A stretch of 64,000 nucleotides of DNA from Yoonia vestfoldensis (GTDB lineage Bacteria; Pseudomonadota; Alphaproteobacteria; Rhodobacterales; Rhodobacteraceae): assembly GCF_002158905.1 (NCBI RefSeq), contig NZ_CP021431.1:2667001-2731000 (forward strand), in the 5' to 3' direction. The notes beneath the pieces were generated by a model. It was given only the letters and a program-made list of their open reading frames with translations, did not search any database and had not been told where the DNA came from. The position numbers and the translations under genes were made by a program. Shown piece after piece: positions 1 through 64,000 of the stretch (its first letter is position 1; each line of letters begins with the position of its first letter).

Positions 1-1
1 T

Positions 2-2524
2 TTCGCCGGTCCGGTGCTGAACCCCCAGCAGGCCCGCGAGGGGCGCGGCGATCTGGTGATCGCGCTGGATGGCACTTGGGCAGGCGCGCCCGATTGGCAG
101 GCGAGGATCGACCGTGTCGCGGCCCTGCTGACCGAGGCCGCCGCCAATGAACGCCGCGTCGCGGTGGTCACGCTGACCGACCTGCCCTTGGCCGAACCGC
201 TGCCCTTTGCCGCGCCCAGCGCATGGCGCGAACGGCTGGCAAGCTTGCAACCCAAGCCCTGGCAGCCTGTCGATGCGGCGGCCTATTTCGCGGATCAGGG
301 CGGGTTTGAGACCTATTGGATCAGCGATGGGCTTGATTATCCGGGCCGCGCCGACCTGCTGGCCACCTTCGAGAGCGCAGGCAATGTGACCCTATTCCAG
401 ACCCCGCGTCAGGTGACTGCCCTGCGCCCTGCACGGTTCGAGGATGGCACGGTCCGCGTCAGCGCTGCCCGCACCCCGATTGGTGCGCCAAGCGAGACGA
501 CCGTCACCGCCATCGGCCTTGATCCGGCTGGCGTGGAACGGGCGCTGGCCTCTGTGCCGCTGGCGTTTGAAGCGGGACAAGAGGTGGCGGAAACCACGCT
601 CGACCTGCCGCCGGAATTGCGCAACCGGATCACGCGGTTCGAATTGACCGGCACACGTTCCGCCGCCGCGGTCAGCCTGGGCGATGATGCTTTGCGGCGG
701 CGCGAGGTCGCGCTGATCGCAGGGCGCGGCGACCGCGAAGGGCTGGATTTGCTTTCGCAGCTTTTCTACCTGCGCGAGGCGCTGGCCCCCACCGCTGACC
801 TGATCGACGGTGATCTGGCCGATGTGCTGCTGGCCAATCCCGATGTGATCGTGCTGGCCGATGTCGCGATCCTGACCGATATCGAGGCGCAGGGCATCGC
901 CGATTGGGTCGATCAGGGCGGGCTACTGTTACGTTTTGCGGGGCCGCGTCTGGCGGCCTCGGACGTGGGTCGCCGGAGTGAGGACCCGTTGCTGCCGGTG
1001 CGTCTGCGCGCAGGTGGCCGCAGCGTCGGCGGCGCGATGAGCTGGGGCGAACCCAAGGCGCTGGCCCCCTTTGCCCCCGATACACCGTTCTTTGGTCTGA
1101 CCATCCCCGAGGATGTGACCGTCACCAGCCAGGTCATGGCGCAGCCCGACCCGACGCTGGCCGACCGCGTGATCGCGCAGCTGGCCGATGGCACGCCGCT
1201 GGTCACGCGCAAATTCAGCGGGGACGGGCAGGTCGTGCTGGTCCATGTGACCGCGAATGCCGAATGGTCGAGCCTGCCTTTGTCAGGGCTTTTCGTGCAG
1301 ATGCTGGAACGGCTGGCCGTGTCCACCCGCCCGGCCAGGCCAGAGGCCACCGAACTCGCAGGGACGATATGGCAGCCGCAGAGCCTGCTGGATGGTTACG
1401 GGCGTTTGCAGGACGGGCGCGATCTGGCCGGTGTCGCGGGCGAGGTGCTGGCGACCGGCGTCACTGGCCCGCAATTGCACCCGGGGCTTTACGCCGCGCG
1501 CGACCGCCAGATCGCGGTCAATGTGATCGGGCCGGACAGGCTGCTGACCCCCGCCGCCTGGCCAGCGCGGATCGCCGTCGAAGGTATGACCGCCCTGCGC
1601 GCCACGGCCCTGAAAGGCTGGCTGCTGGGCGCGGCTTTGGCGCTGTTGCTGGTCGATATCATCGCGTCACTGGCCCTGGGCGGCCGGTTGCGCGGGCCGC
1701 GCGCGGATGTCGCCTTGGCGGTGATGCTGGCGCTGGCCCTTGCCCCCAAAGCCCAGGCGCAAAACGCCGAGGATTTCGCGTTGCAGGCCACATCCGAGGT
1801 GGTGCTGGCCCATGTGCTGACCGGTGATCCACGCATTGACGAGGTGACCGCCGCCGGCCTTGCCGGCCTGTCCCAGACCTTGTTCCGGCGCACCTCGATC
1901 GAACCGGCGGCACCGATGGCGGTGGATATCGAAACCGATGAGCTGGCGTTTTTTCCGTTTCTTTACTGGCCGATCACCGCCGATCAGCCGCTGCCCAGCC
2001 GCGAGGCCTATGGCAAGCTGAACCGCTATCTGCGCAGCGGCGGGATGATCCTGTTCGACACCCGCGACGCCGATACCGCACGCTTCGGGTCCGGCTCGCC
2101 CGAAGGGGCGCGGTTGCAGGCGATTGCCCGCTCGCTGGATATTCCGCCCCTGGCCCCGATCCCGCCCGATCATGTGCTGACCCGCACATTCTATCTGTTG
2201 CAGGATTTTCCGGGCCGCTATGCCAGCCGCGATGTCTGGGTCGAGGCCGCACCCCCGGATGCCGCGCAGGTCGATGGCATGCCGTTTCGCAATCTGAATG
2301 ACGGGGTGACGCCGGTGGTGATCGGCGGCAATGATTGGGCGCGCGCCTGGGCCGTGACCGCGACTGGCGCGCCGATGTTTCCGGTCGGGCGCGGCGCGGC
2401 CGGTGAACGCCAACGCGAGATCGCGCTGCGGTTTGGCGTCAATCTGATCATGCATGTGCTGACCGGAAATTATAAATCCGATCAGGTCCATGTGCCTGAT
2501 TTGCTGGATCGGTTGGGCCAATGA
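2..2524 (+). CDS. DUF4159 domain-containing membrane protein, 5' end outside the window
   Basis: The reading frame is open to the left edge (residues FAGP precede the first GTG at position 14), so the N-terminus, expected to be a BatA-type membrane domain, lies outside the window. What is visible is an amidotransferase-like or vWA-like central part, a hydrophobic segment near 1610-1680, and a C-terminal DUF4159 domain from about 1800 that contains the FFPFLYWPI and RSGGMILFDTRD stretches. Family members sit in MoxR ATPase/DUF58 clusters linked to envelope maintenance; that upstream context is inferred, not seen. A family A repeat follows the stop, then a second membrane protein on the same strand. 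The biochemical role is unknown. Confidence 0.85.
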   Translation, partial: FAGPVLNPQQAREGRGDLVIALDGTWAGAPDWQARIDRVAALLTEAAANERRVAVVTLTDLPLAEPLPFAAPSAWRERLASLQPKPWQPVDAAAYFADQGGFETYWISDGLDYPGRADLLATFESAGNVTLFQTPRQVTALRPARFEDGTVRVSAARTPIGAPSETTVTAIGLDPAGVERALASVPLAFEAGQEVAETTLDLPPELRNRITRFELTGTRSAAAVSLGDDALRRREVALIAGRGDREGLDLLSQLFYLREALAPTADLIDGDLADVLLANPDVIVLADVAILTDIEAQGIADWVDQGGLLLRFAGPRLAASDVGRRSEDPLLPVRLRAGGRSVGGAMSWGEPKALAPFAPDTPFFGLTIPEDVTVTSQVMAQPDPTLADRVIAQLADGTPLVTRKFSGDGQVVLVHVTANAEWSSLPLSGLFVQMLERLAVSTRPARPEATELAGTIWQPQSLLDGYGRLQDGRDLAGVAGEVLATGVTGPQLHPGLYAARDRQIAVNVIGPDRLLTPAAWPARIAVEGMTALRATALKGWLLGAALALLLVDIIASLALGGRLRGPRADVALAVMLALALAPKAQAQNAEDFALQATSEVVLAHVLTGDPRIDEVTAAGLAGLSQTLFRRTSIEPAAPMAVDIETDELAFFPFLYWPITADQPLPSREAYGKLNRYLRSGGMILFDTRDADTARFGSGSPEGARLQAIARSLDIPPLAPIPPDHVLTRTFYLLQDFPGRYASRDVWVEAAPPDAAQVDGMPFRNLNDGVTPVVIGGNDWARAWAVTATGAPMFPVGRGAAGERQREIALRFGVNLIMHVLTGNYKSDQVHVPDLLDRLGQ

Positions 2525-2545
2525 GAATGCGGCGGATCCTGACCT

Positions 2546-2600
2546 GTCAGATGTCACGACATCTGACGCCTCCGGCGGGGATATTTAAGCTCGGAAGATG
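2546..2600 (+). repeat. Family A intergenic element, copy A1, with its hairpin
   Basis: A perfect 10-bp hairpin (GTCAGATGTC at 2546-2555, GACATCTGAC at 2558-2567) is followed directly by the family A core at 2568-2600 (GCCTCCGGCGGGG, ATATTT, GCTCGGAAGATG). The core starts 43 nt after the DUF4159 stop, in the same orientation. It fills the space before the next gene, so it lies inside a probable operon. Confidence 0.85.
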
Positions 2601-2615
2601 CGGGGAGTTTGGCGC

Positions 2616-4685
2616 ATGACCGGCATGGTGATCTTTGATCCGCTGATCCCGCTGGTGGCGGTTTACGCGCTGGCGGGGCTTGTGGCGCTGGCGGTTGTGT
2701 TGGCGGCCTGGCGCCGCTTGCCCGGCTGGTGGCTGCGCGCATTGGCGGGGCTGGCCTTGCTGGCGGCCATGGCCAACCCGTCCTTGCAGCGCGAGGACCG
2801 CGCCCCGCTCAGCGATATCGTCATGGTCGTCCTCGATGAAAGTGCCAGCCAGCGCATCGCGGGCCGCCCTGACCAGAATGCCCAAGCCCTGGCGCATATC
2901 ACCGCCGCATTGGACCGCCAGCCGAATACTGAAATGCGTCTGGTCAGGCTTGGCGATGCGCCGGGCGATCAAGGCACGACCTTGATGACCAGGCTTGCGC
3001 AGGCTTTGGCCGAAGAGCCGCAGGGCCGGATTGCCGGGATCATCGTGATTTCGGACGGCCGCCTGCATGATATGGACAAGGCCCCCGCCCTGCCCGCGCC
3101 GCTGCATCTGCTGCTGACCGGGGAACCTGACGATTGGGACCGCAGGCTGGTGGTGTCCAATGCCCCCGCCTTTGCCATTCTGGGCGAGACTTTCAACCTG
3201 ACCCTGCGGATCGAGGATCAGGGCGCCGCACCGGCCACCCAGACCGTGGATCTGTCGATCTCTATTGACGGGGAACCGCCGCTGACCCTGCCTGTCCCGC
3301 TGGGCCGCGATATCGAGCTGCCGGTGCAGCTGGCCCATGCGGGTATGAATGTGTTGCAATTCACCATTCCGACCACTGCGGGTGAATTGACCGACCGCAA
3401 TAATGCCGCCGTCATCCAGATCAACGGCGTGCGCGACCGGTTGAGCGTCTTGCTGGTGTCGGGCGAGCCGCATCCGGGCGAGCGGACCTGGCGCAACCTG
3501 TTGAAATCCGACGCGGCGGTGGATCTGGTGCATTTCACCATCCTGCGCCCGCCCGAGAAACAGGACGGCGTGCCGGTCAATGAATTGTCGCTGATCGCCT
3601 TTCCCACCCGCGAGCTATTCTTGGAAAAGATCGATGATTTCGACCTGATCATCTTTGACCGTTACCGCCGGCGCGGTATTCTGCCCAATGCCTATTTCGA
3701 CAATATCCGCAATTATGTCGAACAGGGCGGGGCGGTGCTGATTTCTTCAGGGCCGGAATATGGCGCGGCGGATAGTATCTATCGCTCGCCTCTGGGGGCG
3801 GTGCTGCCGGGTGCGCCGACCGCGCGCGTGTTCGAGCAAGGCTTTGTGCCGCAGATCACCGATCTGGGCGCGCGCCATCCGGTGACCGCGGGGCTGGATG
3901 CGCTGGCGCCCCCTGCCGCCGAGGGCGATGGTCCGGGCTGGGGCCGCTGGTTCCGGCTGGTTGATGTGCTGGTCCCGCAGGCGGCATCTGTTGTCATGTC
4001 GGGGCTGGATGACCGCCCCTTGCTGGTGTTGAACCGGGTTGGCGAGGGTCGTGTGGCGCTGATGGCCTCGGATCATTCCTGGCTCTGGGATCGCGGCTAT
4101 GAAGGCGGCGGGCCGCAGTTGGAATTGCTGCGCCGTCTGGCGCATTGGATGATGCGCGAACCCGAGCTGGAGGAAGAGGCCCTGTTCGTCGCCCCTGTCG
4201 GCCAGCAGATGCGGATCATCCGCCGCACCCTGTCTGACACTGCCGGTGACGTGACCATCACCCATCCCGACGGGACCGAAACACGCGTGCCATTGACCGA
4301 GATATCCCCCGGCCGGTTCGAGACGCTTTGGGATGCGCCTGAAATCGGGCTCTACCGGCTGGATGACGGCGAAGAACAGGCCGTCATCGCGCTTGGCCCT
4401 GCGGCACCGCGCGAATTCGAACAGACGATCGCGACCGGTGACGTGCTGGCGCCCCTGATCGCAGCGCAGCGTGGCGGCATCATGCCGGTGTCAGAAGGAC
4501 CTGTGGATATTCGTGCCATGCGCCCCGGCCGCCCTGCCGCCGGGCGCGGCTGGATCGGGATCACCCCGCGCGGCGCATTCCAGACCGCTGATATCAAGAT
4601 CACGCCCCTGGTGCCGGCCTGGCTATTCCTGCTGCTGGCCGCGATGTTGAGCCTGGGGGCCTGGCTGCGCGAAGGCCGCCGTTAA
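2616..4685 (+). CDS. Glutamine amidotransferase-like (BatA/vWA-type) membrane protein
   Basis: This protein of about 689 aa has two N-terminal membrane segments (residues about 8-28 and 40-58), a large periplasmic part, and a C-terminal membrane segment (VPAWLFLLLAAMLSLGAWL) before a basic tail. The central part (IVMVVLDESASQ; LIIFDRYRRRG; GGAVLISSGPEYG) resembles the amidotransferase-like proteins encoded beside DUF4159/BatA proteins in Rhodobacterales. I chose the ATG at 2616 rather than 2598 because GGGGAG at 2602-2607 gives a well-spaced ribosome site and 2598 lies inside the repeat. It is probably co-transcribed with the DUF4159 gene. Its exact function is unknown. Confidence 0.75.
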   Translation: MTGMVIFDPLIPLVAVYALAGLVALAVVLAAWRRLPGWWLRALAGLALLAAMANPSLQREDRAPLSDIVMVVLDESASQRIAGRPDQNAQALAHITAALDRQPNTEMRLVRLGDAPGDQGTTLMTRLAQALAEEPQGRIAGIIVISDGRLHDMDKAPALPAPLHLLLTGEPDDWDRRLVVSNAPAFAILGETFNLTLRIEDQGAAPATQTVDLSISIDGEPPLTLPVPLGRDIELPVQLAHAGMNVLQFTIPTTAGELTDRNNAAVIQINGVRDRLSVLLVSGEPHPGERTWRNLLKSDAAVDLVHFTILRPPEKQDGVPVNELSLIAFPTRELFLEKIDDFDLIIFDRYRRRGILPNAYFDNIRNYVEQGGAVLISSGPEYGAADSIYRSPLGAVLPGAPTARVFEQGFVPQITDLGARHPVTAGLDALAPPAAEGDGPGWGRWFRLVDVLVPQAASVVMSGLDDRPLLVLNRVGEGRVALMASDHSWLWDRGYEGGGPQLELLRRLAHWMMREPELEEEALFVAPVGQQMRIIRRTLSDTAGDVTITHPDGTETRVPLTEISPGRFETLWDAPEIGLYRLDDGEEQAVIALGPAAPREFEQTIATGDVLAPLIAAQRGGIMPVSEGPVDIRAMRPGRPAAGRGWIGITPRGAFQTADIKITPLVPAWLFLLLAAMLSLGAWLREGRR

Positions 4686-4736
4686 AGCGTTGCAGGACAG
4701 GCCTGCACAGAATCTGGCGGCCTGGTCCGAGACAAT

Positions 4737-5429
4737 CTAATCATTCATCAGCACATTGCGCGGCAATGATGCGAATTCGCGCGACCAGATGATCCCCGCA
4801 ACGATCAATGTCGCCAGGATCAGCGCGCCCGGTCCCGCAAGCCAGGCCAAGGCAGCCAGCGCGAAATACATCGACCGCAGGCCACGGTTGAAATTCAGCG
4901 CGGCGCGGATGTTCAGCTCTGCCGCCTGGGCTGCGCGCGGATAGGCCACCGGATCGGCCGGGTCGTTGGGCACCGAGGCCATGACCACCGCGCAATAGCC
5001 GAACACCCGGTTGGACCAGACGAATTTCAAAAAGCCATTGGTCAGGAACAGCGCGACCAGCGCCAGTTTCAGCTGCCAGATCAGCACGGGAACCTGTGTA
5101 TCCGTCACCTCTGCCGCGACGCCCCGCAGGCTTTCGGTATTGCCCAGCAAGGCCAGCACGCCGCCGATGGCAAAAAGGCTGGTCGAGGCAAAGAACGCCG
5201 TGCCTTCGCGCAGACCGGCCAGGATCTGGCTGTCAAAGATGCGCGGGTCACGGGTCACAAAGACCTTCATCCAGTCGCGTCGCCGTTCCGACATCAGCAC
5301 CGTCACCGACGGACGCCGCAGGCCGGGATGTTCGATCCGCCAGCCAATGCCACACCAGACCAGCACGATCAGCGCCGCTGCTACCGCGTCAAACTGGTTG
5401 AGTAACCCAAGGTGATCAAGCAAAGTCAT
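4737..5429 (-). CDS. DUF599 family membrane protein
   Basis: This is a 230-aa protein with about four hydrophobic segments, including DAVAAALIVLVW near the N-terminus, FFASTSLFAIGGVLALLG and ALAALAWLAGPGALILATL. The RRDWM and RDPRIFDSQI stretches between them fit the DUF599 family of unknown function. The ATG at 5429 (MTLLDHLGL) is preferred; a TTG nine codons upstream at 5456 is possible. It stands alone and converges on the preceding membrane-protein gene; a 6-bp hairpin (4691-4707) lies between the two stops. Confidence 0.8.
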   Translation of the reverse strand: MTLLDHLGLLNQFDAVAAALIVLVWCGIGWRIEHPGLRRPSVTVLMSERRRDWMKVFVTRDPRIFDSQILAGLREGTAFFASTSLFAIGGVLALLGNTESLRGVAAEVTDTQVPVLIWQLKLALVALFLTNGFLKFVWSNRVFGYCAVVMASVPNDPADPVAYPRAAQAAELNIRAALNFNRGLRSMYFALAALAWLAGPGALILATLIVAGIIWSREFASLPRNVLMND

Positions 5430-5520
5430 GTGAAATCCATAGCCGGTCCAGTTCAAACTTGCCAGAAGGCAAAATTGGTCATATAATCTTACCAGTCATA
5501 CCCAGGGGGGAGCGCGCTCC

Positions 5521-6954
5521 ATGCAAATGCCATTACCCAATGCCGGCGTCTTGTCGCGCAAGGACCAGATTGTCGCCCGCCTTGCGGCCGTGCTGCCGGC
5601 CGATGCGCTGATGTCGGATATCGCGGAAACCCGCGCCTATGAATGTGATGCGCTGACCGCCTATCGCTGTCCGCCTTTGGCCGTGGTCTTGCCCTCGACG
5701 ACCGAACAGGTCGCGGCGGTGCTGAAGATCTGCCATGACATGGGCGTGCCTGTGGTGCCGCGCGGGTCTGGCACCTCGCTGGCGGGCGGCGCGCTACCGA
5801 CGGCTGATTGCGTGATCCTTGGCGTGGCGCGCATGACCCAGGTGATCGAGACGAATTACCCCGACCGCTATATCCGCCTGCAGACCGGCCGCACCAACCT
5901 GTCGGTCACCGGCGCTGTCGAGGCGGACGGGTTTTTCTATGCTCCCGATCCGTCCAGCCAGCTGGCCTGTGCCATCGCGGGCAATATCGCGATGAATTCG
6001 GGCGGCGCGCATTGTCTGAAATATGGCGTGACCACGAATAACCTGCTGGGTGTGACCCTGGTCACGATGGATGGCACCGTAATGGAGATCGGCGGCGCGC
6101 ATATGGATGCGGGCGGGCTGGATCTGCTGGGCGTGATCTGCGGGTCCGAGGGTCAATTGGGCGTCGTCACCGAGGCGACCCTGCGCATCCTGCCCAAGCC
6201 CGAAGGCGCGCGCCCCGTGCTGATGGGCTATGACAGTTCCGAAGTTGCCGGACAGGTTGTCACCGATATCATCAAGGCAGGCATCCTGCCGGTCGCCATC
6301 GAGTTCATGGACCGCCCCTGTATCGAGGCGACCGAGGCTTTCGCCAAGGCTGGCTATCCGATCTGCGAGGCGCTGCTGATCGTCGAGGTCGAAGGATCCC
6401 CCGCCGAGATCGACGCCCAGCTGGCGCTGATCATGCAGATCGCCCGCAGCCACAACCCCGTCGAGCTGCGCGAGGCCAAGGATGCCGACGAGGCTGGCCG
6501 GATCTGGCTGGGCCGCAAATCCGCCTTTGGCGCAATGGGTCAGATCAATGATTACATGTGTCTGGATGGCACGATCCCGGTGTCCGCGCTGCCTTATGTG
6601 CTGCGCCGGATCGGCGAGATGTCCAAGGAATATGGCTTGGGCGTTGGCAATGTCTTTCATGCAGGCGATGGAAATATGCATCCGCTGATCCTGTTTGACG
6701 CCAATAAGCCCGGCGATCTGGAACTCTGCGAGGCATTCGGCGCCGATATCCTGCGGCTTTGTGTCGAGGTCGGCGGCTGTCTGACCGGCGAACATGGTGT
6801 GGGGATCGAAAAGCGTGACCTGATGCATGTGCAATTCGCCCCCGCCGATCTGGAAGCGCAGATGGCGGTCAAGGATGTGTTCGATCCCGCATGGTTGCTG
6901 AATGCCGCCAAGGTGTTTCCGCTGGATAGCTCTGCCCCAAGACGCGCGGCGTGA
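5521..6954 (+). CDS. glcD: Glycolate oxidase FAD-linked subunit GlcD
   Basis: This 477-aa flavoprotein oxidises glycolate to glyoxylate together with GlcE and GlcF, passing electrons to the membrane quinone pool. The FAD-binding PCMH-type motif is visible as VVPRGSGTSLAGGALPT (residues about 78-94). The C-terminal FAD-oxidase domain carries HAGDGNMHPLILFD and GEHGVGIEKRDLM, which are typical of D-lactate/glycolate dehydrogenases. The length matches GlcD. It is first in the order glcD-glcE-glcF. A family A repeat separates it from glcE. The glcB/glcG genes seen in some operons are absent here. Confidence 0.95.
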   Translation: MQMPLPNAGVLSRKDQIVARLAAVLPADALMSDIAETRAYECDALTAYRCPPLAVVLPSTTEQVAAVLKICHDMGVPVVPRGSGTSLAGGALPTADCVILGVARMTQVIETNYPDRYIRLQTGRTNLSVTGAVEADGFFYAPDPSSQLACAIAGNIAMNSGGAHCLKYGVTTNNLLGVTLVTMDGTVMEIGGAHMDAGGLDLLGVICGSEGQLGVVTEATLRILPKPEGARPVLMGYDSSEVAGQVVTDIIKAGILPVAIEFMDRPCIEATEAFAKAGYPICEALLIVEVEGSPAEIDAQLALIMQIARSHNPVELREAKDADEAGRIWLGRKSAFGAMGQINDYMCLDGTIPVSALPYVLRRIGEMSKEYGLGVGNVFHAGDGNMHPLILFDANKPGDLELCEAFGADILRLCVEVGGCLTGEHGVGIEKRDLMHVQFAPADLEAQMAVKDVFDPAWLLNAAKVFPLDSSAPRRAA

Positions 6955-7020
6955 GGGGGCTTTGCCCCCGCCCCGGACCCTGTCCGGGTCTCCCCCAGGA
7001 TATTTATACTCGGAAGATGA
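6955..7020 (+). repeat. Family A intergenic element, copy A2, with two hairpins
   Basis: Directly after the glcD stop are two short hairpins: GGGGGC/GCCCCC (6955-6960, 6964-6969) and CCCGGAC/GTCCGGG (6972-6978, 6982-6988). The core (CCCCCAGG-ATATTT, then ACTCGGAAGATG) follows at about 6992-7020. Its terminal GGAAG at 7012-7016 lies 5 nt before the glcE ATG, where a ribosome binding site is expected, so the repeat appears to supply the glcE Shine-Dalgarno. Confidence 0.85.
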
Positions 7021-7021
7021 T

Positions 7022-8116
7022 ATGACACCCCAGAACGAGCAAGAGCTTGCCCGCATGGTGGCCGAGGCCGATGGCCCGCTGCGGATCATGGGCGGCGGCA
7101 CGCGGCCTATCGGGCGCAGCACCGGTGCTGCGCTGTCGCTGGCAGGCATGGCGGGGATCACGCTTTATGAACCCGGCGCGCTGACGCTGGTGGCCAAGGC
7201 GGGCACGCCTTTGGCCGAGGTGCAGGCGCGGCTGGCGGCCGAAAACCAGCGCTTGGCGTTCGAGCCGATGGATCATCGCGCGCTGCTTGGCACCGAGGGC
7301 GATCCGACCATCGGCGGCATGGTCGCGGCCAATGTGTCAGGGCCACGGCGCATTTCAGTGGGGGCCTGCCGCGATTTCATGCTGGGTGTGCGCTTTGTCG
7401 ATGGTGCGGGCAATATCATCAAGAACGGCGGCCGCGTGATGAAGAATGTCACCGGCTATGATCTGGTCAAGCTGCTGACCGGGTCTTATGGCACTTTGGG
7501 TGTGCTGACCGAAGTGTCGTTGAAGGTCCTGCCGGATGTGGAAACGCAAGTGACGCTGGTGCTGGAGGGGCTGGATGATCCCAGGGCCGTGGCCGCGATG
7601 GCGGCTGCCATGTCCTCGCCTTTCGAGGTGACGGGGGCGGCGCATGATCCCGCATCAGGGCGCACCCTGTTGCGGCTGGAAGGCTTTGCCGCGTCGGTTG
7701 CCTATCGCGCCCAGGCGCTGGCGTGGGTGCTTGCCCCGTTCGGGGCCGTGGCCGTGATGGATGATCACGCCGCATCGGCCGCGCTTTGGGCCGCGATCCG
7801 CGATGTGACCGCCTTTGCCGGGCAGCAGGGCTGTGTCTGGCGGCTGTCGGTCAAGGCATCGGATGCGCCCGCGCTGGTCGCCAAGGCGGGTGCAAGCGCG
7901 GTGATCTATGATTGGGCGGGCGGCTTGGTCTGGCTTTTGGCTGATGGCGATCTGCGCGCGCGGCTTGGGGATTTTGCGGGCCATGCCACGCTGATCCGGG
8001 GGCAGGCCGATGTGCCGGTGTTCCAGCCGGAACCGGCGCCTGTTGCCGCGCTGAGCACCGCATTGCGCGCGAAATTCGATCCGCGCGGCATATTCAATCC
8101 GGGGATGATGGGCTGA
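7022..8116 (+). CDS. glcE: Glycolate oxidase subunit GlcE
   Basis: This 364-aa FAD-binding subunit of glycolate oxidase is a shortened relative of GlcD. It carries the flavin-binding stretch RIMGGGTRPIGRS near residue 20, then TIGGMVAANVSGPRR and NVTGYDLVKLLTGSYGTLGV, and ends in the family signature FDPRGIFNPGMMG. The ATG at 7022 was chosen because MTPQNEQEL aligns with the usual N-terminus and GGAAG lies 5 nt upstream. Its stop shares one base with the glcF start (TGATG), which indicates translational coupling. Confidence 0.93.
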   Translation: MTPQNEQELARMVAEADGPLRIMGGGTRPIGRSTGAALSLAGMAGITLYEPGALTLVAKAGTPLAEVQARLAAENQRLAFEPMDHRALLGTEGDPTIGGMVAANVSGPRRISVGACRDFMLGVRFVDGAGNIIKNGGRVMKNVTGYDLVKLLTGSYGTLGVLTEVSLKVLPDVETQVTLVLEGLDDPRAVAAMAAAMSSPFEVTGAAHDPASGRTLLRLEGFAASVAYRAQALAWVLAPFGAVAVMDDHAASAALWAAIRDVTAFAGQQGCVWRLSVKASDAPALVAKAGASAVIYDWAGGLVWLLADGDLRARLGDFAGHATLIRGQADVPVFQPEPAPVAALSTALRAKFDPRGIFNPGMMG

Positions 8117-9435
8117 TGCAAACGACATTCACACCAGAGCAGCTGGCCGAGCCCGGCACGGCGCGCGCCAACCAGATCCTGCGGACCTGCGTGCATTGCG
8201 GGTTCTGCACCGCGACCTGCCCGACCTATCAGGTGCTGGGCGATGAGCTCGACAGCCCGCGGGGCCGGATCTACCTGATCAAGGATATGCTCGAAAACGA
8301 GCGTGTGCCCGATGCCAAGACGGTCAAGCATATCGACCGTTGCCTGTCGTGCCTGGCCTGTATGACGACCTGTCCCTCTGGTGTGCATTACATGCATCTG
8401 GTCGATCATGCCCGCGCCTATATCGAAAAGAATTACGACCGGCCCTGGTCGGACCGTGCCTTGCGCTGGATTCTGGCGCAGGTGCTGCCCTATCCGATGC
8501 GGTTCCGCCTGGCGCTGCTGGGGGCCAAGATCGGGCGGCCCTTTGCGCGGTTCATGCCCGACCCCCGTCTGCGCGCGATGCTGGAAATGGCGCCAAAGGT
8601 CATCCCGCCGGTCAGCCGCAATGATGATCCGCAGACCTTTGCCGTCGCTGACAAGAAAATGCGCGTCGCCTTGATGACCGGCTGTGCGCAAAAGGCACTG
8701 AACACGGATATCAACGATGCCACGATCCGCTTGCTCACCCGTTTCGGGGCCGAGGTGGTCGTGGCCGAAGGCGCGGGCTGTTGCGGGGCCTTGACCCATC
8801 ACATGGGCAAAGAGGCCGAAAGCCATGCCGCCGCCGCCGCCAATATCCGCGCCTGGGTGCGCGAGATGGATCAGGGCGGGCTTGATGCGATCGTGATCAA
8901 CACATCGGGCTGCGGCACGACGGTCAAGGATTACGGCCATATGTTCCGCAATGACCCGCTGGCCGCCGATGCCGCGCGGGTTGCCGCCATCGCGATGGAT
9001 GTCTCCGAAGTGTTGATGAAGCTTGACCTGCCCGCAGGGGCCGACAAAGGCACCAAGGTCGCCTATCACGCCGCCTGTTCGCTGCAACATGGCCAGAAGA
9101 TCAAGACCTATCCCAAGGATTTGCTGAAAAAGGCCGGTTTCACCGTGCTGGAACCGGCCGACAGCCATTTGTGCTGTGGGTCCGCAGGCACCTATAATCT
9201 GATGCAGCCCGAGATTTCCAAGCAATTGAAGGCGCGCAAGGTCACCACATTGGAGGCGCTGGTCCCCGATATCATCGCCGCGGGCAATATCGGCTGCATG
9301 ATGCAGATCGGCAGCGCCACCGCCGTGCCGATCGTGCATACGGTCGAGCTGCTGGATTGGGCGACCGGTGGGCCGCAGCCGCCTGCGCTGCTTGCATCGG
9401 GCAATTCCGCGCCACAGGTGCCGATCCTGCGCTAG
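8116..9435 (+). CDS. glcF: Glycolate oxidase iron-sulfur subunit GlcF
   Basis: This 439-aa subunit carries electrons from GlcDE to the respiratory chain. Two [4Fe-4S] ferredoxin motifs are present (C25-x2-C28-x2-C31-x3-C35 and C76-x2-C79-x2-C82-x3-C86), the first in CVHCGFCTATCP. Two CCG-type cysteine-rich motifs (GCCGALTHHMG and CCGSAGTYN) are typical of heterodisulfide-reductase-like domains. The start overlaps the glcE stop by one base. It is the last gene of the glc set; a protease gene follows after 55 bp. Confidence 0.96.
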   Translation: MQTTFTPEQLAEPGTARANQILRTCVHCGFCTATCPTYQVLGDELDSPRGRIYLIKDMLENERVPDAKTVKHIDRCLSCLACMTTCPSGVHYMHLVDHARAYIEKNYDRPWSDRALRWILAQVLPYPMRFRLALLGAKIGRPFARFMPDPRLRAMLEMAPKVIPPVSRNDDPQTFAVADKKMRVALMTGCAQKALNTDINDATIRLLTRFGAEVVVAEGAGCCGALTHHMGKEAESHAAAAANIRAWVREMDQGGLDAIVINTSGCGTTVKDYGHMFRNDPLAADAARVAAIAMDVSEVLMKLDLPAGADKGTKVAYHAACSLQHGQKIKTYPKDLLKKAGFTVLEPADSHLCCGSAGTYNLMQPEISKQLKARKVTTLEALVPDIIAAGNIGCMMQIGSATAVPIVHTVELLDWATGGPQPPALLASGNSAPQVPILR

Positions 9436-9490
9436 CGCCGTGACGCGGCCCCGTATATCATCCATCTGCGGGCCGCGAACGGGAGACAGG

Positions 9491-10297
9491 ATGCGCCATT
9501 TCATCGTCACGCTGTTCATGGCGCTGACCGGCACCATTGCGCTGGCGCAGGAATCGGCGCTGGTCACCTTGCAAACGCGCCAGGCAAGCCAGGGCTGGGA
9601 AGCTGTCGGGCGGCTGGACATCGCGGGGAAAGGCTTTTGCACGGCGGCCCTGATCCGCGAGCGCCTGATCCTGACGGCGGCGCATTGTCTTTATGACAGT
9701 GACGGGTCGCTGGTGGCGGCAGAGCGGTTTTCCTTTCGGGCCGGATTGCGGGACGGGCGCGCGGCCGCGACCCGCGGGGTGATCCGGGCCGTGGCGCATC
9801 CGGATTATATCCATACGGGCGGCGCGACCCGCCCTGCGGCCGTGGCGATGGATATCGCCGTGCTGGAACTGGATTTGCCGATCCGAGAAACCCGCCTGCG
9901 CCCCTATCTGATCGCGGATCGTCCGCTGGCGGGGGACGAGGTCGGTGTTGTCTCTTACAGGCGCGGGCGCGAAGATGTGCCAAGCCTGCAAGAGGTCTGC
10001 AATGTGCTGGGCCGCCAGACCGGCGTAATTATCATGACCTGCGATGTCGATTACGGATCAAGCGGATCGCCGGTCTTTATCATGCGCGATGGTGAGACGC
10101 GGATCGCCTCTGTCGTCTCGGCGATGGCGCAGGTCGGCGGCGAGAAAGTCTCGCTTGGCACCTCGCTTGAGGCACCGCTGCGCAGGCTGATGGCGCATTT
10201 CGCATCCCAGGGACCGGCGCGTCCGGGCGGCAGCCAGCGGATCATGTCCCAGGGTGCGCGCAACGACACAGGCGCCAAATTCGTCACTGTCGATTAG
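9491..10297 (+). CDS. Secreted trypsin-like serine protease
   Basis: This 268-aa protein starts with a signal peptide (MRHFIVTLFMALTGTIALAQ), so it should be periplasmic or secreted. The S1 catalytic triad can be read as H65 in TAAHC, D121 in MDIAVLEL and S193 in GSSGSP. Two further cysteines (C170, C184) could form a disulfide. The ATG at 9491 is preceded by GGGAGACAGG; frame upstream of it overlaps glcF and is not needed. Substrate is unknown. It is separate from glcDEF in function, although on the same strand. Confidence 0.85.
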   Translation: MRHFIVTLFMALTGTIALAQESALVTLQTRQASQGWEAVGRLDIAGKGFCTAALIRERLILTAAHCLYDSDGSLVAAERFSFRAGLRDGRAAATRGVIRAVAHPDYIHTGGATRPAAVAMDIAVLELDLPIRETRLRPYLIADRPLAGDEVGVVSYRRGREDVPSLQEVCNVLGRQTGVIIMTCDVDYGSSGSPVFIMRDGETRIASVVSAMAQVGGEKVSLGTSLEAPLRRLMAHFASQGPARPGGSQRIMSQGARNDTGAKFVTVD

Positions 10298-10300
10298 GGT

Positions 10301-10329
10301 CTTGAAACCCATCTGATCCTTTCCCAAAT
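10301..10329 (+). promoter_or_regulatory. Candidate heat-shock (RpoH-type) promoter
   Basis: CTTGAA at 10301-10306 and CCCAAAT at 10323-10329 are separated by 16 nt. This resembles the sigma-32 promoter pattern known in alphaproteobacteria (CTTGAA, then a C-rich -10). It lies about 100 nt upstream of the small heat-shock gene. Only the sequence match supports it. Confidence 0.4.
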
Positions 10330-10344
10330 CTTCACCAGCAGGGT

Positions 10345-10426
10345 GCCAATGACGGGCCCTGCGACAAGGGCCTGTCCGGTTTTGGAAGGCCACAGATTGT
10401 TATCGCTTGATGAAAAGGATGACCCT
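10345..10426 (+). promoter_or_regulatory. ROSE-like RNA thermometer candidate in the Hsp20 leader
   Basis: The leader holds an upstream hairpin (GACGGGCCCT at 10351-10360 with AGGGCCTGTC at 10367-10376, one G-U pair). Beside the start it has ATCGCTT (10402-10408) facing AAAGGAT (10414-10420), which includes the Shine-Dalgarno AAGGA. UCGCU facing AGGA, with a central G-G apposition and a bulged C, is the core pattern of ROSE thermometers that control small heat-shock genes in alphaproteobacteria. This is a reading by eye without folding. Confidence 0.45.
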
Positions 10427-10894
10427 ATGCGTAGTTTCGATTTGACCCCGCTGTATCGTGCAACCGTCGGTTTTGACCAGATCGCCGACCTGCTGGACCG
10501 TGCTTTGGCCAGTGATATGGGCCAGACCAGCTATCCCCCTTATAATATCGAAAAGACCGCTGATGACGGCTGGCGTATTTCCATCGCCGTGGCCGGTTTC
10601 GCCGAAGATGAGCTGGCCATCGAGGTGAAGGACCGCGCGCTGCATGTCACCGCGCGCAAGGACGCTGATGACAGTGAGCGCAAGTTCCTGCATCGCGGCA
10701 TTGCCACCCGTGCGTTTGAACGCCGCTTCCATCTGGCCGATCATGTGCAGGTCACCGGTGCCTTGCATGAAAACGGCATGCTGCATATCGATCTGGTGCG
10801 CGATGTGCCCGAGGCGCTGAAACCGCGCCGGATCGCGATTGCGCCTGCACAGAAATCGCAGGCCAATCTGGTCACCGCAAATTCGGTGAACTGA
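10427..10894 (+). CDS. Small heat-shock protein, Hsp20/alpha-crystallin family
   Basis: This 155-aa ATP-independent chaperone should hold unfolding proteins in the cytoplasm. The alpha-crystallin domain spans about residues 35-135, with YNIEKTADDGWRISIAVAGF at its start and LHENGMLHIDLVRDVPE near its end. The ATG at 10427 gives the usual MRSFDLTPLYRATVGFD N-terminus of IbpA-like proteins and has AAGGA 7 nt upstream. The preceding leader carries a candidate heat-shock promoter and a ROSE-like hairpin. A family B repeat follows the stop. Confidence 0.93.
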   Translation: MRSFDLTPLYRATVGFDQIADLLDRALASDMGQTSYPPYNIEKTADDGWRISIAVAGFAEDELAIEVKDRALHVTARKDADDSERKFLHRGIATRAFERRFHLADHVQVTGALHENGMLHIDLVRDVPEALKPRRIAIAPAQKSQANLVTANSVN

Positions 10895-10903
10895 TCCGCC
10901 GCT

Positions 10904-10945
10904 GGCGCGACGGAGCGCGCCGCGCGGGAGTATTTTTGGAAAAAA
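10904..10945 (+). repeat. Family B intergenic element, copy B1, with its hairpin
   Basis: A GGCGCG/CGCGCC hairpin (10904-10909, 10916-10921) is followed by GAGTATTTTTGG and then AAAAAAGAAG (about 10928-10949). The 22-nt core is identical to copies B2 and B3. It lies just after the Hsp20 stop, same orientation, in the gap before polA, which converges from the other side. Confidence 0.8.
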
Positions 10946-10982
10946 GAAGGTGCAGGCGCGGGGGGTGACCCTCGCGCCTTTT

Positions 10983-13793
10983 TTAATGCGCGGTGGCCCA
11001 GTTCGGGCCTTGGCCCGCATCCACCGCCAATTTGACATCGAGTTTGACCGCAGGATCGCTGGCGGTTTCCATCACCTGCCGCGCCACGCCGATCAGGTCC
11101 TCGGCGGCGCTGGCATCGACCTCGAACAACAGCTCGTCATGCACTTGCAGCAGCATTTTGGCGGGCAGGTCCTTGATCGCGGCGGGCATGCGGATCATCG
11201 CGCGCCGGATCACATCGGCGGCGGTGCCTTGGATCGGCGCATTGATCGCGGCCCGTTTGGCGAAACCGGCTTGCGGGCCTTTGGTGTTGATCTCGGGCGT
11301 GTTGATCCGCCGGCCAAACAGCGTTTGCACATAGCCGTGGTCGCGCGCAAAGGCGATTGTGTCATCCATATATTGCCGGATGCCCGGGAAGCGTTCGAAA
11401 TAGCGGTCGATGAAGCCTTGGGCATCGCTGCGCGGGATCCGTAGGTTGCGCGCAAGGCCAAAGCCCGAAATCCCGTAGATCACCCCGAAATTGATCGCCT
11501 TGGCCTGGCGGCGGATCTCGGGCGTCATCTGGTCCAGCGGCACGTCGAACATTTCGGACGCCGTCATTGCATGGATGTCGATCCCGTCCAGAAACGCCTG
11601 TTTCAGCGCGTCGATCCCCGCGATATGCGCAAGGATGCGCAATTCGATCTGGCTGTAATCAAGGCTGACGATCACATTGCCCGGCGCCGCGACGAAAGCT
11701 TCGCGGATGCGCCGCCCTTCGTCTGATCGCACGGGGATGTTTTGCAGGTTCGGATCGGTCGAGGCCAGCCGCCCCGTGATCGCGCCTGCGATGGAATAGG
11801 ATGTATGCACGCGCCCTGTATCGGGGTTGATATGGTCCTGCAGCGCGTCGGTATAGGTCGATTTCAGTTTCGCCAATTGCCGCCAGTCAAGGATGCGCCG
11901 TGGCAGGTCGTGGATCGTGGCGAGGTCTTCGAGCACGTCCGCCCCGGTGGAATAGGCACCGGTTTTACCTTTGGCCGGGGTCTTGCCATCGGGCATGGCC
12001 AGCCCCAATTCATCGAACAGGATTTCACCCAATTGCTTGGGCGAGCCCACGTTGAACGGGCGGCCTGCCATTTTCTGGATCTCGTCTTCCAGCCCCGCCA
12101 TCTTTTGCGCGAAAGCATTGGACATCCGCGACAGCGTATCGCGGTCGACCATGATGCCGTGCATTTCCATCTGCGCCAGCACCGGCACCAGCGGCCGTTC
12201 CAGCGTTTCATAGACGGTGGTCACGCGGTTCACATGCAATTGCGGTTTGAGCATCTGCCAGAGGCGCAGGGTGACATCGGCATCCTCGGCGGCGTATTTT
12301 ACCGCATCGGCGACCGGCACCCGGTCAAAGGTCACGGCGGATTTGCCGGTGCCCAGCAGCGGCTTGATCGGGATTGGCACGTGCCCCAGATAGCGTTCGG
12401 ACAGCGTGTCCATGCCGTGATTATGCAGGCCCGCATGCAGCGCATAGGACATCAGCATCGTGTCATCGATGGGGGCGACATCGATCCCCAGCAACGCAAA
12501 GATCTTGGCGTCATATTTCATATTCTGCCCGATCTTGAGGATGCTTGCATCCTCCAGCACGGGTTTGAGCATGGCGAGGCATTGCGCCATATCCATCTGC
12601 CCCTCGGCCCGCGCATCAGAGCCGAACAGGTCATCCGCCCCCGCCTTATGCGCCAGCGGGATATAGCAGGCCTGCCCCGCCGCCACGCAAAGCGAGATGC
12701 CGACCAGATCGGCGCGCATTTCGTCAAGGTTGGTGGTTTCGGTGTCGATGGCGACATGGCCCGCCTCGACGATCCGGTCGATCCAGACCTGCAGGGCAGC
12801 GGCATCGCGGACGCATTCATAGCTGTCGGCATCGAAAGGCACGGCCTCGGTTGGGGCAATGTCCGTCGCGGGGGCCGGCGCCTCGATCACGGGGGCGGCA
12901 ACGCCGAGCTTATCGGCGATCCGTTTGGACACCGTTCGGAATTCCATCTTGGCCAGAAAGGCCAGCAGCGTGTCAGGGTCGGGTATGCGGATTTCCAGGT
13001 CGTCCAGACCGAAATCAAGCGCCATATCGCAGTCAAGCTGGACCAGTTTCTTGGATAATTCGATCTGCACGCGGTGGTTCACCAGCGTTTCGCGGCGCTT
13101 GGGTTGCGTGATCTCGCCCGCGCGGTCCAGCAGGCTTTCCAGATCGCCGAATGCATTGATCAGCAGGGCGGCAGTTTTGATCCCGATGCCCGGCGCGCCC
13201 GGCACGTTATCAACCGAATCGCCCGCAAGCGCCTGCACATCGACGACGCGGTCGGGATAGACGCCGAATTTTTCAAACACCCCGTCGCGGTCGATGCGTT
13301 TGTTCTTCATCGGGTCGAGCATTTCGACGCCATCGCCAACCAGCTGCATCAGGTCCTTGTCGGAACTGACGATGGTGACACGGCCCCCCGCGCGGCGCGC
13401 GCGGTGGGCAAGGGTGGCGATGATATCATCGGCCTCGAACCCCTCGACTTCCTCGCAGGCGATGTTGAAGGCGCGGGTCGCATCGCGCGTGAGCGGGATC
13501 TGCGGGCGCAATTCCTCGGGCATGGCCTCGCGGTTGGCTTTGTATTGGTCATACATGTCATTGCGGAACGTGTGGCTGCCCTTGTCAAAGATCACGGCGA
13601 CATGGGTGGCCGCATCCGCGCCGGAATTATTTTCGACATAACGTTGCAACATGTTCACAAAACCGCTGACCGCGCCGACCGGCAGACCATCGGACTTGCG
13701 CGTCAGCGGCGGAAGCGCATGATAGGCGCGAAAGATGAAGGCCGATCCGTCGATCAGATGCAGGTGACAGCCTTTGCCGAATGTTTGCGCCAT
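10983..13793 (-). CDS. polA: DNA polymerase I
   Basis: This 936-aa repair and Okazaki-fragment polymerase has all three domains. The N-terminal 5'-3' exonuclease has LIDGSAFIFRAYHAL and the helix-hairpin-helix VPGAPGIGIKTAA. The 3'-5' proofreading exonuclease retains the catalytic DTETTNLD motif. The C-terminal family A polymerase has motif A (SLDYSQIELRILAH), the finger helix (RRQAKAINFGVIYGISGFG) and motif C (LQVHDELLFEVD). The length is normal and I see no frameshift. It is transcribed alone and diverges from a small secreted protein gene 36 bp away. Confidence 0.98.
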   Translation of the reverse strand: MAQTFGKGCHLHLIDGSAFIFRAYHALPPLTRKSDGLPVGAVSGFVNMLQRYVENNSGADAATHVAVIFDKGSHTFRNDMYDQYKANREAMPEELRPQIPLTRDATRAFNIACEEVEGFEADDIIATLAHRARRAGGRVTIVSSDKDLMQLVGDGVEMLDPMKNKRIDRDGVFEKFGVYPDRVVDVQALAGDSVDNVPGAPGIGIKTAALLINAFGDLESLLDRAGEITQPKRRETLVNHRVQIELSKKLVQLDCDMALDFGLDDLEIRIPDPDTLLAFLAKMEFRTVSKRIADKLGVAAPVIEAPAPATDIAPTEAVPFDADSYECVRDAAALQVWIDRIVEAGHVAIDTETTNLDEMRADLVGISLCVAAGQACYIPLAHKAGADDLFGSDARAEGQMDMAQCLAMLKPVLEDASILKIGQNMKYDAKIFALLGIDVAPIDDTMLMSYALHAGLHNHGMDTLSERYLGHVPIPIKPLLGTGKSAVTFDRVPVADAVKYAAEDADVTLRLWQMLKPQLHVNRVTTVYETLERPLVPVLAQMEMHGIMVDRDTLSRMSNAFAQKMAGLEDEIQKMAGRPFNVGSPKQLGEILFDELGLAMPDGKTPAKGKTGAYSTGADVLEDLATIHDLPRRILDWRQLAKLKSTYTDALQDHINPDTGRVHTSYSIAGAITGRLASTDPNLQNIPVRSDEGRRIREAFVAAPGNVIVSLDYSQIELRILAHIAGIDALKQAFLDGIDIHAMTASEMFDVPLDQMTPEIRRQAKAINFGVIYGISGFGLARNLRIPRSDAQGFIDRYFERFPGIRQYMDDTIAFARDHGYVQTLFGRRINTPEINTKGPQAGFAKRAAINAPIQGTAADVIRRAMIRMPAAIKDLPAKMLLQVHDELLFEVDASAAEDLIGVARQVMETASDPAVKLDVKLAVDAGQGPNWATAH

Positions 13794-13829
13794 CGTTATG
13801 GTCCTTTTCTCTGGTTACAAGGTTTTGCC

Positions 13830-14288
13830 ATGATCCGTCTCATCCTTCCAGCCATCATTGCCGCCAGCAGCGCCGCAGCGCAGGACAGCAGCATTTGCCG
13901 CAACCTCCCTTTCAGCGCCAAGAATTGCGTGCGCGTGCTGGCCTGTATCGGCGATCAGGGGGTGACATTCGACGGGCAGGCGCGCGGCTGGGATGCCGGA
14001 GCCGTCACCGGCCAGATGTCGGATGGGACCAGTTGCAGCGGTGTCTGGGATTCAAACGGGCCGATGGGCACGGGGCTGGCGCGGCTCGGCTGCTCTGACG
14101 GCACCGATATGGATGTGATCTACTACAATCAGGACAATATCACGGGCACTGTCATCGGTCAGGGCCAAACCAGCACCGGCCATGCAATCCGCGTCTGGTC
14201 GGGCGAGAACGTGCTGCAATTCCTGACACCGCAGGGGGCCTATGGCGCGTCCCTGCCCTGCGTGCAGGGCGACATCCCGATCAGCTAG
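13830..14288 (+). CDS. Small secreted protein of unknown function
   Basis: This 152-aa protein has a clear signal peptide ([18 protein letters not shown]) and about five cysteines in the mature part, which suggests a disulfide-bonded periplasmic protein. Repeats of the type GxxxxGxGxTSxGHAI suggest a beta-rich fold, but I recognise no family. It diverges from polA and converges on a zinc-finger gene, with both stop codons read from the same CTAG at 14285-14288. Confidence 0.6.
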
Positions 14289-14470
14289 ACCTTGCCTTCG
14301 AAATCCTTGTGGACCAGCTTGGCATCGCAATAGGGGCATTCGATCCAGCCGCGGCCTTCGGGGATCTGCAGCCAGACCCGGGGATGGCCCAGCGCGCCTT
14401 CGCCGCCGTCGCAGGACACGCGCCAGTCTTGAACGATGCGGGTCTCGGGGGCGGGTGTGGTCATCTGCAT
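14285..14470 (-). CDS. Zinc-finger protein, CHCC type
   Basis: This 61-aa protein carries the zf-CHCC pattern C20-x8-H29-x15-C45-x2-C48 ([11 protein letters not shown], then IECPYCDAK). The fold resembles the NDUFS6/13-kDa subunit of mitochondrial complex I; alphaproteobacteria encode free-standing versions. Zinc binding is likely and the role is otherwise unknown. A second in-frame ATG at 14464 is an alternative start. The gene diverges from the ABC ATPase gene. Confidence 0.85.
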
Positions 14471-14550
14471 AGCCTGTCTGATTGCCGCGGGGCGCTGCCC
14501 GCCTTATGTGTCATCCTATACCGCAGCCGTGGCAAAGGGGAAAGACCAGC

Positions 14551-15474
14551 ATGACCGACAACGCCATCGAAATCAGTGGCCTGCGCAAAACCTATGCCGC
14601 CACGGCCCGCGCGCCCGCGCATGAGGCGCTGAAAGGCATCGACCTGACCATCCCGCGCGGGGCGATCTTTGGCCTTTTGGGGCCGAACGGGGCGGGCAAA
14701 TCGACGCTGATCAACATTCTGGCGGGGCTGGTGGTGAAATCGGCCGGGTCGGTGAAAATCTGGGGCTTCGATCAGGACAAGAACCCGCGCCAGTCGCGCG
14801 CGGCCATCGGGATCATGCCGCAGGAACCGAATCTCGATCCGTTCTTCACGCCGGCAGGATCACTGGATGTGCAGGCAGGGCTTTACGGCGTGCCGAAAGC
14901 ACAGCGCAGAACGGCCGAAATCCTCGATCTGATCGGGCTGACCGACAAGGCCGATGCCTATGCCCGCTCGCTTTCGGGGGGGATGCGGCGGCGGCTGCTC
15001 TTGGGCAAAGCGCTGGTGCATAGCCCGCAGATCCTTGTGCTCGATGAACCGACCGCCGGGGTCGATATCGCGCTGCGCAACATGCTGTGGGACAATGTAC
15101 GCGCGCTGAACCAACAGGGCATGACCATCATCCTGACGACGCATTACCTGCAAGAAGCGCAGGAAATGTGCGACGAGATCGCGATCATCAACCACGGCGC
15201 GGTGGTGACGCGCGACAGCACGGCAAACCTGCTCGGACGGCTGGACAGCAAGACGCTGGTGATTACGCCGACACAGGCGGCCGCCCTGCCCGCTTTGCCC
15301 GACGGTATCACCGGACAGGCACATGACGACGGGCGGCTCAGCTTTACCTATAGCGCCGGCATCACCCAAGCCGATGCGATCCTGTCACTGGTCCGCGACG
15401 CGGGCATCACCATCAAGGATGTGCAAAGCCGCGAGGCTGATCTGGAAGACGTGTTCCTGTCACTGACCTCCTGA
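14551..15474 (+). CDS. ABC transporter ATP-binding protein (ABC-2/YadG type)
   Basis: This 307-aa ATPase has Walker A GPNGAGKST (residues 44-52), the signature LSGGMRRRLLLGKAL and Walker B ILVLDEPTAGVD, followed by the D-loop and the switch histidine in TTHYLQEAQE. The roughly 80-residue C-terminal extension is typical of ABC-2 exporters of the NatA/YadG kind. No permease gene is beside it: a HIT gene follows on the other strand, so its partner must be elsewhere. AAAGGGGA lies just upstream of the ATG. Confidence 0.9.
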   Translation: MTDNAIEISGLRKTYAATARAPAHEALKGIDLTIPRGAIFGLLGPNGAGKSTLINILAGLVVKSAGSVKIWGFDQDKNPRQSRAAIGIMPQEPNLDPFFTPAGSLDVQAGLYGVPKAQRRTAEILDLIGLTDKADAYARSLSGGMRRRLLLGKALVHSPQILVLDEPTAGVDIALRNMLWDNVRALNQQGMTIILTTHYLQEAQEMCDEIAIINHGAVVTRDSTANLLGRLDSKTLVITPTQAAALPALPDGITGQAHDDGRLSFTYSAGITQADAILSLVRDAGITIKDVQSREADLEDVFLSLTS

Positions 15475-15528
15475 CATCTTCCGAGCCCAAATATCCCTGC
15501 CAGAGGCCAGCCCGTCGCAGACGGGCTG
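15475..15528 (-). repeat. Family A intergenic element, copy A3, with its hairpin
   Basis: On the minus strand, after the HIT stop, comes a 9-bp hairpin (CAGCCCGTC/GACGGGCTG on the plus strand at 15508-15516 and 15520-15528), then the core at 15507-15475. This copy has GCCTCTGGCAGGG instead of GCCTCCGGCGGGG, so two changes in the GC part. It fills the whole space between the convergent ABC ATPase and HIT genes. Confidence 0.85.
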
Positions 15529-15891
15529 TCAGCCTTGCAGCATCCGGCCCAACTGGCGCCCACCGATGATATGCAGATGGTAATGCGGCACATCCTGCAC
15601 GCCGTGGCTGCGCGCATTGGCAATGGCGCGGAACCCTTGGTCCACATCGGTCAGACGGCAGACCTCGGCCACGGCCTGCATGAACCCCACCTGTTCGGCA
15701 GGTGACGCATCGCGCGCGAAATGGTCCAGGCTGACATAGGCCCCCTTGGGGATCACCAGCACATGGACGGGGGCCTGCGGGTTGATATCGTTGAACGCCA
15801 GCGCATGATCGTTTTCATAGATTGTCTGATTGGGGATCTCCCCGCGCAGAATTTTGGCAAAGATATTCTGGTCGTCATATTCAAAAGTCAT
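15529..15891 (-). CDS. HIT family (HINT-type) nucleotide-binding protein
   Basis: This 120-aa protein has the histidine-triad motif H103-Y-H105-L-H107 in HYHLHIIGG and the N-terminal FAKILRGEIP stretch of the HINT branch. Such proteins hydrolyse purine phosphoramidates and AMP-lysine adducts; substrate cannot be told here. It lies 9 bp downstream of the GT14 gene on the same strand and may be co-transcribed with it. A family A element follows its stop. Confidence 0.93.
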   Translation of the reverse strand: MTFEYDDQNIFAKILRGEIPNQTIYENDHALAFNDINPQAPVHVLVIPKGAYVSLDHFARDASPAEQVGFMQAVAEVCRLTDVDQGFRAIANARSHGVQDVPHYHLHIIGGRQLGRMLQG

Positions 15892-15900
15892 CTTTTATCC

Positions 15901-17478
15901 TCAATCGACAAACAGGTGCGGCGTGCGGGCCAATTCCAGCGCAACGGCCTCCTCGACGCCCAGAAACGCGGCGATCGCAGCCGCATTCTCGGCCTCGGTC
16001 GCTGTTTCGCGCAGACGGGAGGTTTGCTTGAAACCGGCATCGCGGATCGCATCACCTTCATGGATCATGTCACGGCGAATCGTGGGCAGCAAGCGCGCGA
16101 AAGTCGCGGGCGAGCTCTGCGGCCCGGCCAACCCGACGCGGATCGCATGGCCGATCAGGTAATCGTCACAGAGGCTGCACTCGATTTCCAGCATCCGGAC
16201 ATCCGCGCGGTCGGCCTGAAATGCCGTGATCAGATCAAGGCTGGATGTATCCAGACAGATCACCACCCGATCCGTCCCCGCATGATCATAAAGCATCCGC
16301 ATAAAGGCACCGTGGTTCCGGCCGCGTTTGGCCAGCGACCTTTCGATCCCGCCCATATCGGGCAAGGGCGTCTGGGCTTCGTTGAACAGGTAATCAAAGG
16401 CCGCAATATCGGTATTCTGGCGGATCGCGGCGGTCAGCCGCTTGGCGACATGCCATTTCTTGCACAGGATGATCAGCAGGCTACGCCCCACCCCGATCGC
16501 CATTTCCGCCTCCCAGAATCGCGGTGCGAACCGGCGCCCGCTGCGCCCGCGCGCGGTCAGAAAGCTGAACAGCGTGCGGCCTTCGTTGGAAATGGTGAAA
16601 TCCGCCTGCCCCGAGGCATAAAGCGCACCCAGCCGCTTTTTCAGGCCATGCGCCTCTGCGCTGATCTTGCGCGCGAACAAAGCATCCTGGCCCAGCAAGA
16701 AATCGGCATGGTCGTTGTAAAAGGACACCGGCATCCCGTAATCGCTGAACATCAGAAAGGTCAGGGTGCGGCTCTCGATCTCGCGGCCGGGCACCAAATG
16801 GCGGACCAGGGTCTGGAAAAAAGTCTCATCGGGAATCCAGGTGGTGCGAAAGAACCGGATCACGTCCGGGCGCTGGCGGGTGAAGGCCAGCACCGCCTCG
16901 ACGCTGCGGCGACGCAGGCACCACCATTGGCTGCCGATCATGACATTGATGCCAGATGGCAGCGCGCGGGTGATGTTGAACCGCTTCTGCAAGGCAAAAG
17001 CCGCATAAAACCGGCGTTTCTGGCTGCGCTCGTTGAAATAATGACGATAGATCAGCCGTTCTTCGCGAAACCCGGTCTTGATCCAATCGGTATCAAAGAA
17101 ATCGAAACTCTCGATGAAATCCTTGTCATGCATATCCAGAAAGCGATGCGCATAATCGGCCGATTTGATCGGCATGCAATCGCCTGACAGCATGTAGAAA
17201 TGGGTGGCTTGGGCAAAAGCGGCCAATGCGGCCTGCAAGCCGCGCAACGTCGCCTCGACCAGGCTCCATTCGCCCCAGCCGCACCGGACCCGGCGGGTCA
17301 CGAAAGTGACATTGGGATGATCCGCCAACGCCCCCGTGATCTTGCGGTAATCGGCAGCTGCGGCAGAGGCATCGAAATGGATCGCCACATAATCACCGGC
17401 AGCGGTCAGCCGCGCCACCTGGTCCAGGATGGCATCGGGGTCTTTGTGGCAAAGCAGGATAAAGGCGACACGTGCCAT
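15901..17478 (-). CDS. GT14 (Core-2/I-branching type) glycosyltransferase with DUF5928 tail
   Basis: This protein of about 525 aa has an N-terminal glycosyltransferase domain (residues 1-270): VAFILLCHKDP at the start, then THFYMLSGDCMPI and a GSQWWCLRRR stretch typical of the beta-1,6-N-acetylglucosaminyltransferase-like family. The C-terminal half matches the DUF5928 region found in Rhodobacterales homologues. It probably adds branch sugars to a surface polysaccharide; donor and acceptor are unknown. The ATG at 17478 (MARVAF) fits the family start; an ATG three codons earlier (17487) is possible. It diverges from a sulfotransferase gene. Confidence 0.82.
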   Translation of the reverse strand: MARVAFILLCHKDPDAILDQVARLTAAGDYVAIHFDASAAAADYRKITGALADHPNVTFVTRRVRCGWGEWSLVEATLRGLQAALAAFAQATHFYMLSGDCMPIKSADYAHRFLDMHDKDFIESFDFFDTDWIKTGFREERLIYRHYFNERSQKRRFYAAFALQKRFNITRALPSGINVMIGSQWWCLRRRSVEAVLAFTRQRPDVIRFFRTTWIPDETFFQTLVRHLVPGREIESRTLTFLMFSDYGMPVSFYNDHADFLLGQDALFARKISAEAHGLKKRLGALYASGQADFTISNEGRTLFSFLTARGRSGRRFAPRFWEAEMAIGVGRSLLIILCKKWHVAKRLTAAIRQNTDIAAFDYLFNEAQTPLPDMGGIERSLAKRGRNHGAFMRMLYDHAGTDRVVICLDTSSLDLITAFQADRADVRMLEIECSLCDDYLIGHAIRVGLAGPQSSPATFARLLPTIRRDMIHEGDAIRDAGFKQTSRLRETATEAENAAAIAAFLGVEEAVALELARTPHLFVD

Positions 17479-17598
17479 GATATTCATTCATTCCGCGAGT
17501 GGCTTTGTCGCGTTCTACCGCAAAGAGACATTGAAGTGACAGGGTTTCTTTGCCTTTATGCCCCAAGCGGGATCAACTTGCCGCAAAGGAGCATCGTA

Positions 17599-18420
17599 TT
17601 GGCCAATTTCCCCGGTATCTGGATGACCACCAGCGAAAGCATGGTCTACCGCGTCGTGCCGAAATGCGCCTGTTCGACCATCGGACAGATCATGTATTAT
17701 TCCGATCACGGTCGCTTCTTTGATGGCGATATCCATGATGCAAAGTCAGGCCTGCACAAATGGGCCCTCGAGGACAGCCAGCAGCCGATCCGCGACAATG
17801 TGCTGGCGCATAAAAGCTTTGCCTTCACCTGTGTGCGCAACCCCTATACCCGGATCCTGTCGTCCTTCTTCGACAAGATCTGCGGCGTGCAGCGCAGCGG
17901 GAATTACTACCGGGGCAATCTGGTCCCGCAATTGATCCAGAAATATGGCATCGACGTGGGCGATCCGGCCGACGGATTTGCCTTTGACCAGATCAAGAGC
18001 TTCCGGCGGTTCCTGCTTTTCGCTCGCGACACGATCCGCTGGCGCAAACCGATGGAACCCGACATCCATTGGTCCGCCATGTCGGGCCATGTCGCGACCT
18101 ATATCGCCAACGGCGGGCGCTACGATCATATCTTCTGGACCGAGAGGTTCGACGAAGGCATGCAGGTCGTGCTGGACCGGACCGACCGGCCCCATGCGAT
18201 CGACCTTGCCACGATCCCGCGCTTCAACGAAAGCGAGGGGCACGGGCCAAAACGGCTGCATCCGGTGGCGGATTACTTTGACGATCTGTCGATGCATCTG
18301 GTCTATGAAATCTACAAACGTGATTTCCGGCTCTTCAAATACGATTTCGAAAATCCGGGCAACAAGATGCCATTGGGCGAGATCGACCTGGACGAAGTGC
18401 ATGCCAAGCTAGGGCGGTAG
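17599..18420 (+). CDS. Sulfotransferase family 2-type protein
   Basis: This 273-aa enzyme probably transfers sulfate from PAPS to a carbohydrate. The 5'-phosphosulfate loop is VVPKCACSTIG (residues 19-29) and the 3'-phosphate-binding stretch is FTCVRNPYTRILSSFF (about 70-86). The start is the TTG at 17599: AAAGGA lies 8 nt upstream and no ATG fits the family's FPGIWM N-terminus. It diverges from the GT14 gene, which suggests that both act on the same surface glycan. The stop is followed by a GGGGGC/GCCCCC hairpin and a family A core. Confidence 0.85.
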   Translation: MANFPGIWMTTSESMVYRVVPKCACSTIGQIMYYSDHGRFFDGDIHDAKSGLHKWALEDSQQPIRDNVLAHKSFAFTCVRNPYTRILSSFFDKICGVQRSGNYYRGNLVPQLIQKYGIDVGDPADGFAFDQIKSFRRFLLFARDTIRWRKPMEPDIHWSAMSGHVATYIANGGRYDHIFWTERFDEGMQVVLDRTDRPHAIDLATIPRFNESEGHGPKRLHPVADYFDDLSMHLVYEIYKRDFRLFKYDFENPGNKMPLGEIDLDEVHAKLGR

Positions 18421-18484
18421 GGGGCTGTCTGCCCCCTCGGCGCTGACGCGCCTCACCCCCGAGGATATTTTTGCTCGGAAGATG
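18420..18484 (+). repeat. Family A intergenic element, copy A4, with its hairpin
   Basis: A GGGGGC/GCCCCC hairpin (18420-18425, 18431-18436) begins in the last base of the sulfotransferase stop. The core (CCCCGAGG-ATATTT, then GCTCGGAAGATG) follows at 18457-18484 in the same orientation. The GC part differs from the consensus, while the GGATATTT and GCTCGGAAGATG parts are intact. Confidence 0.85.
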
Positions 18485-18728
18485 CGGCTTAATGCGATTT
18501 TAAGGTTAATACGCCATCCTGCCTTTGCGGGACAGGCAGGGATGCCGATGACCGCCGACGAAGATGCCGCCACCTTTTGCGCAGCGCCGGGCGACTGACG
18601 CATCGGGTGGCGGTTATCCCGCCATCTTCCGAGCCCAAATATCCCCGCCGGAGGCATCAAAGTTTTTCTCGACATCGCTTGATGCTGGGTTATCTGCCAC
18701 GGGGTCGGGTGCTGCAGGGAAAATGATG
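18421..18728. other. Non-coding gap holding two opposed family A copies
   Basis: No convincing gene lies in this 308-bp gap. It holds copy A4 (plus orientation, 18457-18484) and copy A5 (minus orientation, 18623-18655), with unrelated sequence between. The downstream end should contain the promoter of the 239-aa gene at 18729. Confidence 0.6.
18623..18655 (-). repeat. Family A core, copy A5, not behind a gene on its strand
   Basis: This is a full consensus core in reverse orientation (CATCTTCCGAGCCC, AAATATCCCC, GCCGGAGGC). A loose inverted repeat GCATCAA/TTGATGC (18654-18660, 18679-18685) sits at the position where other copies have their hairpin. No minus-strand gene ends just upstream of it, so it breaks the usual rule of lying behind a stop codon. 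Confidence 0.8.
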
Positions 18729-19448
18729 ATGACGGTTGTTCTGGTGCTGGGCAGTGGCCCCAATGTCGTCGAAACCCGTGACTGGCCGCGCGATCCATTC
18801 GACCGCATCGTGGCGATCAACAACGCCTGGGCGGTGCGTCCCGATTGGGATGATCTGATCCATCCTGATGATTTTCCGGCAGCGCGCATGCCGCGCGCCC
18901 TGGCGCCGGGGCAGCGGATCATCCGGGCCGCTGATTATGTGCCTTTGCAGAATAGATTTGGCGGTTTCGTCTATGCCGGCGGCACCATGGCCTTTACCGC
19001 AGGCTATTGGGCTTTGGCCGCGTTGCAGCCGCGCGTCATCGCGGTCATGGGCTGCGATATGGTCTATCCCGCGCAAAGCCAGACGCATTTCTATGGGACC
19101 GGTACCGCCGATCCGTTGCGTGCCGATGTCACGCTACGCTCGCTCGAGGCGAAATCGGCGCGGTTCATGCTGATGGCCGCCGCAGGCGGCTGCGCTGTCG
19201 TCAACCTGTCGCAGGATGAAAGCCGGCTGGTCTTTCCCCGCAGCACCGCCTCTGCCGCCGCCACTGCCCGCCCGCAACCCTATGACCACGCCGAGGCTGC
19301 GGCCGCACTGGCCGAAGAAGCGCGGCTGGGATATCTTGTCCCTTCGGGCAAATATTGGAAAGAGGAGGCGCGTTTCGACCCCCTGGCAATCGACGCGCTG
19401 GACCGGCGCTGGCTTAAAGCAGCCGGTGTTTTGCAAACAAGTCCTTGA
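18729..19448 (+). CDS. Unassigned Rossmann-like protein, possibly glycosyltransferase-like
   Basis: This 239-aa protein begins with a nucleotide-binding-like turn (VVLVLGSGPNVVE), then RIVAINNAWAVRPDW, a GGTMAFTAGYWALAAL helix and IAVMGCDMVYP. This layout (G-x-GP loop, later G-T-M helix, then a strand ending in G-x-D) recalls DUF115 and GT42 sialyltransferase-like folds, but I cannot assign a family. Three in-frame ATGs occur (18723, 18726, 18729); AGGGA at 18716-18720 best fits the last. It lies downstream of the sulfotransferase and its 3' end overlaps the adenosine kinase gene by 35 bp. Confidence 0.6.
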   Translation: MTVVLVLGSGPNVVETRDWPRDPFDRIVAINNAWAVRPDWDDLIHPDDFPAARMPRALAPGQRIIRAADYVPLQNRFGGFVYAGGTMAFTAGYWALAALQPRVIAVMGCDMVYPAQSQTHFYGTGTADPLRADVTLRSLEAKSARFMLMAAAGGCAVVNLSQDESRLVFPRSTASAAATARPQPYDHAEAAAALAEEARLGYLVPSGKYWKEEARFDPLAIDALDRRWLKAAGVLQTSP

Positions 19449-20406
19449 GATCCGTCTCTGGCCGCGCGCCGATATGGCTGATCACCTCGGAGGCGGCGAG
19501 ATTGCCCATCTTGCCGCAGCTTTCCAGATCGAACCCTTCGGTCAACCCCCAGAGAAACCCTGCCGCGAACAGATCACCGGCCCCTGTCGCATCGACGATA
19601 TCGGTGGGCACGGCGGGCACATGCCAGCGCGCGCCAGCAGACAGGATATGCACGCCATTGCCGCTGTCGGTGCAGGCGACCGTTTCTACATCCGCCGCAG
19701 CCTGGGCCAGGGCGACCTCGAAATCACTGGTCTGATACATCGACAGCATTTCCGCGCGGTTGCAGAACAACAGATCGACATGGTCGCGCAGCATCGCGGC
19801 AAAGGCATCGCGGTGCCGGGCGATACAGAACGGGTCGGACAGGGTGATCGACACGCGCCCGCCCGCACCCTTGCAGGCCGCGATGGCCTTGGCAAAGGCG
19901 GCATGGCTGTCAGGCCCGTCGAAACGGTAACCTTCCAGATAGATCCAACCGGCCTCGGCCATCTGGGCCTCGTCGATATCGTCGGGGGACAAAAACTCTG
20001 TGACGCCCAGATAGGTGTTCATCGACCGCTCGCCATCGGGTGTGACGATGACGATGCAGCGCCCGGTTTCGGCCACTTCGGTCTTTGGTGCCATGCGGGT
20101 GGTGTAATCGGCCCCCTGCGCGCGCAGGTCATGGGCAAAGATCGCGCCCAGCTGGTCATCCTTGACCTTGCCGACATAGGCGGTCCGCCCGCCCAGATGC
20201 GCGATCCCCGCGATGGTATTGGCGGCCGATCCGCCGCTGATTTCCTTGGCAGGCCCGATCCGGTCGTAAAGATCCACCGCGCGGTCCATGTCGATCAGCT
20301 GCATGATGCCCTTTTGCACCCCGGCCTGATCCAGAAAGCCGTCATCGGCCCGCGCCAGAACATCCACCATGGCATTGCCGATGCCGATCACCTGATACTT
20401 TTTCAT
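19414..20406 (-). CDS. Adenosine kinase (PfkB family sugar/nucleoside kinase)
   Basis: This 330-aa kinase has the PfkB N-terminal GNAMVDVLA and GGSAANTIAGIAHLGG motifs and the C-terminal signature DATGAGD (residues 272-278), in which D278 is the catalytic base. The family phosphorylates adenosine to AMP; other nucleosides or sugars cannot be excluded. It overlaps the upstream nth gene by ATGA, so the two are probably translated in a coupled way. Its 3' end runs 35 bp into the convergent gene at 18729-19448. Confidence 0.9.
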   Translation of the reverse strand: MKKYQVIGIGNAMVDVLARADDGFLDQAGVQKGIMQLIDMDRAVDLYDRIGPAKEISGGSAANTIAGIAHLGGRTAYVGKVKDDQLGAIFAHDLRAQGADYTTRMAPKTEVAETGRCIVIVTPDGERSMNTYLGVTEFLSPDDIDEAQMAEAGWIYLEGYRFDGPDSHAAFAKAIAACKGAGGRVSITLSDPFCIARHRDAFAAMLRDHVDLLFCNRAEMLSMYQTSDFEVALAQAAADVETVACTDSGNGVHILSAGARWHVPAVPTDIVDATGAGDLFAAGFLWGLTEGFDLESCGKMGNLAASEVISHIGARPETDLKDLFAKHRLL

Positions 20407-21047
20407 AGGGTCTTTTCCTCATACAGACAGAGATCGCGGATCAGACAGACACCGCATTTGGGGTTGCGTGCGACACAGATATAGCGCCCGTGCAGGATCA
20501 TCCAATGATGCGCATGCAGCTGGAAATCCGCGGGGATGTGATCTTCGATGGCGCGTTCGACCGCATCGACATCGCGCCCCGGCGCGACACCGCTGCGATT
20601 GCCAAAGCGAAAGATATGCGTATCCACCGCCTGCGCGGGCTGGCCCCACCACATGTTCAGCACGACATTGGCGGTCTTGCGCCCCACGCCGGGCAAAGAT
20701 TGCAGGGCGGCGCGGGAATTGGGGACCTCGCCGCCGAAATCATCGACAAGGATCTGGCTCATCTTGATCACATTCTTGGCTTTCTGGCGATAAAGCCCGA
20801 TGGTCTTGATATGCTCGGTCACGCCGTCCAGCCCGAGATCCAGCATCTTTTGCGGCGTATCGGCCACGGCGAACAGGCCGCGCGTGGCCTTGTTCACGCC
20901 TTTGTCGGTCGCTTGGGCCGACAGGGCCACCGCCACGACCAGCGTATAGGCGTTCACATGGTCAAGCTCGCCTTTGGGTTCCGGCTCGGCGGCCTGAAAG
21001 CGCGCAAAGATCGCGCGGATGGAATGATAATCAAGCTGCTTTGCCAT
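20403..21047 (-). CDS. nth: Endonuclease III
   Basis: This 214-aa bifunctional DNA glycosylase/AP lyase removes oxidised pyrimidines. The helix-hairpin-helix LPGVGRKTANVVLN contains the catalytic lysine K124, and D142 follows in VDTHIFR. The [4Fe-4S] cluster ligands C191, C198, C201 and C207 have the canonical C-x6-C-x2-C-x5-C spacing. The ATG at 21047 (MAKQLDYHS) matches the family N-terminus; the frame is open 32 codons further upstream but that part is not conserved. It diverges from another repair gene, the Ada-like methyltransferase. Confidence 0.97.
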   Translation of the reverse strand: MAKQLDYHSIRAIFARFQAAEPEPKGELDHVNAYTLVVAVALSAQATDKGVNKATRGLFAVADTPQKMLDLGLDGVTEHIKTIGLYRQKAKNVIKMSQILVDDFGGEVPNSRAALQSLPGVGRKTANVVLNMWWGQPAQAVDTHIFRFGNRSGVAPGRDVDAVERAIEDHIPADFQLHAHHWMILHGRYICVARNPKCGVCLIRDLCLYEEKTL

Positions 21048-21141
21048 TGTGCCGGTATGCAACGCCCATTGCGGCTGGGCAAGCGCGGTATGCGCAATAA
21101 TCGGGTCGCGGGGCGCAGGTGAAAGCACTAGGATCAGGGCC

Positions 21142-22017
21142 ATGGATCAGAGCGACACATATCATTACCAACTGATGCGCCGCGCCATCGCCTTGATTGA
21201 TGACGCCGATGATGCGCCCCTGTCGCTTGCCGATCTTGCGGCCAGGCTGCAAATGAGCCCCGCGCATTTCCAGCGCCTGTTTTCGGCATGGGTCGGCGTG
21301 TCGCCGAAACGCTATCAGCAATATCTGACCCTGACGCATGCCAAGACCCTGTTGCGTGACCGGTTCACCACGCTGGACACGGCCCATGCCACCGGGCTGT
21401 CGGGGTCGGGCCGGTTGCATGATCTGTTCCTGCGCTGGGAAGCGATGAGCCCCGGCGATTACGCCCGCAATGGTGCGGGGCTGACGGTTTTCTGGGGCTG
21501 GTTCGACAGCGCCTTTGGTCCGGCGCTGGTGATGGGCACCGATCGCGGGATCTGCGGTCTGGCCTTTGCCGCCGAAACCGGGGCCGAGGCCGCGATGGTG
21601 GATCTGTGTAGCCGCTGGCCGGACGCCGCATTTGTCGAAAACCCCGCCGCCTTGCGCGACTGGGCCGAGGCAGCACTTGGGATGACCGGCGCGGCCCGGC
21701 TGCATATCATCGGCGCGCCTTTCCAGCTTAAGGTCTGGGAGGCTCTGCTGACCATTCCCTCGGGCCATGTCACGACCTATTCCCAGATCGCCTGCGCCAT
21801 CGGCAACCCCAAGGCTGTGCGCGCGGTCGGCACGGCGGTGGGGCGCAATCCGGTCAGCTGGTTGATCCCCTGTCACCGCGCCTTGCGCAAATCGGGGGCA
21901 TTGGGCGGCTATCACTGGGGTCTGCCGGTCAAACGGGCCATGCTGGCATGGGAAGCCGCGCGTCTTGACGCAGGCGCACCGATGGGCGGAAAAACACTGG
22001 AACCAAAAGCACTGTGA
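21142..22017 (+). CDS. Ada-like AraC-type regulator / methylated-DNA-protein-cysteine methyltransferase
   Basis: This 291-aa fusion has two AraC-type helix-turn-helix units (residues about 20-115: LSLADLAARLQMSPAHFQRLF, RLHDLFLRWEAMSPGDY), then an O6-methylguanine methyltransferase domain with active-site PCHR (C244). It removes alkyl groups from guanine in a suicide reaction. The N-terminal zinc domain of E. coli Ada, which senses methylphosphotriesters through a cysteine, is missing. Any regulatory role must therefore use another signal or has been lost. It diverges from nth with 94 bp between the starts. Confidence 0.9.
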   Translation: MDQSDTYHYQLMRRAIALIDDADDAPLSLADLAARLQMSPAHFQRLFSAWVGVSPKRYQQYLTLTHAKTLLRDRFTTLDTAHATGLSGSGRLHDLFLRWEAMSPGDYARNGAGLTVFWGWFDSAFGPALVMGTDRGICGLAFAAETGAEAAMVDLCSRWPDAAFVENPAALRDWAEAALGMTGAARLHIIGAPFQLKVWEALLTIPSGHVTTYSQIACAIGNPKAVRAVGTAVGRNPVSWLIPCHRALRKSGALGGYHWGLPVKRAMLAWEAARLDAGAPMGGKTLEPKAL

Positions 22018-22106
22018 AACCGTTATTGGATAGCAATGTATTTGCCGTCATAAGGCAAAGAGTAAACCGCGCGATTTGCGCATGCTAAAGTAGTGGAAAC
22101 CTTGTC

Positions 22107-22763
22107 ATGATCCTATCCAAATTCCCGCTGGCAATTGCCGCGTCGTCCATGCTGCTGGTTGCCGCCTGTGATCCCGGTGCCCCGAACCAAAGCCAGAACA
22201 CGCGGCAGGGTGCCGTGATCGGCGCGCTGGGCGGTGCTGCGGCTGGTGCCTTGATCGGCAATGATGGCACCGTGCGCGACCGCAACCGCGCTGCATTGGT
22301 GGGCGCTGCCTTGGGGGCCGGGGTCGGTGCCGGGATCGGCAACAACCTTGACCGGCAGGCCGAAGAATTGCGCCGCGCCCTGCGCAGCGATGTGGGCGTG
22401 TCCAATAACGGCAATAACCTTGTGGTCGTGCTGTCGCAGGATCTGCTGTTCGCCACCAATAGCACCCAGGTCTCGGCGCAATCGCAAAATGATCTGATGA
22501 TCGTGGCGCGGTCCCTGAACAATTACCCCGATTCAACGGTCAATGTGATCGGCCATACCGATAATGTCGGCTCTGCCGCCTTTAACCAGGACCTGTCGGA
22601 ACGCCGCGCGCAATCGGTGGCCAGCGTCCTGCGCGGTGGCGGGGTATCTTCGGCGCGGATCCGGTCAATCGGGGCGGGGCTGAACCAGCCGATCGCATCC
22701 AATGCCACAGCCGAAGGCCGCCAGCTGAACCGCCGCGTGGAAATCATCATCACGCCGAATTAA
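22107..22763 (+). CDS. OmpA-family outer membrane lipoprotein
   Basis: This 218-aa protein has a lipoprotein signal peptide with lipobox LVAAC (C21), a glycine-zipper segment (GALGGAAAGALIGNDG and LGAGVGAGIGNNL), and a C-terminal OmpA peptidoglycan-binding domain (INVIGHTDN-like VNVIGHTDNVGS, LSERRAQSVASVL, NRRVEIIITPN). It should tether the outer membrane to peptidoglycan, like YiaD/Pal-type proteins. A hairpin terminator follows the stop. Confidence 0.93.
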   Translation: MILSKFPLAIAASSMLLVAACDPGAPNQSQNTRQGAVIGALGGAAAGALIGNDGTVRDRNRAALVGAALGAGVGAGIGNNLDRQAEELRRALRSDVGVSNNGNNLVVVLSQDLLFATNSTQVSAQSQNDLMIVARSLNNYPDSTVNVIGHTDNVGSAAFNQDLSERRAQSVASVLRGGGVSSARIRSIGAGLNQPIASNATAEGRQLNRRVEIIITPN

Positions 22764-22782
22764 GCCTGCGATCCTTGATCTG

Positions 22783-22812
22783 AAAAGGGGCTGCAATCTG
22801 CGGCCCCTTTTT
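22783..22812 (+). terminator. Intrinsic terminator after the OmpA lipoprotein gene
   Basis: AAAAGGGGC (22783-22791) pairs with GCCCCTTTT (22803-22811) around an 11-nt loop and ends in a run of five Ts. It lies 20 nt after the stop. Confidence 0.85.
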
Positions 22813-22822
22813 ATTTGAACAC

Positions 22823-22848
22823 ATCACGCAGAGTGTGATCAAATGATC
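22823..22848 (+). promoter_or_regulatory. Inverted repeats before the FadR-type regulator, candidate operator
   Basis: Two overlapping inverted repeats lie 25-50 nt before the ATG: ATCAC at 22823-22827 with GTGAT at 22835-22839, and GATCA-AA-TGATC at 22837-22848. GntR/FadR regulators commonly bind short palindromes of this kind near their own promoters. Autoregulation is inferred from position only. Confidence 0.4.
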
Positions 22849-22872
22849 GGATAGAAACGTGAAAGACATATC

Positions 22873-23640
22873 ATGCCGTTCGAGCCGGTTCTTCAGGCAA
22901 AACTATCCCAAGGCGTCGTCCACCAGATCGAAGGTCTGATCCTGCGCGGCATCCTGCGCCCCGGAGAGCGGCTGCCATCCGAACGCGAGCTGAGCGAGAC
23001 GATGAATGTGTCGCGCCCCTCGCTGCGCGAGGCTTTGGCCGATCTGCAAAACCGTGGCCTGCTGATCTCACGCGCGGGGGCGGGTGTGTTCGTGGCCGAT
23101 GTGCTCGGCTCGGCCTTTGCGCCCGCGCTGGTCACGCTCTTTGCCTCGCATGACGAGGCCGTATTCGATTACATCAGTTTTCGCCGCGACATGGAGGGGC
23201 TGGCCGCCAGCCGCGCCGCCCATCTGGGCACCGATACCGATCTGAAGGTGATCGATGCCATCTTTCAAAAGATGGAAACCGCCCATCAGAAACGCAACCC
23301 CGAAGAAGAGGCGCATCTTGACGCCGGCTTTCATCTGGCGATCATCGAGGCCAGCCATAACATCATCATGCTGCATATGATGCGGTCGATGTATGACCTG
23401 CTGCGCGAAGGCGTGTTTTACAATCGCAGCGTCATGTTCAAGCAGCGCACAACGCGCGATGCTTTGCTGGACCAGCACCGCCAGATCAATATCGGATTGC
23501 AGGCGCGCGATCCCGGTGCGGCCCGTGCGGCGGTCGAGGCGCATCTTGATTATGTCGAGCAATCCCTGTCGAACCAGCAAAAGGCGGACCGCAACGAAGC
23601 TTTCGCGCTCAAACGGTTCCAGCACGAATTGCGGCGCTGA
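22873..23640 (+). CDS. FadR/GntR-family transcriptional regulator
   Basis: This 255-aa regulator has an N-terminal winged helix (residues about 10-78: LRPGERLPSERELSETMNVSRPSLREAL in sense) and an FCD ligand-binding domain. The FCD metal-site histidines are visible in HLDAGFHLAII and DQHRQI and in the AHLDYVE stretch. Such proteins (PdhR, LldR, GlcC types) sense small carboxylates. glcDEF lies 13 kb away and could be a target, but nothing in the sequence shows it. The gene ends against the ATP synthase operon and shares a terminator with it. Confidence 0.88.
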   Translation: MPFEPVLQAKLSQGVVHQIEGLILRGILRPGERLPSERELSETMNVSRPSLREALADLQNRGLLISRAGAGVFVADVLGSAFAPALVTLFASHDEAVFDYISFRRDMEGLAASRAAHLGTDTDLKVIDAIFQKMETAHQKRNPEEEAHLDAGFHLAIIEASHNIIMLHMMRSMYDLLREGVFYNRSVMFKQRTTRDALLDQHRQINIGLQARDPGAARAAVEAHLDYVEQSLSNQQKADRNEAFALKRFQHELRR

Positions 23641-23685
23641 CCGGGGCGCGCGGCGGGTCTTGGCGCGCAAGCCTGCCCCCAAATG

Positions 23686-23721
23686 CAAAAGCCCGGATGC
23701 ATCGCTGCATCCGGGCTTTTG
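23686..23721. terminator. Bidirectional terminator between the FadR-type gene and atpF
   Basis: A perfect 16-bp stem (23686-23701 with 23706-23721, loop TCGC) is flanked by AAAA on the left arm and TTTT on the right. It can end transcription in both directions and serves two convergent genes. Confidence 0.9.
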
Positions 23722-23742
23722 CGTGTCACCTGAAAACTGGGC

Positions 23743-24300
23743 TTAATGCAGCTTGTCACCGACAGTGGCAATCGCATCATCAATCAGCGCGCCTGCGGAT
23801 TTGGCGTTCATCTGCCCGGCCAGCACATCCTTTGCCACCGCCACGGCAACGACCACGGCCTGATCGCGGACATCCTTGATCGCGGCGGCCTGCGCGGATG
23901 CAATCAATTCCTCGGCAGCCAACATGCGGCGGCTGATGGATTTGGCGATCTCATCCTTGGCGGCACTGGCCGCATCGGTCGCTTCTTGCTTGGCAGCGGC
24001 GACGATCCGGTCCGCCTGGAGCTGGACGTCCTTTTGCTTGCGCTCGTAAGAGGCCAGCAGCGCCATTGCTTCTTCGCGCAAAGCCTTGGCTTCGTCGAGT
24101 TCGGCGCTGATATTGGCCGCGCGCTTGTCCAGCATCCCCGCGACCAGCGCAGGCACTTTGTAATACAGCAAGATGCCGATGAAGATCACAAAGGCGATCA
24201 GGACCACGAAATCGGTGTTGCGCAGCGAGACGAACGGATAATCCGCCGCCAGCGCAGGCGATGCCGTGGCAGCCAAAAGGGCAGTGACCAGAAAACGCAT
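23743..24300 (-). CDS. atpF: ATP synthase Fo subunit b
   Basis: This 185-aa peripheral-stalk subunit has an apparent signal-like N-terminus (ATASPALA) and a membrane helix (FVVLIAFVIFIGILLYYKVP), followed by a long charged, alanine-rich coiled coil (about residues 55-165). It pairs with b' to hold the F1 head in place. It is the last gene of the Fo operon atpI-B-E-F'-F, 3 bp after b', and a strong terminator follows. Confidence 0.93.
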   Translation of the reverse strand: MRFLVTALLAATASPALAADYPFVSLRNTDFVVLIAFVIFIGILLYYKVPALVAGMLDKRAANISAELDEAKALREEAMALLASYERKQKDVQLQADRIVAAAKQEATDAASAAKDEIAKSISRRMLAAEELIASAQAAAIKDVRDQAVVVAVAVAKDVLAGQMNAKSAGALIDDAIATVGDKLH

Positions 24301-24303
24301 GAC

Positions 24304-24849
24304 TTATCCTTTCATCCGCGCGTTGACCGCGGCGGTGATTGTCTTGGCGTCGGCAGTACCACCCAGCGCCAGCACCAATTCCTTGGCGGTCTCGGTGGCA
24401 ACCTCGGTGATATTCTTGATGGCGCTGTCGCGGATCGCGCCGATGGCTGCTTCGCTTTCTGCGGCCTTGGCGGCGATGGCGGCATCGACCTTTTGCAATT
24501 CGACGTCAACCTCGGCCTGAATTTCAGCCTTGGCCTTGGCGATGATCTCTTGCGCTTTGGCGCGTGCATCGGTCAGGGCCTGTTCATAGGCGGTTTCGGC
24601 TTCGGCTGCCTTGTTCTTGAGATCTTCGGCAGCGGCGATGTCATTGGTGATCGTGCCCGACCGTTCGGCCAGAACCGCACCGATCCGTGGCAGCGCGATA
24701 CGCGACAGCACGAAGAAAATCGCGATCAATGTGACGACCAGCCAGAAAATCTGGTTCGGCATCCATTCGGCGCAAAGCTGCGGCATCCCCAGGGCATAAC
24801 CCCCGGCATCGACGCAAGCCCCTGCGATAGTGTTTGTCTGTGTGGCCAT
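24304..24849 (-). CDS. atpF': ATP synthase Fo subunit b'
   Basis: This 181-aa second b-type subunit has one membrane helix near residues 32-50 ([20 protein letters not shown]) and a long coiled coil rich in Ala, Glu and Lys. Alphaproteobacteria and phototrophs use a b/b' heterodimer in place of the b2 homodimer of E. coli. It lies between atpE and atpF on the minus strand. F1 genes are not in the window, as is usual for Rhodobacterales, where the F1 operon is elsewhere. Confidence 0.93.
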
Positions 24850-24930
24850 GATGGTCCCCGAATACCTTGCAGGTTTACCGACCGACGCGTATCAGACGCG
24901 CCGGTCAGCCGTAAGGATATGGGTTGCCTT

Positions 24931-25155
24931 TTAGACGGCGAACATCAGCAGAAGCGACACGAGGAATGCGAAGATCCCCAGCGCTTCGGCGAATGCCAGA
25001 CCGATGAACAGCGTGGCTGTCTGGCCAGCAGCGGCAGATGGGTTGCGCAGTGCGCCTGCCAGGTAGTTGCCGGCAACATTGCCAACACCGATCGCGGCAA
25101 AGCCGGACCCGATTGCAGCCAGACCAGCGCCGATATGTGCGAGTTCGCCTTCCAT
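24931..25155 (-). CDS. atpE: ATP synthase Fo subunit c
   Basis: This 74-aa proteolipid forms the rotor ring. It has two helices joined by the polar loop R37-N38-P39, and the proton-carrying carboxylate is E57 in FAEALGIF. The absence of polar sodium-binding neighbours suggests proton coupling. The ATG at 25155 gives the standard length; frame upstream of it is not conserved. Confidence 0.96.
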
Positions 25156-25215
25156 GTGAATTCTCCTTACGATTGGAAGTTGAGACGTAGGATGGGTGAT
25201 GTCACCCATCCGGTG

Positions 25216-25977
25216 TTAGTGATGCGGGTGAAGTGCGTCCTTGAGATAGACACAGATCAGGATCGTGAAAACATAGGCCTGGATGCCGGCGACCAGCACT
25301 TCAAGCCCATAGATAGCGATGATGCCGATGATCGCAGCCGGGCTGGCCACGGCCAAAGCCGCGAAACCGGCAAAGACCTTCAGCACGACATGGCCTGCCG
25401 CGATATTGCCGCCCAGACGAATGGACAGGCTGACCGGGCGCACGAGGTAGGAAATCACCTCGATCACCGCGATGATCGGGCGCAGGAACAAGGGCGCATC
25501 GGACATCCAGAACAATTTCAGGAAAGAGGCGCCATGTTTGACGAAGCCCAGAATGGTGATCGCGACGAAAGCCCCGAAACCCAGCGTCGCGGTGACCGCG
25601 ATCATCGAGGTCGGGCTATAGGACATCGGGATCAGCGCCAGGTAATTGGCAAACAGGATGAACACGAACAAGGTCATGATATAGGGGAAATACTTGACCC
25701 CGTCCTTGCCGGTGATGTCCTCGATCATCTTGTAGATGAACCCATACATCAATTCGCCGATCGACTGGACACGCGACGGGATGATCGCCCGCCCCCGGCT
25801 GCCCAGCACGAAGAGCGCGAAGATCGCCAGCAGCGTGATCCCCATCCAGACAGTGACATTGGTCACCGTATACCAATTGACCACGCCATCCCCGAAAGCG
25901 GGTTTGACGATGAACTGGTCCAGCGGATGGAAGACAAGACCACCTTGGGTTTCTGGTTCAGTCGCCACTTGCGTCAC
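25216..25977 (-). CDS. atpB: ATP synthase Fo subunit a
   Basis: This 253-aa membrane subunit forms the proton half-channels. The essential arginine is R187 in SLSIRLGGN, the counterpart of E. coli R210. Several membrane helices are visible, among them [15 protein letters not shown] and [21 protein letters not shown]. Its 5' end overlaps atpI by 20 bp, so the two are coupled. Confidence 0.96.
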
Positions 25978-26296
25978 CCTTTTCCTGTGCAGCGCGTTGC
26001 TGCTTCAACTGAACCTCTGCCGCCGAGCGCATCATTGTCTGCACACCTGCGGCGAGGCCTAAAAATATGAACAGCACCAGAAACACCGGCATGGTCCCAA
26101 ACAGGGTATCCAGGCCGTATCCGATACCAAAGCCGATCCCCAGACCGGCCACCAATTCCACCACCATCCGCCAGGCAAGCTGCGCTTGCGAATAATGTTC
26201 TTCCGCATGGTCCTTGACCTTGGCCGGTGTCTTGAGCGCCGCAATCTTCGCTTCGAGCGCCTTCAGGCGATCTGCGTCCTGCGGTTCCGTCATCAC
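25958..26296 (-). CDS. atpI: ATP synthase assembly protein AtpI
   Basis: This 112-aa protein has a charged N-terminal helix and two membrane helices ([21 protein letters not shown] and [21 protein letters not shown]), as in AtpI/F0F1-assembly proteins that help assemble the c-ring and possibly transport Mg2+. It is first in the Fo operon and overlaps atpB. The operon promoter should lie in 26297-26500, which also holds a family B repeat. Confidence 0.88.
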
Positions 26297-26387
26297 ATTG
26301 GCCCCTTTGGAAGGTTGCGCAGGGTTTAGGGCGCGGCACGCAGAGAGTCAAGCCGCGACAACACCGCATCAACCATCTGTTTTGATT

Positions 26388-26409
26388 GAGTATTTTTGGA
26401 AAAAAGAAG
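26388..26409 (+). repeat. Family B core, copy B2, upstream of the ArsR gene
   Basis: This 22-nt stretch (GAGTATTTTTGG then AAAAAAGAAG) is identical to B1 and B3. A weak ATCAA/TTGAT pair precedes it. It does not follow a plus-strand gene: to its left is the start of atpI on the minus strand. It lies about 90 bp before the ArsR start. Confidence 0.75.
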
Positions 26410-26500
26410 CTGCAAGAAGGGTCCGGTGCCGCCGTTTCGCTCCAGATCGATATTCAACCGGATGGTTGACGTTTCATGGGCTGATCGCGTAAGCGCAGGC

Positions 26501-26857
26501 ATGAGCGCCTTATTGGACATCACCTTTGCCGCCCTTGCGGATCCGACGCGCCGCGCGATCCTGTCGATGCTGCTGGAAGATGACATGGCCGTCACCGATG
26601 TGGCCGAGCCATTTGCCATGTCGCTGGCCGCGATTTCGAAACATCTGGGCGTGCTGACCGCCGCGGGCCTGATCAGCCAGGAAAAGCGTGGCCGCGTGAA
26701 ATGGTGCAAGCTGGAACCCGATGCTTTGCGCGCGGCCTCGGTCTGGATGGCGGGGTTCGGACAGATGGAACCCGTCGATCTGGATGCGTTCGAGGCGTTT
26801 CTGGACCGCGAATTGGCTAGTCTTCCCGCAGAAGCAGAACCAGCGCCACAATCGTGA
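26501..26857 (+). CDS. ArsR-family winged-helix transcriptional regulator
   Basis: This 118-aa repressor-type protein is of the kind often paired with SRPBCC/AHSA1 proteins: ITFAALADPTRRAILSMLL, then the recognition region AAISKHLGVLTAAGLI. It lacks the ELCVCDL metal motif of metal-sensing ArsR/SmtB proteins, so metal sensing is unlikely. The ATG at 26501 matches the family start (MSALLDITF); ATG 26462 is an alternative. Its usual AHSA1 partner is not beside it. The 3' end overlaps the convergent EamA gene by 41 bp. Confidence 0.85.
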   Translation: MSALLDITFAALADPTRRAILSMLLEDDMAVTDVAEPFAMSLAAISKHLGVLTAAGLISQEKRGRVKWCKLEPDALRAASVWMAGFGQMEPVDLDAFEAFLDRELASLPAEAEPAPQS

Positions 26858-27695
26858 TCCCGAGCCCTGCCATCACGATGCCGGGCGGCATCATCGCCCC
26901 CAAGGCGACCCCCCAGATGATCACCCAGCTGGGCACCAGATAGGTATAGGCCATGACCTTGCTGCTGGGCAGACGCATCGTGGCGAATTGCAGCAGCGTG
27001 AAGGTGGCCGCGCTGGCAAAGATGGCTGTGTAAAGGATCGTGATCCAGACCATGCCGGGCAAGGCTGTCCAATCGGTTGCGCGCAGATCGCTCCAGCCAA
27101 AGGCGGTCAACAGCAGCGCCCCCGCCAGCAGCACCCCGAAGCTGAAGACCAGCGCAGGTTCCCCCCGGTTCAGCCGTCGCACCAGCGGCGTATAGACCGC
27201 ATGGGCCAGGCAGCCCCCCAGATAGATCACCTCTCCGCGTCCGATCTCGAAACGCAACAACGCAGAGAGATCGGCCCGGAAGATCACCCAAAGCGCGCCG
27301 CTCCCCCCGATCAGCAATGCCAGCAGGATGCGCGGCGTGAACCGCTGGCCCAGCAAAAGCCAGCCGAACAGCCCCGCCATCAGCGGCGTCAGGGTAAAGA
27401 CCGCCGCCGCACTGACCGGGGCTGCGGTTTTCAACCCTTCGAACATCGCGACGAAATAGCTGGTCAGGAAGGCCGCCAGCAGCGGATAGCGCCAAAGCGC
27501 CGCCATCGCCCCGCGCGTCACAGCACCGGTGGCCAGCAAAGCCACCCCCAGGATCAGCGCCGCGATCCAGAACCGCACCGCGTTAAGCGCGATGGGGGCG
27601 ATGTCATTGGCCGCCAGCGACCCCAGGGCGAAAGACCCCGCCACCAGCGTGGCAAAGCACAGCATCGCCAGATGCCCGGCCTGCGCCGGTGTCAT
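26817..27695 (-). CDS. EamA-family (DMT) transporter
   Basis: This 292-aa protein has about ten hydrophobic helices in two EamA repeats (for example LAMLCFATLVAGSFALGSLA and VIYLGGCLAHAVYTPLVRR). Such drug/metabolite exporters have substrates that cannot be predicted from sequence. The ATG at 27695 overlaps the stop of the upstream LysR gene (ATGA), so regulator and transporter form a coupled pair. Confidence 0.88.
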   Translation of the reverse strand: MTPAQAGHLAMLCFATLVAGSFALGSLAANDIAPIALNAVRFWIAALILGVALLATGAVTRGAMAALWRYPLLAAFLTSYFVAMFEGLKTAAPVSAAAVFTLTPLMAGLFGWLLLGQRFTPRILLALLIGGSGALWVIFRADLSALLRFEIGRGEVIYLGGCLAHAVYTPLVRRLNRGEPALVFSFGVLLAGALLLTAFGWSDLRATDWTALPGMVWITILYTAIFASAATFTLLQFATMRLPSSKVMAYTYLVPSWVIIWGVALGAMMPPGIVMAGLGITIVALVLLLRED

Positions 27696-28564
27696 GCCAG
27701 CGTCTTCATATGGTCCTTGAGAAACCGCAGAAAGGCCTGCACCTTGGTGGTGCGGTGCAGATCGACATGGGTGACCAGCCACAGGGGCGCTGCCCATTCG
27801 TCAAGGCTGGGGATCACCTCGGTCAAGCCACGCGCCGCGCATTCTTGTTGCATGACAAAGCCGATCCCCGCCCCTGCAAGGATCGCATCCAGCATGTTGC
27901 GCGGGTCCGAGGCGCGATACATCAATGCGCTGTCAGGCACCCGGTGGCGCAGCCAACGTTCAAACGGGGCGCGGGATTTTTCATCATCACTGATCACAAA
28001 GCGGTGGCGCGGCAGGTCCGCCTCGCCATCCGGCAGGCCGTAGCGGTCGATATAGGCCGCCGAGGCCACCAACGACACGCGCTGCGCGATAAAGGGCTGC
28101 ACCACATTGTCGGGCTCTTCGGGCATCGTGCCGGCGCGGATCGCGACATGCGCCTCGCCATATTCAAGCCGGAACACCCGGTCGCCTGTCCGGTAGCGGA
28201 TGCGCAATTCGGGATATTGCGCCTGAAAGGCCACCATCACCGGGGTCAGCCGGTGCGACAGCATGTCCAGCGAGGTGATCACCAGATCGCCCGACACACC
28301 TTCGCCCTGCCCCTTGATCCGTCCGGCCAGCTGGGTGAATTGGTCATCCGTCGCCTGCGCCACCTGCAACAGGTCCTGCCCGGCCTCGGTCGCGGTATAG
28401 CCGCGCGCATGGCGCTGGAACAATTTCACCCCCAGCCGCTGTTCCAGCGCGTCGATATGGCGGATGACAGTCGCATGATGGACGCCCAATTCCTCGGCCG
28501 CACCGCTGACCGTGCCTTTGCGCGCGACCTGAAAGGCGGTGCGGATTTCGTCCCAGTTATCCAT
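27692..28564 (-). CDS. LysR-family transcriptional regulator
   Basis: This 290-aa regulator has an N-terminal winged helix (WDEIRTAFQVARKGTVSGAAEELGVHHATVIRHI in sense; residues about 4-60) and a periplasmic-binding-like effector domain. ATG 28564 (MDNWDEIR) is the family start; codons upstream are not conserved. It overlaps the EamA transporter gene by 4 bp and probably controls it, its own promoter, or the divergent DoxX gene at 28678. Confidence 0.9.
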   Translation of the reverse strand: MDNWDEIRTAFQVARKGTVSGAAEELGVHHATVIRHIDALEQRLGVKLFQRHARGYTATEAGQDLLQVAQATDDQFTQLAGRIKGQGEGVSGDLVITSLDMLSHRLTPVMVAFQAQYPELRIRYRTGDRVFRLEYGEAHVAIRAGTMPEEPDNVVQPFIAQRVSLVASAAYIDRYGLPDGEADLPRHRFVISDDEKSRAPFERWLRHRVPDSALMYRASDPRNMLDAILAGAGIGFVMQQECAARGLTEVIPSLDEWAAPLWLVTHVDLHRTTKVQAFLRFLKDHMKTLA

Positions 28565-28677
28565 CTTGGTTCCGTGCGCTGATAAACAGTTCACCCTGAA
28601 AATCACGCAAATCGTTCGTCCGCGCAAGAGTAAACACGCAGGCTTGATATTCTCGGGCGCGGCCTAATTGATGGATC

Positions 28678-29049
28678 ATGACACAGCCCGCCCTTTTGGC
28701 CGCCCTGCGCGCCGCCCTGACCCTTGCCTTTCTTTACTTTGGCCTGCGCAAGTTGACCGGCCATAGCGCCGATATCGCCATCTATGAGGCGATCGGCTTT
28801 GGCCAGTTTCCACGTTATGTCACCGGCTCGGTCGAGGTGCTGGGCGCGGCCCTGCTATGGTGGCGCGGCTGGGAAGGCATCGCGGGGCTGCTGCTGCTGG
28901 CCACGATGATCACCGGGCTGTCGGCCCTGCTGATCTGGGTCGGACCACCCTATCTGCATATGCTGGCGCTGATGGCGGGCACCGCCAGCGTGGCCTATGC
29001 CTATCGCGCAGAAACGCTGGACAGGGTCACGCAGCTGCGGGGCAGTTGA
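28678..29049 (+). CDS. DoxX-like membrane protein
   Basis: This 123-aa protein has four hydrophobic helices. ALTLAFLYFGLRKLTG near the start and YVTGSVEVLGAALLWW are typical of the DoxX/DoxD-like family, whose members are linked to redox or sulfur chemistry in some bacteria. The function here is unknown. It diverges from the LysR gene, 113 bp apart. Confidence 0.8.
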   Translation: MTQPALLAALRAALTLAFLYFGLRKLTGHSADIAIYEAIGFGQFPRYVTGSVEVLGAALLWWRGWEGIAGLLLLATMITGLSALLIWVGPPYLHMLALMAGTASVAYAYRAETLDRVTQLRGS

Positions 29050-29221
29050 CTCGGGGCCTTGCGCGGCATAAACGGCCCTTATTCCGGATTGCCTCAGCTG
29101 TCCGGTCCCCGCATTCAGGGGATCGCCCTCCGTCAGCGCGTTGCGCCCACGGGGGCATTCCTGCTTTGGTCTGTCTGGTAAAGGACAGGCCGCAACCGAA
29201 ACGACAAAAGGGCCCTGGCCT

Positions 29222-30709
29222 ATGTTTGAAAATCTTTCCGAACGCCTGTCAGGTGTTTTCGACAAGCTGACCAAGCAAGGTGCGCTGTCCGAAGATGATG
29301 TCAAAACCGCCCTGCGCGAAGTCCGCATCGCCCTGCTCGAGGCTGATGTCTCGCTGCCCGTGGCACGCGATTTTGTGGCGACGGTGCAGGCCAAGGCGAC
29401 CGGTCAGGCCGTCACCAAGTCGATCACGCCGGGCCAGCAGGTCGTCAAGATCGTGCATGATGAATTGCAGCGCGTTCTGACGGGCGACGAAGACCCTGGC
29501 GCGCTGAAAATCGACAACCCGCCTGCGCCCATTCTGATGGTCGGTCTGCAAGGGTCGGGCAAAACCACCACGACAGCCAAGCTTGCCAAGCGTTTGAAAG
29601 AACGCGACGGCAAGAAGGTGCTGATGGCCTCGCTGGATACCAACCGGCCGGCCGCGATGGAACAGCTGGCCATTCTGGGGATGCAGATCGGCGTCGATAC
29701 GCTGCCCATCGTCGCGGGCGAAACCCCCGTCCAGATCGCCAAACGCGCCAAGGTGCAGGCGTCTTTGGGGGGCTATGATGTCTATATGCTCGACACGGCA
29801 GGCCGGCTGCATATCGACGCCGAACTGATCGCACAGGCGGCCGCCGTGCGCGATGTCGCCAATCCGCGCGAAACGCTGCTGGTCGTCGATGGCCTGACCG
29901 GGCAGGACGCGGTGAACGTCGCGCAGGAATTCGACGACAAGATCGGCGTGACCGGCGTGGTGCTGACGCGGATGGATGGCGATGGGCGCGGCGGTGCGGC
30001 GCTGTCGATGCGCGCGATCACCGGCAAACCCATTCGCTTTGTCGGCCTTGGCGAAAAGATGGACGCCATCGAAACCTTCGAGCCACAGCGCATCGCAGGC
30101 CGTATCCTGGGCATGGGCGATATCGTGGCCCTTGTCGAAAAGGCGCAGGAAACAATAGAGGCCGAACAGGCCGCGCGCATGATGAAACGGTTCCAGCAGG
30201 GCCGGTTCAACATGAACGACCTCAAGATGCAGCTGGAACAGATGCTCAAGATGGGCGGCATGGAAGGCATGATGGGGATGATGCCGGGTGCCGCCAAAAT
30301 GGGCAAACAGATGGCCGCGGCAGGCATGGATGACGGTATCCTGAAACGCCAGATCGCGCTGATCAATTCGATGACCAAGAAAGAACGCGCCAACCCCGAT
30401 CTGCTGGCCGCCAGCCGCAAGAAACGGATCGCAGCTGGTGCCGGGCTGGAAGTCTCCGAGCTGAACAAGCTGATCAAACAGCACCGGCAGATGGCCGATA
30501 TGATGAAAAAGATGGGCAAGGGCGGCATGCTGAAACAGGCCATGAAAGGCATGTTCGGCAAAGGCGGCACCCCCGATATGCCCGACATGAACGACCCCAA
30601 GGCCATGGCCGAGGCTGCCAAGGCGCTGCAAGGGCGCGGCGGCCTGCCCGGCTTGGGCGGCGGCATGCAATTGCCCTCTGGCCTGTCGGGTTTTGGCAAA
30701 AAGAAATGA
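29222..30709 (+). CDS. ffh: Signal recognition particle protein Ffh
   Basis: This 495-aa GTPase binds signal sequences on ribosomes and delivers them to FtsY at the membrane. The N domain is followed by the G domain with GLQGSGKTTTTAKLAKRL (G1), DTAGR (G3) and TRMDGDGRGGAALSM (G4 region), then a methionine-rich M domain (MLKMGGMEGMMGMMPG) and a Gly/Lys-rich tail. ATG 29222 gives the standard MFENLSERL start. The stop codon overlaps the proposed GNAT start (ATGA), where a family A element in the opposite orientation begins. Confidence 0.97.
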   Translation: MFENLSERLSGVFDKLTKQGALSEDDVKTALREVRIALLEADVSLPVARDFVATVQAKATGQAVTKSITPGQQVVKIVHDELQRVLTGDEDPGALKIDNPPAPILMVGLQGSGKTTTTAKLAKRLKERDGKKVLMASLDTNRPAAMEQLAILGMQIGVDTLPIVAGETPVQIAKRAKVQASLGGYDVYMLDTAGRLHIDAELIAQAAAVRDVANPRETLLVVDGLTGQDAVNVAQEFDDKIGVTGVVLTRMDGDGRGGAALSMRAITGKPIRFVGLGEKMDAIETFEPQRIAGRILGMGDIVALVEKAQETIEAEQAARMMKRFQQGRFNMNDLKMQLEQMLKMGGMEGMMGMMPGAAKMGKQMAAAGMDDGILKRQIALINSMTKKERANPDLLAASRKKRIAAGAGLEVSELNKLIKQHRQMADMMKKMGKGGMLKQAMKGMFGKGGTPDMPDMNDPKAMAEAAKALQGRGGLPGLGGGMQLPSGLSGFGKKK

Positions 30710-31266
30710 CATCTTCCGAGCCGAAATATCCCCGCCGGAGGCTTCAGGTTTGCCAAAACCTGAAAACCGACCGCTTGACCCTGCGCCGCCCCGGGGCGGA
30801 TGACTGGCCCGCATTTCATGGCTTCATGATGTCGGACCGCGCGACCGCTTTTGACGGGCATCAGGATCTGGGCAAGGCCTGGCGCAGCTTCGCCGCCGAA
30901 CTCGGCCATTGGGAGATTTTCGGCTATGGCATGTGGGCGGTCACCCGTCATGACGACGACACCGCCCTTGGCCTCATCGGGCCATGGACACCCCCTGATT
31001 GGCCCGAAACCGAGATCGGCTGGATGATCCTGTCCGACAAGGCCCAAGGCACCGGCATCGCGACCGAGGCAGCGCGCGCCGCAATCGCGCATGCCTATGA
31101 CAGCCTCGGCTGGGACAGTGCCGTCAGCTATATCGCGCCGGATAATGCCCGCTCGATCCGGCTGGCCGAAAAGCTTGGCGCGACACGCGACGCCGCGGCG
31201 CGCGGGCCAAAGCCCGACACGCTGGTCTACCGCCATCCAAATCCGAAAGGACAGGCCCATGTCTGA
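30706..31266 (+). CDS. GNAT-family acetyltransferase with a repeat-derived N-terminus
   Basis: This 186-aa protein has the RimJ/RimL-like GNAT domain from about residue 17 (LKTDRLTLRRPGADDWPAFH), with the acetyl-CoA loop near LSDKAQGTGIATEAARAA. Its substrate is unknown. The only ATG in frame before the domain overlaps the ffh stop, so residues 1-13 (MTSSEPKYPRRRL) are translated from family A copy A6 and the next residues from its hairpin. A CTG at 30760 is the only other candidate. It overlaps the chorismate mutase gene by 8 bp. Confidence 0.8.
   Translation: MTSSEPKYPRRRLQVCQNLKTDRLTLRRPGADDWPAFHGFMMSDRATAFDGHQDLGKAWRSFAAELGHWEIFGYGMWAVTRHDDDTALGLIGPWTPPDWPETEIGWMILSDKAQGTGIATEAARAAIAHAYDSLGWDSAVSYIAPDNARSIRLAEKLGATRDAAARGPKPDTLVYRHPNPKGQAHV
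30710..30764 (-). repeat. Family A element, copy A6, inside the GNAT reading frame
   Basis: The reverse-orientation core occupies 30710-30742 and is followed by a perfect 9-bp hairpin (TTCAGGTTT at 30743-30751, AAACCTGAA at 30756-30764). It therefore has the complete hairpin-plus-core module on the minus strand, although the genes on both sides read plus. Confidence 0.85.
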
Positions 31267-31555
31267 CGCCATCACCCGCGCCGCACAGATCCTCAAAGAG
31301 CATCGCGCCAGCATCGACCGGTTGGATGCGATCCTTGTCTATACTTTGGGCGAGCGTTTCAAACACACACAGGCCGTGGGGCGGCTGAAAGCCGAACACG
31401 CCCTGCCCCCGTCCGATCCGGCGCGCGAAGCTGCCCAGATCGCACGGCTGACCCAGCTTGCGGAACAGGCCGATCTCGACCCTGAATTCGCCAAGAAATT
31501 CCTGAACTTCATCATTCAGGAAGTGATCCAGCATCACAAACAACACCAATCGTAA
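31259..31555 (+). CDS. Chorismate mutase (AroQ type)
   Basis: This 98-aa all-helical protein fits the AroQ fold: IDRLDAILVYTLGERFKHTQAVGRLKA contains the Arg, Lys and Arg residues that bind chorismate, and the third helix is KKFLNFIIQEVIQHHK. It converts chorismate to prephenate for Phe and Tyr synthesis. ATG 31259 has GAAAGGA at 31246-31251 and overlaps the GNAT stop by 8 bp. A 7-bp hairpin (31556-31573) separates it from rpsP. Confidence 0.88.
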   Translation: MSDAITRAAQILKEHRASIDRLDAILVYTLGERFKHTQAVGRLKAEHALPPSDPAREAAQIARLTQLAEQADLDPEFAKKFLNFIIQEVIQHHKQHQS

Positions 31556-31604
31556 GGCGGGGTTCACCCCGCCACCCCCAAAGACATCTTAAAGGAGAAA
31601 CACA

Positions 31605-31991
31605 ATGTCTATGAAAATCCGGCTCGCCCGTGGCGGTTCCAAGAAGCGCCCACATTACGCAATCGTCGCAGCCGACAGCCGCATGCCGCGCGATGGCCGT
31701 TTCATCGAGAAACTGGGCACCTATGCGCCGATGCTGCCCAAAGACAGCGAAGACCGCGTCAAGATGGACATGGACCGCGTCCAGCATTGGCTGGGTCAAG
31801 GCGCCCAGCCCACCGACCGCGTGGCCCGTATGCTCGAAGCCGCTGGCGTGATGCCGAAAAAAGACCGTGCCAACCTGAAAAAAGGCACCCCCGGCAAGGC
31901 CGCCCAGAAGCGCGCCGAAGAAAAAGCCGCCAAGGCCGCCGCAGCTGAGACACCCGCCAGCGCGCCTGCCGAAGACGCTGCCGCCGAATAA
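31605..31991 (+). CDS. rpsP: 30S ribosomal protein S16
   Basis: This 128-aa protein has the S16 core ([33 protein letters not shown]) and an Ala/Lys/Glu-rich C-terminal tail (about residues 90-128) that is common in alphaproteobacteria. AAAGGAG precedes the ATG. It belongs to the conserved rpsP-rimM-trmD-rplS order. Confidence 0.98.
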
Positions 31992-32001
31992 GCGGACCGT
32001 G

Positions 32002-32021
32002 GCCCGGGTCAAGACCCGGGC
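32002..32021. repeat. Palindromic hairpin between rpsP and the small ORF
   Basis: GCCCGGGTC (32002-32010) and GACCCGGGC (32013-32021) form a perfect 9-bp stem with a 2-nt loop. No T-run follows, so it is more likely a REP-like or mRNA-stability element than a terminator. Confidence 0.7.
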
Positions 32022-32038
32022 TACGCCCAAACACGCAG

Positions 32039-32191
32039 ATGTTTCGCTTGCTCCGCCTCGTCATCCTTGTGCTGGTCGCCTTCCTGGCGGGCATGATATA
32101 TGAACGGCAAGGCCAGCAAGAGATCTGCGAAAACGGTGGCGGCTTATGGGTGTCCAATATCTGTCTAGCTGCGGAGATGATCAATGACTGA
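32039..32191 (+). CDS. Small single-pass membrane protein between rpsP and rimM
   Basis: This 50-codon ORF starts with ATG at 32039 and ends with TGA at 32189-32191, overlapping the rimM start by 8 bp. The product has one hydrophobic helix ([20 protein letters not shown]), then a short tail with two cysteines ([17 protein letters not shown]). I recall similar tiny ORFs at this locus in other Rhodobacterales, with the same helix-YER-Q-C layout. No strong Shine-Dalgarno is visible, so translation may depend on rpsP. The function is unknown. Confidence 0.6.
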
Positions 32192-32699
32192 CCGCGTTAT
32201 CGTAGGCATGATCGGCGGCTCTTTCGGGGTCAAGGGCGAGCTGCGGCTGAAATCCTTCTGCGCCGATCCCGCCGCCATCGCCGATTACACCCCGCTTTAT
32301 ACCGAAAACGGCGACAGCATCGCGCAGGTGGTGCTGACGGGCCAGCTCAAGGGCGGGTTCACCGCGCGGCTGTCGGGTGTTGTGACCAAAGAAGATGCCG
32401 ATGCGCTGCGCAACGTCGCTCTTTATGCTGACCGCGCGGCGATGCCCTCGCTGCCGGATGACGAATATTATTATGCCGATCTGATCGGGCTTGCCGTGCT
32501 CGACACCGGCGGTGCCGCCTTGGGCAAGATCAAATCCGTCGTCGATCACGGCGCGGGCGCGCTGCTGGAACTGCATGTGCCCGGCCAGTCCGACACGGTG
32601 CTGCTTCCTTTCACCCGCGCGGCCGTGCCAACGGTCGATCTGGCCGCCGGACGGATCATCGCGGACCCGCCTGCCGGGCTCTTTGCGACCGATGAGTGA
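32184..32699 (+). CDS. rimM: 16S rRNA processing protein RimM
   Basis: This 171-aa maturation factor helps assemble the 30S head. It has the N-terminal RimM domain ([21 protein letters not shown]) and the C-terminal PRC-barrel-like part ([34 protein letters not shown]). Both ends overlap neighbours by 8 bp (the small ORF and trmD), as expected in a tightly coupled operon. Confidence 0.97.
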
Positions 32700-33492
32700 C
32701 AGACCCTCCCGCGCGATCGGGCGCAAATCCATCAGCGCGACATTGAAACCGCGCGAATTGATGACCGATACGCCGCTGCTGGCGGGCGCATGGACGGCGC
32801 AGATCATCACTTTGTTCCCGCAGGCCTTTCCCGGCGTGCTGGGCGAAAGCCTGACGGGGCGCGCGCTGCAAGACGGGCTGTGGCAATTGCAGACCTATGA
32901 TCTGCGCGCGCATGGCATCGGCAAGCATCGCAATGTCGATGACACGCCCGCCGGCGGCGGTGCGGGGATGGTGCTACGCCCCGATGTGCTGGAATCCGCG
33001 ATCCATGAGGCCCGCAGCGCGGCCAAGGGCATCATGCCGCTGGTCTATCTGTCGCCGCGCGGGCGCCGGTTCGATCAGACCATGGCGCGCAACTGGGCGC
33101 GGATGGATGGGGTGACCCTGCTTTGCGGTCGCTTCGAAGGCGTCGATGAACGCGTGATCGACCATTTCGGCATCACCGAGGTGTCGCTTGGTGATTTCGT
33201 CCTGACCGGCGGTGAGATCGCGGCGCAGGCGATGATCGACGCCACCGTGCGGCTGTTGCCCGGGGTGTTGGGCAATGCCGATAGTGCTGTCGAGGAAAGC
33301 CATTCCCAGGGCCTGCTGGAACATCCGCAATATACCAAACCCGCCGCATGGCAGGGCCGCGCCATCCCCGAGGTGCTGATGTCGGGCAATCACGCAAAAA
33401 TCGCGGCTTGGCGGCGGGCCATGTCCGAACAGATCACCGAACAGCGCCGGCCCGATCTTTGGGCGGCCTATAAGGCCAAAGACGACACTTGA
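32692..33492 (+). CDS. trmD: tRNA (guanine-N1)-methyltransferase TrmD
   Basis: This 266-aa enzyme methylates G37 of tRNAs. The trefoil-knot SAM site is visible around [17 protein letters not shown] and [19 protein letters not shown]. The ATG at 32692 gives an N-terminal extension of about 30 residues ([15 protein letters not shown]) before the usual [15 protein letters not shown] start. Similar extensions are known to me from other Rhodobacterales, so I kept it. An internal ATG at 32761 would give the conventional length. Confidence 0.95.
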
Positions 33493-33740
33493 TCGCAGCG
33501 CCCCTTGGGCCTATACGACGCGAGCTTGGGTCGGTTCCGATTCCGGGCCATTTGTTTATGGATCATCGGATCACGGGCGGCCCTTGCGTTGGGGCAGATC
33601 CTGCCGATTGGACGGACGGATGCAATAAAGACGATGACGCAATCTCTGACGGGCGGTGCGCCGGACCCGATAACGATCAGAGCTCTTCGTCATGGCAACA
33701 ACATTGCGGACCACCGCAAGCATCATAAGGAGCGTTTCAG

Positions 33741-34124
33741 ATGAACCTGATCGCACAGATCGAAGCGGAGCAGATCGCTGCGCTGGGGAAAACCATCCCC
33801 GATTTCAAAGCGGGTGACACCATCCGCGTCGGTTACAAAGTGACCGAAGGCACACGCACCCGTGTGCAGGCCTACGAAGGCGTCTGCATCGCCCGCAAGA
33901 ACGGATCGGGCATCGCCGGTTCCTTCACCGTGCGCAAGATTTCCTTTGGCGAAGGCGTGGAACGCGTATTCCCGCTGCATTCGACCAATATCGACAGCAT
34001 CGAAGTTGTCCGTCGCGGCAAGGTCCGTCGCGCCAAGCTGTATTACCTGCGCGCACGTCGCGGGAAATCCGCACGCATCGCCGAAGTCACCAACTACAAG
34101 GCGCCTACCGGCGCTCAGGCATAA
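33741..34124 (+). CDS. rplS: 50S ribosomal protein L19
   Basis: This 127-aa protein has the L19 core ([48 protein letters not shown]). AAGGAGCG precedes the ATG. The 248-bp gap after trmD holds no convincing gene; it may contain a leader or a separate promoter, but I recognise no known motif. Confidence 0.98.
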
Positions 34125-34135
34125 GGACGGGTCCC

Positions 34136-34357
34136 ATGAAAAAAGACATTCACCCCGATTACCACGTCATCGACGTGAAATTCACCGATGGCACCGTCGT
34201 GCAGATGAAATCCACCTGGGGCAAGGAAGGTGACCAGATGTCGCTGGAAATCGACCCTTCCGTGCATCCCGCATGGACCGGTGGCGGCACCCGCCTGATG
34301 GATGCCGGCGGCCGCGTGTCCAAGTTCAAGAACAAATACGCCGGTCTGGGCTTCTAA
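34136..34357 (+). CDS. rpmE: 50S ribosomal protein L31
   Basis: This 73-aa protein ([20 protein letters not shown] ... [17 protein letters not shown]) is L31. It lacks the four zinc-binding cysteines of the C+ form, so it is the zinc-independent kind. It lies 11 bp after rplS and is the last gene before a strong hairpin. Confidence 0.97.
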
Positions 34358-34381
34358 GCCACTTTCCCGCGCGATTGTTTC

Positions 34382-34411
34382 AAGGGCCATATGCAAGCGC
34401 ATATGGCCCTT
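34382..34411 (+). terminator. Terminator after rpmE
   Basis: AAGGGCCATATGC (34382-34394) pairs with GCATATGGCCCTT (34399-34411) around the loop AAGC, a perfect 13-bp stem. The T-run is short (CTTTGTC), so termination may be partial. Confidence 0.75.
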
Positions 34412-34490
34412 TGTCATTTCATGGCGACGCTTAAGCCTTTGTTGGCGATTCGGATGTAGACGTCAGAGGTCTTTTTATCCGGGGGGTGCG

Positions 34491-36293
34491 ATGAAATATT
34501 CCGTTAATCTTTCGCTCAAACTACGCCTTGCCATCATGATGACGCTGATCATGCTGGTGGTCTGCGCCGTGCTGGTGTCAATCTCGGCGCGCCAGACGCA
34601 GAATGCCATGCTGACGGATGTCCAGAACCGGCAGGACCTGTCATTGCGGATCATCGCCTCGGTCTTTCAATCGGCCTTTGACGGGTTGACGGTCAGCTAT
34701 GGCCCCGATGGGCAGATCAGCCGTGCCAGCTGGACCGACATTCCCAGCTTTGACACGCATGACCTGATTGACCAGGTCGGCCGTGTTTCGGGCGAAACCG
34801 CGACATTCTTTCTTTGGGACCCGGTGGAAAGCGACTTTCGACGCATGACCACCAATATCATCAAACCGGACGGCGAACGCGCGGTCGGCACCTATCTGGG
34901 GCGCAATAACCAGGTCTATGCCGCCGTCCTGCAGGGCCAGACATATCGGGGCGAGGCGATCATTCTGGGCAAGCCCTATCTGACGGTCTATCTGCCGGTT
35001 TATGGGGTCGGCGATGATATCATCGGGATCCTTTATGTCGGGGTTGAACGGACGGATATCGATGCCGCGATCGCGGATAGGCTGGTGACGATGCTGACGG
35101 CATCGGCGGTCGTGATCTTGCTTGGTTTGGCGATGGTCGTGATGATGGCGATGCGGCTGACGCGCCCGATCACCCAGATTTCGAATGCCATCGCCGATAT
35201 CGCGGGCGGCGATCTGAACACGATTGTCCCCCATGCCGCGATGCGGGATGAAGTTGGCGAAATCGCCCGCCGCGTGACCGATTTCAAGGCGGGCCTGCAA
35301 CGCAACCACCAGCTGGAAGCCGCAAGCCGGCAAGCCCATGAAGAACAGACAAAGGTTATGGGCCTGCTACGCACGGGTCTGGCCAATCTTGCCCGGCTGG
35401 ATCTGACACATCAGATCATCTCGTCCAGCGCTGACCCTTTTCCGCCCGCCTATGAGGCGCTGCGCGAGGATTTCAACGCCGTGGTCACGAACCTGGCGAC
35501 ACGGGTATCGGACATGACCGGGATCGCCCAGGAAGTGACGACCGCCAGCACAGGGATCGCCTCGATGTCGGATTCGCTGGCGCGCCGGGTCGAAACCCAG
35601 GCGGCGACGCTGGCGGAATCCTCGGCGACGTTGCAAAATCTCAGCGAGAGCGGAAAGGCCATCGCGGCCAAAGCTGCCGAAGCGGATGAAATGGCGCAGC
35701 GCAGCCTGAGCCTGTCCAACCAAAGCCGCCAGGTCCTGGACGAAGCGACACGGGCCATCCAAGAGATCGAGGAATCATCCGGCCAGATCAACCAGATCAT
35801 TTCCGTGATCGAAGACATCGCCTTTCAGACGAATCTGCTGGCCCTGAACGCCGGGGTCGAGGCTGCGCGCGCAGGGGATGCAGGCAAGGGCTTTGCCGTC
35901 GTGGCCTCGGAGGTGCGGGCCTTGTCGATGCGCGCCACGCAATCGGCCCGCGAAATCCGGACGCTGATCACCGCAAGCCGGACCAAGATCAGCGAAGGCA
36001 CGGTGCTGGTCCAGAACACCGGAACGTCCCTTAGCCAGGTGCTGGCGCAGGTCGAACAGATGGGCGTGACGATCCAGGCGATTGCCGCATCGGTCAAGGA
36101 TCAGGCGCTTGGTCAAACCGAAGTCAGCGTTGGTGTCCAGCAGCTGGATCACATGACCCAGGAAAACGCGGCCCTGGGCGAAGAAGCGAATGCCGCCAGT
36201 AGCACGCTCAGCGACGAGGCGCAGCGCCTTGCGGCAACCTTGCGCCAGTTCCACACACCGCAGCCAGCCAGCAGAACAGAGCGCGCAGCATGA
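34491..36293 (+). CDS. Methyl-accepting chemotaxis protein with periplasmic Cache domain
   Basis: This 600-aa receptor has a membrane helix at about residues 12-34, a periplasmic Cache-type sensor ([21 protein letters not shown] at its end), a second helix near 198-220, a HAMP region ([18 protein letters not shown]) and a C-terminal signalling domain with the conserved hairpin [21 protein letters not shown]. It should sense a small molecule in the periplasm and control CheA. No che genes are in the window. ATG 34491 ([13 protein letters not shown]) was chosen over the long open frame upstream, which runs through rpmE. Confidence 0.93.
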
Positions 36294-36540
36294 CAGGCCT
36301 TTGGGTCCATGGCATGGGATGCGCGCCACCCATCGCGGGCCTTCCGCCCCCCCAACATGCCGGGGTCGGGGCTTTGAGACGCGCAAACCCGGTATCATCG
36401 CGCTCTGCCCGTCGATGATCAGGCGGGGCCGCCTGTCGCAATGCGCGGGTCTGGGGTTCGTTATCCCGTAAGGTGGATCATGATCCACCCTACGCGCCGC
36501 CCTTTTCTGGCAGTGCTGCGTATCTGGGCCCGTTGACCGC
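36294..36540. other. Non-coding stretch after the chemoreceptor gene
   Basis: No gene can be supported here. The stretch holds an imperfect 26-nt palindrome at 36468-36493 and leads into the DUF3291 remnant. Confidence 0.5.
36468..36493. repeat. REP-like palindrome
   Basis: GGTGGATCATGATCCACC at 36472-36489 is an 18-bp perfect palindrome. The flanks GTAA and CTAC extend it to 26 nt with one mismatch. I recall closely similar palindromes scattered through other Rhodobacterales genomes, but cannot count them here. Confidence 0.7.
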
Positions 36541-36792
36541 TGGCGCAATCTTGCGGCGAAAACCCATGGTGATCCGCAATTTCGCGCCAAGCTGAAACTC
36601 TGGCAAGAGGTCGAAAGCGTGGAAAGATTTGCCTTTGGCACCATGCACAAACACTTCTACGACCGCTGCCACGCGTGGTTCGCAGTGCCGGGCGCGCAGC
36701 ATTTTGTCATGTGGCGGGTCGCTGACGGCACAAGGCCCAGATTGCAAGCGGCGCGGTTACGCCTTGAGGATGACCGCAGCACGGGGCCAAGC
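36541..36792 (+). pseudogene. Remnant of a DUF3291 domain gene
   Basis: The frame through GTG 36619 reads LKLWQEVESVERFAFGTMHK, then FYDRCHAWF, QHFVMWRVADGTRP and LRLEDDRSTGPS. This follows the DUF3291 pattern (W-x-S-x-E-x-L-x-x-F, HxxFYxRRxEWF, HFVMWWVPEGHxP). The first 60-70 residues of the family and the SDHAFGW end are missing, no start codon or ribosome site is present, and a palindrome lies just upstream. It is most likely a decayed gene. Confidence 0.6.
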
Positions 36793-36829
36793 GCGCCCAT
36801 CACGGATCATCGGCCCCTGCCAGACTTGA

Positions 36830-36859
36830 AAAAGCCCCGGCCTTTGCGCCGGGGCTTTT
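36830..36859. terminator. Bidirectional terminator after the DEAD-box helicase gene
   Basis: AAAAGCCCCGGC (36830-36841) pairs with GCCGGGGCTTTT (36848-36859), a 12-bp stem with a 6-nt loop, A-run on one side and T-run on the other. It lies 8 nt past the helicase stop. Confidence 0.88.
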
Positions 36860-36866
36860 GTCTTAT

Positions 36867-38207
36867 TTAGGCTGCGGATTTGCCGCGCGACCGGCCAGCG
36901 CCACCGCCGGCACCTTGCCTGCGACCGCCTTGGGGCTTGCCAGAAAAACCACCAGGCTTGCCACCCGCCCGCGGTGCGGCAGAGCGATTACCGCCGCCGC
37001 CACCGCCACCACCGCCGCCGCCACCGCGACGGCCGCCACCACCGCCACCATTGGGGCGCTTTTTCTGGCCGGGCATGATTTCCCATGGACGGCCCGATGC
37101 GACGGGGATCGCTTCTTTCATCGCTTTTTCGATATCTTGCAATTCGATCATCTCATCGGGGGCGACCAAAGCGATGGCCGAGCCTTCGGCACCCGCGCGC
37201 GCCGTGCGGCCAATGCGGTGGACATAGTTTTCCGCCACATTGGGCAGGTCATAATTATAGACATGCCGCACGCCCGGAATATCGATGCCGCGGGCGGCGA
37301 CATCGGTTGCCACCAGCACGCGAACCTTGCCGGCCTTGAAGGCCTCGATCGCGCGTTCGCGCTGGCCTTGGGATTTATTGCCGTGGATAGAGGCCGCCGC
37401 GAAACCCTTGGCTTCCAGCGTTTTGTAAAGCTTCTCGCAGCCATGTTTGGTGCGCCCAAAGACCAGCGCCAATTCGTCGCGATGCTTGTCCAGCAATTCC
37501 ACCAGCAGGTCGGTTTTCGCCGCCTGTGCCACGAAATGCACCGATTGGGCGATTTTCTTGACGGCCTGGCCGGGGGGGTTGACCTGCACGCGCACCGCAT
37601 CGGTCAAAAACGCATCCGCCAGTTCCGACATCAGTTTTGGCATGGTCGCCGAGAACATCATCGTCTGACGGTCCTTGGCCAAGAGCGGGGCGATCCGGCG
37701 CAGCGCATGGATGAAGCCCATGTCCAGCATCTGATCTGCCTCGTCCAGCACCAGATAGATTGTTTCGTCCAGCCGCACCGCGCGGCGGTCAAGCAGGTCG
37801 ATCAACCGCCCAGGCGTGGCGACCAGCAGGTCAACGCCACCTGCCAGACGTTTGGTCTGCGCCACGATACCCGCCCCGCCGACGACCAAAGCAACCTTCA
37901 GATGGCTGCCCTTGGTATAGGCGGTCAGGTTGTCGGCGATCTGTTTGGCCAGCTCGCGCGTTGGGGCCAGCACCAGGCCGCGCACGGCTTTGGGGTTGGG
38001 TTTTACACCCGCCTTCATCAGCGCATGGATCATCGGCAGGCCAAAGGCCGCGGTTTTGCCGGTGCCGGTCTGGGCCAGCCCCATCACGTCGCGGCCGTTC
38101 ATCGCATGCGGGATCGCCTGCGTCTGGATCGGGGTTGGGTCGGTGATGCCCTGTTCCTTGAGAACGGCAATCAATCGGGGCGCAAGGCCCAGCATGTCAA
38201 AATCCAT
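36867..38207 (-). CDS. DEAD-box RNA helicase, RhlE-like
   Basis: This 446-aa helicase unwinds RNA in ribosome assembly or mRNA decay. It has the Q motif (PTPIQTQAIP), motif I (AQTGTGKT), PTRELAKQ, TPGRL, motif II DEAD in VLDEADQMLD, SAT, and motif VI (HRIGRTARAG). The C-terminal tail is very rich in Gly and Arg, with a run of twelve glycines encoded by GGC/GGT repeats at about 36986-37050, and may bind RNA. It diverges from mipZ with 398 bp between starts. Confidence 0.94.
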   Translation of the reverse strand: MDFDMLGLAPRLIAVLKEQGITDPTPIQTQAIPHAMNGRDVMGLAQTGTGKTAAFGLPMIHALMKAGVKPNPKAVRGLVLAPTRELAKQIADNLTAYTKGSHLKVALVVGGAGIVAQTKRLAGGVDLLVATPGRLIDLLDRRAVRLDETIYLVLDEADQMLDMGFIHALRRIAPLLAKDRQTMMFSATMPKLMSELADAFLTDAVRVQVNPPGQAVKKIAQSVHFVAQAAKTDLLVELLDKHRDELALVFGRTKHGCEKLYKTLEAKGFAAASIHGNKSQGQRERAIEAFKAGKVRVLVATDVAARGIDIPGVRHVYNYDLPNVAENYVHRIGRTARAGAEGSAIALVAPDEMIELQDIEKAMKEAIPVASGRPWEIMPGQKKRPNGGGGGGRRGGGGGGGGGGGGNRSAAPRAGGKPGGFSGKPQGGRRQGAGGGAGRSRGKSAA

Positions 38208-38605
38208 CGTGGATATCCTGTGTTTTCAGCGGACCAACGGCCCGCGCATATGGGTGTGACCCATGGGCGAACCCCAAAGGCCAAAGCAGACGTTGCGCCA
38301 TATGCTGACTGCCTGAACCGCATTGTCCGGGCGCCGATCTGGCGCGGGACCCCTGCGTGATCTGGGAACCTGAAATTCAACGGATGCCTTGCGGATGTGA
38401 TCCCGCTCTGCTCACGCGGCAGCTTGCATCGGTTAGCCCGCACATGATCGGTTGCGCGCCTGTTGTCAAGCGGCACGTCAGACGCCGCCGCCCCGCGCGC
38501 GGGCCCCGGCGATGCAAAAACCATGCAAATACGCGATGCTGCGCTTTTCCTTGCCGCTGCCACATCATATAGTCACGCGACAGTGACCAGAACAAGGAGT
38601 CCCGC
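38208..38605. other. Long intergenic region between the helicase and mipZ
   Basis: I see no credible gene in these 398 bp. They must hold the promoters of both divergent genes. A GTCAC/GTGAC inverted repeat (38572-38576, 38583-38587) lies just upstream of the mipZ ribosome site. The helicase leader is long, which would fit post-transcriptional control, but I recognise no known element. Confidence 0.5.
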
Positions 38606-39415
38606 GTGGCGCATATTATCGTTATCGGCAACGAAAAAGGCGGCGCAGGCAAGTCCACGGTCTCCATGCATGTTGCGACAGCGCTTGCACGGCAGGGCCA
38701 TAAGGTCGGCGTTCTGGATCTTGACCTGCGGCAGCGCACCTTGGCCCGGTATCTGAGCAACCGCACAGAATTCGTGGCCAAATCCGGCCTTGATCTGGCC
38801 ACGCCGGTCTATCACGATCTGCCAGAGATCGACGAGACCGGGTTGAAGCCCGGCGAAAACGCTTTCGATCATCGTCTGTCGATGGCGGTGGCCCGGCTGG
38901 AACAGGATTGCGATTTCATCCTGATCGACTGCCCCGGATCGCATACAAGGCTGAGCCAGGTGGCGCATAGCCTGGCCGATACGCTGATCACGCCGCTGAA
39001 CGACAGTTTCGTCGATTTCGACCTGCTGGCCCATGTTGACAGCGATGGCGAGGACATCACCGGCCCCTCGATCTATTCCGAAATGGTCTGGAGCGCCCGG
39101 CAATTGCGCGCCCAAGCCGGGCTGAAACCCATCGATTGGATCGTTGTGCGCAACCGCATGGGGGCGCAGGCCATGGTCAACAAGGAAAAGATGCAGCGCG
39201 TCATCGAAAAGCTGGCAAAACGGATCGGGTTTCGCACCGCCCCCGGTTTCAACGAACGGGTGATTTTCCGCGAGTTATTCCCACGCGGGCTGACCCTGCT
39301 GGACCTGCGTGACACCGGGGTGAAAAGCATGAACATCTCGAATGTCGCGGCACGGCAGGAATTGCGCGACCTGATCAAGGCGCTGGACCTGCCGGGCGTC
39401 AAGGCGAATTTCTGA
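38606..39415 (+). CDS. mipZ: Division-site positioning ATPase MipZ
   Basis: This 269-aa ParA/MinD-type ATPase forms gradients from ParB at the poles and blocks FtsZ there, setting the division plane in alphaproteobacteria. The deviant Walker A is K11-GGAGKST, followed by VGVLDLDLRQRTLARYL and the FILIDCPGSHTRLSQVAHS segment, both strongly MipZ-like. The start is GTG 38606 with AAGGAG 6 nt upstream. Confidence 0.96.
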   Translation: MAHIIVIGNEKGGAGKSTVSMHVATALARQGHKVGVLDLDLRQRTLARYLSNRTEFVAKSGLDLATPVYHDLPEIDETGLKPGENAFDHRLSMAVARLEQDCDFILIDCPGSHTRLSQVAHSLADTLITPLNDSFVDFDLLAHVDSDGEDITGPSIYSEMVWSARQLRAQAGLKPIDWIVVRNRMGAQAMVNKEKMQRVIEKLAKRIGFRTAPGFNERVIFRELFPRGLTLLDLRDTGVKSMNISNVAARQELRDLIKALDLPGVKANF

Positions 39416-39418
39416 CCG

Positions 39419-40399
39419 CTAATCGGGGGCCTTTTGCTGCCCCGGCAGGGTCTTGCCCGAAATCCGCATCAACATGCTGATCCGCGGGATGATCCCGGTT
39501 TCGGACCGCGACCGCGTGCGCAGCACCGGCATGTTTTCAGAGGCGCCACTGCGGCTTTCGCGCAGGACGATATAAAGGCCGCTGGCGATGATGATACTGG
39601 CGCCAATCGCGGTGTTCAGGTCGATCAATTCGTCAAAGAACAAAAAGCCAAAGATGCTGGCCCAGATGATCTGGCTATATTGCATGGGCGCGATGATCGC
39701 AGCCTCGCCCGCCTGATAGGCCGAGATGATCATGCGGCTTGCGATCCATGCAAAGACCGCGATGATGCCCAATAGCCCCAGATGTTCAATCGGCATGGGT
39801 TCATAAACGAAAGGCAGCGCCGCCGCCATCACCACAAAGTTCAACACCATCGGGTAAAGCAGCATGACCACGGGCCGTTCCTCGGACCCGATCTTGCGCA
39901 CGATGATCGAGGCGACAGACCCGCCAACCGCCGCCAGCAAGGCCGCCAGATGCCCCAGCGACAATTCCGTTGACCCCGGCCGCAGCACGACCAGCACGCC
40001 GATCAGCCCCACGATCACCGCTGCCCAGCGCCGGATACGCACAGTTTCACCCAGCACGGGGATCGCCAGCACCGTGATCAACAAGGGCGAGGCGAACAGG
40101 ATCGTATAGACCTGCGCCAAGGGCAGCACCGAAAAGGCATAAAAGGCCGTGAAACCGGTGATCACCGTCGCCACCGCGCGCGTCAGCATCCACCAAGGAT
40201 GCGCCGGGACCAGCGTGCCCGGCTTGCTGTCGCGCATCAATGTGAATGTCGCCAGCGGAAAGCTGAGCAGCACCGAAAAGAACACGATCTGGACCGGCGA
40301 ATAAATCCCGCCAAGGATCTTTACCACCACGTCATGCGTGGCAAAAACGCCAAAGGCGGCCAGCGCAATCAGCGCGCCCTTGGCGTTCGGCGTCATCAC
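39419..40399 (-). CDS. EamA-family (DMT) transporter
   Basis: This 326-aa membrane protein has two EamA repeats with about ten helices ([20 protein letters not shown] at the start; [20 protein letters not shown] in the second repeat). Substrate is unknown. Its ATG lies in the last bases of leuB (4-bp overlap), so it is translated with leuB. It converges on mipZ. Confidence 0.9.
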
Positions 40400-41499
40400 A
40401 GGCTTGCGTCAAGCGCGCTGAGGATCGCGTCGCCCATTTGCGTGGTGGACAAGGGCACCCCGCCTTCGGGGCCCATCAGATCAGCGGTGCGCGCGCCATC
40501 GGCCAGCACCTTTTCAATGGCGGCTTCCAGCCGGTCAGCCTCGGCGCCTTGGTCAAAGGAATAGCGCAGCGCCATGGCAAAGGACAGGATACAGGCGATC
40601 GGGTTCGCCTTGCCCTGACCCGCGATATCGGGGGCAGAGCCATGCACCGGTTCATACATCGCCTTGGGCCGCCCGTTGGCCATCGGCAGACCCAGCGAGG
40701 CGGACGGCAACATGCCCAGACTGCCGGTCAGCATCGCCGCGCAATCGGACAGGATGTCGCCGAACAGGTTGTCGGTATAGATCACGTCGAACTGTTTTGG
40801 CGCGCGTACCAGCTGCATCGCGCCATTATCGGCATACATATGCGACAGCGCGACCTGAGGATAATCACGGTGCACCTCGGTCACGACATCGCGCCACAGG
40901 ATGCCGCTTTCCATGACATTGGCCTTTTCCATGGAACACAGCTTTTTGTTGCGCTTCATCGCCAGTTCAAACGCTGCGCGCGCGCCGCGTTCAATCTCGG
41001 CCTCGGTATAGCGCTGGGTGTTGATGCCCACGCGCATATTGTCTTCCATATGGATGCCGCGCGGTTCGCCGAAATAGACGCCAGAGGTCAATTCGCGCAC
41101 GATCATGATATCAAGGCCCGCGACGATATCTTTTTTCAAAGACGAGAAATCGGCCAGCGCGTCGAAACATTGCGCCGGGCGCAGATTGGCGAACAGGTCC
41201 ATTTCCTTGCGCAGGCGCAGCAGACCGCGTTCGGGTTTGACGCTGAAATCAAGGTTGTCATAGGCCGGGCCACCCACGGCCCCCAGCAGTACGGCGTCCA
41301 CCTCTTGGGCGCGCGCCATCGTGTCATCATGCAGCGGCACACCGTGTTTGTCATAGGCGGCACCGCCGACCAGATCCTCGGACACGTCGAATGCCAGATC
41401 GCGTTTCGCACCGAACCAGCCGATGATGCGCTTGACCTCGTCCATGACCTCGGGGCCGATGCCGTCACCGGCGAGGATCAGAAGGGAAGGGTTGGCCAT
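40396..41499 (-). CDS. leuB: 3-isopropylmalate dehydrogenase
   Basis: This 367-aa NAD-dependent enzyme catalyses the third step of leucine synthesis. [16 protein letters not shown] starts the fold, NLRPAQCF and the [13 protein letters not shown] stretch form the substrate site, and the metal and NAD regions are [15 protein letters not shown] and [21 protein letters not shown] 41499 (MANPSLLIL) was chosen; the frame upstream is not conserved. Two unrelated genes separate it from leuCD. Confidence 0.97.
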
Positions 41500-41583
41500 G
41501 GGGTATTTCCTTGCAAAATAATGTTGCCTTGGCGTAACGCGCGCCGCGAAAAGGTTCAAGACACCACTGCGCGGCAGCCGGGC

Positions 41584-42690
41584 CTAGCGGGCGATATCGA
41601 CCCAGACAAGATGATGCGCCCCCGCCACAGCCGGCCCATCAGCCGCAGGCCACAGGACACCCGCATCCATGACCCGCCAACCCCGCGACGGCAGCACATA
41701 GCTGACGCGCAATTTGCCCAGCCCGATATCGCGCCAATCGGCGGTGGGCTGTCCGGGCAAAGGATCCTGCAACAGCGGATGTGCCAGAAAGCCCGCCATC
41801 GCCGCCCTGTCGCCATCGCCTGCTTGCGGATCAAGATTGGCATTGCCGGTGATGACAAAATCCTCCGGCATGGGTCCAAAATCGCCCGCCAGCACCTGTT
41901 CCCATAGCCGCAATTCATCCCGGTTGCGCCGGATATTGCGCCGTTCCGGCCCGTCAAAGGCGGGCGGGCTGGCCGCATATGCCATGACCGCGAAAGGCTG
42001 TCCGCCGGGCGGCAGGACCGGCACGATCCAATGGCCGGTGGTGGACAGCCGCTGCACATCCAGCACGGCAGGGGCAAAGAAAGGCGCGCCATCCAGCATC
42101 GGCAGATCCGCCCCGGCCAGGTCGCGCCATAACAGCCCGGACAGATCGGTGACCCCGCCTGCATCAATCGGCAGGCGCGACAGGATCGCCATGCCACCAT
42201 GGCCATTGAACAGACCGTAGCCTTGGGCATCACGCGGTTCTGCACGCCGGCCATTGCGGTCGATATCCTGCCCGGTCGGCATGCCGGTATTGGGCCGCGC
42301 GGCGAAAAGATAGGGATAAGGCGGATCGAACAGCGCCGCAAAGGCCCGCAGCGCGATGGAATCGAGGTCATAATCGAAATCCGTCAGCACCAGCAGATCG
42401 GGGGCAGCCTGCGCGATGATGGCGACATTGGCCGCGATCTGGGGATCATCGCCGCGCAGGATATCGCGCAGCAGCAATCCCGGCCCCGTCCGGTTCAGCG
42501 GCGCGGCATAGGTTGCGATCCGCAAAGCATCGGCCGCCGCGGCAAATGGCCAAAGCGCGAGGATCAGTAGCCAGAAAGCGCCGAAACGGCGGCGCGGTGG
42601 CGCACCTTGTCGCGCTGCATCTGGATCATGTCCGCGACCCGTGTCAGCGCGACACCCCGCATCACGATACTTGCAGGCAGAAACGCCCAT
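41584..42690 (-). CDS. Secreted endonuclease/exonuclease/phosphatase-family protein, start uncertain
   Basis: This protein has a signal-type hydrophobic segment (FGAFWLLILALWPFAAAADA) followed by an EEP-fold domain: ALRIATYAAPL, DLLVLTDFDYD, AILSRLPID, DFVITGNANLDPQAGD. The usual SDxH ending is replaced by GAHHLVWVDI. The only ATG is at 42690, which places 36 poorly conserved residues before the signal peptide and makes a 127-bp overlap with the upstream gene. A rare start (for example CTG) close to the signal peptide is possible. Confidence 0.75.
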   Translation of the reverse strand: MGVSACKYRDAGCRADTGRGHDPDAARQGAPPRRRFGAFWLLILALWPFAAAADALRIATYAAPLNRTGPGLLLRDILRGDDPQIAANVAIIAQAAPDLLVLTDFDYDLDSIALRAFAALFDPPYPYLFAARPNTGMPTGQDIDRNGRRAEPRDAQGYGLFNGHGGMAILSRLPIDAGGVTDLSGLLWRDLAGADLPMLDGAPFFAPAVLDVQRLSTTGHWIVPVLPPGGQPFAVMAYAASPPAFDGPERRNIRRNRDELRLWEQVLAGDFGPMPEDFVITGNANLDPQAGDGDRAAMAGFLAHPLLQDPLPGQPTADWRDIGLGKLRVSYVLPSRGWRVMDAGVLWPAADGPAVAGAHHLVWVDIAR

Positions 42691-43418
42691 GCCGCCACCG
42701 TCCAGATCAAACTATGCGGGTTGTCCAAATTGATCGGCGCCGCAAAGAGCGCCGCCAGCTTGACCACCACAGGCGCCAAGAATGGCAGCAGAAACCCTAA
42801 TATGATGTTAATGCGCCCATCCCGTTGCAGCCGCAGCACCACATCGCCGCCCGCGGTCGGATCAAAGGTCGGCAGGTTGACCCAGACATTGAACGCCCCG
42901 CCCCGCCGTGGCCAGCGCTGCAGCCGCAACAGCACGATGAACCACACGATGGAAAACAACCCGATCAGATAGCTCAGGCCCGCCGCATCGCGCAGCCGGT
43001 CTAAAAGCGCGGGATCGCTGTCCGCAGGCATCATCAACACCATCAGCCGGACCGGAGAATAAGGAAAATCAATGGCCTGACCGATGGCGGCGCCGGTGGT
43101 CTCGAACATGGCGGTCAAGGGAGACGGGTTGTCATAGCCGCGAAAGATCATCGACAGGCAAAGCACCGTGGCGAACAAAGCCGAAAACCGGGTGCGATTG
43201 AACGGCGGCGCATCGCGGAATTCCACAAGGCTGGGGCTGGCGGCGCTATATTCGACCAAGGTGAACAGCGCCGCGAAAATCGCCACCAGCACAACGACCT
43301 GTGTCGCGTCATTGCCGCTGCCGATCAGCAGCGCCGAGGGCATGACGACAAGCATCACAACAAGGATTGCCCGCATCATTGCGGCTGGCAGGCGTCGGAA
43401 CACTGCATCCACTCCCAT
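42564..43418 (-). CDS. Multi-pass membrane protein of unknown function
   Basis: This protein of about 284 aa has six or more hydrophobic segments (MMRAILVVMLVVMPSALLIG, ATQVVVLVAIFAALFTLVEY, INIILGFLLPFLAPVVVKLAALFA, among others). FRDAPPFNRTRF between helices 2 and 3 recurs in homologues I know from Rhodobacterales. No function is known. The start is unsure: ATG 43418 (MGVDAVFRRLP) is preferred, ATG 43469 is possible. Its 3' end overlaps the secreted EEP gene, so the two are probably co-expressed. Confidence 0.65.
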   Translation of the reverse strand: MGVDAVFRRLPAAMMRAILVVMLVVMPSALLIGSGNDATQVVVLVAIFAALFTLVEYSAASPSLVEFRDAPPFNRTRFSALFATVLCLSMIFRGYDNPSPLTAMFETTGAAIGQAIDFPYSPVRLMVLMMPADSDPALLDRLRDAAGLSYLIGLFSIVWFIVLLRLQRWPRRGGAFNVWVNLPTFDPTAGGDVVLRLQRDGRINIILGFLLPFLAPVVVKLAALFAAPINLDNPHSLIWTVAAWAFLPASIVMRGVALTRVADMIQMQRDKVRHRAAVSALSGY

Positions 43419-43578
43419 GATCACAAGGGCCGAGGCCGCGATCATTTTTCGCTGTGGTTGATTTCGCATGATTATCGCTGCAACCGCAAGTGGTTGGCGT
43501 GGATTCACAAAGCGGGCGGCAGGATTAGCCGCTGATTGATGCGGCATTGCAACCTTTGCACAGGCCCCCAAAACGCGA

Positions 43579-43604
43579 AAAGCCGCATCCGAAGATGCGG
43601 CTTT
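43579..43604 (-). terminator. Terminator after leuD
   Basis: AAAGCCGCATC (43579-43589) pairs with GATGCGGCTTT (43594-43604), an 11-bp stem with loop CGAA. It lies 18 nt past the leuD stop on the minus strand. Confidence 0.85.
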
Positions 43605-43622
43605 GCTGCGATGGTGGCGCGG

Positions 43623-44228
43623 TCAGACCCAGGGGCGCGCGGCGCTTGCCCGTGTCTCGAAACCGGCGATGGCATCGGCCTTTTCCAGCGTCAGGCCGAT
43701 ATCATCCAACCCGTTCATCAGGCAATGTTTCTTGAAGGCATCAACCTCGAAATGGAAGGTTTCACCATCCGAGGATGTGATGGTCTGCGCCTCCAGATCA
43801 ACCTCGATCCGCGCGTTCGCGCCTTTTTCGGCATCCTTCATCAGCACATCAACCTGTTCCTGCGGCAGCGCGATGGGCAGAATGCCGTTCTTGAAGCAAT
43901 TGTTGTAAAAGATATCGGCATAGCTGGGCGCGATCACGCAGGTGATCCCGAAATCGGCAATCGCCCAAGGCGCATGTTCGCGGCTGGACCCGCAGCCGAA
44001 ATTCTCGCCCGCGACAAGGATCTGGGCCGCGCGATATTGCGGCTGGTTCAGCACGAAATCGGCGATCTCGTTGCCGTCTTGATCATAGCGCATCTCGTCG
44101 AACAGATGCACCCCGAGGCCAGAGCGTTTGATCGTTTTCAAAAACTGCTTGGGGATGATCATATCGGTGTCGATATTGACCAGCGGCATGGGGGCGGCAA
44201 TGCCCGAAAGCTTGGTGAACTTTTGCAT
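43623..44228 (-). CDS. leuD: 3-isopropylmalate dehydratase small subunit
   Basis: This 201-aa subunit works with LeuC to isomerise 2- to 3-isopropylmalate. It carries [16 protein letters not shown] and the conserved [16 protein letters not shown]. The ATG at 44228 shares one base with the leuC stop (TAATG), so the two subunits are translationally coupled. Confidence 0.97.
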
Positions 44229-45631
44229 TACATCATCTCCCGCACATCGGTCAGTTTGCCTGTGATCGCCGCTGCCGCCGCCATCGCGGGCGACATCAGA
44301 TGGGTGCGACCACCACGGCCTTGGCGGCCTTCGAAATTGCGGTTGGATGTGGCGGCACAGCGTTCGCCGGGGGCCAGCTGGTCGGGGTTCATCGCCAGAC
44401 ACATCGAACAGCCCGCAAGGCGCCATTCAAAACCGGCATCGATGAAGATCTGCGCCAGACCTTCCTCTTCGGCCTGCGCACGGACCAGACCCGATCCGGG
44501 GACGACCATGGCGCGCACCCCGTCTTTTTTCTTTTTGCCTTTCAGGATCGCGGCGGCAGCGCGCAGATCCTCGATCCGGCCATTGGTGCAGGACCCGATG
44601 AACACCGTGTCGATGGCGATATCGGTCAGCTTGGTCCCCGGCGTCAGCGCCATGTAATCCAGCGAGCGTTGCGCCGCACCGACCTTGCCACCCGTGAAAC
44701 TGTCAGCGGCAGGCACGGTCGCGGTGATCGGCAGCACATCCTCGGGCGAGGTGCCCCAGGTCACGACAGGTGCGATATCTTCGCCGCGCAGGGTGATGAC
44801 CTTGTCAAAATGCGCGCCTTCATCGGTGAACAGGGTCTTCCAATAGGCGACCGCCGCTTCCCATTGCGCGCCTTTGGGGGCATGGGGGCGGCCTTTGCAA
44901 TATGCGAAGGTCTTTTCGTCAGGCGCGATGATGCCTGCGCGTGCGCCGCCTTCGATCGCCATGTTGCAGACGGTCATCCGCCCTTCCATGGACAGATCGC
45001 GGATCGCTTCGCCGCAATATTCGATGACATGGCCGTTGCCGCCGGCGGTGCCGGTCGCGCCGATGATCGACAGGGTGATGTCCTTGGCGGTCACACCGGG
45101 GGCAAGTTTGCCGGTGATTTCGACCTTCATATTCTTGGATTTCTTCTGGATCAGCGTCTGCGTGGCCAGCACATGTTCGACCTCGGAGGTGCCGATCCCA
45201 TGCGCCAGCGCGCCGAATGCGCCATGCGTCGCGGTATGGCTGTCGCCGCAGACGACGGTCATGCCGGGCAGGGTCCAGCCCTGTTCGGGGCCAACGATAT
45301 GCACGATGCCTTGGCGGACGTCCGAGACCGGATAATAATGGATGCCGAAATCCTTGGCATTGGTGTCCAGCGCATCAACCTGAATGCGCGATTCCTCGTT
45401 CATGCCGCCATTGGCGCGGTCCAGCGTGGTGGGCACGTTATGGTCCGGCACGGCGATGGTCTTGTCGGGGGCATGCACCTTGCGACCGGCCAGGCGCAGA
45501 CCTTCAAAGGCTTGCGGGCTGGTGACTTCGTGGACCAGATGCCGGTCGATATAGAGCAGGCAGGTGCCGTCTTCGGCCTCATGCGCGACATGCGCATCCC
45601 AGATTTTATCATAAAGCGTTTTGGGGGACAT
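44228..45631 (-). CDS. leuC: 3-isopropylmalate dehydratase large subunit
   Basis: This 467-aa aconitase-family subunit binds a [4Fe-4S] cluster through three cysteines, seen in [12 protein letters not shown] and in [10 protein letters not shown]. Near the start are [20 protein letters not shown] and the [14 protein letters not shown] stretch. ATG 45631 ([11 protein letters not shown]) is the family start. Upstream, 296 bp without a gene separate it from the divergent HPF-like gene. Confidence 0.97.
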
Positions 45632-45893
45632 TGTCCTCTCCCGTATCAAAATTCAGATGTTGGCAGGCGTGCGGAAACAGGGGGGGCCTTAGCCCCGCGC
45701 AAGGATTGTGCAACTCGCGCCAAAAAAGCGCCAGGGCAGGCGCGCGCGGTCATCCATGTCGAAAACCTTTTTCATGACGCTTCAGATACACGCTGGCCTG
45801 CCGTCCCGCAAGGGCCGCGCGCGATGATGCGGGCGCGCCCCTATTGCAGCCCGTATTGCAATAGCGCGTTCGCTGCATAGATCAGGACATATC

Positions 45894-45923
45894 AGGAAAG
45901 GCCAAGAAAGGCCAGGAAAGGAC
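45894..45923 (+). repeat. Three tandem purine-rich decamers before the HPF-like gene
   Basis: AGGAAAGGCC (45894-45903), AAGAAAGGCC (45904-45913) and AGGAAAGGAC (45914-45923) are three near-identical 10-nt units. Each carries a ribosome-binding-like GAAAGG. The last is 5 nt before the ATG. Confidence 0.8.
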
Positions 45924-45927
45924 CGTC

Positions 45928-46242
45928 ATGCAATTCCAACTGAACACCGATTCCACCATCCAGGGCGACACGCGCCTGTCCGATGTGGCCGAAACCATTG
46001 TCACCGGCGCCTTGGGTCATCTGACCGACCGGCTGACCCGCATCGAGGTGCATATCGCCGATGTGAATGCCGCCAAAGGCGGATCGGATGATATCCGCTG
46101 CACGATCGAGGGCCGCCCCGAAGGCATGCAGCCACAGACCATCACCCATCATGATGCCAATGTCGAAGCCGCCTTGCGTGGCGGGGCCAAGAAGCTGCGC
46201 GCGCTGCTGGACAGCGAGTTCGGCAAATTGGGCCGGCGTTGA
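45928..46242 (+). CDS. Short HPF/RaiA-family ribosome hibernation protein
   Basis: This 104-aa protein has the beta-alpha-beta-beta-beta-alpha fold of ribosome-associated hibernation factors: MQFQLNTDSTIQGDTRLSD, RLTRIEVHIADVNAAKGG, IRCTIEGRPEG and a Lys/Arg-rich last helix. It lacks the C-terminal dimerisation domain of long HPF, so it resembles the short YfiA/HPF type. It is transcribed alone. Three tandem Shine-Dalgarno-like units precede the ATG; a hairpin and a family A core follow the stop. Confidence 0.82.
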   Translation: MQFQLNTDSTIQGDTRLSDVAETIVTGALGHLTDRLTRIEVHIADVNAAKGGSDDIRCTIEGRPEGMQPQTITHHDANVEAALRGGAKKLRALLDSEFGKLGRR

Positions 46243-46246
46243 TTTT

Positions 46247-46298
46247 CCCCTGCGGCGCAGGGGAACGCGCCGCGGGGGATATTTCGGCTCGGAAGATG
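46247..46298 (+). repeat. Family A intergenic element, copy A7, with its hairpin
   Basis: A 7-bp hairpin CCCCTGC/GCAGGGG (46247-46253, 46257-46263) lies 4 nt after the HPF-like stop. The core (CGCGGGGG-ATATTT, GCTCGGAAGATG) follows at 46271-46298. The convergent ureG stop is 13 nt further on. Confidence 0.85.
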
Positions 46299-46311
46299 GG
46301 CAAAGCTGGCG

Positions 46312-46920
46312 TTATAGCCCGCCAAGACTGCGGATCAGCGCCACCACATCATCGACGCCGGTGCCCTGTTTCAAGCTGGCGAAAACCACCGGCAGCGCGC
46401 CGCGCATCCGCGCCGCATCCGCCGCCATGATATCAAGCGATGCGCCCACATGGGGCGCCAGATCGGTCTTGTTCACGACCAGGATATCGGACCGCGTGAT
46501 CGCGGGGCCGCCTTTGCGGGGGATGTCTTCGCCTGCGGCCGTGTCGATCACATAGATCGTCAGATCCGCCAGTTCCGGGCTATAGGTCGCCGAAAGGTTG
46601 TCGCCGCCGCTTTCGATCAGGATCAGGTCCAGATCGGGGTGGCGCGCGCGCATTTCGGCCACGGCGGCCAAGTTGATCGACGCATCTTCGCGGATCGCGG
46701 TATGCGGGCAGCCGCCGGTTTCCACGCCCATCACCCGGTCGGCGGGCAGGATCTGCATCCGCATCAGGGCTTCGGCATCTTCCTGCGTATAGATGTCATT
46801 GGTGATCACGCAGAGGCTCAGCTCATTTTTCAGCGCCCGCGCGAGGGCGGCTGTCAGCGTGGTTTTGCCCGCGCCGACCGGGCCGCCGATACCGATGCGC
46901 AAAGGACCATGGGGCGACAT
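46312..46920 (-). CDS. ureG: Urease accessory GTPase UreG
   Basis: This 202-aa SIMIBI-class GTPase drives nickel delivery to urease with UreE, UreF and UreD/H. It has P-loop GPVGAGKT (residues 13-20), the metal-binding CPH motif ([14 protein letters not shown]), [11 protein letters not shown] and the VVNKTDLA base-recognition motif. ATG 46920 has AAAGG 7 nt upstream; an ATG at 46938 overlaps the ureF stop but would add six non-conserved residues. It is the last gene of the urease operon. Confidence 0.96.
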
Positions 46921-46934
46921 GCTGTGACCTTTCG

Positions 46935-47570
46935 TCATGACCGGAAAATCCGGCTATATTGGTTGTTGTGCTGCATGGCGGCGGTATCAACGGCAAAGAC
47001 CGCCGTGCCGAGATCGTCGAGGCTGGCGTGGCTGGCCTCGGTCCCGATGCGCAGGCAGAGCGGGGCAAGATCCGCCAGGATCCGCTGCGCCTGGGTCTGG
47101 CCAAGCGGCATCAGCCGCTGTGCCGCCTGCACCAGGTTGCTGGCGAAACTTTGCAACCACAGCTGCGCGACAGGCTGGACCGCCATCGCCATCAGCCGCG
47201 CCGCGCGCCCCACTGCCACCGGATAGGCCATATCGGGCAGATCCAGCCCCCAGACCGCGCGGGTCGTCGCGGCGAAAGCGGCCCCTTGGTGCAGCGTTTC
47301 CATCCGGCGTTCCCGGCTGGGGGCCAGCACGGCGGCCAGCTCTGCCAAGGCGGCGGGGTCATCGGCTGCATGGGCCGCGCAGAGCAAGATCGCATCGCTG
47401 CGCCCTGCCCCCTGGTCCAGCACATCGGACAGCCAGTCCGCCAGATCCTGCGCATCGCGCAGATCACCGCGCCCGATGCTGCGTTCCAGCCCGTGCGACC
47501 AGGCAAAGGCCCCCACCGGATAGGCCGGCGACAGCCATTGTGTCAGCGTCAGGTAGCGCGCGTCATCCAT
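46935..47570 (-). CDS. ureF: Urease accessory protein UreF
   Basis: This 211-aa all-helical protein bridges UreG to the UreD-urease complex. It begins with [20 protein letters not shown] and keeps the typical [13 protein letters not shown] stretch. ATG 47570 (MDDARYLT) overlaps the 3' end of ureE by 8 bp, which fits the tight packing of the operon. The frame is open further upstream but that part is the His-rich end of ureE in another frame. Confidence 0.93.
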
Positions 47571-48030
47571 GGCTATGCCCGTGATCATGGCCGTGGTCAT
47601 GCCCCAATGTGCGCCCATGCCCATAGGCCCCCCCCTCGGGGGTGAAAGGCCCATCCATATCCGTGACGCTTGCGCCCAGCTGTTCCAGCATCGCGCGCAT
47701 CACCTTGCCCCGCTGCACCACCAGCGCATCGGGCAGGATCGCGCAGGGCGCATGGCGGTTGCCGATATGCCAGGCCAGCCGGACCAGATCGCCGGTAACG
47801 CGCATCAGCGCCTCATGCGCGGCAACGACAGCGATCTGGCGGCCGTCTTCGAGCACAAAGACCTGGCCTGCATCCACTGATATTGTCCGGGGGAGATCGA
47901 CAAGAAACGGCGCGCCGCTGTCGGTCAGCAGCCGTTTGCGACGCAAAAGCCGCGCGTCGTAGGTCAGGCTGACCCGATCCGCCACCGGGCCATGCGCATG
48001 GTCATGGATGGTCAGGGCACGGGCCATCAT
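47563..48030 (-). CDS. ureE: Urease accessory nickel chaperone UreE
   Basis: This 155-aa protein stores and delivers nickel. The N-terminal UreE domain (SLTYDARLLRRKRLLTDSG) is followed by the metal-binding domain with LAWHIGNRHAPC, whose histidine is a bridging nickel ligand. The C-terminus is a His-rich tail ([13 protein letters not shown]), so it is the nickel-storing form. It overlaps ureF by 8 bp. Confidence 0.95.
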   Translation of the reverse strand: MMARALTIHDHAHGPVADRVSLTYDARLLRRKRLLTDSGAPFLVDLPRTISVDAGQVFVLEDGRQIAVVAAHEALMRVTGDLVRLAWHIGNRHAPCAILPDALVVQRGKVMRAMLEQLGASVTDMDGPFTPEGGAYGHGRTLGHDHGHDHGHSHG

Positions 48031-48052
48031 GGCGCATGCCCCAAAGTCGCAA

Positions 48053-48277
48053 TCAGCTGCGAATGCTGAGGAATTTGGCCATCGCTTCGGCGCGGGTCAT
48101 GCCCCATTCTTCGAGCTGGGCATCGGACATGTTGTTGAGCTCGTGCAAAAGACGCGCCTGCGCCGTCGCCTCGGACATATGGATGATCCCACGCCCAAGT
48201 GCGCGCAGCGGCGCCATCACCAAGCGGGTCAGTGTTTCGCGGTTGGAAATCTGGATAAAGTCTGTCTGGAAAGCCAT
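48053..48277 (-). CDS. DUF1127-like small protein inside the urease operon
   Basis: This 74-aa protein ends in LNNMSDAQLEEWGMTRAEAMAKF, which follows the YjiS-type DUF1127 pattern (L-x-x-M-S-D-x-x-L-x-x-x-G-x-x-R). Such proteins affect RNA turnover and phosphate or carbon adaptation in some alphaproteobacteria. It lies between ureC and ureE on the same strand with 120 bp upstream, enough for its own promoter. GAGGTG lies 5 nt before the ATG. A link to urease function is not shown. Confidence 0.7.
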   Translation of the reverse strand: MAFQTDFIQISNRETLTRLVMAPLRALGRGIIHMSEATAQARLLHELNNMSDAQLEEWGMTRAEAMAKFLSIRS

Positions 48278-48351
48278 GTTGCACCTCTATAATGCGATTA
48301 CCTTTCCTCCCTGCACCCAAGCTAGCCCTTGTGCCGCGTCCCAACAACCGC

Positions 48352-48365
48352 GCTTTGCGCAAAGC
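48352..48365. repeat. Perfect 14-bp palindrome between ureC and the DUF1127-like gene
   Basis: GCTTTGCGCAAAGC is a perfect palindrome in the 120-bp gap. It may be a protein-binding site or a hairpin in the ureC 3' end. No T-run follows it. Confidence 0.55.
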
Positions 48366-48397
48366 CACTATGCGTTTTCTGCAATGCAGCATCATGG

Positions 48398-50158
48398 TCA
48401 GAACAGAAAATAGCGTTGCGCCATCGGCAAACGCTCTGCCGGTGCGCAGGTCAGCAAGACGCCATCGGCGCGCACCTCATAGGTTTCGGGGTTCACCTCG
48501 ACATGCGGCATGGCGGTGTTCAGCTTCAGATCCTTTTTGCCGATATTGCGGGTATTGACGACGGGCAGGGTCTGTTTGGCCAGGCCCAAACTGCCACCGA
48601 TGCCCGCCTCTTGCGCGGCGGCGCTGACAAAGGTGACGGCGGAATGTTCCACCGACCGCCCGTAAGCGCCAAACATCGGGCGGGTGTAAACCGGCTGCGG
48701 TGTCGGGATCGACGCATTGGGATCGCCCATCTGGGCGGCAACAATCGTGCCCCCCATCAGGATCATCTCTGGCTTGACCCCGAAAAAGGCGGGGTTCCAC
48801 AAAACCAGATCGGCGCGCTTGCCGACCTCGATTGATCCGACATGGGCGGAAATGCCATGCGCAATCGCGGGATTGATCGTATATTTCGCGATATAGCGGC
48901 GCACGCGCATATTGTCATTATCGCCCTTTTCCTCGGGCAATTGGCCGCGCTGGACCTTCATCTTATGGGCGGTCTGCCAAGTGCGGATGATCACCTCGCC
49001 CACACGGCCCATCGCCTGGCTGTCCGACGCGATGATCGAAAAGGCACCCATGTCGTGCAGGATATCCTCGGCGGCGATGGTTTCGCGGCGGATCCGGCTT
49101 TCGGCAAAGGCCACATCCTCGGGGATGCTTTTGTCCAGATGATGACAAACCATCAGCATATCGAGATGTTCGTCGATCGTGTTGACGGTAAAGGGCCGCG
49201 TCGGATTGGTCGATGAGGGCAGCACATTGGGCTGGCCGCAAATCTTGATAATGTCGGGGGCATGACCGCCGCCCGCGCCTTCGGTGTGAAAGGCGTGGAT
49301 GGTGCGGCCTTTCAGGGCGGCAACGGTGTTTTCGACAAAACCCGCCTCGTTCAACGTGTCGGTATGGATCATGACCTGCACATCCCAGGCATCCGCCACC
49401 GACAGACAGCAATCAATGGCGGCGGGGGTGGTGCCCCAATCCTCATGCAGCTTCAGACAGCAGGCCCCCGCGAGGACCTGTTCTTCCAAGGCCGCAGGCA
49501 GCGATGCATTGCCCTTGCCCGCAAAGGCGAGGTTCATCGGAAACGCATCCGCCGCCTGCAACATCCGCCCCAGATGCCAGGGGCCGGGGGTGCAGGTGGT
49601 GGCCAATGTGCCATGCGCGGGGCCGGTGCCACCGCCGATCATGGTGGTCAGACCGGAATAAAGCGCATCCTCGATCTGCTGGGGGCAGATGAAATGGATA
49701 TGGCTGTCGATGCCGCCTGCGGTCAGGATACGGCCTTCACCGGCGATGGCCTCGGTGCCGGGGCCGATGATGATATTCACACCCGGCTGCGTATCGGGAT
49801 TGCCCGCCTTGCCGATGGCCACGATACGCCCGTCTTTGAGGCCGACATCGGCCTTGATGATGCCGGTCCAATCCACGATCAGCGCATTGGTGATGACCGT
49901 ATCCACCGCGCCCGCGGCCCGCGTGACCTGGCTCTGGCCCATACCGTCGCGGATCACCTTGCCACCGCCGAATTTCACCTCTTCGCCATAAGCCAACGCA
50001 TTGGGGCCAGTGCCGCCCGTGGTGGCGCGACCGGCCAACTCGGCGGTCAGATCGCGTTCGACCTCGATAAACAATTCGGTATCGGCAAGCCGGACCTTAT
50101 CGCCCACCGTGGGGCCGAACATCGCGGCATAATCGCGGCGGTTGATCACTGCTGGCAT
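48398..50158 (-). CDS. ureC: Urease alpha subunit
   Basis: This 586-aa catalytic subunit hydrolyses urea to ammonia and carbamate with two nickel ions. The ligands are visible: H153 and H155 (DSHIHF), carbamylated K236 (CLKLHEDWG), H265, H291 and an aspartate near 379. The flap C338-H339 is in MVCHHLD. Compared with the Klebsiella protein it has about 18 extra residues after EVERDLT ([18 protein letters not shown]), before [11 protein letters not shown]. It starts 1 bp after ureB ends. Confidence 0.98.
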
Positions 50159-50159
50159 C

Positions 50160-50465
50160 TTAAAGATCCCCCATCACAGCTTGGTTAAACCCGAACACCC
50201 GCCGCGCACCCGATATCGGGATCAACGCCACTTCGCGCCTTTGGCCCGGTTCAAAGCGCACAGCAGTGCCTGCGGCGATATCCAGCCGCATGCCGCGCGC
50301 CGCCGCCCGGTCAAAATCCAACGCCGGATTGACCTCGGCAAAATGGAAATGCGACCCCACCTGCACCGGCCGGTCGCCTTTATTGGCCACCTGCAAGACC
50401 AGCACCGGCGTGCCTGCATTCAGCGTCAGATCACCCGCCGCCACGATCACTTCACCCGGTTTCAT
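50160..50465 (-). CDS. ureB: Urease beta subunit
   Basis: This 101-aa structural subunit has the usual start [18 protein letters not shown] and the conserved [21 protein letters not shown] 50465 gives the standard length; an ATG five codons upstream is less likely. The 48-bp gap to ureA contains a family B core. Confidence 0.97.
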
Positions 50466-50479
50466 GGCATGACACCCCA

Positions 50480-50501
50480 CTTCTTTTTTCCAAAAATACT
50501 C
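50480..50501 (-). repeat. Family B core, copy B3, between ureA and ureB
   Basis: On the minus strand this reads GAGTATTTTTGG then AAAAAAGAAG, identical over 22 nt to B1 and B2. It begins 12 nt after the ureA stop and ends 14 nt before the ureB ATG, so it lies inside an operon. Confidence 0.85.
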
Positions 50502-50513
50502 ATCTTCTTCTTT

Positions 50514-50816
50514 TCAACGGATCGGATCATGGACCGTCACCAGCTTGGTGCCATCAGGAAAGGTCGCCTCGACCTGCACCTCGTGGATCATCTCGGCGAT
50601 GCCTTCCATCACCTGATCGCGGGTGATGATATGCGCGCCCGCCTGCATCATGTCGGCAACAGACCTTCCGTCGCGCGCGCCTTCGACGACGGCATCGGTG
50701 ATCAGGGCAATCGCCTCGGGATAATTCAGCTTCACCCCCCGGGCGAGCCGCTTGCGGGCCACCTCGGCAGCCATCGCGATCAGCAATTTGTCTTTTTCAC
50801 GCGGGGTCAGTTGCAT
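50514..50816 (-). CDS. ureA: Urease gamma subunit
   Basis: This 100-aa subunit ([20 protein letters not shown] ... [20 protein letters not shown]) matches UreA over its whole length. It starts 3 bp after ureD ends, so ureD and ureA are probably translated together. Together with ureB and ureC it forms the separate three-subunit urease typical of bacteria. Confidence 0.98.
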
Positions 50817-50819
50817 GGG

Positions 50820-51653
50820 TCACAATCTCCAGACACGGGGGATGGGTGCTGCGGACAGCGCCTCGATCAAGGGAATAAGGTCGCGGCGCAGGGTGAAACC
50901 GTCTGCTGCCAAAAGCCGGATCAACAACAGATCATCCGCCAAAAGGCTGGCACCGGCGGTATCGGGCAAATCCAGCGTGCCAGCCAGCGCCGCCGCCTGC
51001 GGGGCCGCCAAAAGCAGCGTTGCCATCGCCCCTGCCCCGCCCGCGATGGCCGGACGCGCCAATAATGCAGCAGCATCGCCGATCAGGCGGATCGCATCGG
51101 CAAAGACCAGCACGCCATCACGCCTTATGCGCCATTGGTCGCGCAGATGCAGGGTATGGACGACCTCGCCCATCGCGACACGGCCAAAGATCACCGGTTC
51201 CACGATCAGGCATTGTGCCGACCCGGTCAGATCGACCTGTAGATGCCGGTCCAGCGCTGCGGCATCAAACAGGATGGTTTCCTGCGGCAACCAGTCAATG
51301 CGCGCATCCTGCGCCACCTGCAGGGTCACATCGACCCGCGCCACCTGCCCCGGCAGCGCGGCATAGCCGCGTTCCGCCGCCTGCGAGGACAGCACGACAT
51401 GCGCGCCCGCCTGCGCCACGATATCCAGCGCCATCCGGTCGCCACCGGTCAGCCCGCCCGAGGTGTTCAGGAAAACCGCATCAAGCGTGGGGCCATAGCT
51501 GCGCGGAAACAACGCCTTCAGCGCGCCTTGCTGGCGCAGATCGGCAATCACGCTTTGCGTGCCACGGCGCTTGGCCACAAGACGCAAAGCGCCTTGCGCA
51601 CGCGGCTGCAAAGGCGCGGCCCTGTCCATGTCGATCTGCGCGCGATAGGTCAT
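50820..51653 (-). CDS. ureD: Urease accessory protein UreD
   Basis: This 277-aa scaffold (called UreH in some species) binds apo-urease and recruits UreF and UreG. It has LNTSGGLTGGDRMALDIVAQ, the family core, and SQAAERGYAAL. ATG 51653 is preceded by AAGGAAAGG. It is first in the urease operon; no urea transporter gene is in the window. An inverted repeat (51665-51685) in its leader overlaps the ribosome site. Confidence 0.94.
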   Translation of the reverse strand: MTYRAQIDMDRAAPLQPRAQGALRLVAKRRGTQSVIADLRQQGALKALFPRSYGPTLDAVFLNTSGGLTGGDRMALDIVAQAGAHVVLSSQAAERGYAALPGQVARVDVTLQVAQDARIDWLPQETILFDAAALDRHLQVDLTGSAQCLIVEPVIFGRVAMGEVVHTLHLRDQWRIRRDGVLVFADAIRLIGDAAALLARPAIAGGAGAMATLLLAAPQAAALAGTLDLPDTAGASLLADDLLLIRLLAADGFTLRRDLIPLIEALSAAPIPRVWRL

Positions 51654-51664
51654 CTGCCGCCTTT

Positions 51665-51685
51665 CCTTGGCCTCTTGTGCCAAGG
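51665..51685 (-). promoter_or_regulatory. Inverted repeat overlapping the ureD ribosome binding site
   Basis: CCTTGGC (51665-51671) and GCCAAGG (51679-51685) form a 7-bp stem with a 7-nt loop. The plus-strand left arm overlaps the AAGGAAAGG ribosome site of ureD (51660-51668). Control of translation is possible but only inferred. Confidence 0.35.
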
Positions 51686-51781
51686 ATCAGCTGCGCAGGA
51701 CCAGCGGTGCCGCACCGATACCGCGCAGAAAAACGCGATATCGCAGTCATCTGCCTAAAAATGAGGCAGCTTCATCAGAAA

Positions 51782-54070
51782 TCAGCCTGTCCTATCCATC
51801 CGCACCTGATAGCGGACCGCGCCGCGCACGGCGCTGCTCCAGTTCAGATGCACGGATCGTTGGTCCGCGCCGCGCTCTCCTTCGGCCCAGGGCAGCTCGC
51901 GGATCGTGGCATTGGCCGGCGTGGTGATCGCGCCGCTGGGCATGACGAAATCGACATGCCGCGCGCGGCCACCAAAGGGCAGGGCTTGGCCTGTATTCAT
52001 AACCCATGTGCTGGCCGCCGTTGTCTGGCTATGGGCCAGCACCGCAGGGTTCGCGACGGGAAAATCGACATTGTGAAAGGTGTTGGCGCTGAATTCGAAA
52101 CTGCGGGTGCGACTGAAATCCAGATCGGCAAAGGTGGTATCGACCATCTCGACCCTGTTGATGCGGCCATTGATGGCCCGGAACACATTGCCCACCACGG
52201 CAAAACCATTGATGAAATGCCCCGGACCATAGGGCTTGATGACGATGAAATTGAACCAGGGCGCGACATCATTCGTGGTAAAGATATTGCCGGTGATCGT
52301 CAGCCCGCCGAATGAAAACTGAACGCCCAGCGCCGGGCTGCTGGTATGTTCATTGGTCCATTCGATGAAATTATTGTCGCAGTAATTGCCGGTGAAAATG
52401 CTTTTCGGATTGGGCAGGGTCAACACGATCCCACCTTTGCGCACGCTGCCCGGCTCGTCATCGCCGTGAAACCAATGGTTCGCCGTGATCAGATTGCCCG
52501 AGCCCGCCAGCACGCAGAAATGCAAGAACCGGCTGGTGCGGTTGTCGCGGATCTTGACGTCATTGGCATTGGCGTTGAACCCGATGCTGACGCGGGCGGC
52601 GACCGGCACGGATTGTTCATCCGAAATGAACTGGCAGCGGTCGATCATCATCCCCTGACAGCCATAGCCGGGCGATGTCACCCCCCGGTCGCGGGGCCGG
52701 TTGATGAAACAATCGCGGATGTGAAAGGTCACGCCGTCGGGCGCCATCATGATCCCGCTGGCAACACCGCGCCCCTGGAATTCGATATCGGACAGAATGA
52801 GCTGGCTCAGCTTTTCATAGCCCGAAAAATCCAGCATATATCTGAAACGGGTAAAGGTAAAAACCTGCGTGCCCTCGGCATCATAAAGCGGATTGCTCAG
52901 CGTCAGGCGCGCTTGGGCCACATCCACCGCCATCACATAGATCTCGCGGCCGACACCGGCCCCGCTAACCAGCGACCCCACCGCGATATTGGCGATCCCG
53001 GCGACATTGGTCAGCTGCCGGTCATTGGCCGCAGCATAGCTCGCCTGCGACGTGACCACGGCTGTATCCCAGGCGGCGCTGTCATCGGGTTGAAACTGGC
53101 CATTGCGGATCACGCGGCGGGTCTCAAAGCGCAGCCGCGCGGGGTCGCAGGCCTGCATATCGACAGGTGCCGTCAACAGGATGCGCCGGCCGCACAGATC
53201 AAGCGAATCGTGATCGGCGAAATTGATCAGCGCCTGATAGGCTTTCTTGAACGCCGTTTCCTCGTCCTTGAACGCATCAAGATAGGCGTCGAAATTGTAC
53301 CCTTTCTGCAAAATGAACCGATGGTCGGCGGCCTGCAGGATCCGGCCCTCAAAGCGGGTATTGTTCTGCATGGTGACATGGCCCGCCAAGCGGTAATCAC
53401 CCGCAGGCACCATCACCGTCCGTCCGTTCGCCGCCGCATCAGCGGCGATAAAGGCCGGGGCATCATCGCTGACGCCGTCGCCCTTGGCACCGAAATCACG
53501 CACATCGACAAGGCTGACCAGATCACGGGTGAAAACGGCGCTGACATCCTCGATCGTGATGTCATCAATGCGCACCACCCCGCCCAGCGGGCCGGTCAGA
53601 TCCAGCCCCAGATGGCCGTAATCCGCCCCGGCCCAGACCAGGTCAACCCCGGTGCGCGCGGCGGTGGCGATGATCGCGCTGATCGTGACGACCGCGCCAT
53701 AGGCGGTCAATTGCGTGGCCGGGCCGGTCGTGGGCACGCCGGGCAGCAAAGTGCCATTGGCGCGCCCCGGCCAGCCCGCGATGCGCACGGACGGCAAAGG
53801 GCCCGCCACCGCCTTGACGCGGGCGGTCACGCGCAGATAACAGCCCGGCAGGATCGGCGTTTGCCCCATATAGCGGACACGGGCGACAGGATCGCGCTTG
53901 AGCACCTCCAGACAGCCCGCGAAATCCTGATCGGCGGCGACAAAGACGCCCGATCCGCTGACGGCATAGGTGTCGGACCCCGGCGTGCCGTCGCCGCTGG
54001 ACCAGACCCCCAGACCCGCCGCAAAAGGCAAAGGGTTGAAAACGATGGCGTCGGTGATGGCTTTGTTCAT
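51782..54070 (-). CDS. Right-handed beta-helix (pectate-lyase-superfamily) protein
   Basis: This 762-aa protein starts with about 190 residues of a beta-rich carbohydrate-binding-like domain, then the Pectate_lyase_3 signature VDVRDFGAKGDGVSDDAPAF and a long beta-helix with repeated G-N-x-F/I rungs (LTITGNIFTTND, GFAVVGNVFRAING). It has no signal peptide. Similar proteins without assigned substrates occur in Rhodobacterales; some resemble phage tail-spikes. No phage genes are nearby. It probably binds or cleaves a polysaccharide. Confidence 0.78.
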   Translation of the reverse strand: MNKAITDAIVFNPLPFAAGLGVWSSGDGTPGSDTYAVSGSGVFVAADQDFAGCLEVLKRDPVARVRYMGQTPILPGCYLRVTARVKAVAGPLPSVRIAGWPGRANGTLLPGVPTTGPATQLTAYGAVVTISAIIATAARTGVDLVWAGADYGHLGLDLTGPLGGVVRIDDITIEDVSAVFTRDLVSLVDVRDFGAKGDGVSDDAPAFIAADAAANGRTVMVPAGDYRLAGHVTMQNNTRFEGRILQAADHRFILQKGYNFDAYLDAFKDEETAFKKAYQALINFADHDSLDLCGRRILLTAPVDMQACDPARLRFETRRVIRNGQFQPDDSAAWDTAVVTSQASYAAANDRQLTNVAGIANIAVGSLVSGAGVGREIYVMAVDVAQARLTLSNPLYDAEGTQVFTFTRFRYMLDFSGYEKLSQLILSDIEFQGRGVASGIMMAPDGVTFHIRDCFINRPRDRGVTSPGYGCQGMMIDRCQFISDEQSVPVAARVSIGFNANANDVKIRDNRTSRFLHFCVLAGSGNLITANHWFHGDDEPGSVRKGGIVLTLPNPKSIFTGNYCDNNFIEWTNEHTSSPALGVQFSFGGLTITGNIFTTNDVAPWFNFIVIKPYGPGHFINGFAVVGNVFRAINGRINRVEMVDTTFADLDFSRTRSFEFSANTFHNVDFPVANPAVLAHSQTTAASTWVMNTGQALPFGGRARHVDFVMPSGAITTPANATIRELPWAEGERGADQRSVHLNWSSAVRGAVRYQVRMDRTG

Positions 54071-54172
54071 GCTCGATCCTCACATTCTCAGCTACGCAAC
54101 TGCCAAGAGGATAGAACAAAGAGCTAAAGACCGGCTGACACCACCGTCACGGTCGGGCGCGCAACGGGGGCA

Positions 54173-54577
54173 TCAGACCCCCAGATCAGGCGCAGGCAGA
54201 AGCGTGACACCATTGATCTGCCAGCCCTGCGGCGTTGCGATCATCTGGTAATCCAGCAGATGCAGCCCGCCCTGCGCATCGCGGATCATGACCTTTTGCC
54301 ACCAGAAACCCGCCATATCGCGCAGGTCTAGAAACCGCACATCGGCATTGTCCCAGACCATCGGATAGCCTTGCTGGACCATCGCGCCGAAATTGCCCTC
54401 ATTGCCAAACAGGCGCTTGATATTGGGACTGGCAAAAGACCAGGCCGCCGCCACATCACGCTCATGAAAGGCTTGCAGCTGATCAGTGATCACGGATTGG
54501 ATGGCCGCATGATCCTGCGCGGCAAGGGCGCTGGCAGTCAACCACAGCCCAAGAATGACGACAAAAATACGCTTCAT
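54173..54577 (-). CDS. DUF4864 domain-containing secreted protein
   Basis: This 134-aa protein has a signal peptide (MKRIFVVILGLWLTASALA) and an NTF2-like DUF4864 domain (IQSVITDQLQAFHERDVAAA, WSFASPNIKRLFG, ending in GWQINGVTLLPAP). Proteins of this kind are periplasmic and of unknown function. ATG 54577 puts the signal peptide at the N-terminus, with GGAGAGG just upstream; the frame is open for 20 more codons. Confidence 0.85.
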   Translation of the reverse strand: MKRIFVVILGLWLTASALAAQDHAAIQSVITDQLQAFHERDVAAAWSFASPNIKRLFGNEGNFGAMVQQGYPMVWDNADVRFLDLRDMAGFWWQKVMIRDAQGGLHLLDYQMIATPQGWQINGVTLLPAPDLGV

Positions 54578-54653
54578 CAGCCTCTCCATAAAATGCCCCA
54601 TATCAAAGATACGCGACAAAAGGCCGATCAGTTTCAATTTCGTGCAATCATCC

Positions 54654-54700
54654 CATCTTCCGAGCCCAAATATCCCCGCCGGAGGCTCCGCGCCAGCGGA
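54654..54700 (-). repeat. Family A intergenic element, copy A8, with its hairpin
   Basis: On the minus strand, the lysK stop is followed by a short hairpin (TCCGC/GCGGA on the plus strand at 54687-54691 and 54696-54700) and then a full consensus core at 54686-54654. The module lies upstream of the DUF4864 gene on the same strand. Confidence 0.85.
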
Positions 54701-54703
54701 CCC

Positions 54704-56278
54704 TCAGACCTCGCGCGATAGCTGGGCCTCGATCAGGGCGATGGTTTCGGCGACACCGTAAAGCGCGATGAACCCGCCAAAGCGCGGGCCTTGGGATGCG
54801 CCCAGCAAGACCTCATAAAGGGCGGTGAACCAGTTGCGCAACGGATCAAACCCATGGTCGTTGCCAACGGCGAAAACCATAGTCTGCAAGGCCTCGGCGT
54901 CAAGCCCGCCATCCCAGACCTTCAGCCGGGCCGCCAGATCCTGCAAGGCCGCGCGTTCCTGATCTGTGGGCGCCCGGTAGGTTTTGGCGGGTTTCACAAA
55001 ATCGTTGTAATAGCGCACGGCAAACCCTGCCGCCTGATCCATCTGGGGGTTCTTTTCGGCGGATGCATCGGGGGCATAGCGGCGGATAAACCCCCAGAGC
55101 GTATCCTTGTCCTCGGCCCCTGATACGGATGCAAGGTTCAGCAGCATCGCGAACGGCACCACCATGTCGGACACCGGCACGTCGCCGCCGTGGATATGGA
55201 ACACCGGATTGTTCACCCGGCCCGCATCATCCTGATCGGCATAGGCGCGCAGCTGCTGGTGATATTCATCCACCGCCTTGGGGATCACGTCAAAATGCAT
55301 CCGTTTGGCGGTTTTCGGCTTTTGATACATGAAATAGCTCAGAGATTCCGTCGCCGCATAGGTCAGCCATTCATCAATCGAAATGCCGTTGCCCGAGGAT
55401 TTGGAAATCTTCTGGCCGTTCTCGTCCAAAAACAGCTCATAAGAAAAATGGTTCGGCTTGCGGCCGCCCAGAATTTCGCAAATCCGGTCATAGATCGCGG
55501 TATTGGTGGCATGTTCCTTGCCATACATCTCGAAATCAACGTCAAGTGCGGCCCAGCGCGCGCCGAAATCAGGCTTCCATTGCAGTTTCACATTGCCGCC
55601 CGTGACCGGCAGGGTCCATTCGCGGCCATCCTCGTCATCGAATGTCACCTCGCCCCGCACCGCATCGACATTTTTCATCGGCACATAGAGCACGCGGCCG
55701 GTTTCGGGATGGATCGGCAAAAAGATCGAATAGGTTTCCTGCCGTTCCTCGCGCAAAGATTTCAGCATGACCGCCATCAGATCGTCATAGCGTTCAGCAG
55801 CCCGCAGCAGGATGTCATCGAACTGGCCCGTGCGATAGAATTCGCGCGCGGAATAGAATTCATACTCGAACCCGAAAGTATCCAGAAAACGCCGCAGCAT
55901 GGCGTTGTTGTAATGGCCAAAGCTTTCATATTCGCCGAACGGGTCCGGCACCGATGTCAGCGGTTTATGCATATGCTCTTTGAGCATCTCTTGCTGGGGC
56001 ACATTGCCCGGCACTTTGCGCATCCCGTCCAGATCGTCCGAAAAGCAGATCAGCTTGGTCGGAATGTCGGAAATGACCGCGAATGCGCGGCGGATCATCG
56101 TGGTGCGCAACACCTCGCCGAAAGTGCCGATATGCGGCAGGCCGGACGGGCCATAGCCGGTTTCAAACAGCACATAGCCTTTGGCGGGCGGGCCGGATTC
56201 GTAGCGTTTGAGCAGGGCGCGCGCTTCTTCAAAAGGCCAGGCCTTGGATGTCATCGCAGCGTCACGCAGGTTGCTCAT
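54704..56278 (-). CDS. lysK: Lysyl-tRNA synthetase, class I
   Basis: This 524-aa enzyme charges tRNA-Lys. It is of the class I type found in archaea and most alphaproteobacteria, not the class II LysS of most bacteria. The HIGH motif appears as PHIGTFGEV (residues 48-56) and KMSKS as KISKSSGNG (about 290). ATG 56278 ([19 protein letters not shown]) is used; 15 upstream codons in frame are not conserved. A family A element follows the stop. Confidence 0.96.
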
Positions 56279-56389
56279 TCTCTTGCTCGCAATTTCAGGC
56301 GGCACCCCAAATGGCGCCTGCACGCATACTCCCTATTGCGAGACGGACAGGGCGTCAATAAATGGGACAGGTATCGCAAAGGATAGAGA

Positions 56390-56809
56390 ATGTCAGACGC
56401 CGGCCCATTGACTGCCCAGGACGCTTTGGTCGTTCTGATGATCAGCGTTTCCGCCGCGGATGGCAATATCCGCACATCCGAGCTGGTGAAGATCAGCAAC
56501 GCGATCAACAACCTGCCGGTCTTTGCCGGTTATGATGTCGAACGCGTGCCGCAGATGTCGCAGCTGGTTTTCGACCTGCTCGAACCCGAGGACGGGCTGG
56601 AAGCCCTGTTCGGCCTGATCCGCGAAGCCCTGCCCAGCCGGTTGTTCGAAACCGCCTATGCCTTGTCCTGCGATGTTGCCGCAGCCGATGGCCGCATCGC
56701 CGGGCAAGAGGCGCGGATGCTGGAAGAAATCCGCGAAGAGCTGGATATCGACCGGCTTTATGCCGCCGCGATCGAACGCGGTGCGCGCGCCCGGCATATG
56801 ATTCTTTGA
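56390..56809 (+). CDS. TerB-like (tellurite-resistance family) protein
   Basis: This 139-aa helical protein has two pseudo-repeats with acidic turns (VSAADGNIRTSELVKI and VAAADGRIAGQEARMLEE), the TerB pattern. The acidic turns may bind divalent metals. No other ter genes are near, so a role in tellurite resistance is doubtful. It diverges from lysK and converges on dacB. Confidence 0.88.
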   Translation: MSDAGPLTAQDALVVLMISVSAADGNIRTSELVKISNAINNLPVFAGYDVERVPQMSQLVFDLLEPEDGLEALFGLIREALPSRLFETAYALSCDVAAADGRIAGQEARMLEEIREELDIDRLYAAAIERGARARHMIL

Positions 56810-56859
56810 AAGATTCGCGGAGAGAGCCGGGGAAAGAGTCGGGTCTTCAAAAGATTCGG

Positions 56860-56892
56860 GCCTCCGGCGGGGATATTTAGGCTCCAAAGATG
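56860..56892 (+). repeat. Family A core, copy A9, with a divergent tail
   Basis: GCCTCCGGCGGGG-ATATTT is intact, but the tail reads GCTCCAAAGATG in place of GCTCGGAAGATG. It starts 50 nt after the TerB stop in the same orientation. No perfect hairpin precedes it. The convergent dacB stop is 12 nt further on. Confidence 0.8.
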
Positions 56893-56903
56893 ATCAGGCC
56901 GGG

Positions 56904-58370
56904 TCAATAGGCCCGCAAAGCCCATTGCTGCAGGATATCTTGTTGCAGGCGCCGCGCCTGCCGGTTCCAGCTGCGCGCGCCGGGGGGGATTTCCGCGGCC
57001 AGCGCCTTGCCGCGGTTGCGCGCCGCCAGATCGGCGGCGAAGAACGCAAAGCTGAGGTCGCGCCCGCCCGCCGTGCGCAGATATCCCGCCAGGCCAGAGA
57101 CGAAATTCAGCGTGCCGGTCTTGGCCTGCACCCCCGCCTGTCCGGCGCGGATCACCGTCTGGCCCTGGTCGACCAGCGCGATGTCGCGCATCAGCGGGCG
57201 CAGCCGGGGCATGACATCGGGGGCTTGCAGAAAGGTGACCATATCGGCCGCGCTGATCTGTGATGCATCGCCAAGGCCGGAATGATCCACGAATTGAGGC
57301 GCGATCCCCGGGGCGCGCGCTTGCGCCCAGCGCGCCATGCCAAGCGCCGAGCTGCGTAGCCCCTGCGCCGGTCCTTCGGTCTGCGCGGTTGCGCTAAGCC
57401 CCAGCGCCTCGGCGGTGATATTGGTGGAATAGCGCATCATCTGCGTCAAAAGTCCGGGCAGCGGCTGACCCTCGTGGCGTGCCAGTTCCACCGCCTGCGG
57501 CAAGGCATCGGTGACACGGGGGCTGCCCAGCACGATCCCCCGGCTGCGGGCGAAAACCGCAAAGACCTCGGCTGCGTAAAGCGCGGGCGCGCGCACCGGC
57601 AACCAGCGCGACCCTGCCGCGTTCAATGCCGCGCGGGCCACTGTCCAGGCATCCGTATCGCCATCACGCCGATAGGTGAACAAGGGCATATCGCGGTCCA
57701 CGATCTGCATCTGCGCGATGGTCACGGGTGGGCGGTGGGTGTCGCTGCGCGCATCCATCGCGGTGATAAAGCGCTGCCCTTGCTGCTGCCATTCGAAATG
57801 GACGCGGTTATAATTCAGGTTCAGCCCGCCCAGCGCGGGATTATAGCCGACATGCGGCAATTGCGCGGGGTCGATCTGGTCGATGTAGGGCAAAGCCGCG
57901 TCCCAGATCAGCACATCTCCGGTGACTTCGCGCAGGCCCGCCGCATGGGTCGCATCGGCCAGTCTGGCCATCTCATCGGTCAGCAGATTGGGATCACCAC
58001 CCCCTGCAAGGATCAGATTACCATGCAAAATGCCGTCTATCAGAGTGCCTTGCGCAAGAACCCGTGTCGTGAACCGATGCTCTGCGCCCAAGCTTTCCAG
58101 CGCATAAAGCGCCGTGACCGCCTTGGTCACACTGGCCGGTGGCAGCATGATGTCTGCGCGATAGCTTTCCAGCACCGCCCCCGTGGCCGGATCACCCAGT
58201 GCCACGCCGATCTGACCGCTGAGCCCCGCGCGGTCGACCAATGCGCCCAGCGCGTTGCGCGGTGACACCCGCGCGACTGGCCGGTAGGACCGCAGCGGGG
58301 CTTCGGCATGGGCAGTGGTCCCAAGCGTCGCGCCCAGCCCTGCCAGCATCTGCCGCCGCGTCAGCCGCAT
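56904..58370 (-). CDS. dacB: D-alanyl-D-alanine carboxypeptidase/endopeptidase (PBP4, DacB)
   Basis: This 488-aa peptidase trims peptidoglycan side chains in the periplasm. The catalytic motifs are S80-x-x-K83 (PPASVTK), SxN in RYSTNITAEAL and KTG in QAKTGTLNFVSGLAG. The N-terminus has a twin-arginine-type signal (RLTRRQMLAGLGATLGTTAHA), so Tat export is likely. ATG 58370 shares a base with the nadD stop (TGATG). Confidence 0.94.
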   Translation of the reverse strand: MRLTRRQMLAGLGATLGTTAHAEAPLRSYRPVARVSPRNALGALVDRAGLSGQIGVALGDPATGAVLESYRADIMLPPASVTKAVTALYALESLGAEHRFTTRVLAQGTLIDGILHGNLILAGGGDPNLLTDEMARLADATHAAGLREVTGDVLIWDAALPYIDQIDPAQLPHVGYNPALGGLNLNYNRVHFEWQQQGQRFITAMDARSDTHRPPVTIAQMQIVDRDMPLFTYRRDGDTDAWTVARAALNAAGSRWLPVRAPALYAAEVFAVFARSRGIVLGSPRVTDALPQAVELARHEGQPLPGLLTQMMRYSTNITAEALGLSATAQTEGPAQGLRSSALGMARWAQARAPGIAPQFVDHSGLGDASQISAADMVTFLQAPDVMPRLRPLMRDIALVDQGQTVIRAGQAGVQAKTGTLNFVSGLAGYLRTAGGRDLSFAFFAADLAARNRGKALAAEIPPGARSWNRQARRLQQDILQQWALRAY

Positions 58371-58987
58371 CACCAATCTCCGCGTGCGCGGATCGCCGAA
58401 GACGATTGCCGCGACATCGGCAGGTTGATGAAGGACCAGACGGGGGCCTGTGCCCGGCCCAGCCCATGGCTAGCCCTGTCGGGCAATTGCGCCGCGCCAT
58501 AGATCCGCGCCGCCTTTGACAGCCGCGCCGATATCCGGTCGTCAGGCCGCGCGATCACGCCGACGGGCACGTTATCCATGATCCAGCGCCAATCCTGCCA
58601 ACGGTGCAATTGCGCCAGATTATCGGCCCCCATCAGCCAGACGAACCGCACGCCCGGATAGCGCCGCTGCAAGGCCACCAGCGTCTGGGCGGTATGGCGG
58701 GTGCCAAGCCGCGCCTCGATATCGGTCACGGTCACGCGGGGGTGGCGCATCAGGGCCTGCGCCGCCTGCATCCGATCGAGCAGCGGCGCAGGCCCGTTCG
58801 GTTTCAACGGATTGCCCGGGCTGACCAGCCACCAGAGCTTGTCCAGCCCGAACCGCGTCAGCGCTGCTTTGGTGATATGGACATGGCCGTGATGCGCCGG
58901 ATCAAAGGATCCGCCGAGCAGCCCGATCACCTGTCCTGCCTTTGCCACCGGAAAGCCGTGCAAGTTTTCGCCCCTTATCGGCCCCAT
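58370..58987 (-). CDS. nadD: Nicotinate-nucleotide adenylyltransferase NadD
   Basis: This enzyme of about 205 aa makes nicotinate adenine dinucleotide from NaMN and ATP in NAD synthesis. It has the nucleotidyltransferase motif [18 protein letters not shown] with the HxGH variant, [11 protein letters not shown], and SSSAIRARG near the end (ISSTxIR motif). The ATG at 58987 has a poorly spaced AAGG; a TTG at 58963 with AAGGGG 7 nt upstream is an attractive alternative. It is coupled to dacB by a 1-bp overlap. Confidence 0.93.
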
Positions 58988-59154
58988 TACCTTGCCGCAA
59001 CAAGCAGGCTGGGCGGCAAAATGTAAACCCCCGACGCAAATCCCGGCATGCAAACCCCGTCTGCCAAAAGACATGCGGGCCGACCGGCTGCCGGGGTTGA
59101 AAATTCCCTGCGCCGCCGCTTTTCATCGCCACGGCGCCGTGCCAGATTGCCCGC

Positions 59155-60087
59155 ATGACACAAATGACCACACAAGACGGCACGCCTGTTTCCCGCCTGA
59201 CCTTTGGGACGATGCAATTCGGCGGCAAGGCCGATGCGGCCGAAAGTACTGCGATGTATGATGCCGCGCGTGCTGCCGGGATCACCCATTTCGACACCGC
59301 CGTGCGCTATACCGAGGGGGCGGCCGAAAAGATCCTTGGCCAGCTGGTCAAGGCAGAGCGCGACAAGATCTATCTGGCGACCAAGGTCGGCTATACCGGC
59401 GGGGCGGGCCGCGCCAATATTCTGGCGCAATTCGACATCTGCCGCAGCCAGTTGCAGATGGATCAGGTCGATCTGCTGTATCTGCACCGGTTTGACGATG
59501 ACACCCCGCTGGAAGACACATTTGCCACGATGGCAGAGCTGCAATCGCAAGGGCTGATCCGGCAGATCGGCGTGTCCAATTACGCGGCATGGCAGGTGAT
59601 GAAAGCGCAGGCCGTGGCGCAACGCCTTGGCACCCGGATCGATGTGATGCAGCCGATGTATTCCTTGGTCAAACGGCAGGCCGAGGTCGAGATTTTCCCC
59701 ATGGCGCAGGATCAGGGGATCGCATTGGTGCCCTATTCGCCCTTGGGCGGCGGTTTGCTGACCGGTAAGTATGCCAGTGGCGGCACCGGGCGGCTGATTG
59801 ATGATCCACGCTATGCTTTGCGCTATGGGCAAGATTGGATGCATGATGTGGCCGCCCGCCTGACAGCCTTGGCCCGCGATCTGGGGACCGACCCCGCCAC
59901 GCTCGCCGTGGCATGGGTCATGACCCATGCGACAAGGCCATCGCCCATCATTTCGGCGCGCTCATTGGCGCAATTGCGGCCCTCGCTGGCGGCGGCGGAT
60001 TTCGCAATGCCGGCGGAACTCTATGCACAGATCACAGCCCTTAGCCCAGCGCCGCCACCGGCCACCGACCGGCTGGAGGAAGCATGA
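59155..60087 (+). CDS. Aldo/keto reductase
   Basis: This 310-aa NADPH-dependent oxidoreductase has the catalytic tetrad D47, Y52, K77 and H111, visible in HFDTAVRYTEGAAE, ATKVGY and LYLHRFDD, and the barrel signature VPYSPLGGGLLTGKY. Substrate is unknown. It overlaps the next gene by ATGA, so the two are probably translated together and may act on related substrates. Confidence 0.92.
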   Translation: MTQMTTQDGTPVSRLTFGTMQFGGKADAAESTAMYDAARAAGITHFDTAVRYTEGAAEKILGQLVKAERDKIYLATKVGYTGGAGRANILAQFDICRSQLQMDQVDLLYLHRFDDDTPLEDTFATMAELQSQGLIRQIGVSNYAAWQVMKAQAVAQRLGTRIDVMQPMYSLVKRQAEVEIFPMAQDQGIALVPYSPLGGGLLTGKYASGGTGRLIDDPRYALRYGQDWMHDVAARLTALARDLGTDPATLAVAWVMTHATRPSPIISARSLAQLRPSLAAADFAMPAELYAQITALSPAPPPATDRLEEA

Positions 60088-61154
60088 AAGATTTCGTGAT
60101 CATCGGGGGCGGTATCGCGGGTCTTTCCGCCGCAGCACGGCTATCGGCGCTGGGCAGCGTCACCGTGCTGGAACGCGAGGATGCGCTGGCCTATCACGCC
60201 TCTGGCCGCTCTGCCGCTTTGTTCGAGGAACATTATGGCAAGCCATCGACCATCGCGCTGAACCGCGCGAGCCTGGATTACCACCGCACAGCCGATGTGC
60301 TGTCGCCGCGCGGCTTGATGCTGGTCGGCAGCAAGGGCGAGGCCGATCTGTTCGCCGCCGATGTGCAGGCGATGCAGATGGACAAGATCACGATGGACGC
60401 GGCTTTGGCCCTGTTCCCCGTGCTGAACCCCGCCCAAGTGGACCGCGCGGCCTATGATCCGGGCGCATGGGATATCGACACCGACAGGTTGATCCAGACA
60501 TTCGCGAAAACCGCGCGTGGCAATGGCGCGCAGATCGTGACCAAGGCCGAGGTGATCCAGATCAGCCGCACCGCGACGGGCTGGGCCATCCGCACGCAGG
60601 CGGGCGAATACGAAGCGCGCCAGCTGGTCAATGCCGCGGGCGCATGGGTCGATGTGATCGCCCAGATGGCGGGGATGGCCCCTTTGGGGTTCCAACCCCT
60701 GCGCCGGTCGATGGCGCGCATTCCCGCACCTGACGGGCATGATGTCCGCGCTTGGCCGATGGTCTTTGGCGCAGGCGAAGGCTGGTATGCCAAACCCGAT
60801 GCCGGTGCGCTGATCGTCTCTCCTGCCGAAGAAGACCCCGCAGCCCCCCATGACGCCTATGCCGATGATATGGTGCTGGCCGAGGGTCTGGCGCGCTACG
60901 AGGCAAATGTCACCACGCCCGTCACCCGGCTGCTGGCGTCTTGGGCGGGGCTGCGCACGTTTTCGCCCGACCGGACCCTTGTGCTGGGACCGGACCCCGC
61001 GCAGGCCGGTTTCATCTGGTGCGCGGGTCAGGGCGGCTATGGGATGCAATCCGCCCCCGGTGCCAGCCAGCTTCTGGCCGATCTGGTCGGCGGAAACACG
61101 CCTGCGATTGGCCCCGATATGGTGGCAGCGCTGGCCCCCGACAGGTTTCGCTGA
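60084..61154 (+). CDS. FAD-dependent oxidoreductase (DAO family)
   Basis: This 356-aa flavoprotein has the dinucleotide-binding motif GGGIAGLSAAARL (from residue 8) and the DAO-family C-terminal GQGGYGMQSAPGASQLLADL. It resembles D-amino-acid or glycine-oxidase-like enzymes and D-arginine dehydrogenase. The substrate cannot be told. It overlaps the aldo/keto reductase gene by 4 bp and is probably co-transcribed with the small membrane protein gene behind it. Confidence 0.9.
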   Translation: MKDFVIIGGGIAGLSAAARLSALGSVTVLEREDALAYHASGRSAALFEEHYGKPSTIALNRASLDYHRTADVLSPRGLMLVGSKGEADLFAADVQAMQMDKITMDAALALFPVLNPAQVDRAAYDPGAWDIDTDRLIQTFAKTARGNGAQIVTKAEVIQISRTATGWAIRTQAGEYEARQLVNAAGAWVDVIAQMAGMAPLGFQPLRRSMARIPAPDGHDVRAWPMVFGAGEGWYAKPDAGALIVSPAEEDPAAPHDAYADDMVLAEGLARYEANVTTPVTRLLASWAGLRTFSPDRTLVLGPDPAQAGFIWCAGQGGYGMQSAPGASQLLADLVGGNTPAIGPDMVAALAPDRFR

Positions 61155-61218
61155 AAAATTGGCCGCAGCGGCCAAAGGCACCCTTACAAACCGCGCAGCC
61201 TTGGCCTATCTGCACCCG

Positions 61219-61512
61219 ATGAAGCGCGAACGCGACCATATCCGGGCCCGATTTGACCGACAATATCGCAAGATCCAGCCCCTGGTGCCGGGCATGGCCA
61301 GCCTGCGCAAACCCGGTTGGATGATCGCGCGGGTCAGCCTTGCGGTCACCTTGATCCTGGGCGGATTTCTGGCGATCCTGCCAATCTTTGGCCTATGGAT
61401 GATCCCTGTCGGCCTGCTATTGCTGGCCATCGACCTGCCGATCCTGCAAGATCCCGTCGCACGGCTGATGATACGGGGCCGCAGGTGGATCGCGCTGCGG
61501 CGCAGGCGTTAG
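61219..61512 (+). CDS. Small membrane protein, PGPGW-like
   Basis: This 97-aa protein has two hydrophobic helices (VSLAVTLILGGFLAILPIFG and LWMIPVGLLLLAIDLPIL) between basic ends, with a final RRWIALRRRR. Rhodobacterales encode similar short two-helix proteins of unknown function. ATG 61219 is used; a TTG at 61201 is possible. Its stop overlaps the convergent GcvT-type gene by 4 bp. Confidence 0.75.
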   Translation: MKRERDHIRARFDRQYRKIQPLVPGMASLRKPGWMIARVSLAVTLILGGFLAILPIFGLWMIPVGLLLLAIDLPILQDPVARLMIRGRRWIALRRRR

Positions 61513-64000
61513 CCGTCCTGACGGATCACCGCGTTCTGCGGGTCATAGGGGCTGTCCTCGACGATCACGGCCGGCCAAAGCTGGTCCAGCATCTTGACCT
61601 GCAATTGGGTGCCGACCGCCGCCATCTCGGGTTTGACATAGCCCATGCCGATGGATTTGCCGAAGGCCACCGAATAGCCGCCCGAGGTCAGACGCCCGAC
61701 GCGGGTGTCACCGTCATACAATGCCTCGCGCCCCCATGGATCGGCATCCGCAGGCCCGTCGATCAGCAAGGTGACGCATTTGCTGCGGATCCCCTTGGCC
61801 AGCATCGCCTCTTTGCCGTGGAAATCCTTGGACAGGTCCACGAAACGCGGCAGATCAGCCTCGAGCGGTGTCGCGTCGCGGCCCAATTCATTGCCAAAGG
61901 CGCGGTAGGATTTTTCCTGCCGCAGCCAGTTCTGCGCCCGTGCGCCGACCAGTTTCATACCATGTGGCGCGCCTGCCTTTTCCAGCAGGTCGAACAGGTA
62001 ATTCTGCATTTCAATCGGATGGTGCAATTCCCAGCCCAGCTCGCCGGTATAGGCGACGCGGATCGCATTGACCGGACACATCCCGAGTTCGATCTTTTGC
62101 GCAGACAGCCATGGGAAACGCTTGTTCGACAGGGCGGTGGCTGGATCGGCATCCTTGATCACGGCGGCCAGCACGTCGCGGGATTTGGGACCGGCGATGG
62201 CGAAAACGCCCCATTGCGTGGTCACATCCTGCGCGTTGATCCGGCCGAATGTGGGTTCCTTGTCCTCGATCGCCTTGAACAGGTAATCCTGATCATAGGC
62301 GGTCCATGCCCCGGCAGAGACGAGGTAATAATCATTCTCGCCATTGCGCACGATGGTATATTCGGTGCGCGTCGTGCCATGGGCGGTCAGCGCATAGGTC
62401 AGGTTGATCCGGCCCACGCGCGGCAATTTATTGGTGGTGAACCAATCCAGAAAGGCGGTCGCCCCCGGCCCGGTGATCCGGTGCTTGGTAAAGGCGGTGG
62501 CGTCGATCAGGCCCACGCCTTCGCGGATCGCCTTGGCCTCTTCCACCGCATATTGCCACCAGCCGCCGCGCCGGAAGGACCGCGCGTCATGGTCGTTGAA
62601 CCCGGCGGGGGCATAATAATTGGGCCGTTCCCAACCGTTCACGAAACCGAATTGCGCGCCACGCGCCGCTTGGCGGTCATAGGCGGGCGAGGTGCGCAAA
62701 GGCCGACAGGCGGGGCGTTCTTCATCGGGATGATGCAGGATATAGACGTGGTCGTAGCATTCCTCGTTCTTGCGCGCGGCAAATTCGGTGGTCATCCAAT
62801 TGCCGTAACGCTTGGGGTCAAGCGAGGCCATGTCGATTTCCGCCTCGCCATGCACCATCATCTGGGCAAGGTAATAGCCGGTGCCACCAGCCGCCGTGAT
62901 GCCAAACGAAAACCCTTCGGCCAGCCACATATTGCGCAATCCGGGTGCGGGGCCGACCAGCGGGTTACCGTCGGGCGTGTAACAGATCGGGCCGTTGAAA
63001 TCGTCTTTCAGCCCCGAATCCTCGCAAGACGGAATCCGGTGGATCATCGCCATATATTGGTCCTCGATCCGTTCCAGATCGAGCGGGAAGAGATCGGCGC
63101 GGAAAGAGTCAGGCACGCCATATTCAAAAACCGCAGGGGCGTTCTTTTCATAGACCCCCAAGATCCAGCCGCCGCGTTCCTCGCGCACATAAGATTGCGC
63201 ATCGGCGTCGCGGATCACGGGATGTTCGACATGGCCTTCGGCGCGGAATTTCACCAGCGCGGGGTCTTGGTCCATCACGATGAATTGGTGTTCAACGGGG
63301 ATCGCGGGGATCTTGATGCCAAGCTTTTTCGCCGTGGTCTGCGCATGGTTGCCAGAGGCGGTGACGACATGTTCGGCGGTGATGGTGATCTGTTCCTCGG
63401 ATGGCACCAGATTGCCGCCCTTTTCGACCATCTTGGTGCAGGTCACTTCCCAATGGGTGCCGTTCCAGTGGAATGCATCGGCCTGCCATTTGCGCACGAT
63501 CTCGACGCCGCGCTGGCGGGCACCCTTGGCCATGGCCTGCGTCACATCGGCGGGGTTAATATAGCCGTCGGTATGGTGATACAGCGCGCCTTTGAGGTCA
63601 TCGGTATTGATCAGCGGCCATTTCGCCTTGATCTGGTCAGGGGTCATCCAGACATAGGGCACATCGCAGGTTTCGGCCGTGGATGCATAAAGCATGAATT
63701 CATCCATGCGGTCCTGCGTCTGGGCCATGCGCAGATTGCCGACCACGGCGAAACCTGCGTTCAGGCCGGTTTCCGCCTCTAGCGATTTGTAGAAATCGAC
63801 CGAATATTTGTGGATATGGGTCGTGGCAAAAGACATGTTGAACAAGGGCAGCAGGCCCGCCGCATGCCATGTGGACCCCGAGGTCAGCTCGTCGCGTTCC
63901 AGCAGCATCACATCATCCCAGCCCGCCTTGGCCAGATGATAGGCGATCGACGTGCCCACGGCGCCACCACCGACGACCAATGCTTTGACTTGCGTTTTCA
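61509..64000 (-). CDS. GcvT-family FAD oxidoreductase (dimethylglycine/sarcosine dehydrogenase-like), start cut by the edge
   Basis: The frame runs to the right edge, where the last complete codons read KTQVKALVVGGGAVG and the two bases before them are TG. The start ATG thus lacks only its first base, at 64001, and the full protein is about 830 aa. The N-terminal DAO domain has GGGAVGTSIAYHLAKAG and STWHAAGLLP, where the histidine fits the covalent FAD site of dimethylglycine dehydrogenases. The C-terminal half is a GcvT folate-binding domain (TAFTKHRITGPGATAFLD, ATTALSNKRFPW-like DPATALSNKRFPWLS). It should demethylate a methylated glycine and pass the carbon to tetrahydrofolate. Confidence 0.9.
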   Translation of the reverse strand, partial: KTQVKALVVGGGAVGTSIAYHLAKAGWDDVMLLERDELTSGSTWHAAGLLPLFNMSFATTHIHKYSVDFYKSLEAETGLNAGFAVVGNLRMAQTQDRMDEFMLYASTAETCDVPYVWMTPDQIKAKWPLINTDDLKGALYHHTDGYINPADVTQAMAKGARQRGVEIVRKWQADAFHWNGTHWEVTCTKMVEKGGNLVPSEEQITITAEHVVTASGNHAQTTAKKLGIKIPAIPVEHQFIVMDQDPALVKFRAEGHVEHPVIRDADAQSYVREERGGWILGVYEKNAPAVFEYGVPDSFRADLFPLDLERIEDQYMAMIHRIPSCEDSGLKDDFNGPICYTPDGNPLVGPAPGLRNMWLAEGFSFGITAAGGTGYYLAQMMVHGEAEIDMASLDPKRYGNWMTTEFAARKNEECYDHVYILHHPDEERPACRPLRTSPAYDRQAARGAQFGFVNGWERPNYYAPAGFNDHDARSFRRGGWWQYAVEEAKAIREGVGLIDATAFTKHRITGPGATAFLDWFTTNKLPRVGRINLTYALTAHGTTRTEYTIVRNGENDYYLVSAGAWTAYDQDYLFKAIEDKEPTFGRINAQDVTTQWGVFAIAGPKSRDVLAAVIKDADPATALSNKRFPWLSAQKIELGMCPVNAIRVAYTGELGWELHHPIEMQNYLFDLLEKAGAPHGMKLVGARAQNWLRQEKSYRAFGNELGRDATPLEADLPRFVDLSKDFHGKEAMLAKGIRSKCVTLLIDGPADADPWGREALYDGDTRVGRLTSGGYSVAFGKSIGMGYVKPEMAAVGTQLQVKMLDQLWPAVIVEDSPYDPQNAVIRQDG

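Follow-up and report, generated by a model that had tools for sequence, protein, structure and literature searches.

Gene-end elements with matching small RNA genes in Yoonia vestfoldensis suggest an RNA-addressed way of marking gene ends

Why should a short terminator-like element, repeated behind stop codons, keep more conserved letters past its T-rich stretch than a terminator needs? The question was raised by the initial annotation, which had named nine copies of such a core in the window, that is, the whole 64-kb stretch of Y. vestfoldensis DNA analysed here. Our study suggests that the repeated gene-end signals, together with small RNA genes of their own, form an RNA-addressed way of marking or closing gene ends.

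Elements at gene ends in the window and the genome

Searching the window for GGATATTTNNGCTCGGAAGATG at up to 3 mismatches gave 9 matches, all at the nine places named, against a mean of 0.01 and a largest count of 1 in shuffled window sequence. The copies are therefore real, and by their letters they are one family of gene-end elements, family A. An element is laid out as NXY-TATTT-NN-tail, the tail being 12 nt, with GC-rich letters 5′ of NXY.

Seven of the nine cores (33 nt) lie 17–50 nt 3′ of a stop codon on the same strand, as had been described. Five are on the forward strand: 2568–2600, behind an 836-aa DUF4159 gene and preceded by a perfect hairpin particular to this locus (2545–2567, +, read from the sequence); 6987–7019, behind a GlcD-like gene; 18452–18484, behind a sulfotransferase gene and forming the left flank of an RNA gene; 46266–46298; and 56860–56892, which has a degenerate tail (GCTCCAAAGATG) and faces the stop of a convergent S13 peptidase gene. 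Two are on the reverse strand, one at 15475–15507 behind a HIT/HinT-like gene, with its tail adjoining the stop of a convergent ABC ATPase gene, and one at 54654–54686 behind the lysine--tRNA ligase gene. Counting 18452 among the seven rests on a forward open reading frame at 17200–18420 (Pfam sulfotransferase, PF03567); the gene caller had put a gene on the other strand there. The two exceptions are also on the reverse strand. The tail of 30710–30742 adjoins the ffh stop codon on the opposite strand, and 18623–18655 is the inward-facing right flank of the RNA gene.

Genome-wide, the family A pattern at up to 2 mismatches occurs in 114 copies (50 + 64) and the reversed pattern in none. Another family A pattern, which includes TATTT and would miss most free tails, gave 132 matches in 3.99 Mb, about 100 of them listed. 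At least three families (A, B and C) are present, the three having one cognate small RNA gene each, and the elements per RNA range from 59 to about 130. Family B has 59 copies, 43 of them perfect. Three lie in the window, at 10927–10949 (+; GGAGTATTT-NN-GGAAAAAAGAAG) behind an HSP20 gene, at 26387–26409 (+) and at 50480–50502 (−).

Placement and tail context were counted for 105 A copies and 40 of the 59 B copies of this genome. Intergenic positions behind a same-strand gene end account for 73/105 A and 31/40 B copies, the median distance being 37 nt in both, which supports a 3′-end module biased in placement and orientation, as first proposed. In 11 A and 9 B copies the arrangement is opposite, with only an opposite-strand gene end beside the element; 5 A copies lie between divergent genes, and 16 are inside or over a called gene. 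The perfect hairpins that had been described before the core do differ in sequence from locus to locus, but their folding signal is modest (mean z −0.56 for the 105 A and −1.25 for the 40 B copies). An intrinsic terminator would have a GC-rich hairpin immediately 5′ of its release point and a tract of some 6 U or more. Pairing inside the last 5 nt 5′ of TATTT is found in 83/105 A and 25/40 B copies. The T stretch of A is TATTT followed by varied letters (TT in 11/105), and that of B is TATTTTT in 34/40.

The predicted RNA and its match to the elements

The two inward-facing A elements at 18452 and 18623 enclose the predicted family A non-coding RNA (18527–18613, +). Its start is deduced from the promoter and its end is taken as the foot of hairpin 2, both ends being predictions. 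The promoter carries a CtrA-type site, TTAA-N7-TTAA (18489–18503, +), and a −10-like nAnnnT at 18515–18520; the consensus used for comparison was that given in an excerpt of PMC6180460. Among 84 genus loci, TTAA is aligned at −32 in 63, with A at −16 and T at −12, and no TTAA lies between −60 and −20 in 10. The transcript would start at R-CGGUACAGG.

Hairpin 1 (18528–18554, +) has an outer stem CGGN/NCCG and an inner stem GGCN/NGCC, and its loop GGGA (18539–18542) repeats the element letters 5′ of TATTT. It is followed by a 12-nt guide, CCGACGAAGATG (18555–18566, +), which matches the tail GCTCGGAAGATG with GAAGATG exact. In family A the match CG-GAAGATG needs a 2-nt bulge; without the bulge it ends at 7 nt. 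Hairpin 2 (18567–18613, +) lies directly 3′ of the guide and is followed by TTATCCCG. The 3′ end of the RNA is uncertain, because only 12 of the 82 hairpins 2 obtained from the 84 loci have at least 5 T in the next 8 letters. In the hairpin alignment, which keeps 57 of 59 listed sequences (L372 and L429 were left out), 95.4% of cells are paired and two-sided change is found in 33 cells versus 11.5 in shuffles. The last pair of the outer stem fails in 17/57 sequences, and pair types are no more numerous than in shuffles (7 versus 7.1).

Rfam, which the initial annotation had wished to see checked, gave no match for the RNA locus even with E values as high as 10; two window matches lie elsewhere. 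Even if another mechanism should apply, an RNA motif without an Rfam match that occurs, when up to 2 mismatches are allowed, in 180/196 genomes sampled across the order (some of the matches being due to chance) merits an entry of its own. Beside the RNA genes, no recurring effector gene was recognised among the ten largest neighbour families of 117 loci. The commonest of these, acyl-CoA dehydrogenase-like as judged from the start of the sequence (32/117 loci), looks like one syntenic copy.

Loop and guide were compared with the flanking elements in two sets, counting rows with exactly one candidate TATTT on the given side, misses included (80 and 77 of 94 same-genus loci; 91 and 92 of 121 independent loci). 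For distinct loop/guide/element combinations of the same genus, loop XY equals element XY in 98/104, compared with a mean of 31 and a maximum of 46 in 2000 shuffles, and guide–tail identity is 8.47/12 versus 5.20 shuffled (maximum 5.76). The independent set comprises 121 loci and 108 guides from named genomes and three viral contigs. There XY agrees in 85/91 (upstream) and 82/92 (downstream) rows, the shuffled value being about 31 and the maximum 46, and guide–tail identity is 9.21 versus 5.50 upstream and 8.61 versus 5.35 downstream; all these shuffles leave the relatedness of the loci in place. Covariation is seen at each of the loop letters 2, 3 and 4, in 174, 170 and 177 of 183 cases (shuffled means 118, 107 and 91); letter 1 is a constant G and cannot covary. 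A guide set down before the search for one further genome (G055, GACGATG) was found as predicted. For the class GGGAGTTTTT-NN-GCCAAGATGAAG of G007, no RNA was found by the search pattern. In these comparisons loop and guide covary with the elements across families and species, and at most of the RNA loci looked at in relatives the family has a matching predicted small RNA gene of its own. The conserved tail is indeed more than a terminator needs.

The substitutions between guide and tail are asymmetric. Guide G with tail A occurs 232 times and guide A with tail G 37 times in the independent set, and 124 and 21 times, summed by hand, in the same genus. This fits pairing with the complement of the tail, G-T/U wobble being allowed. 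Position 1 of the guide is systematically mismatched, and positions 6–7 show wobbles.

Alternatively, the elements might be ordinary intrinsic terminators in which pausing of RNA polymerase depends on the 12 bp that follow the release point, the RNA being a decoy that mimics the terminating complex. The geometry of an elongation complex would suit this: NXY and TATTT together have about the length of the RNA–DNA hybrid, NN would correspond to the bases melted ahead of it and the tail to the duplex beyond them. However, a single polymerase is not likely to recognise so many unrelated tails within a genome; specificity must then come from the matched RNA. We consider the decoy improbable.

Change between species and the partner of the RNA

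At up to 2 mismatches, the family A pattern is found in 14/99 genomes, its own included. The last tail letters vary between species, GGACGATG and GGAAGAAG being variants among the matches, and the tails in other species of the genus are GGGCCGATAATG, GGCAAAATGATG, GGCCAAAAGAAA and so on. A Shine-Dalgarno or start-codon role of GGAAGATG is rejected, since the tail differs in congeners, and the earlier thought of Shine-Dalgarno and anti-Shine-Dalgarno letters in the core is not supported.

In the sister genome G016 the guide is AACGATG, different in two bases. Among its 55 listed elements, classed by hand, 21 carry the new guide form, 4 are single-step intermediates and 27 are unchanged; 69 places lie within 2 mismatches of the old form, and the unchanged elements are probably the majority. 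The tails differ by point mutations, with the NN spacer kept at the places compared, the ffh end and the RNA locus. Orthologous gene ends keep similar hairpins but have a different core and tail. Given the changes in place and the retained hairpins, mobile insertion, one half of the earlier "mobile or actively maintained" reading, is not supported; active maintenance is supported.

The same changes bear on the idea of selfish repeats, by which the RNA gene and its two inward-facing copies would be a master element whose copies are sown at gene ends and tolerated there as terminators. The high copy number, the sharp homogeneity of family B noted above and the turnover of families between species are what such repeats would give. 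Nevertheless, what the copies share is limited to core and tail, each locus having its own hairpin, similar hairpins persist at orthologous ends where the family letters differ, and the sister genome changes stepwise, in place and through intermediates. We give this idea little credence.

Another candidate is a classical base-pairing small RNA, whose guide and loop would pair with transcripts running antisense through the elements. For instance, in the mRNA of a convergent gene the anti-tail would be the first letters after the stop codon, and the AAAUA between the two pairing sites would be an Hfq- or RNase-type site. The tails of elements next to an opposite-strand gene end do stop at most 16 nt from that stop codon in 40/50 A and 17/28 B copies, the copies with only an opposite-strand gene end beside them point the same way, and the two-part geometry and wobble asymmetry suit RNA–RNA as well as RNA–DNA pairing. 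However, 34/105 A and 12/40 B copies lie between tandem genes with no antisense gene called, and their tails are equally conserved. For loci mostly fetched by a good tail, the mismatches are 0.32 (n = 34) in tandem and 0.26 (n = 39) in convergent A copies, and 0.00 (n = 12) and 0.11 (n = 19) in B. Tails are kept equally well where no antisense gene lies. Similarly, tandem elements of the sister genome carry the form of the new guide as often as convergent ones: tandem and convergent stand at 6:6 among changed and 10:9 among unchanged elements (Fisher p 1.0). This test used 20 of the 23 places with AACGA, one of them containing a degenerate copy as well, and 20 stretches with 21 of the 27 unchanged elements, and 6/21 changed elements had unclear context. 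Antisense mRNA as the partner is thus disfavoured, and we hold this explanation to be unlikely.

A longer form of the RNA, which includes the downstream inward-facing element and thereby an anti-tail, might instead pair with the tail of read-through mRNAs, the guide being only an internal, easily displaced partner that closes the anti-tail. An inward-facing element lies downstream of the RNA gene in 164/189 loci, and guide wobbles would weaken the internal helix relative to the target helix. In families with the guide TGCAAGGTGATG, the anti-tail even lies within hairpin 2, which leaves room for action on RNA. On the other hand, 18/189 loci have an upstream element but no recognisable downstream one (9 show the reverse), same-genus guides fit upstream and downstream elements equally well (8.51 and 8.56), and in the L229 and L236 families TTTTT stands after hairpin 2 and before the anti-tail. 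An anti-tail in cis is disfavoured as an essential part by those 18 loci, and the longer RNA seems to us doubtful, somewhat more so than antisense pairing. The flank, alignment and structure counts leave out L321, L336, L350, L352, L409, L437 and L438 (spurious-looking or without a matching element), L161, L231 and genus rows with an imperfect hairpin stem; duplicates are left out of the alignment and structure counts and short-flank loci out of the flank count.

Proposed mechanism and likeness to known systems

The best explanation, which we put forward tentatively as a fair possibility, is that of RNA-addressed gene-end elements, in which a CtrA-dependent RNA acts in trans at the elements of its own family. 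The RNA would be made from its CtrA-dependent promoter and fold into hairpin 1, guide and hairpin 2. Guide and loop would then pair with the DNA complement of tail and NXY, the strand that serves as template for the gene whose end is marked; addressing would probably work by pairing with this DNA strand. TATTT, not repeated in the RNA, would remain covered by a protein or the nascent transcript. The bound RNA, with a protein or RNA polymerase, may stop or insulate transcription at the gene end, an addressable layer on top of a weak intrinsic terminator. A 12-nt guide and a 3-nt loop offer little length for a stable strand invasion unless a dedicated protein assists.

In its widest form, which is possible and held a little more cautiously, the proposal is of order-wide, CtrA-controlled guide RNAs, often several per genome, each programming some 60–130 terminator elements. 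The two-segment address (loop NXY and 12-nt guide) would be read on template DNA on either side of the TATTT release stretch, the RNA would complete or enforce termination and insulate genes, and address and targets would drift together into species dialects. The first interpretation is supported as to a 3′-end module but not as to mobility and Shine-Dalgarno letters, and it had not noticed the cognate RNA genes.

Should the matching prove functional, a single small RNA, probably controlled by the regulator CtrA, would govern how 60–130 gene ends behave, all at the same time. The partly finished natural switch in the sister genome offers a ready test of the co-evolution of a trans-acting RNA with many targets, and a reprogrammed guide might serve as a gene-insulation tool. 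To our knowledge, no bacterial system uses an RNA guide to address terminators, and nothing like it is described among the matches listed from open-licence PMC full text.

DNA uptake sequences of Neisseria and Haemophilus are 10–12-nt repeats near terminators with species dialects, and in this they resemble the elements. Uptake motifs, however, also occur apart from terminators, at about 1 per 1–2 kb, whereas the elements number about 100 copies and not thousands. Window tails (at up to 1 mismatch) without TATTT are 0/8 for A and 0/3 for B, by which an uptake sequence is ruled out.

In TnpB-like guide RNAs, nuclease-dead repressors included, the guide reads like the strand with a T-rich motif just 5′ of the target, and the guide described here does the same. 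The differences are a second guide segment, the loop, which matches letters beyond the far end of the T-rich motif, a gap of two letters between motif and target that the guide does not read, and the lack of a recognised recurring effector gene among the neighbour families of the RNA genes. The TnpB-type guide is at the 3′ end of its RNA, whereas here hairpin 2 comes after the guide in sequence, the 3′ end being predicted.

Hfq-type trans base-pairing small RNAs share with this RNA a length of about 90 nt (predicted here), a seed between two hairpins, a promoter of their own and many targets. Their seed is complementary to the regulated mRNAs; here it reads in the same sense as the element strand, and as the 3′ region of the gene that ends there, and it is matched also at tandem ends where the gene caller put no antisense gene. 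A longer RNA may still have its seed in an anti-tail farther downstream.

The HRC-8-4 motif (PMC8632094), in the excerpt of that paper, is a terminator-like Rhodobacterales element from comparative genomics with conserved letters in its loop, mainly beside cco operons; the excerpt mentions no matched RNA, unlike the elements here, which have one. Intrinsic (Rho-independent) terminators are alike in form, as the elements lie mostly behind stop codons in the orientation of the gene, with foldable GC-rich letters and then a T-rich stretch. To this the elements add 12 conserved nt past the release point, specific to the family and matching an RNA gene, and such a tail is not explained by an ordinary terminator.

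Gene-end elements and their placement

A pattern search recovered GGATATTTNNGCTCGGAAGATG at all nine places where the initial annotation had put a copy of family A, against 0.01 expected. Families A, B and C of this genome are gene-end elements with the layout NXY-TATTT-NN-tail, the tail having 12 nt. In the alignment of the nine A copies, eight letters (GGATATTT) are invariant and are followed by three variable letters and then by invariant CTC and AAGATG. Placement behind stop codons, as noted earlier for seven of the nine, holds, a same-strand stop lying 17–50 nt ahead in these seven; the two others are the copies at 18623 and at 30710, the tail of the latter abutting the stop of ffh on the opposite strand. 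The Yoonia vestfoldensis genome contains 114 A copies at up to two mismatches, and the reversed pattern has none. Family B, GGAGTATTT-NN-GGAAAAAAGAAG, is represented three times in the window. The whole genome has 59 B copies, of which 43 are perfect and none has three mismatches.

Gene-end placement also prevails among the copies examined in this genome: 73 of 105 A copies are intergenic and follow the end of a gene on their own strand (at a median of 37 nt, range −10 to 229), as do 31 of 40 B copies (median 37 nt, range 11 to 389). An opposite-strand gene end alone, at the tail side, is found at 11 of these A and 9 of these B copies; 5 A copies have divergent genes on their two sides and 16 are within a called gene or overlap one, the calls coming from an imperfect caller trained on the window. 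These exceptions argue against placement by stop codons alone. If the next gene is on the opposite strand, the tail ends 0–16 nt from its stop in 40/50 A and 17/28 B cases, and the tail is thus a delimited part of the element. Gene context makes no difference to tail mismatches, which are 0.32 (tandem), 0.26 (convergent), 0.55 (reverse, n = 11) and 0.00 (divergent, n = 5) for A, and 0.00 (tandem), 0.11 (convergent) and 0.00 (reverse, n = 9) for B. A tail at up to two mismatches accompanies 114 of 118 intergenic GNXYTATTT sites in the own-genome sequence examined, most of whose loci had been chosen by their tail. Within the window, no tail at up to one mismatch occurs without TATTT. An intergenic GGGG-TATTT at window 41504 (+) is followed by letters that match no A, B or C tail.

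Two further features of arrangement were observed. Facing pairs less than 200 bp apart in this genome, for instance C1:330156–330267 and C1:1724194–1724261 (chromosome coordinates), comprise nine A–B, one A–A and one B–B (binomial p 0.016, exploratory; RNA loci left out, with at least 111 A places taken from the matches listed), and genomes may avoid facing elements of the same family. In addition, some A copies (L002, L021, L136 and L161 of this genome, and window 18623–18670) have letters like ACTTTNNNG before the core, in some cases with an A-run ahead that gives, in some when reversed, a T-run. By their sequence these copies might also be terminators in the other direction.

The families vary between genomes. 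Among the matches listed, eight other genomes of the genus link the letters before TATTT to the tail in classes of their own; G012, for instance, has GGGGATATTT with GCTCGGAAGAAG, GGGAGTATTT with GGAAGAAAGAAG, and GGAGGTATTT with GAACAAAAGAAG. At up to two mismatches, the A pattern occurs in 14 of 99 genomes, this one included, and GCCTCCGGCGGGGATATTT in 132 of 149 genomes of the order. In one class of G007, GGGAGTTTTT-NN-GCCAAGATGAAG, TTTTT replaces TATTT among the matches listed; the RNA motif pattern search found no RNA gene for it.

A proposed two-part address shared by element and RNA

The predicted RNA gene of family A (window 18527–18613, +) lies between two inward-facing A elements, and C elements flank a third RNA gene of this genome. 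An RNA-type locus of family B, anticipated from the A block, lies at C1:707431–707614, a place inspected just beforehand. The usual form is R-CGGN-ACA-GGCN-GNXY-NGCC-GATG-NCCG-guide(12)-hairpin 2, in which the loop of hairpin 1 (GNXY) echoes the element's NXY and the guide echoes its tail, with no copy of TATTT. Among 57 aligned sequences, 95.4% of the cells in the two stems are paired, with 33 two-sided changes against 11.5 when shuffled and 0–1 in slid controls; the pair types, seven, are not above shuffles (7.1).

Elements for matching were picked blind to the guide, by the presence of exactly one TATTT on a side. Among RNA loci of the genus, 98 of 104 distinct combinations have the same XY in loop and element (mean 31 and maximum 46 in 2000 shuffles), and the guide is identical to the tail at 8.47 of 12 positions, where shuffling gives 5.20 (maximum 5.76). 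An independent set of 121 loci was drawn from named genomes, including Paracoccus, Ruegeria, Leisingera, Roseovarius, Jannaschia and Shimia (at least 118 stretches, 80 among the matches listed, most titled Rhodobacteraceae), and three viral contigs. With 108 distinct guides, it gave XY matches of 85/91 and 82/92 on the two sides and guide–tail agreements of 9.21 and 8.61 against 5.50 and 5.35 shuffled. Loop letters 2–4 covary with the element and letter 1 is constant; in the genus the spacer between TATTT and tail has two letters in 155 matched flanks and three in 11. Family A is among the poorer matches, with GAAGATG plus CG across a 2-nt bulge. For G055, a genome with tail GGACGATG, the guide was predicted in advance as GACGATG and was found so. 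An own-family element lies upstream of the RNA gene at 173 of 189 loci, downstream at 164, on both sides at 155 and on neither at 7, by a score that 3 of 100 random windows also reached. At the level of sequence, the correspondence of element families with RNA genes is well supported. The suspicion that the conserved tail is more than a terminator needs was justified. The element is a gene-end signal of an RNA-matched family.

At up to two mismatches, and counting chance hits, 52 of 56 genomes of the genus match the RNA motif, with 0 to 5 places per genome. At the same threshold it is present in 180 of 196 genomes and 81 of 87 genera of the order, where the reversed motif matched once in each of five genomes. 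Class-wide it matches 57 of 289 genomes, four of them belonging to the order; most matches outside the order have two mismatches and look like chance, and seven genomes there, from six families (f14 twice, f15, f16, f111, f130, f133), have exact ones. Among 117 loci compared across the order, one RNA locus seems syntenic in many genera, with a downstream gene that we take, from the start of its sequence, to be acyl-CoA dehydrogenase-like (32/117) and upstream genes presumed on the same grounds to be glutathione-transferase-like and thiolase-like (21 loci each). The 35-kb IMG/VR contig L439 has an RNA gene of this type at 4342–4368, its guide TGACAAGTGATA being alike at 11 of 12 positions to the upstream tail TGACAAATGATA; no matching element accompanies the two remaining viral hits, L437 and L438. 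Separately, the Rfam family 5_ureB_sRNA matches window 49667–49954 (+) with 109.6 bits, antisense inside a called 584-aa gene (48398–50149, −), and this looks like a coding region caught by that family.

Change of guide and elements among relatives

Up to 20 kb around polA was compared in twenty relatives. At the end of the GlcD-like gene, comparable in 17 genomes, eight have A or an A variant, three have another family, in which GAACATGAGAAG, GAACAAAAGAAG or AGCAAGAGGAA goes with GGTATTT, and six lack any; carriers have similar GC hairpins. Between the sulfotransferase gene and its neighbour, two A elements that face inward enclose a conserved stretch of about 100 bp; this block is present in 8 of 15 genomes and absent at that place from G006, G045, G002, G051, G018, G031 and G007. 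The 7-mer inside the block is that of the flanking tails: GAAGATG in G000, G044, G039 and G040, AACGATG in G016, and GAAGAAG in G012, G033 and G052, some flanking tails of the last two departing from it at one or two positions. At the end of the DUF4159 gene in G044 and G016 (L209, L210), a hairpin of about 30 bp splits the ATATTT of the orthologous A element and is a candidate small insertion.

G016, a sister genome with PolA 96% identical and the A guide AACGATG, has changed part-way. Of 55 elements listed within two mismatches of the new form, 21 have AACGATG (10 of them perfect over the whole pattern), 2 have AACGA with another change, 4 (GGACGATG, GAAAGATG) differ by a single step from either form, 1 has GGATGATG, and 27 among the matches listed retain GGAAGATG. 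Since 69 places lie within two mismatches of the old form, unchanged elements probably outnumber the changed ones. The element at the ffh end has kept the spacer CG seen in the window. Changed elements are tandem (6), convergent (6), reverse (2), divergent (1) or of unclear context (6), and unchanged ones tandem (10), convergent (9), reverse (1) or divergent (1), and the two groups do not differ in context (Fisher p 1.0 on the tandem and convergent counts). Element-by-element selection to match a changed trans-acting partner would give this pattern. Copying-in of new elements would not.

A possible mechanism and the predicted RNA promoter

Because guide and element strand share one sense, the natural partner of the guide is the other strand. 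Guide position 1 is nearly always a pyrimidine where the tail has a purine, and positions 6–7 are often G where the tail has A. Substitutions run mostly one way (guide G/tail A 232, guide A/tail G 37 in the independent set), which is what pairing of the guide with the tail's complement predicts. A transcript could serve as the partner only at elements whose other strand is transcribed, but elements in tandem contexts match equally well. The DNA strand, which is the template of the gene that ends there, would then be the simplest partner shared by these contexts. In a transcription complex at the end of TATTT, TATTT would lie in the hybrid, NN would be melted and the tail would be the downstream duplex. 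An RNA that echoes NXY and tail and omits TATTT would fit such a state. RNA–DNA pairing as the means of control at gene ends is our leading guess, held at somewhat below an even chance. Several points weigh against it: the guide is short, no protein is known to take part, the end of the RNA is uncertain (5 or more T in 8 letters follow only 12 of 82 hairpins 2) and, in some families, hairpin 2 contains the complement of the tail. The element is likely to control termination or insulation.

Upstream of the RNA, TTAA occurs at −32 in 63 of 84 genus loci, and 10 have none within −60 to −20; a weaker second TTAA lies eleven letters before it, both being present in 8 of the 84. A at −16 and T at −12 are also seen in these loci. 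CtrA promoters are described as having a full site TTAA-N7-TTAA near −35 and an invariant A at −11 (PMC6180460). With the start set at −5, the predicted RNA promoter fits both the CtrA site and the A at −11, and we infer from this likeness that the RNA genes may be under CtrA control.
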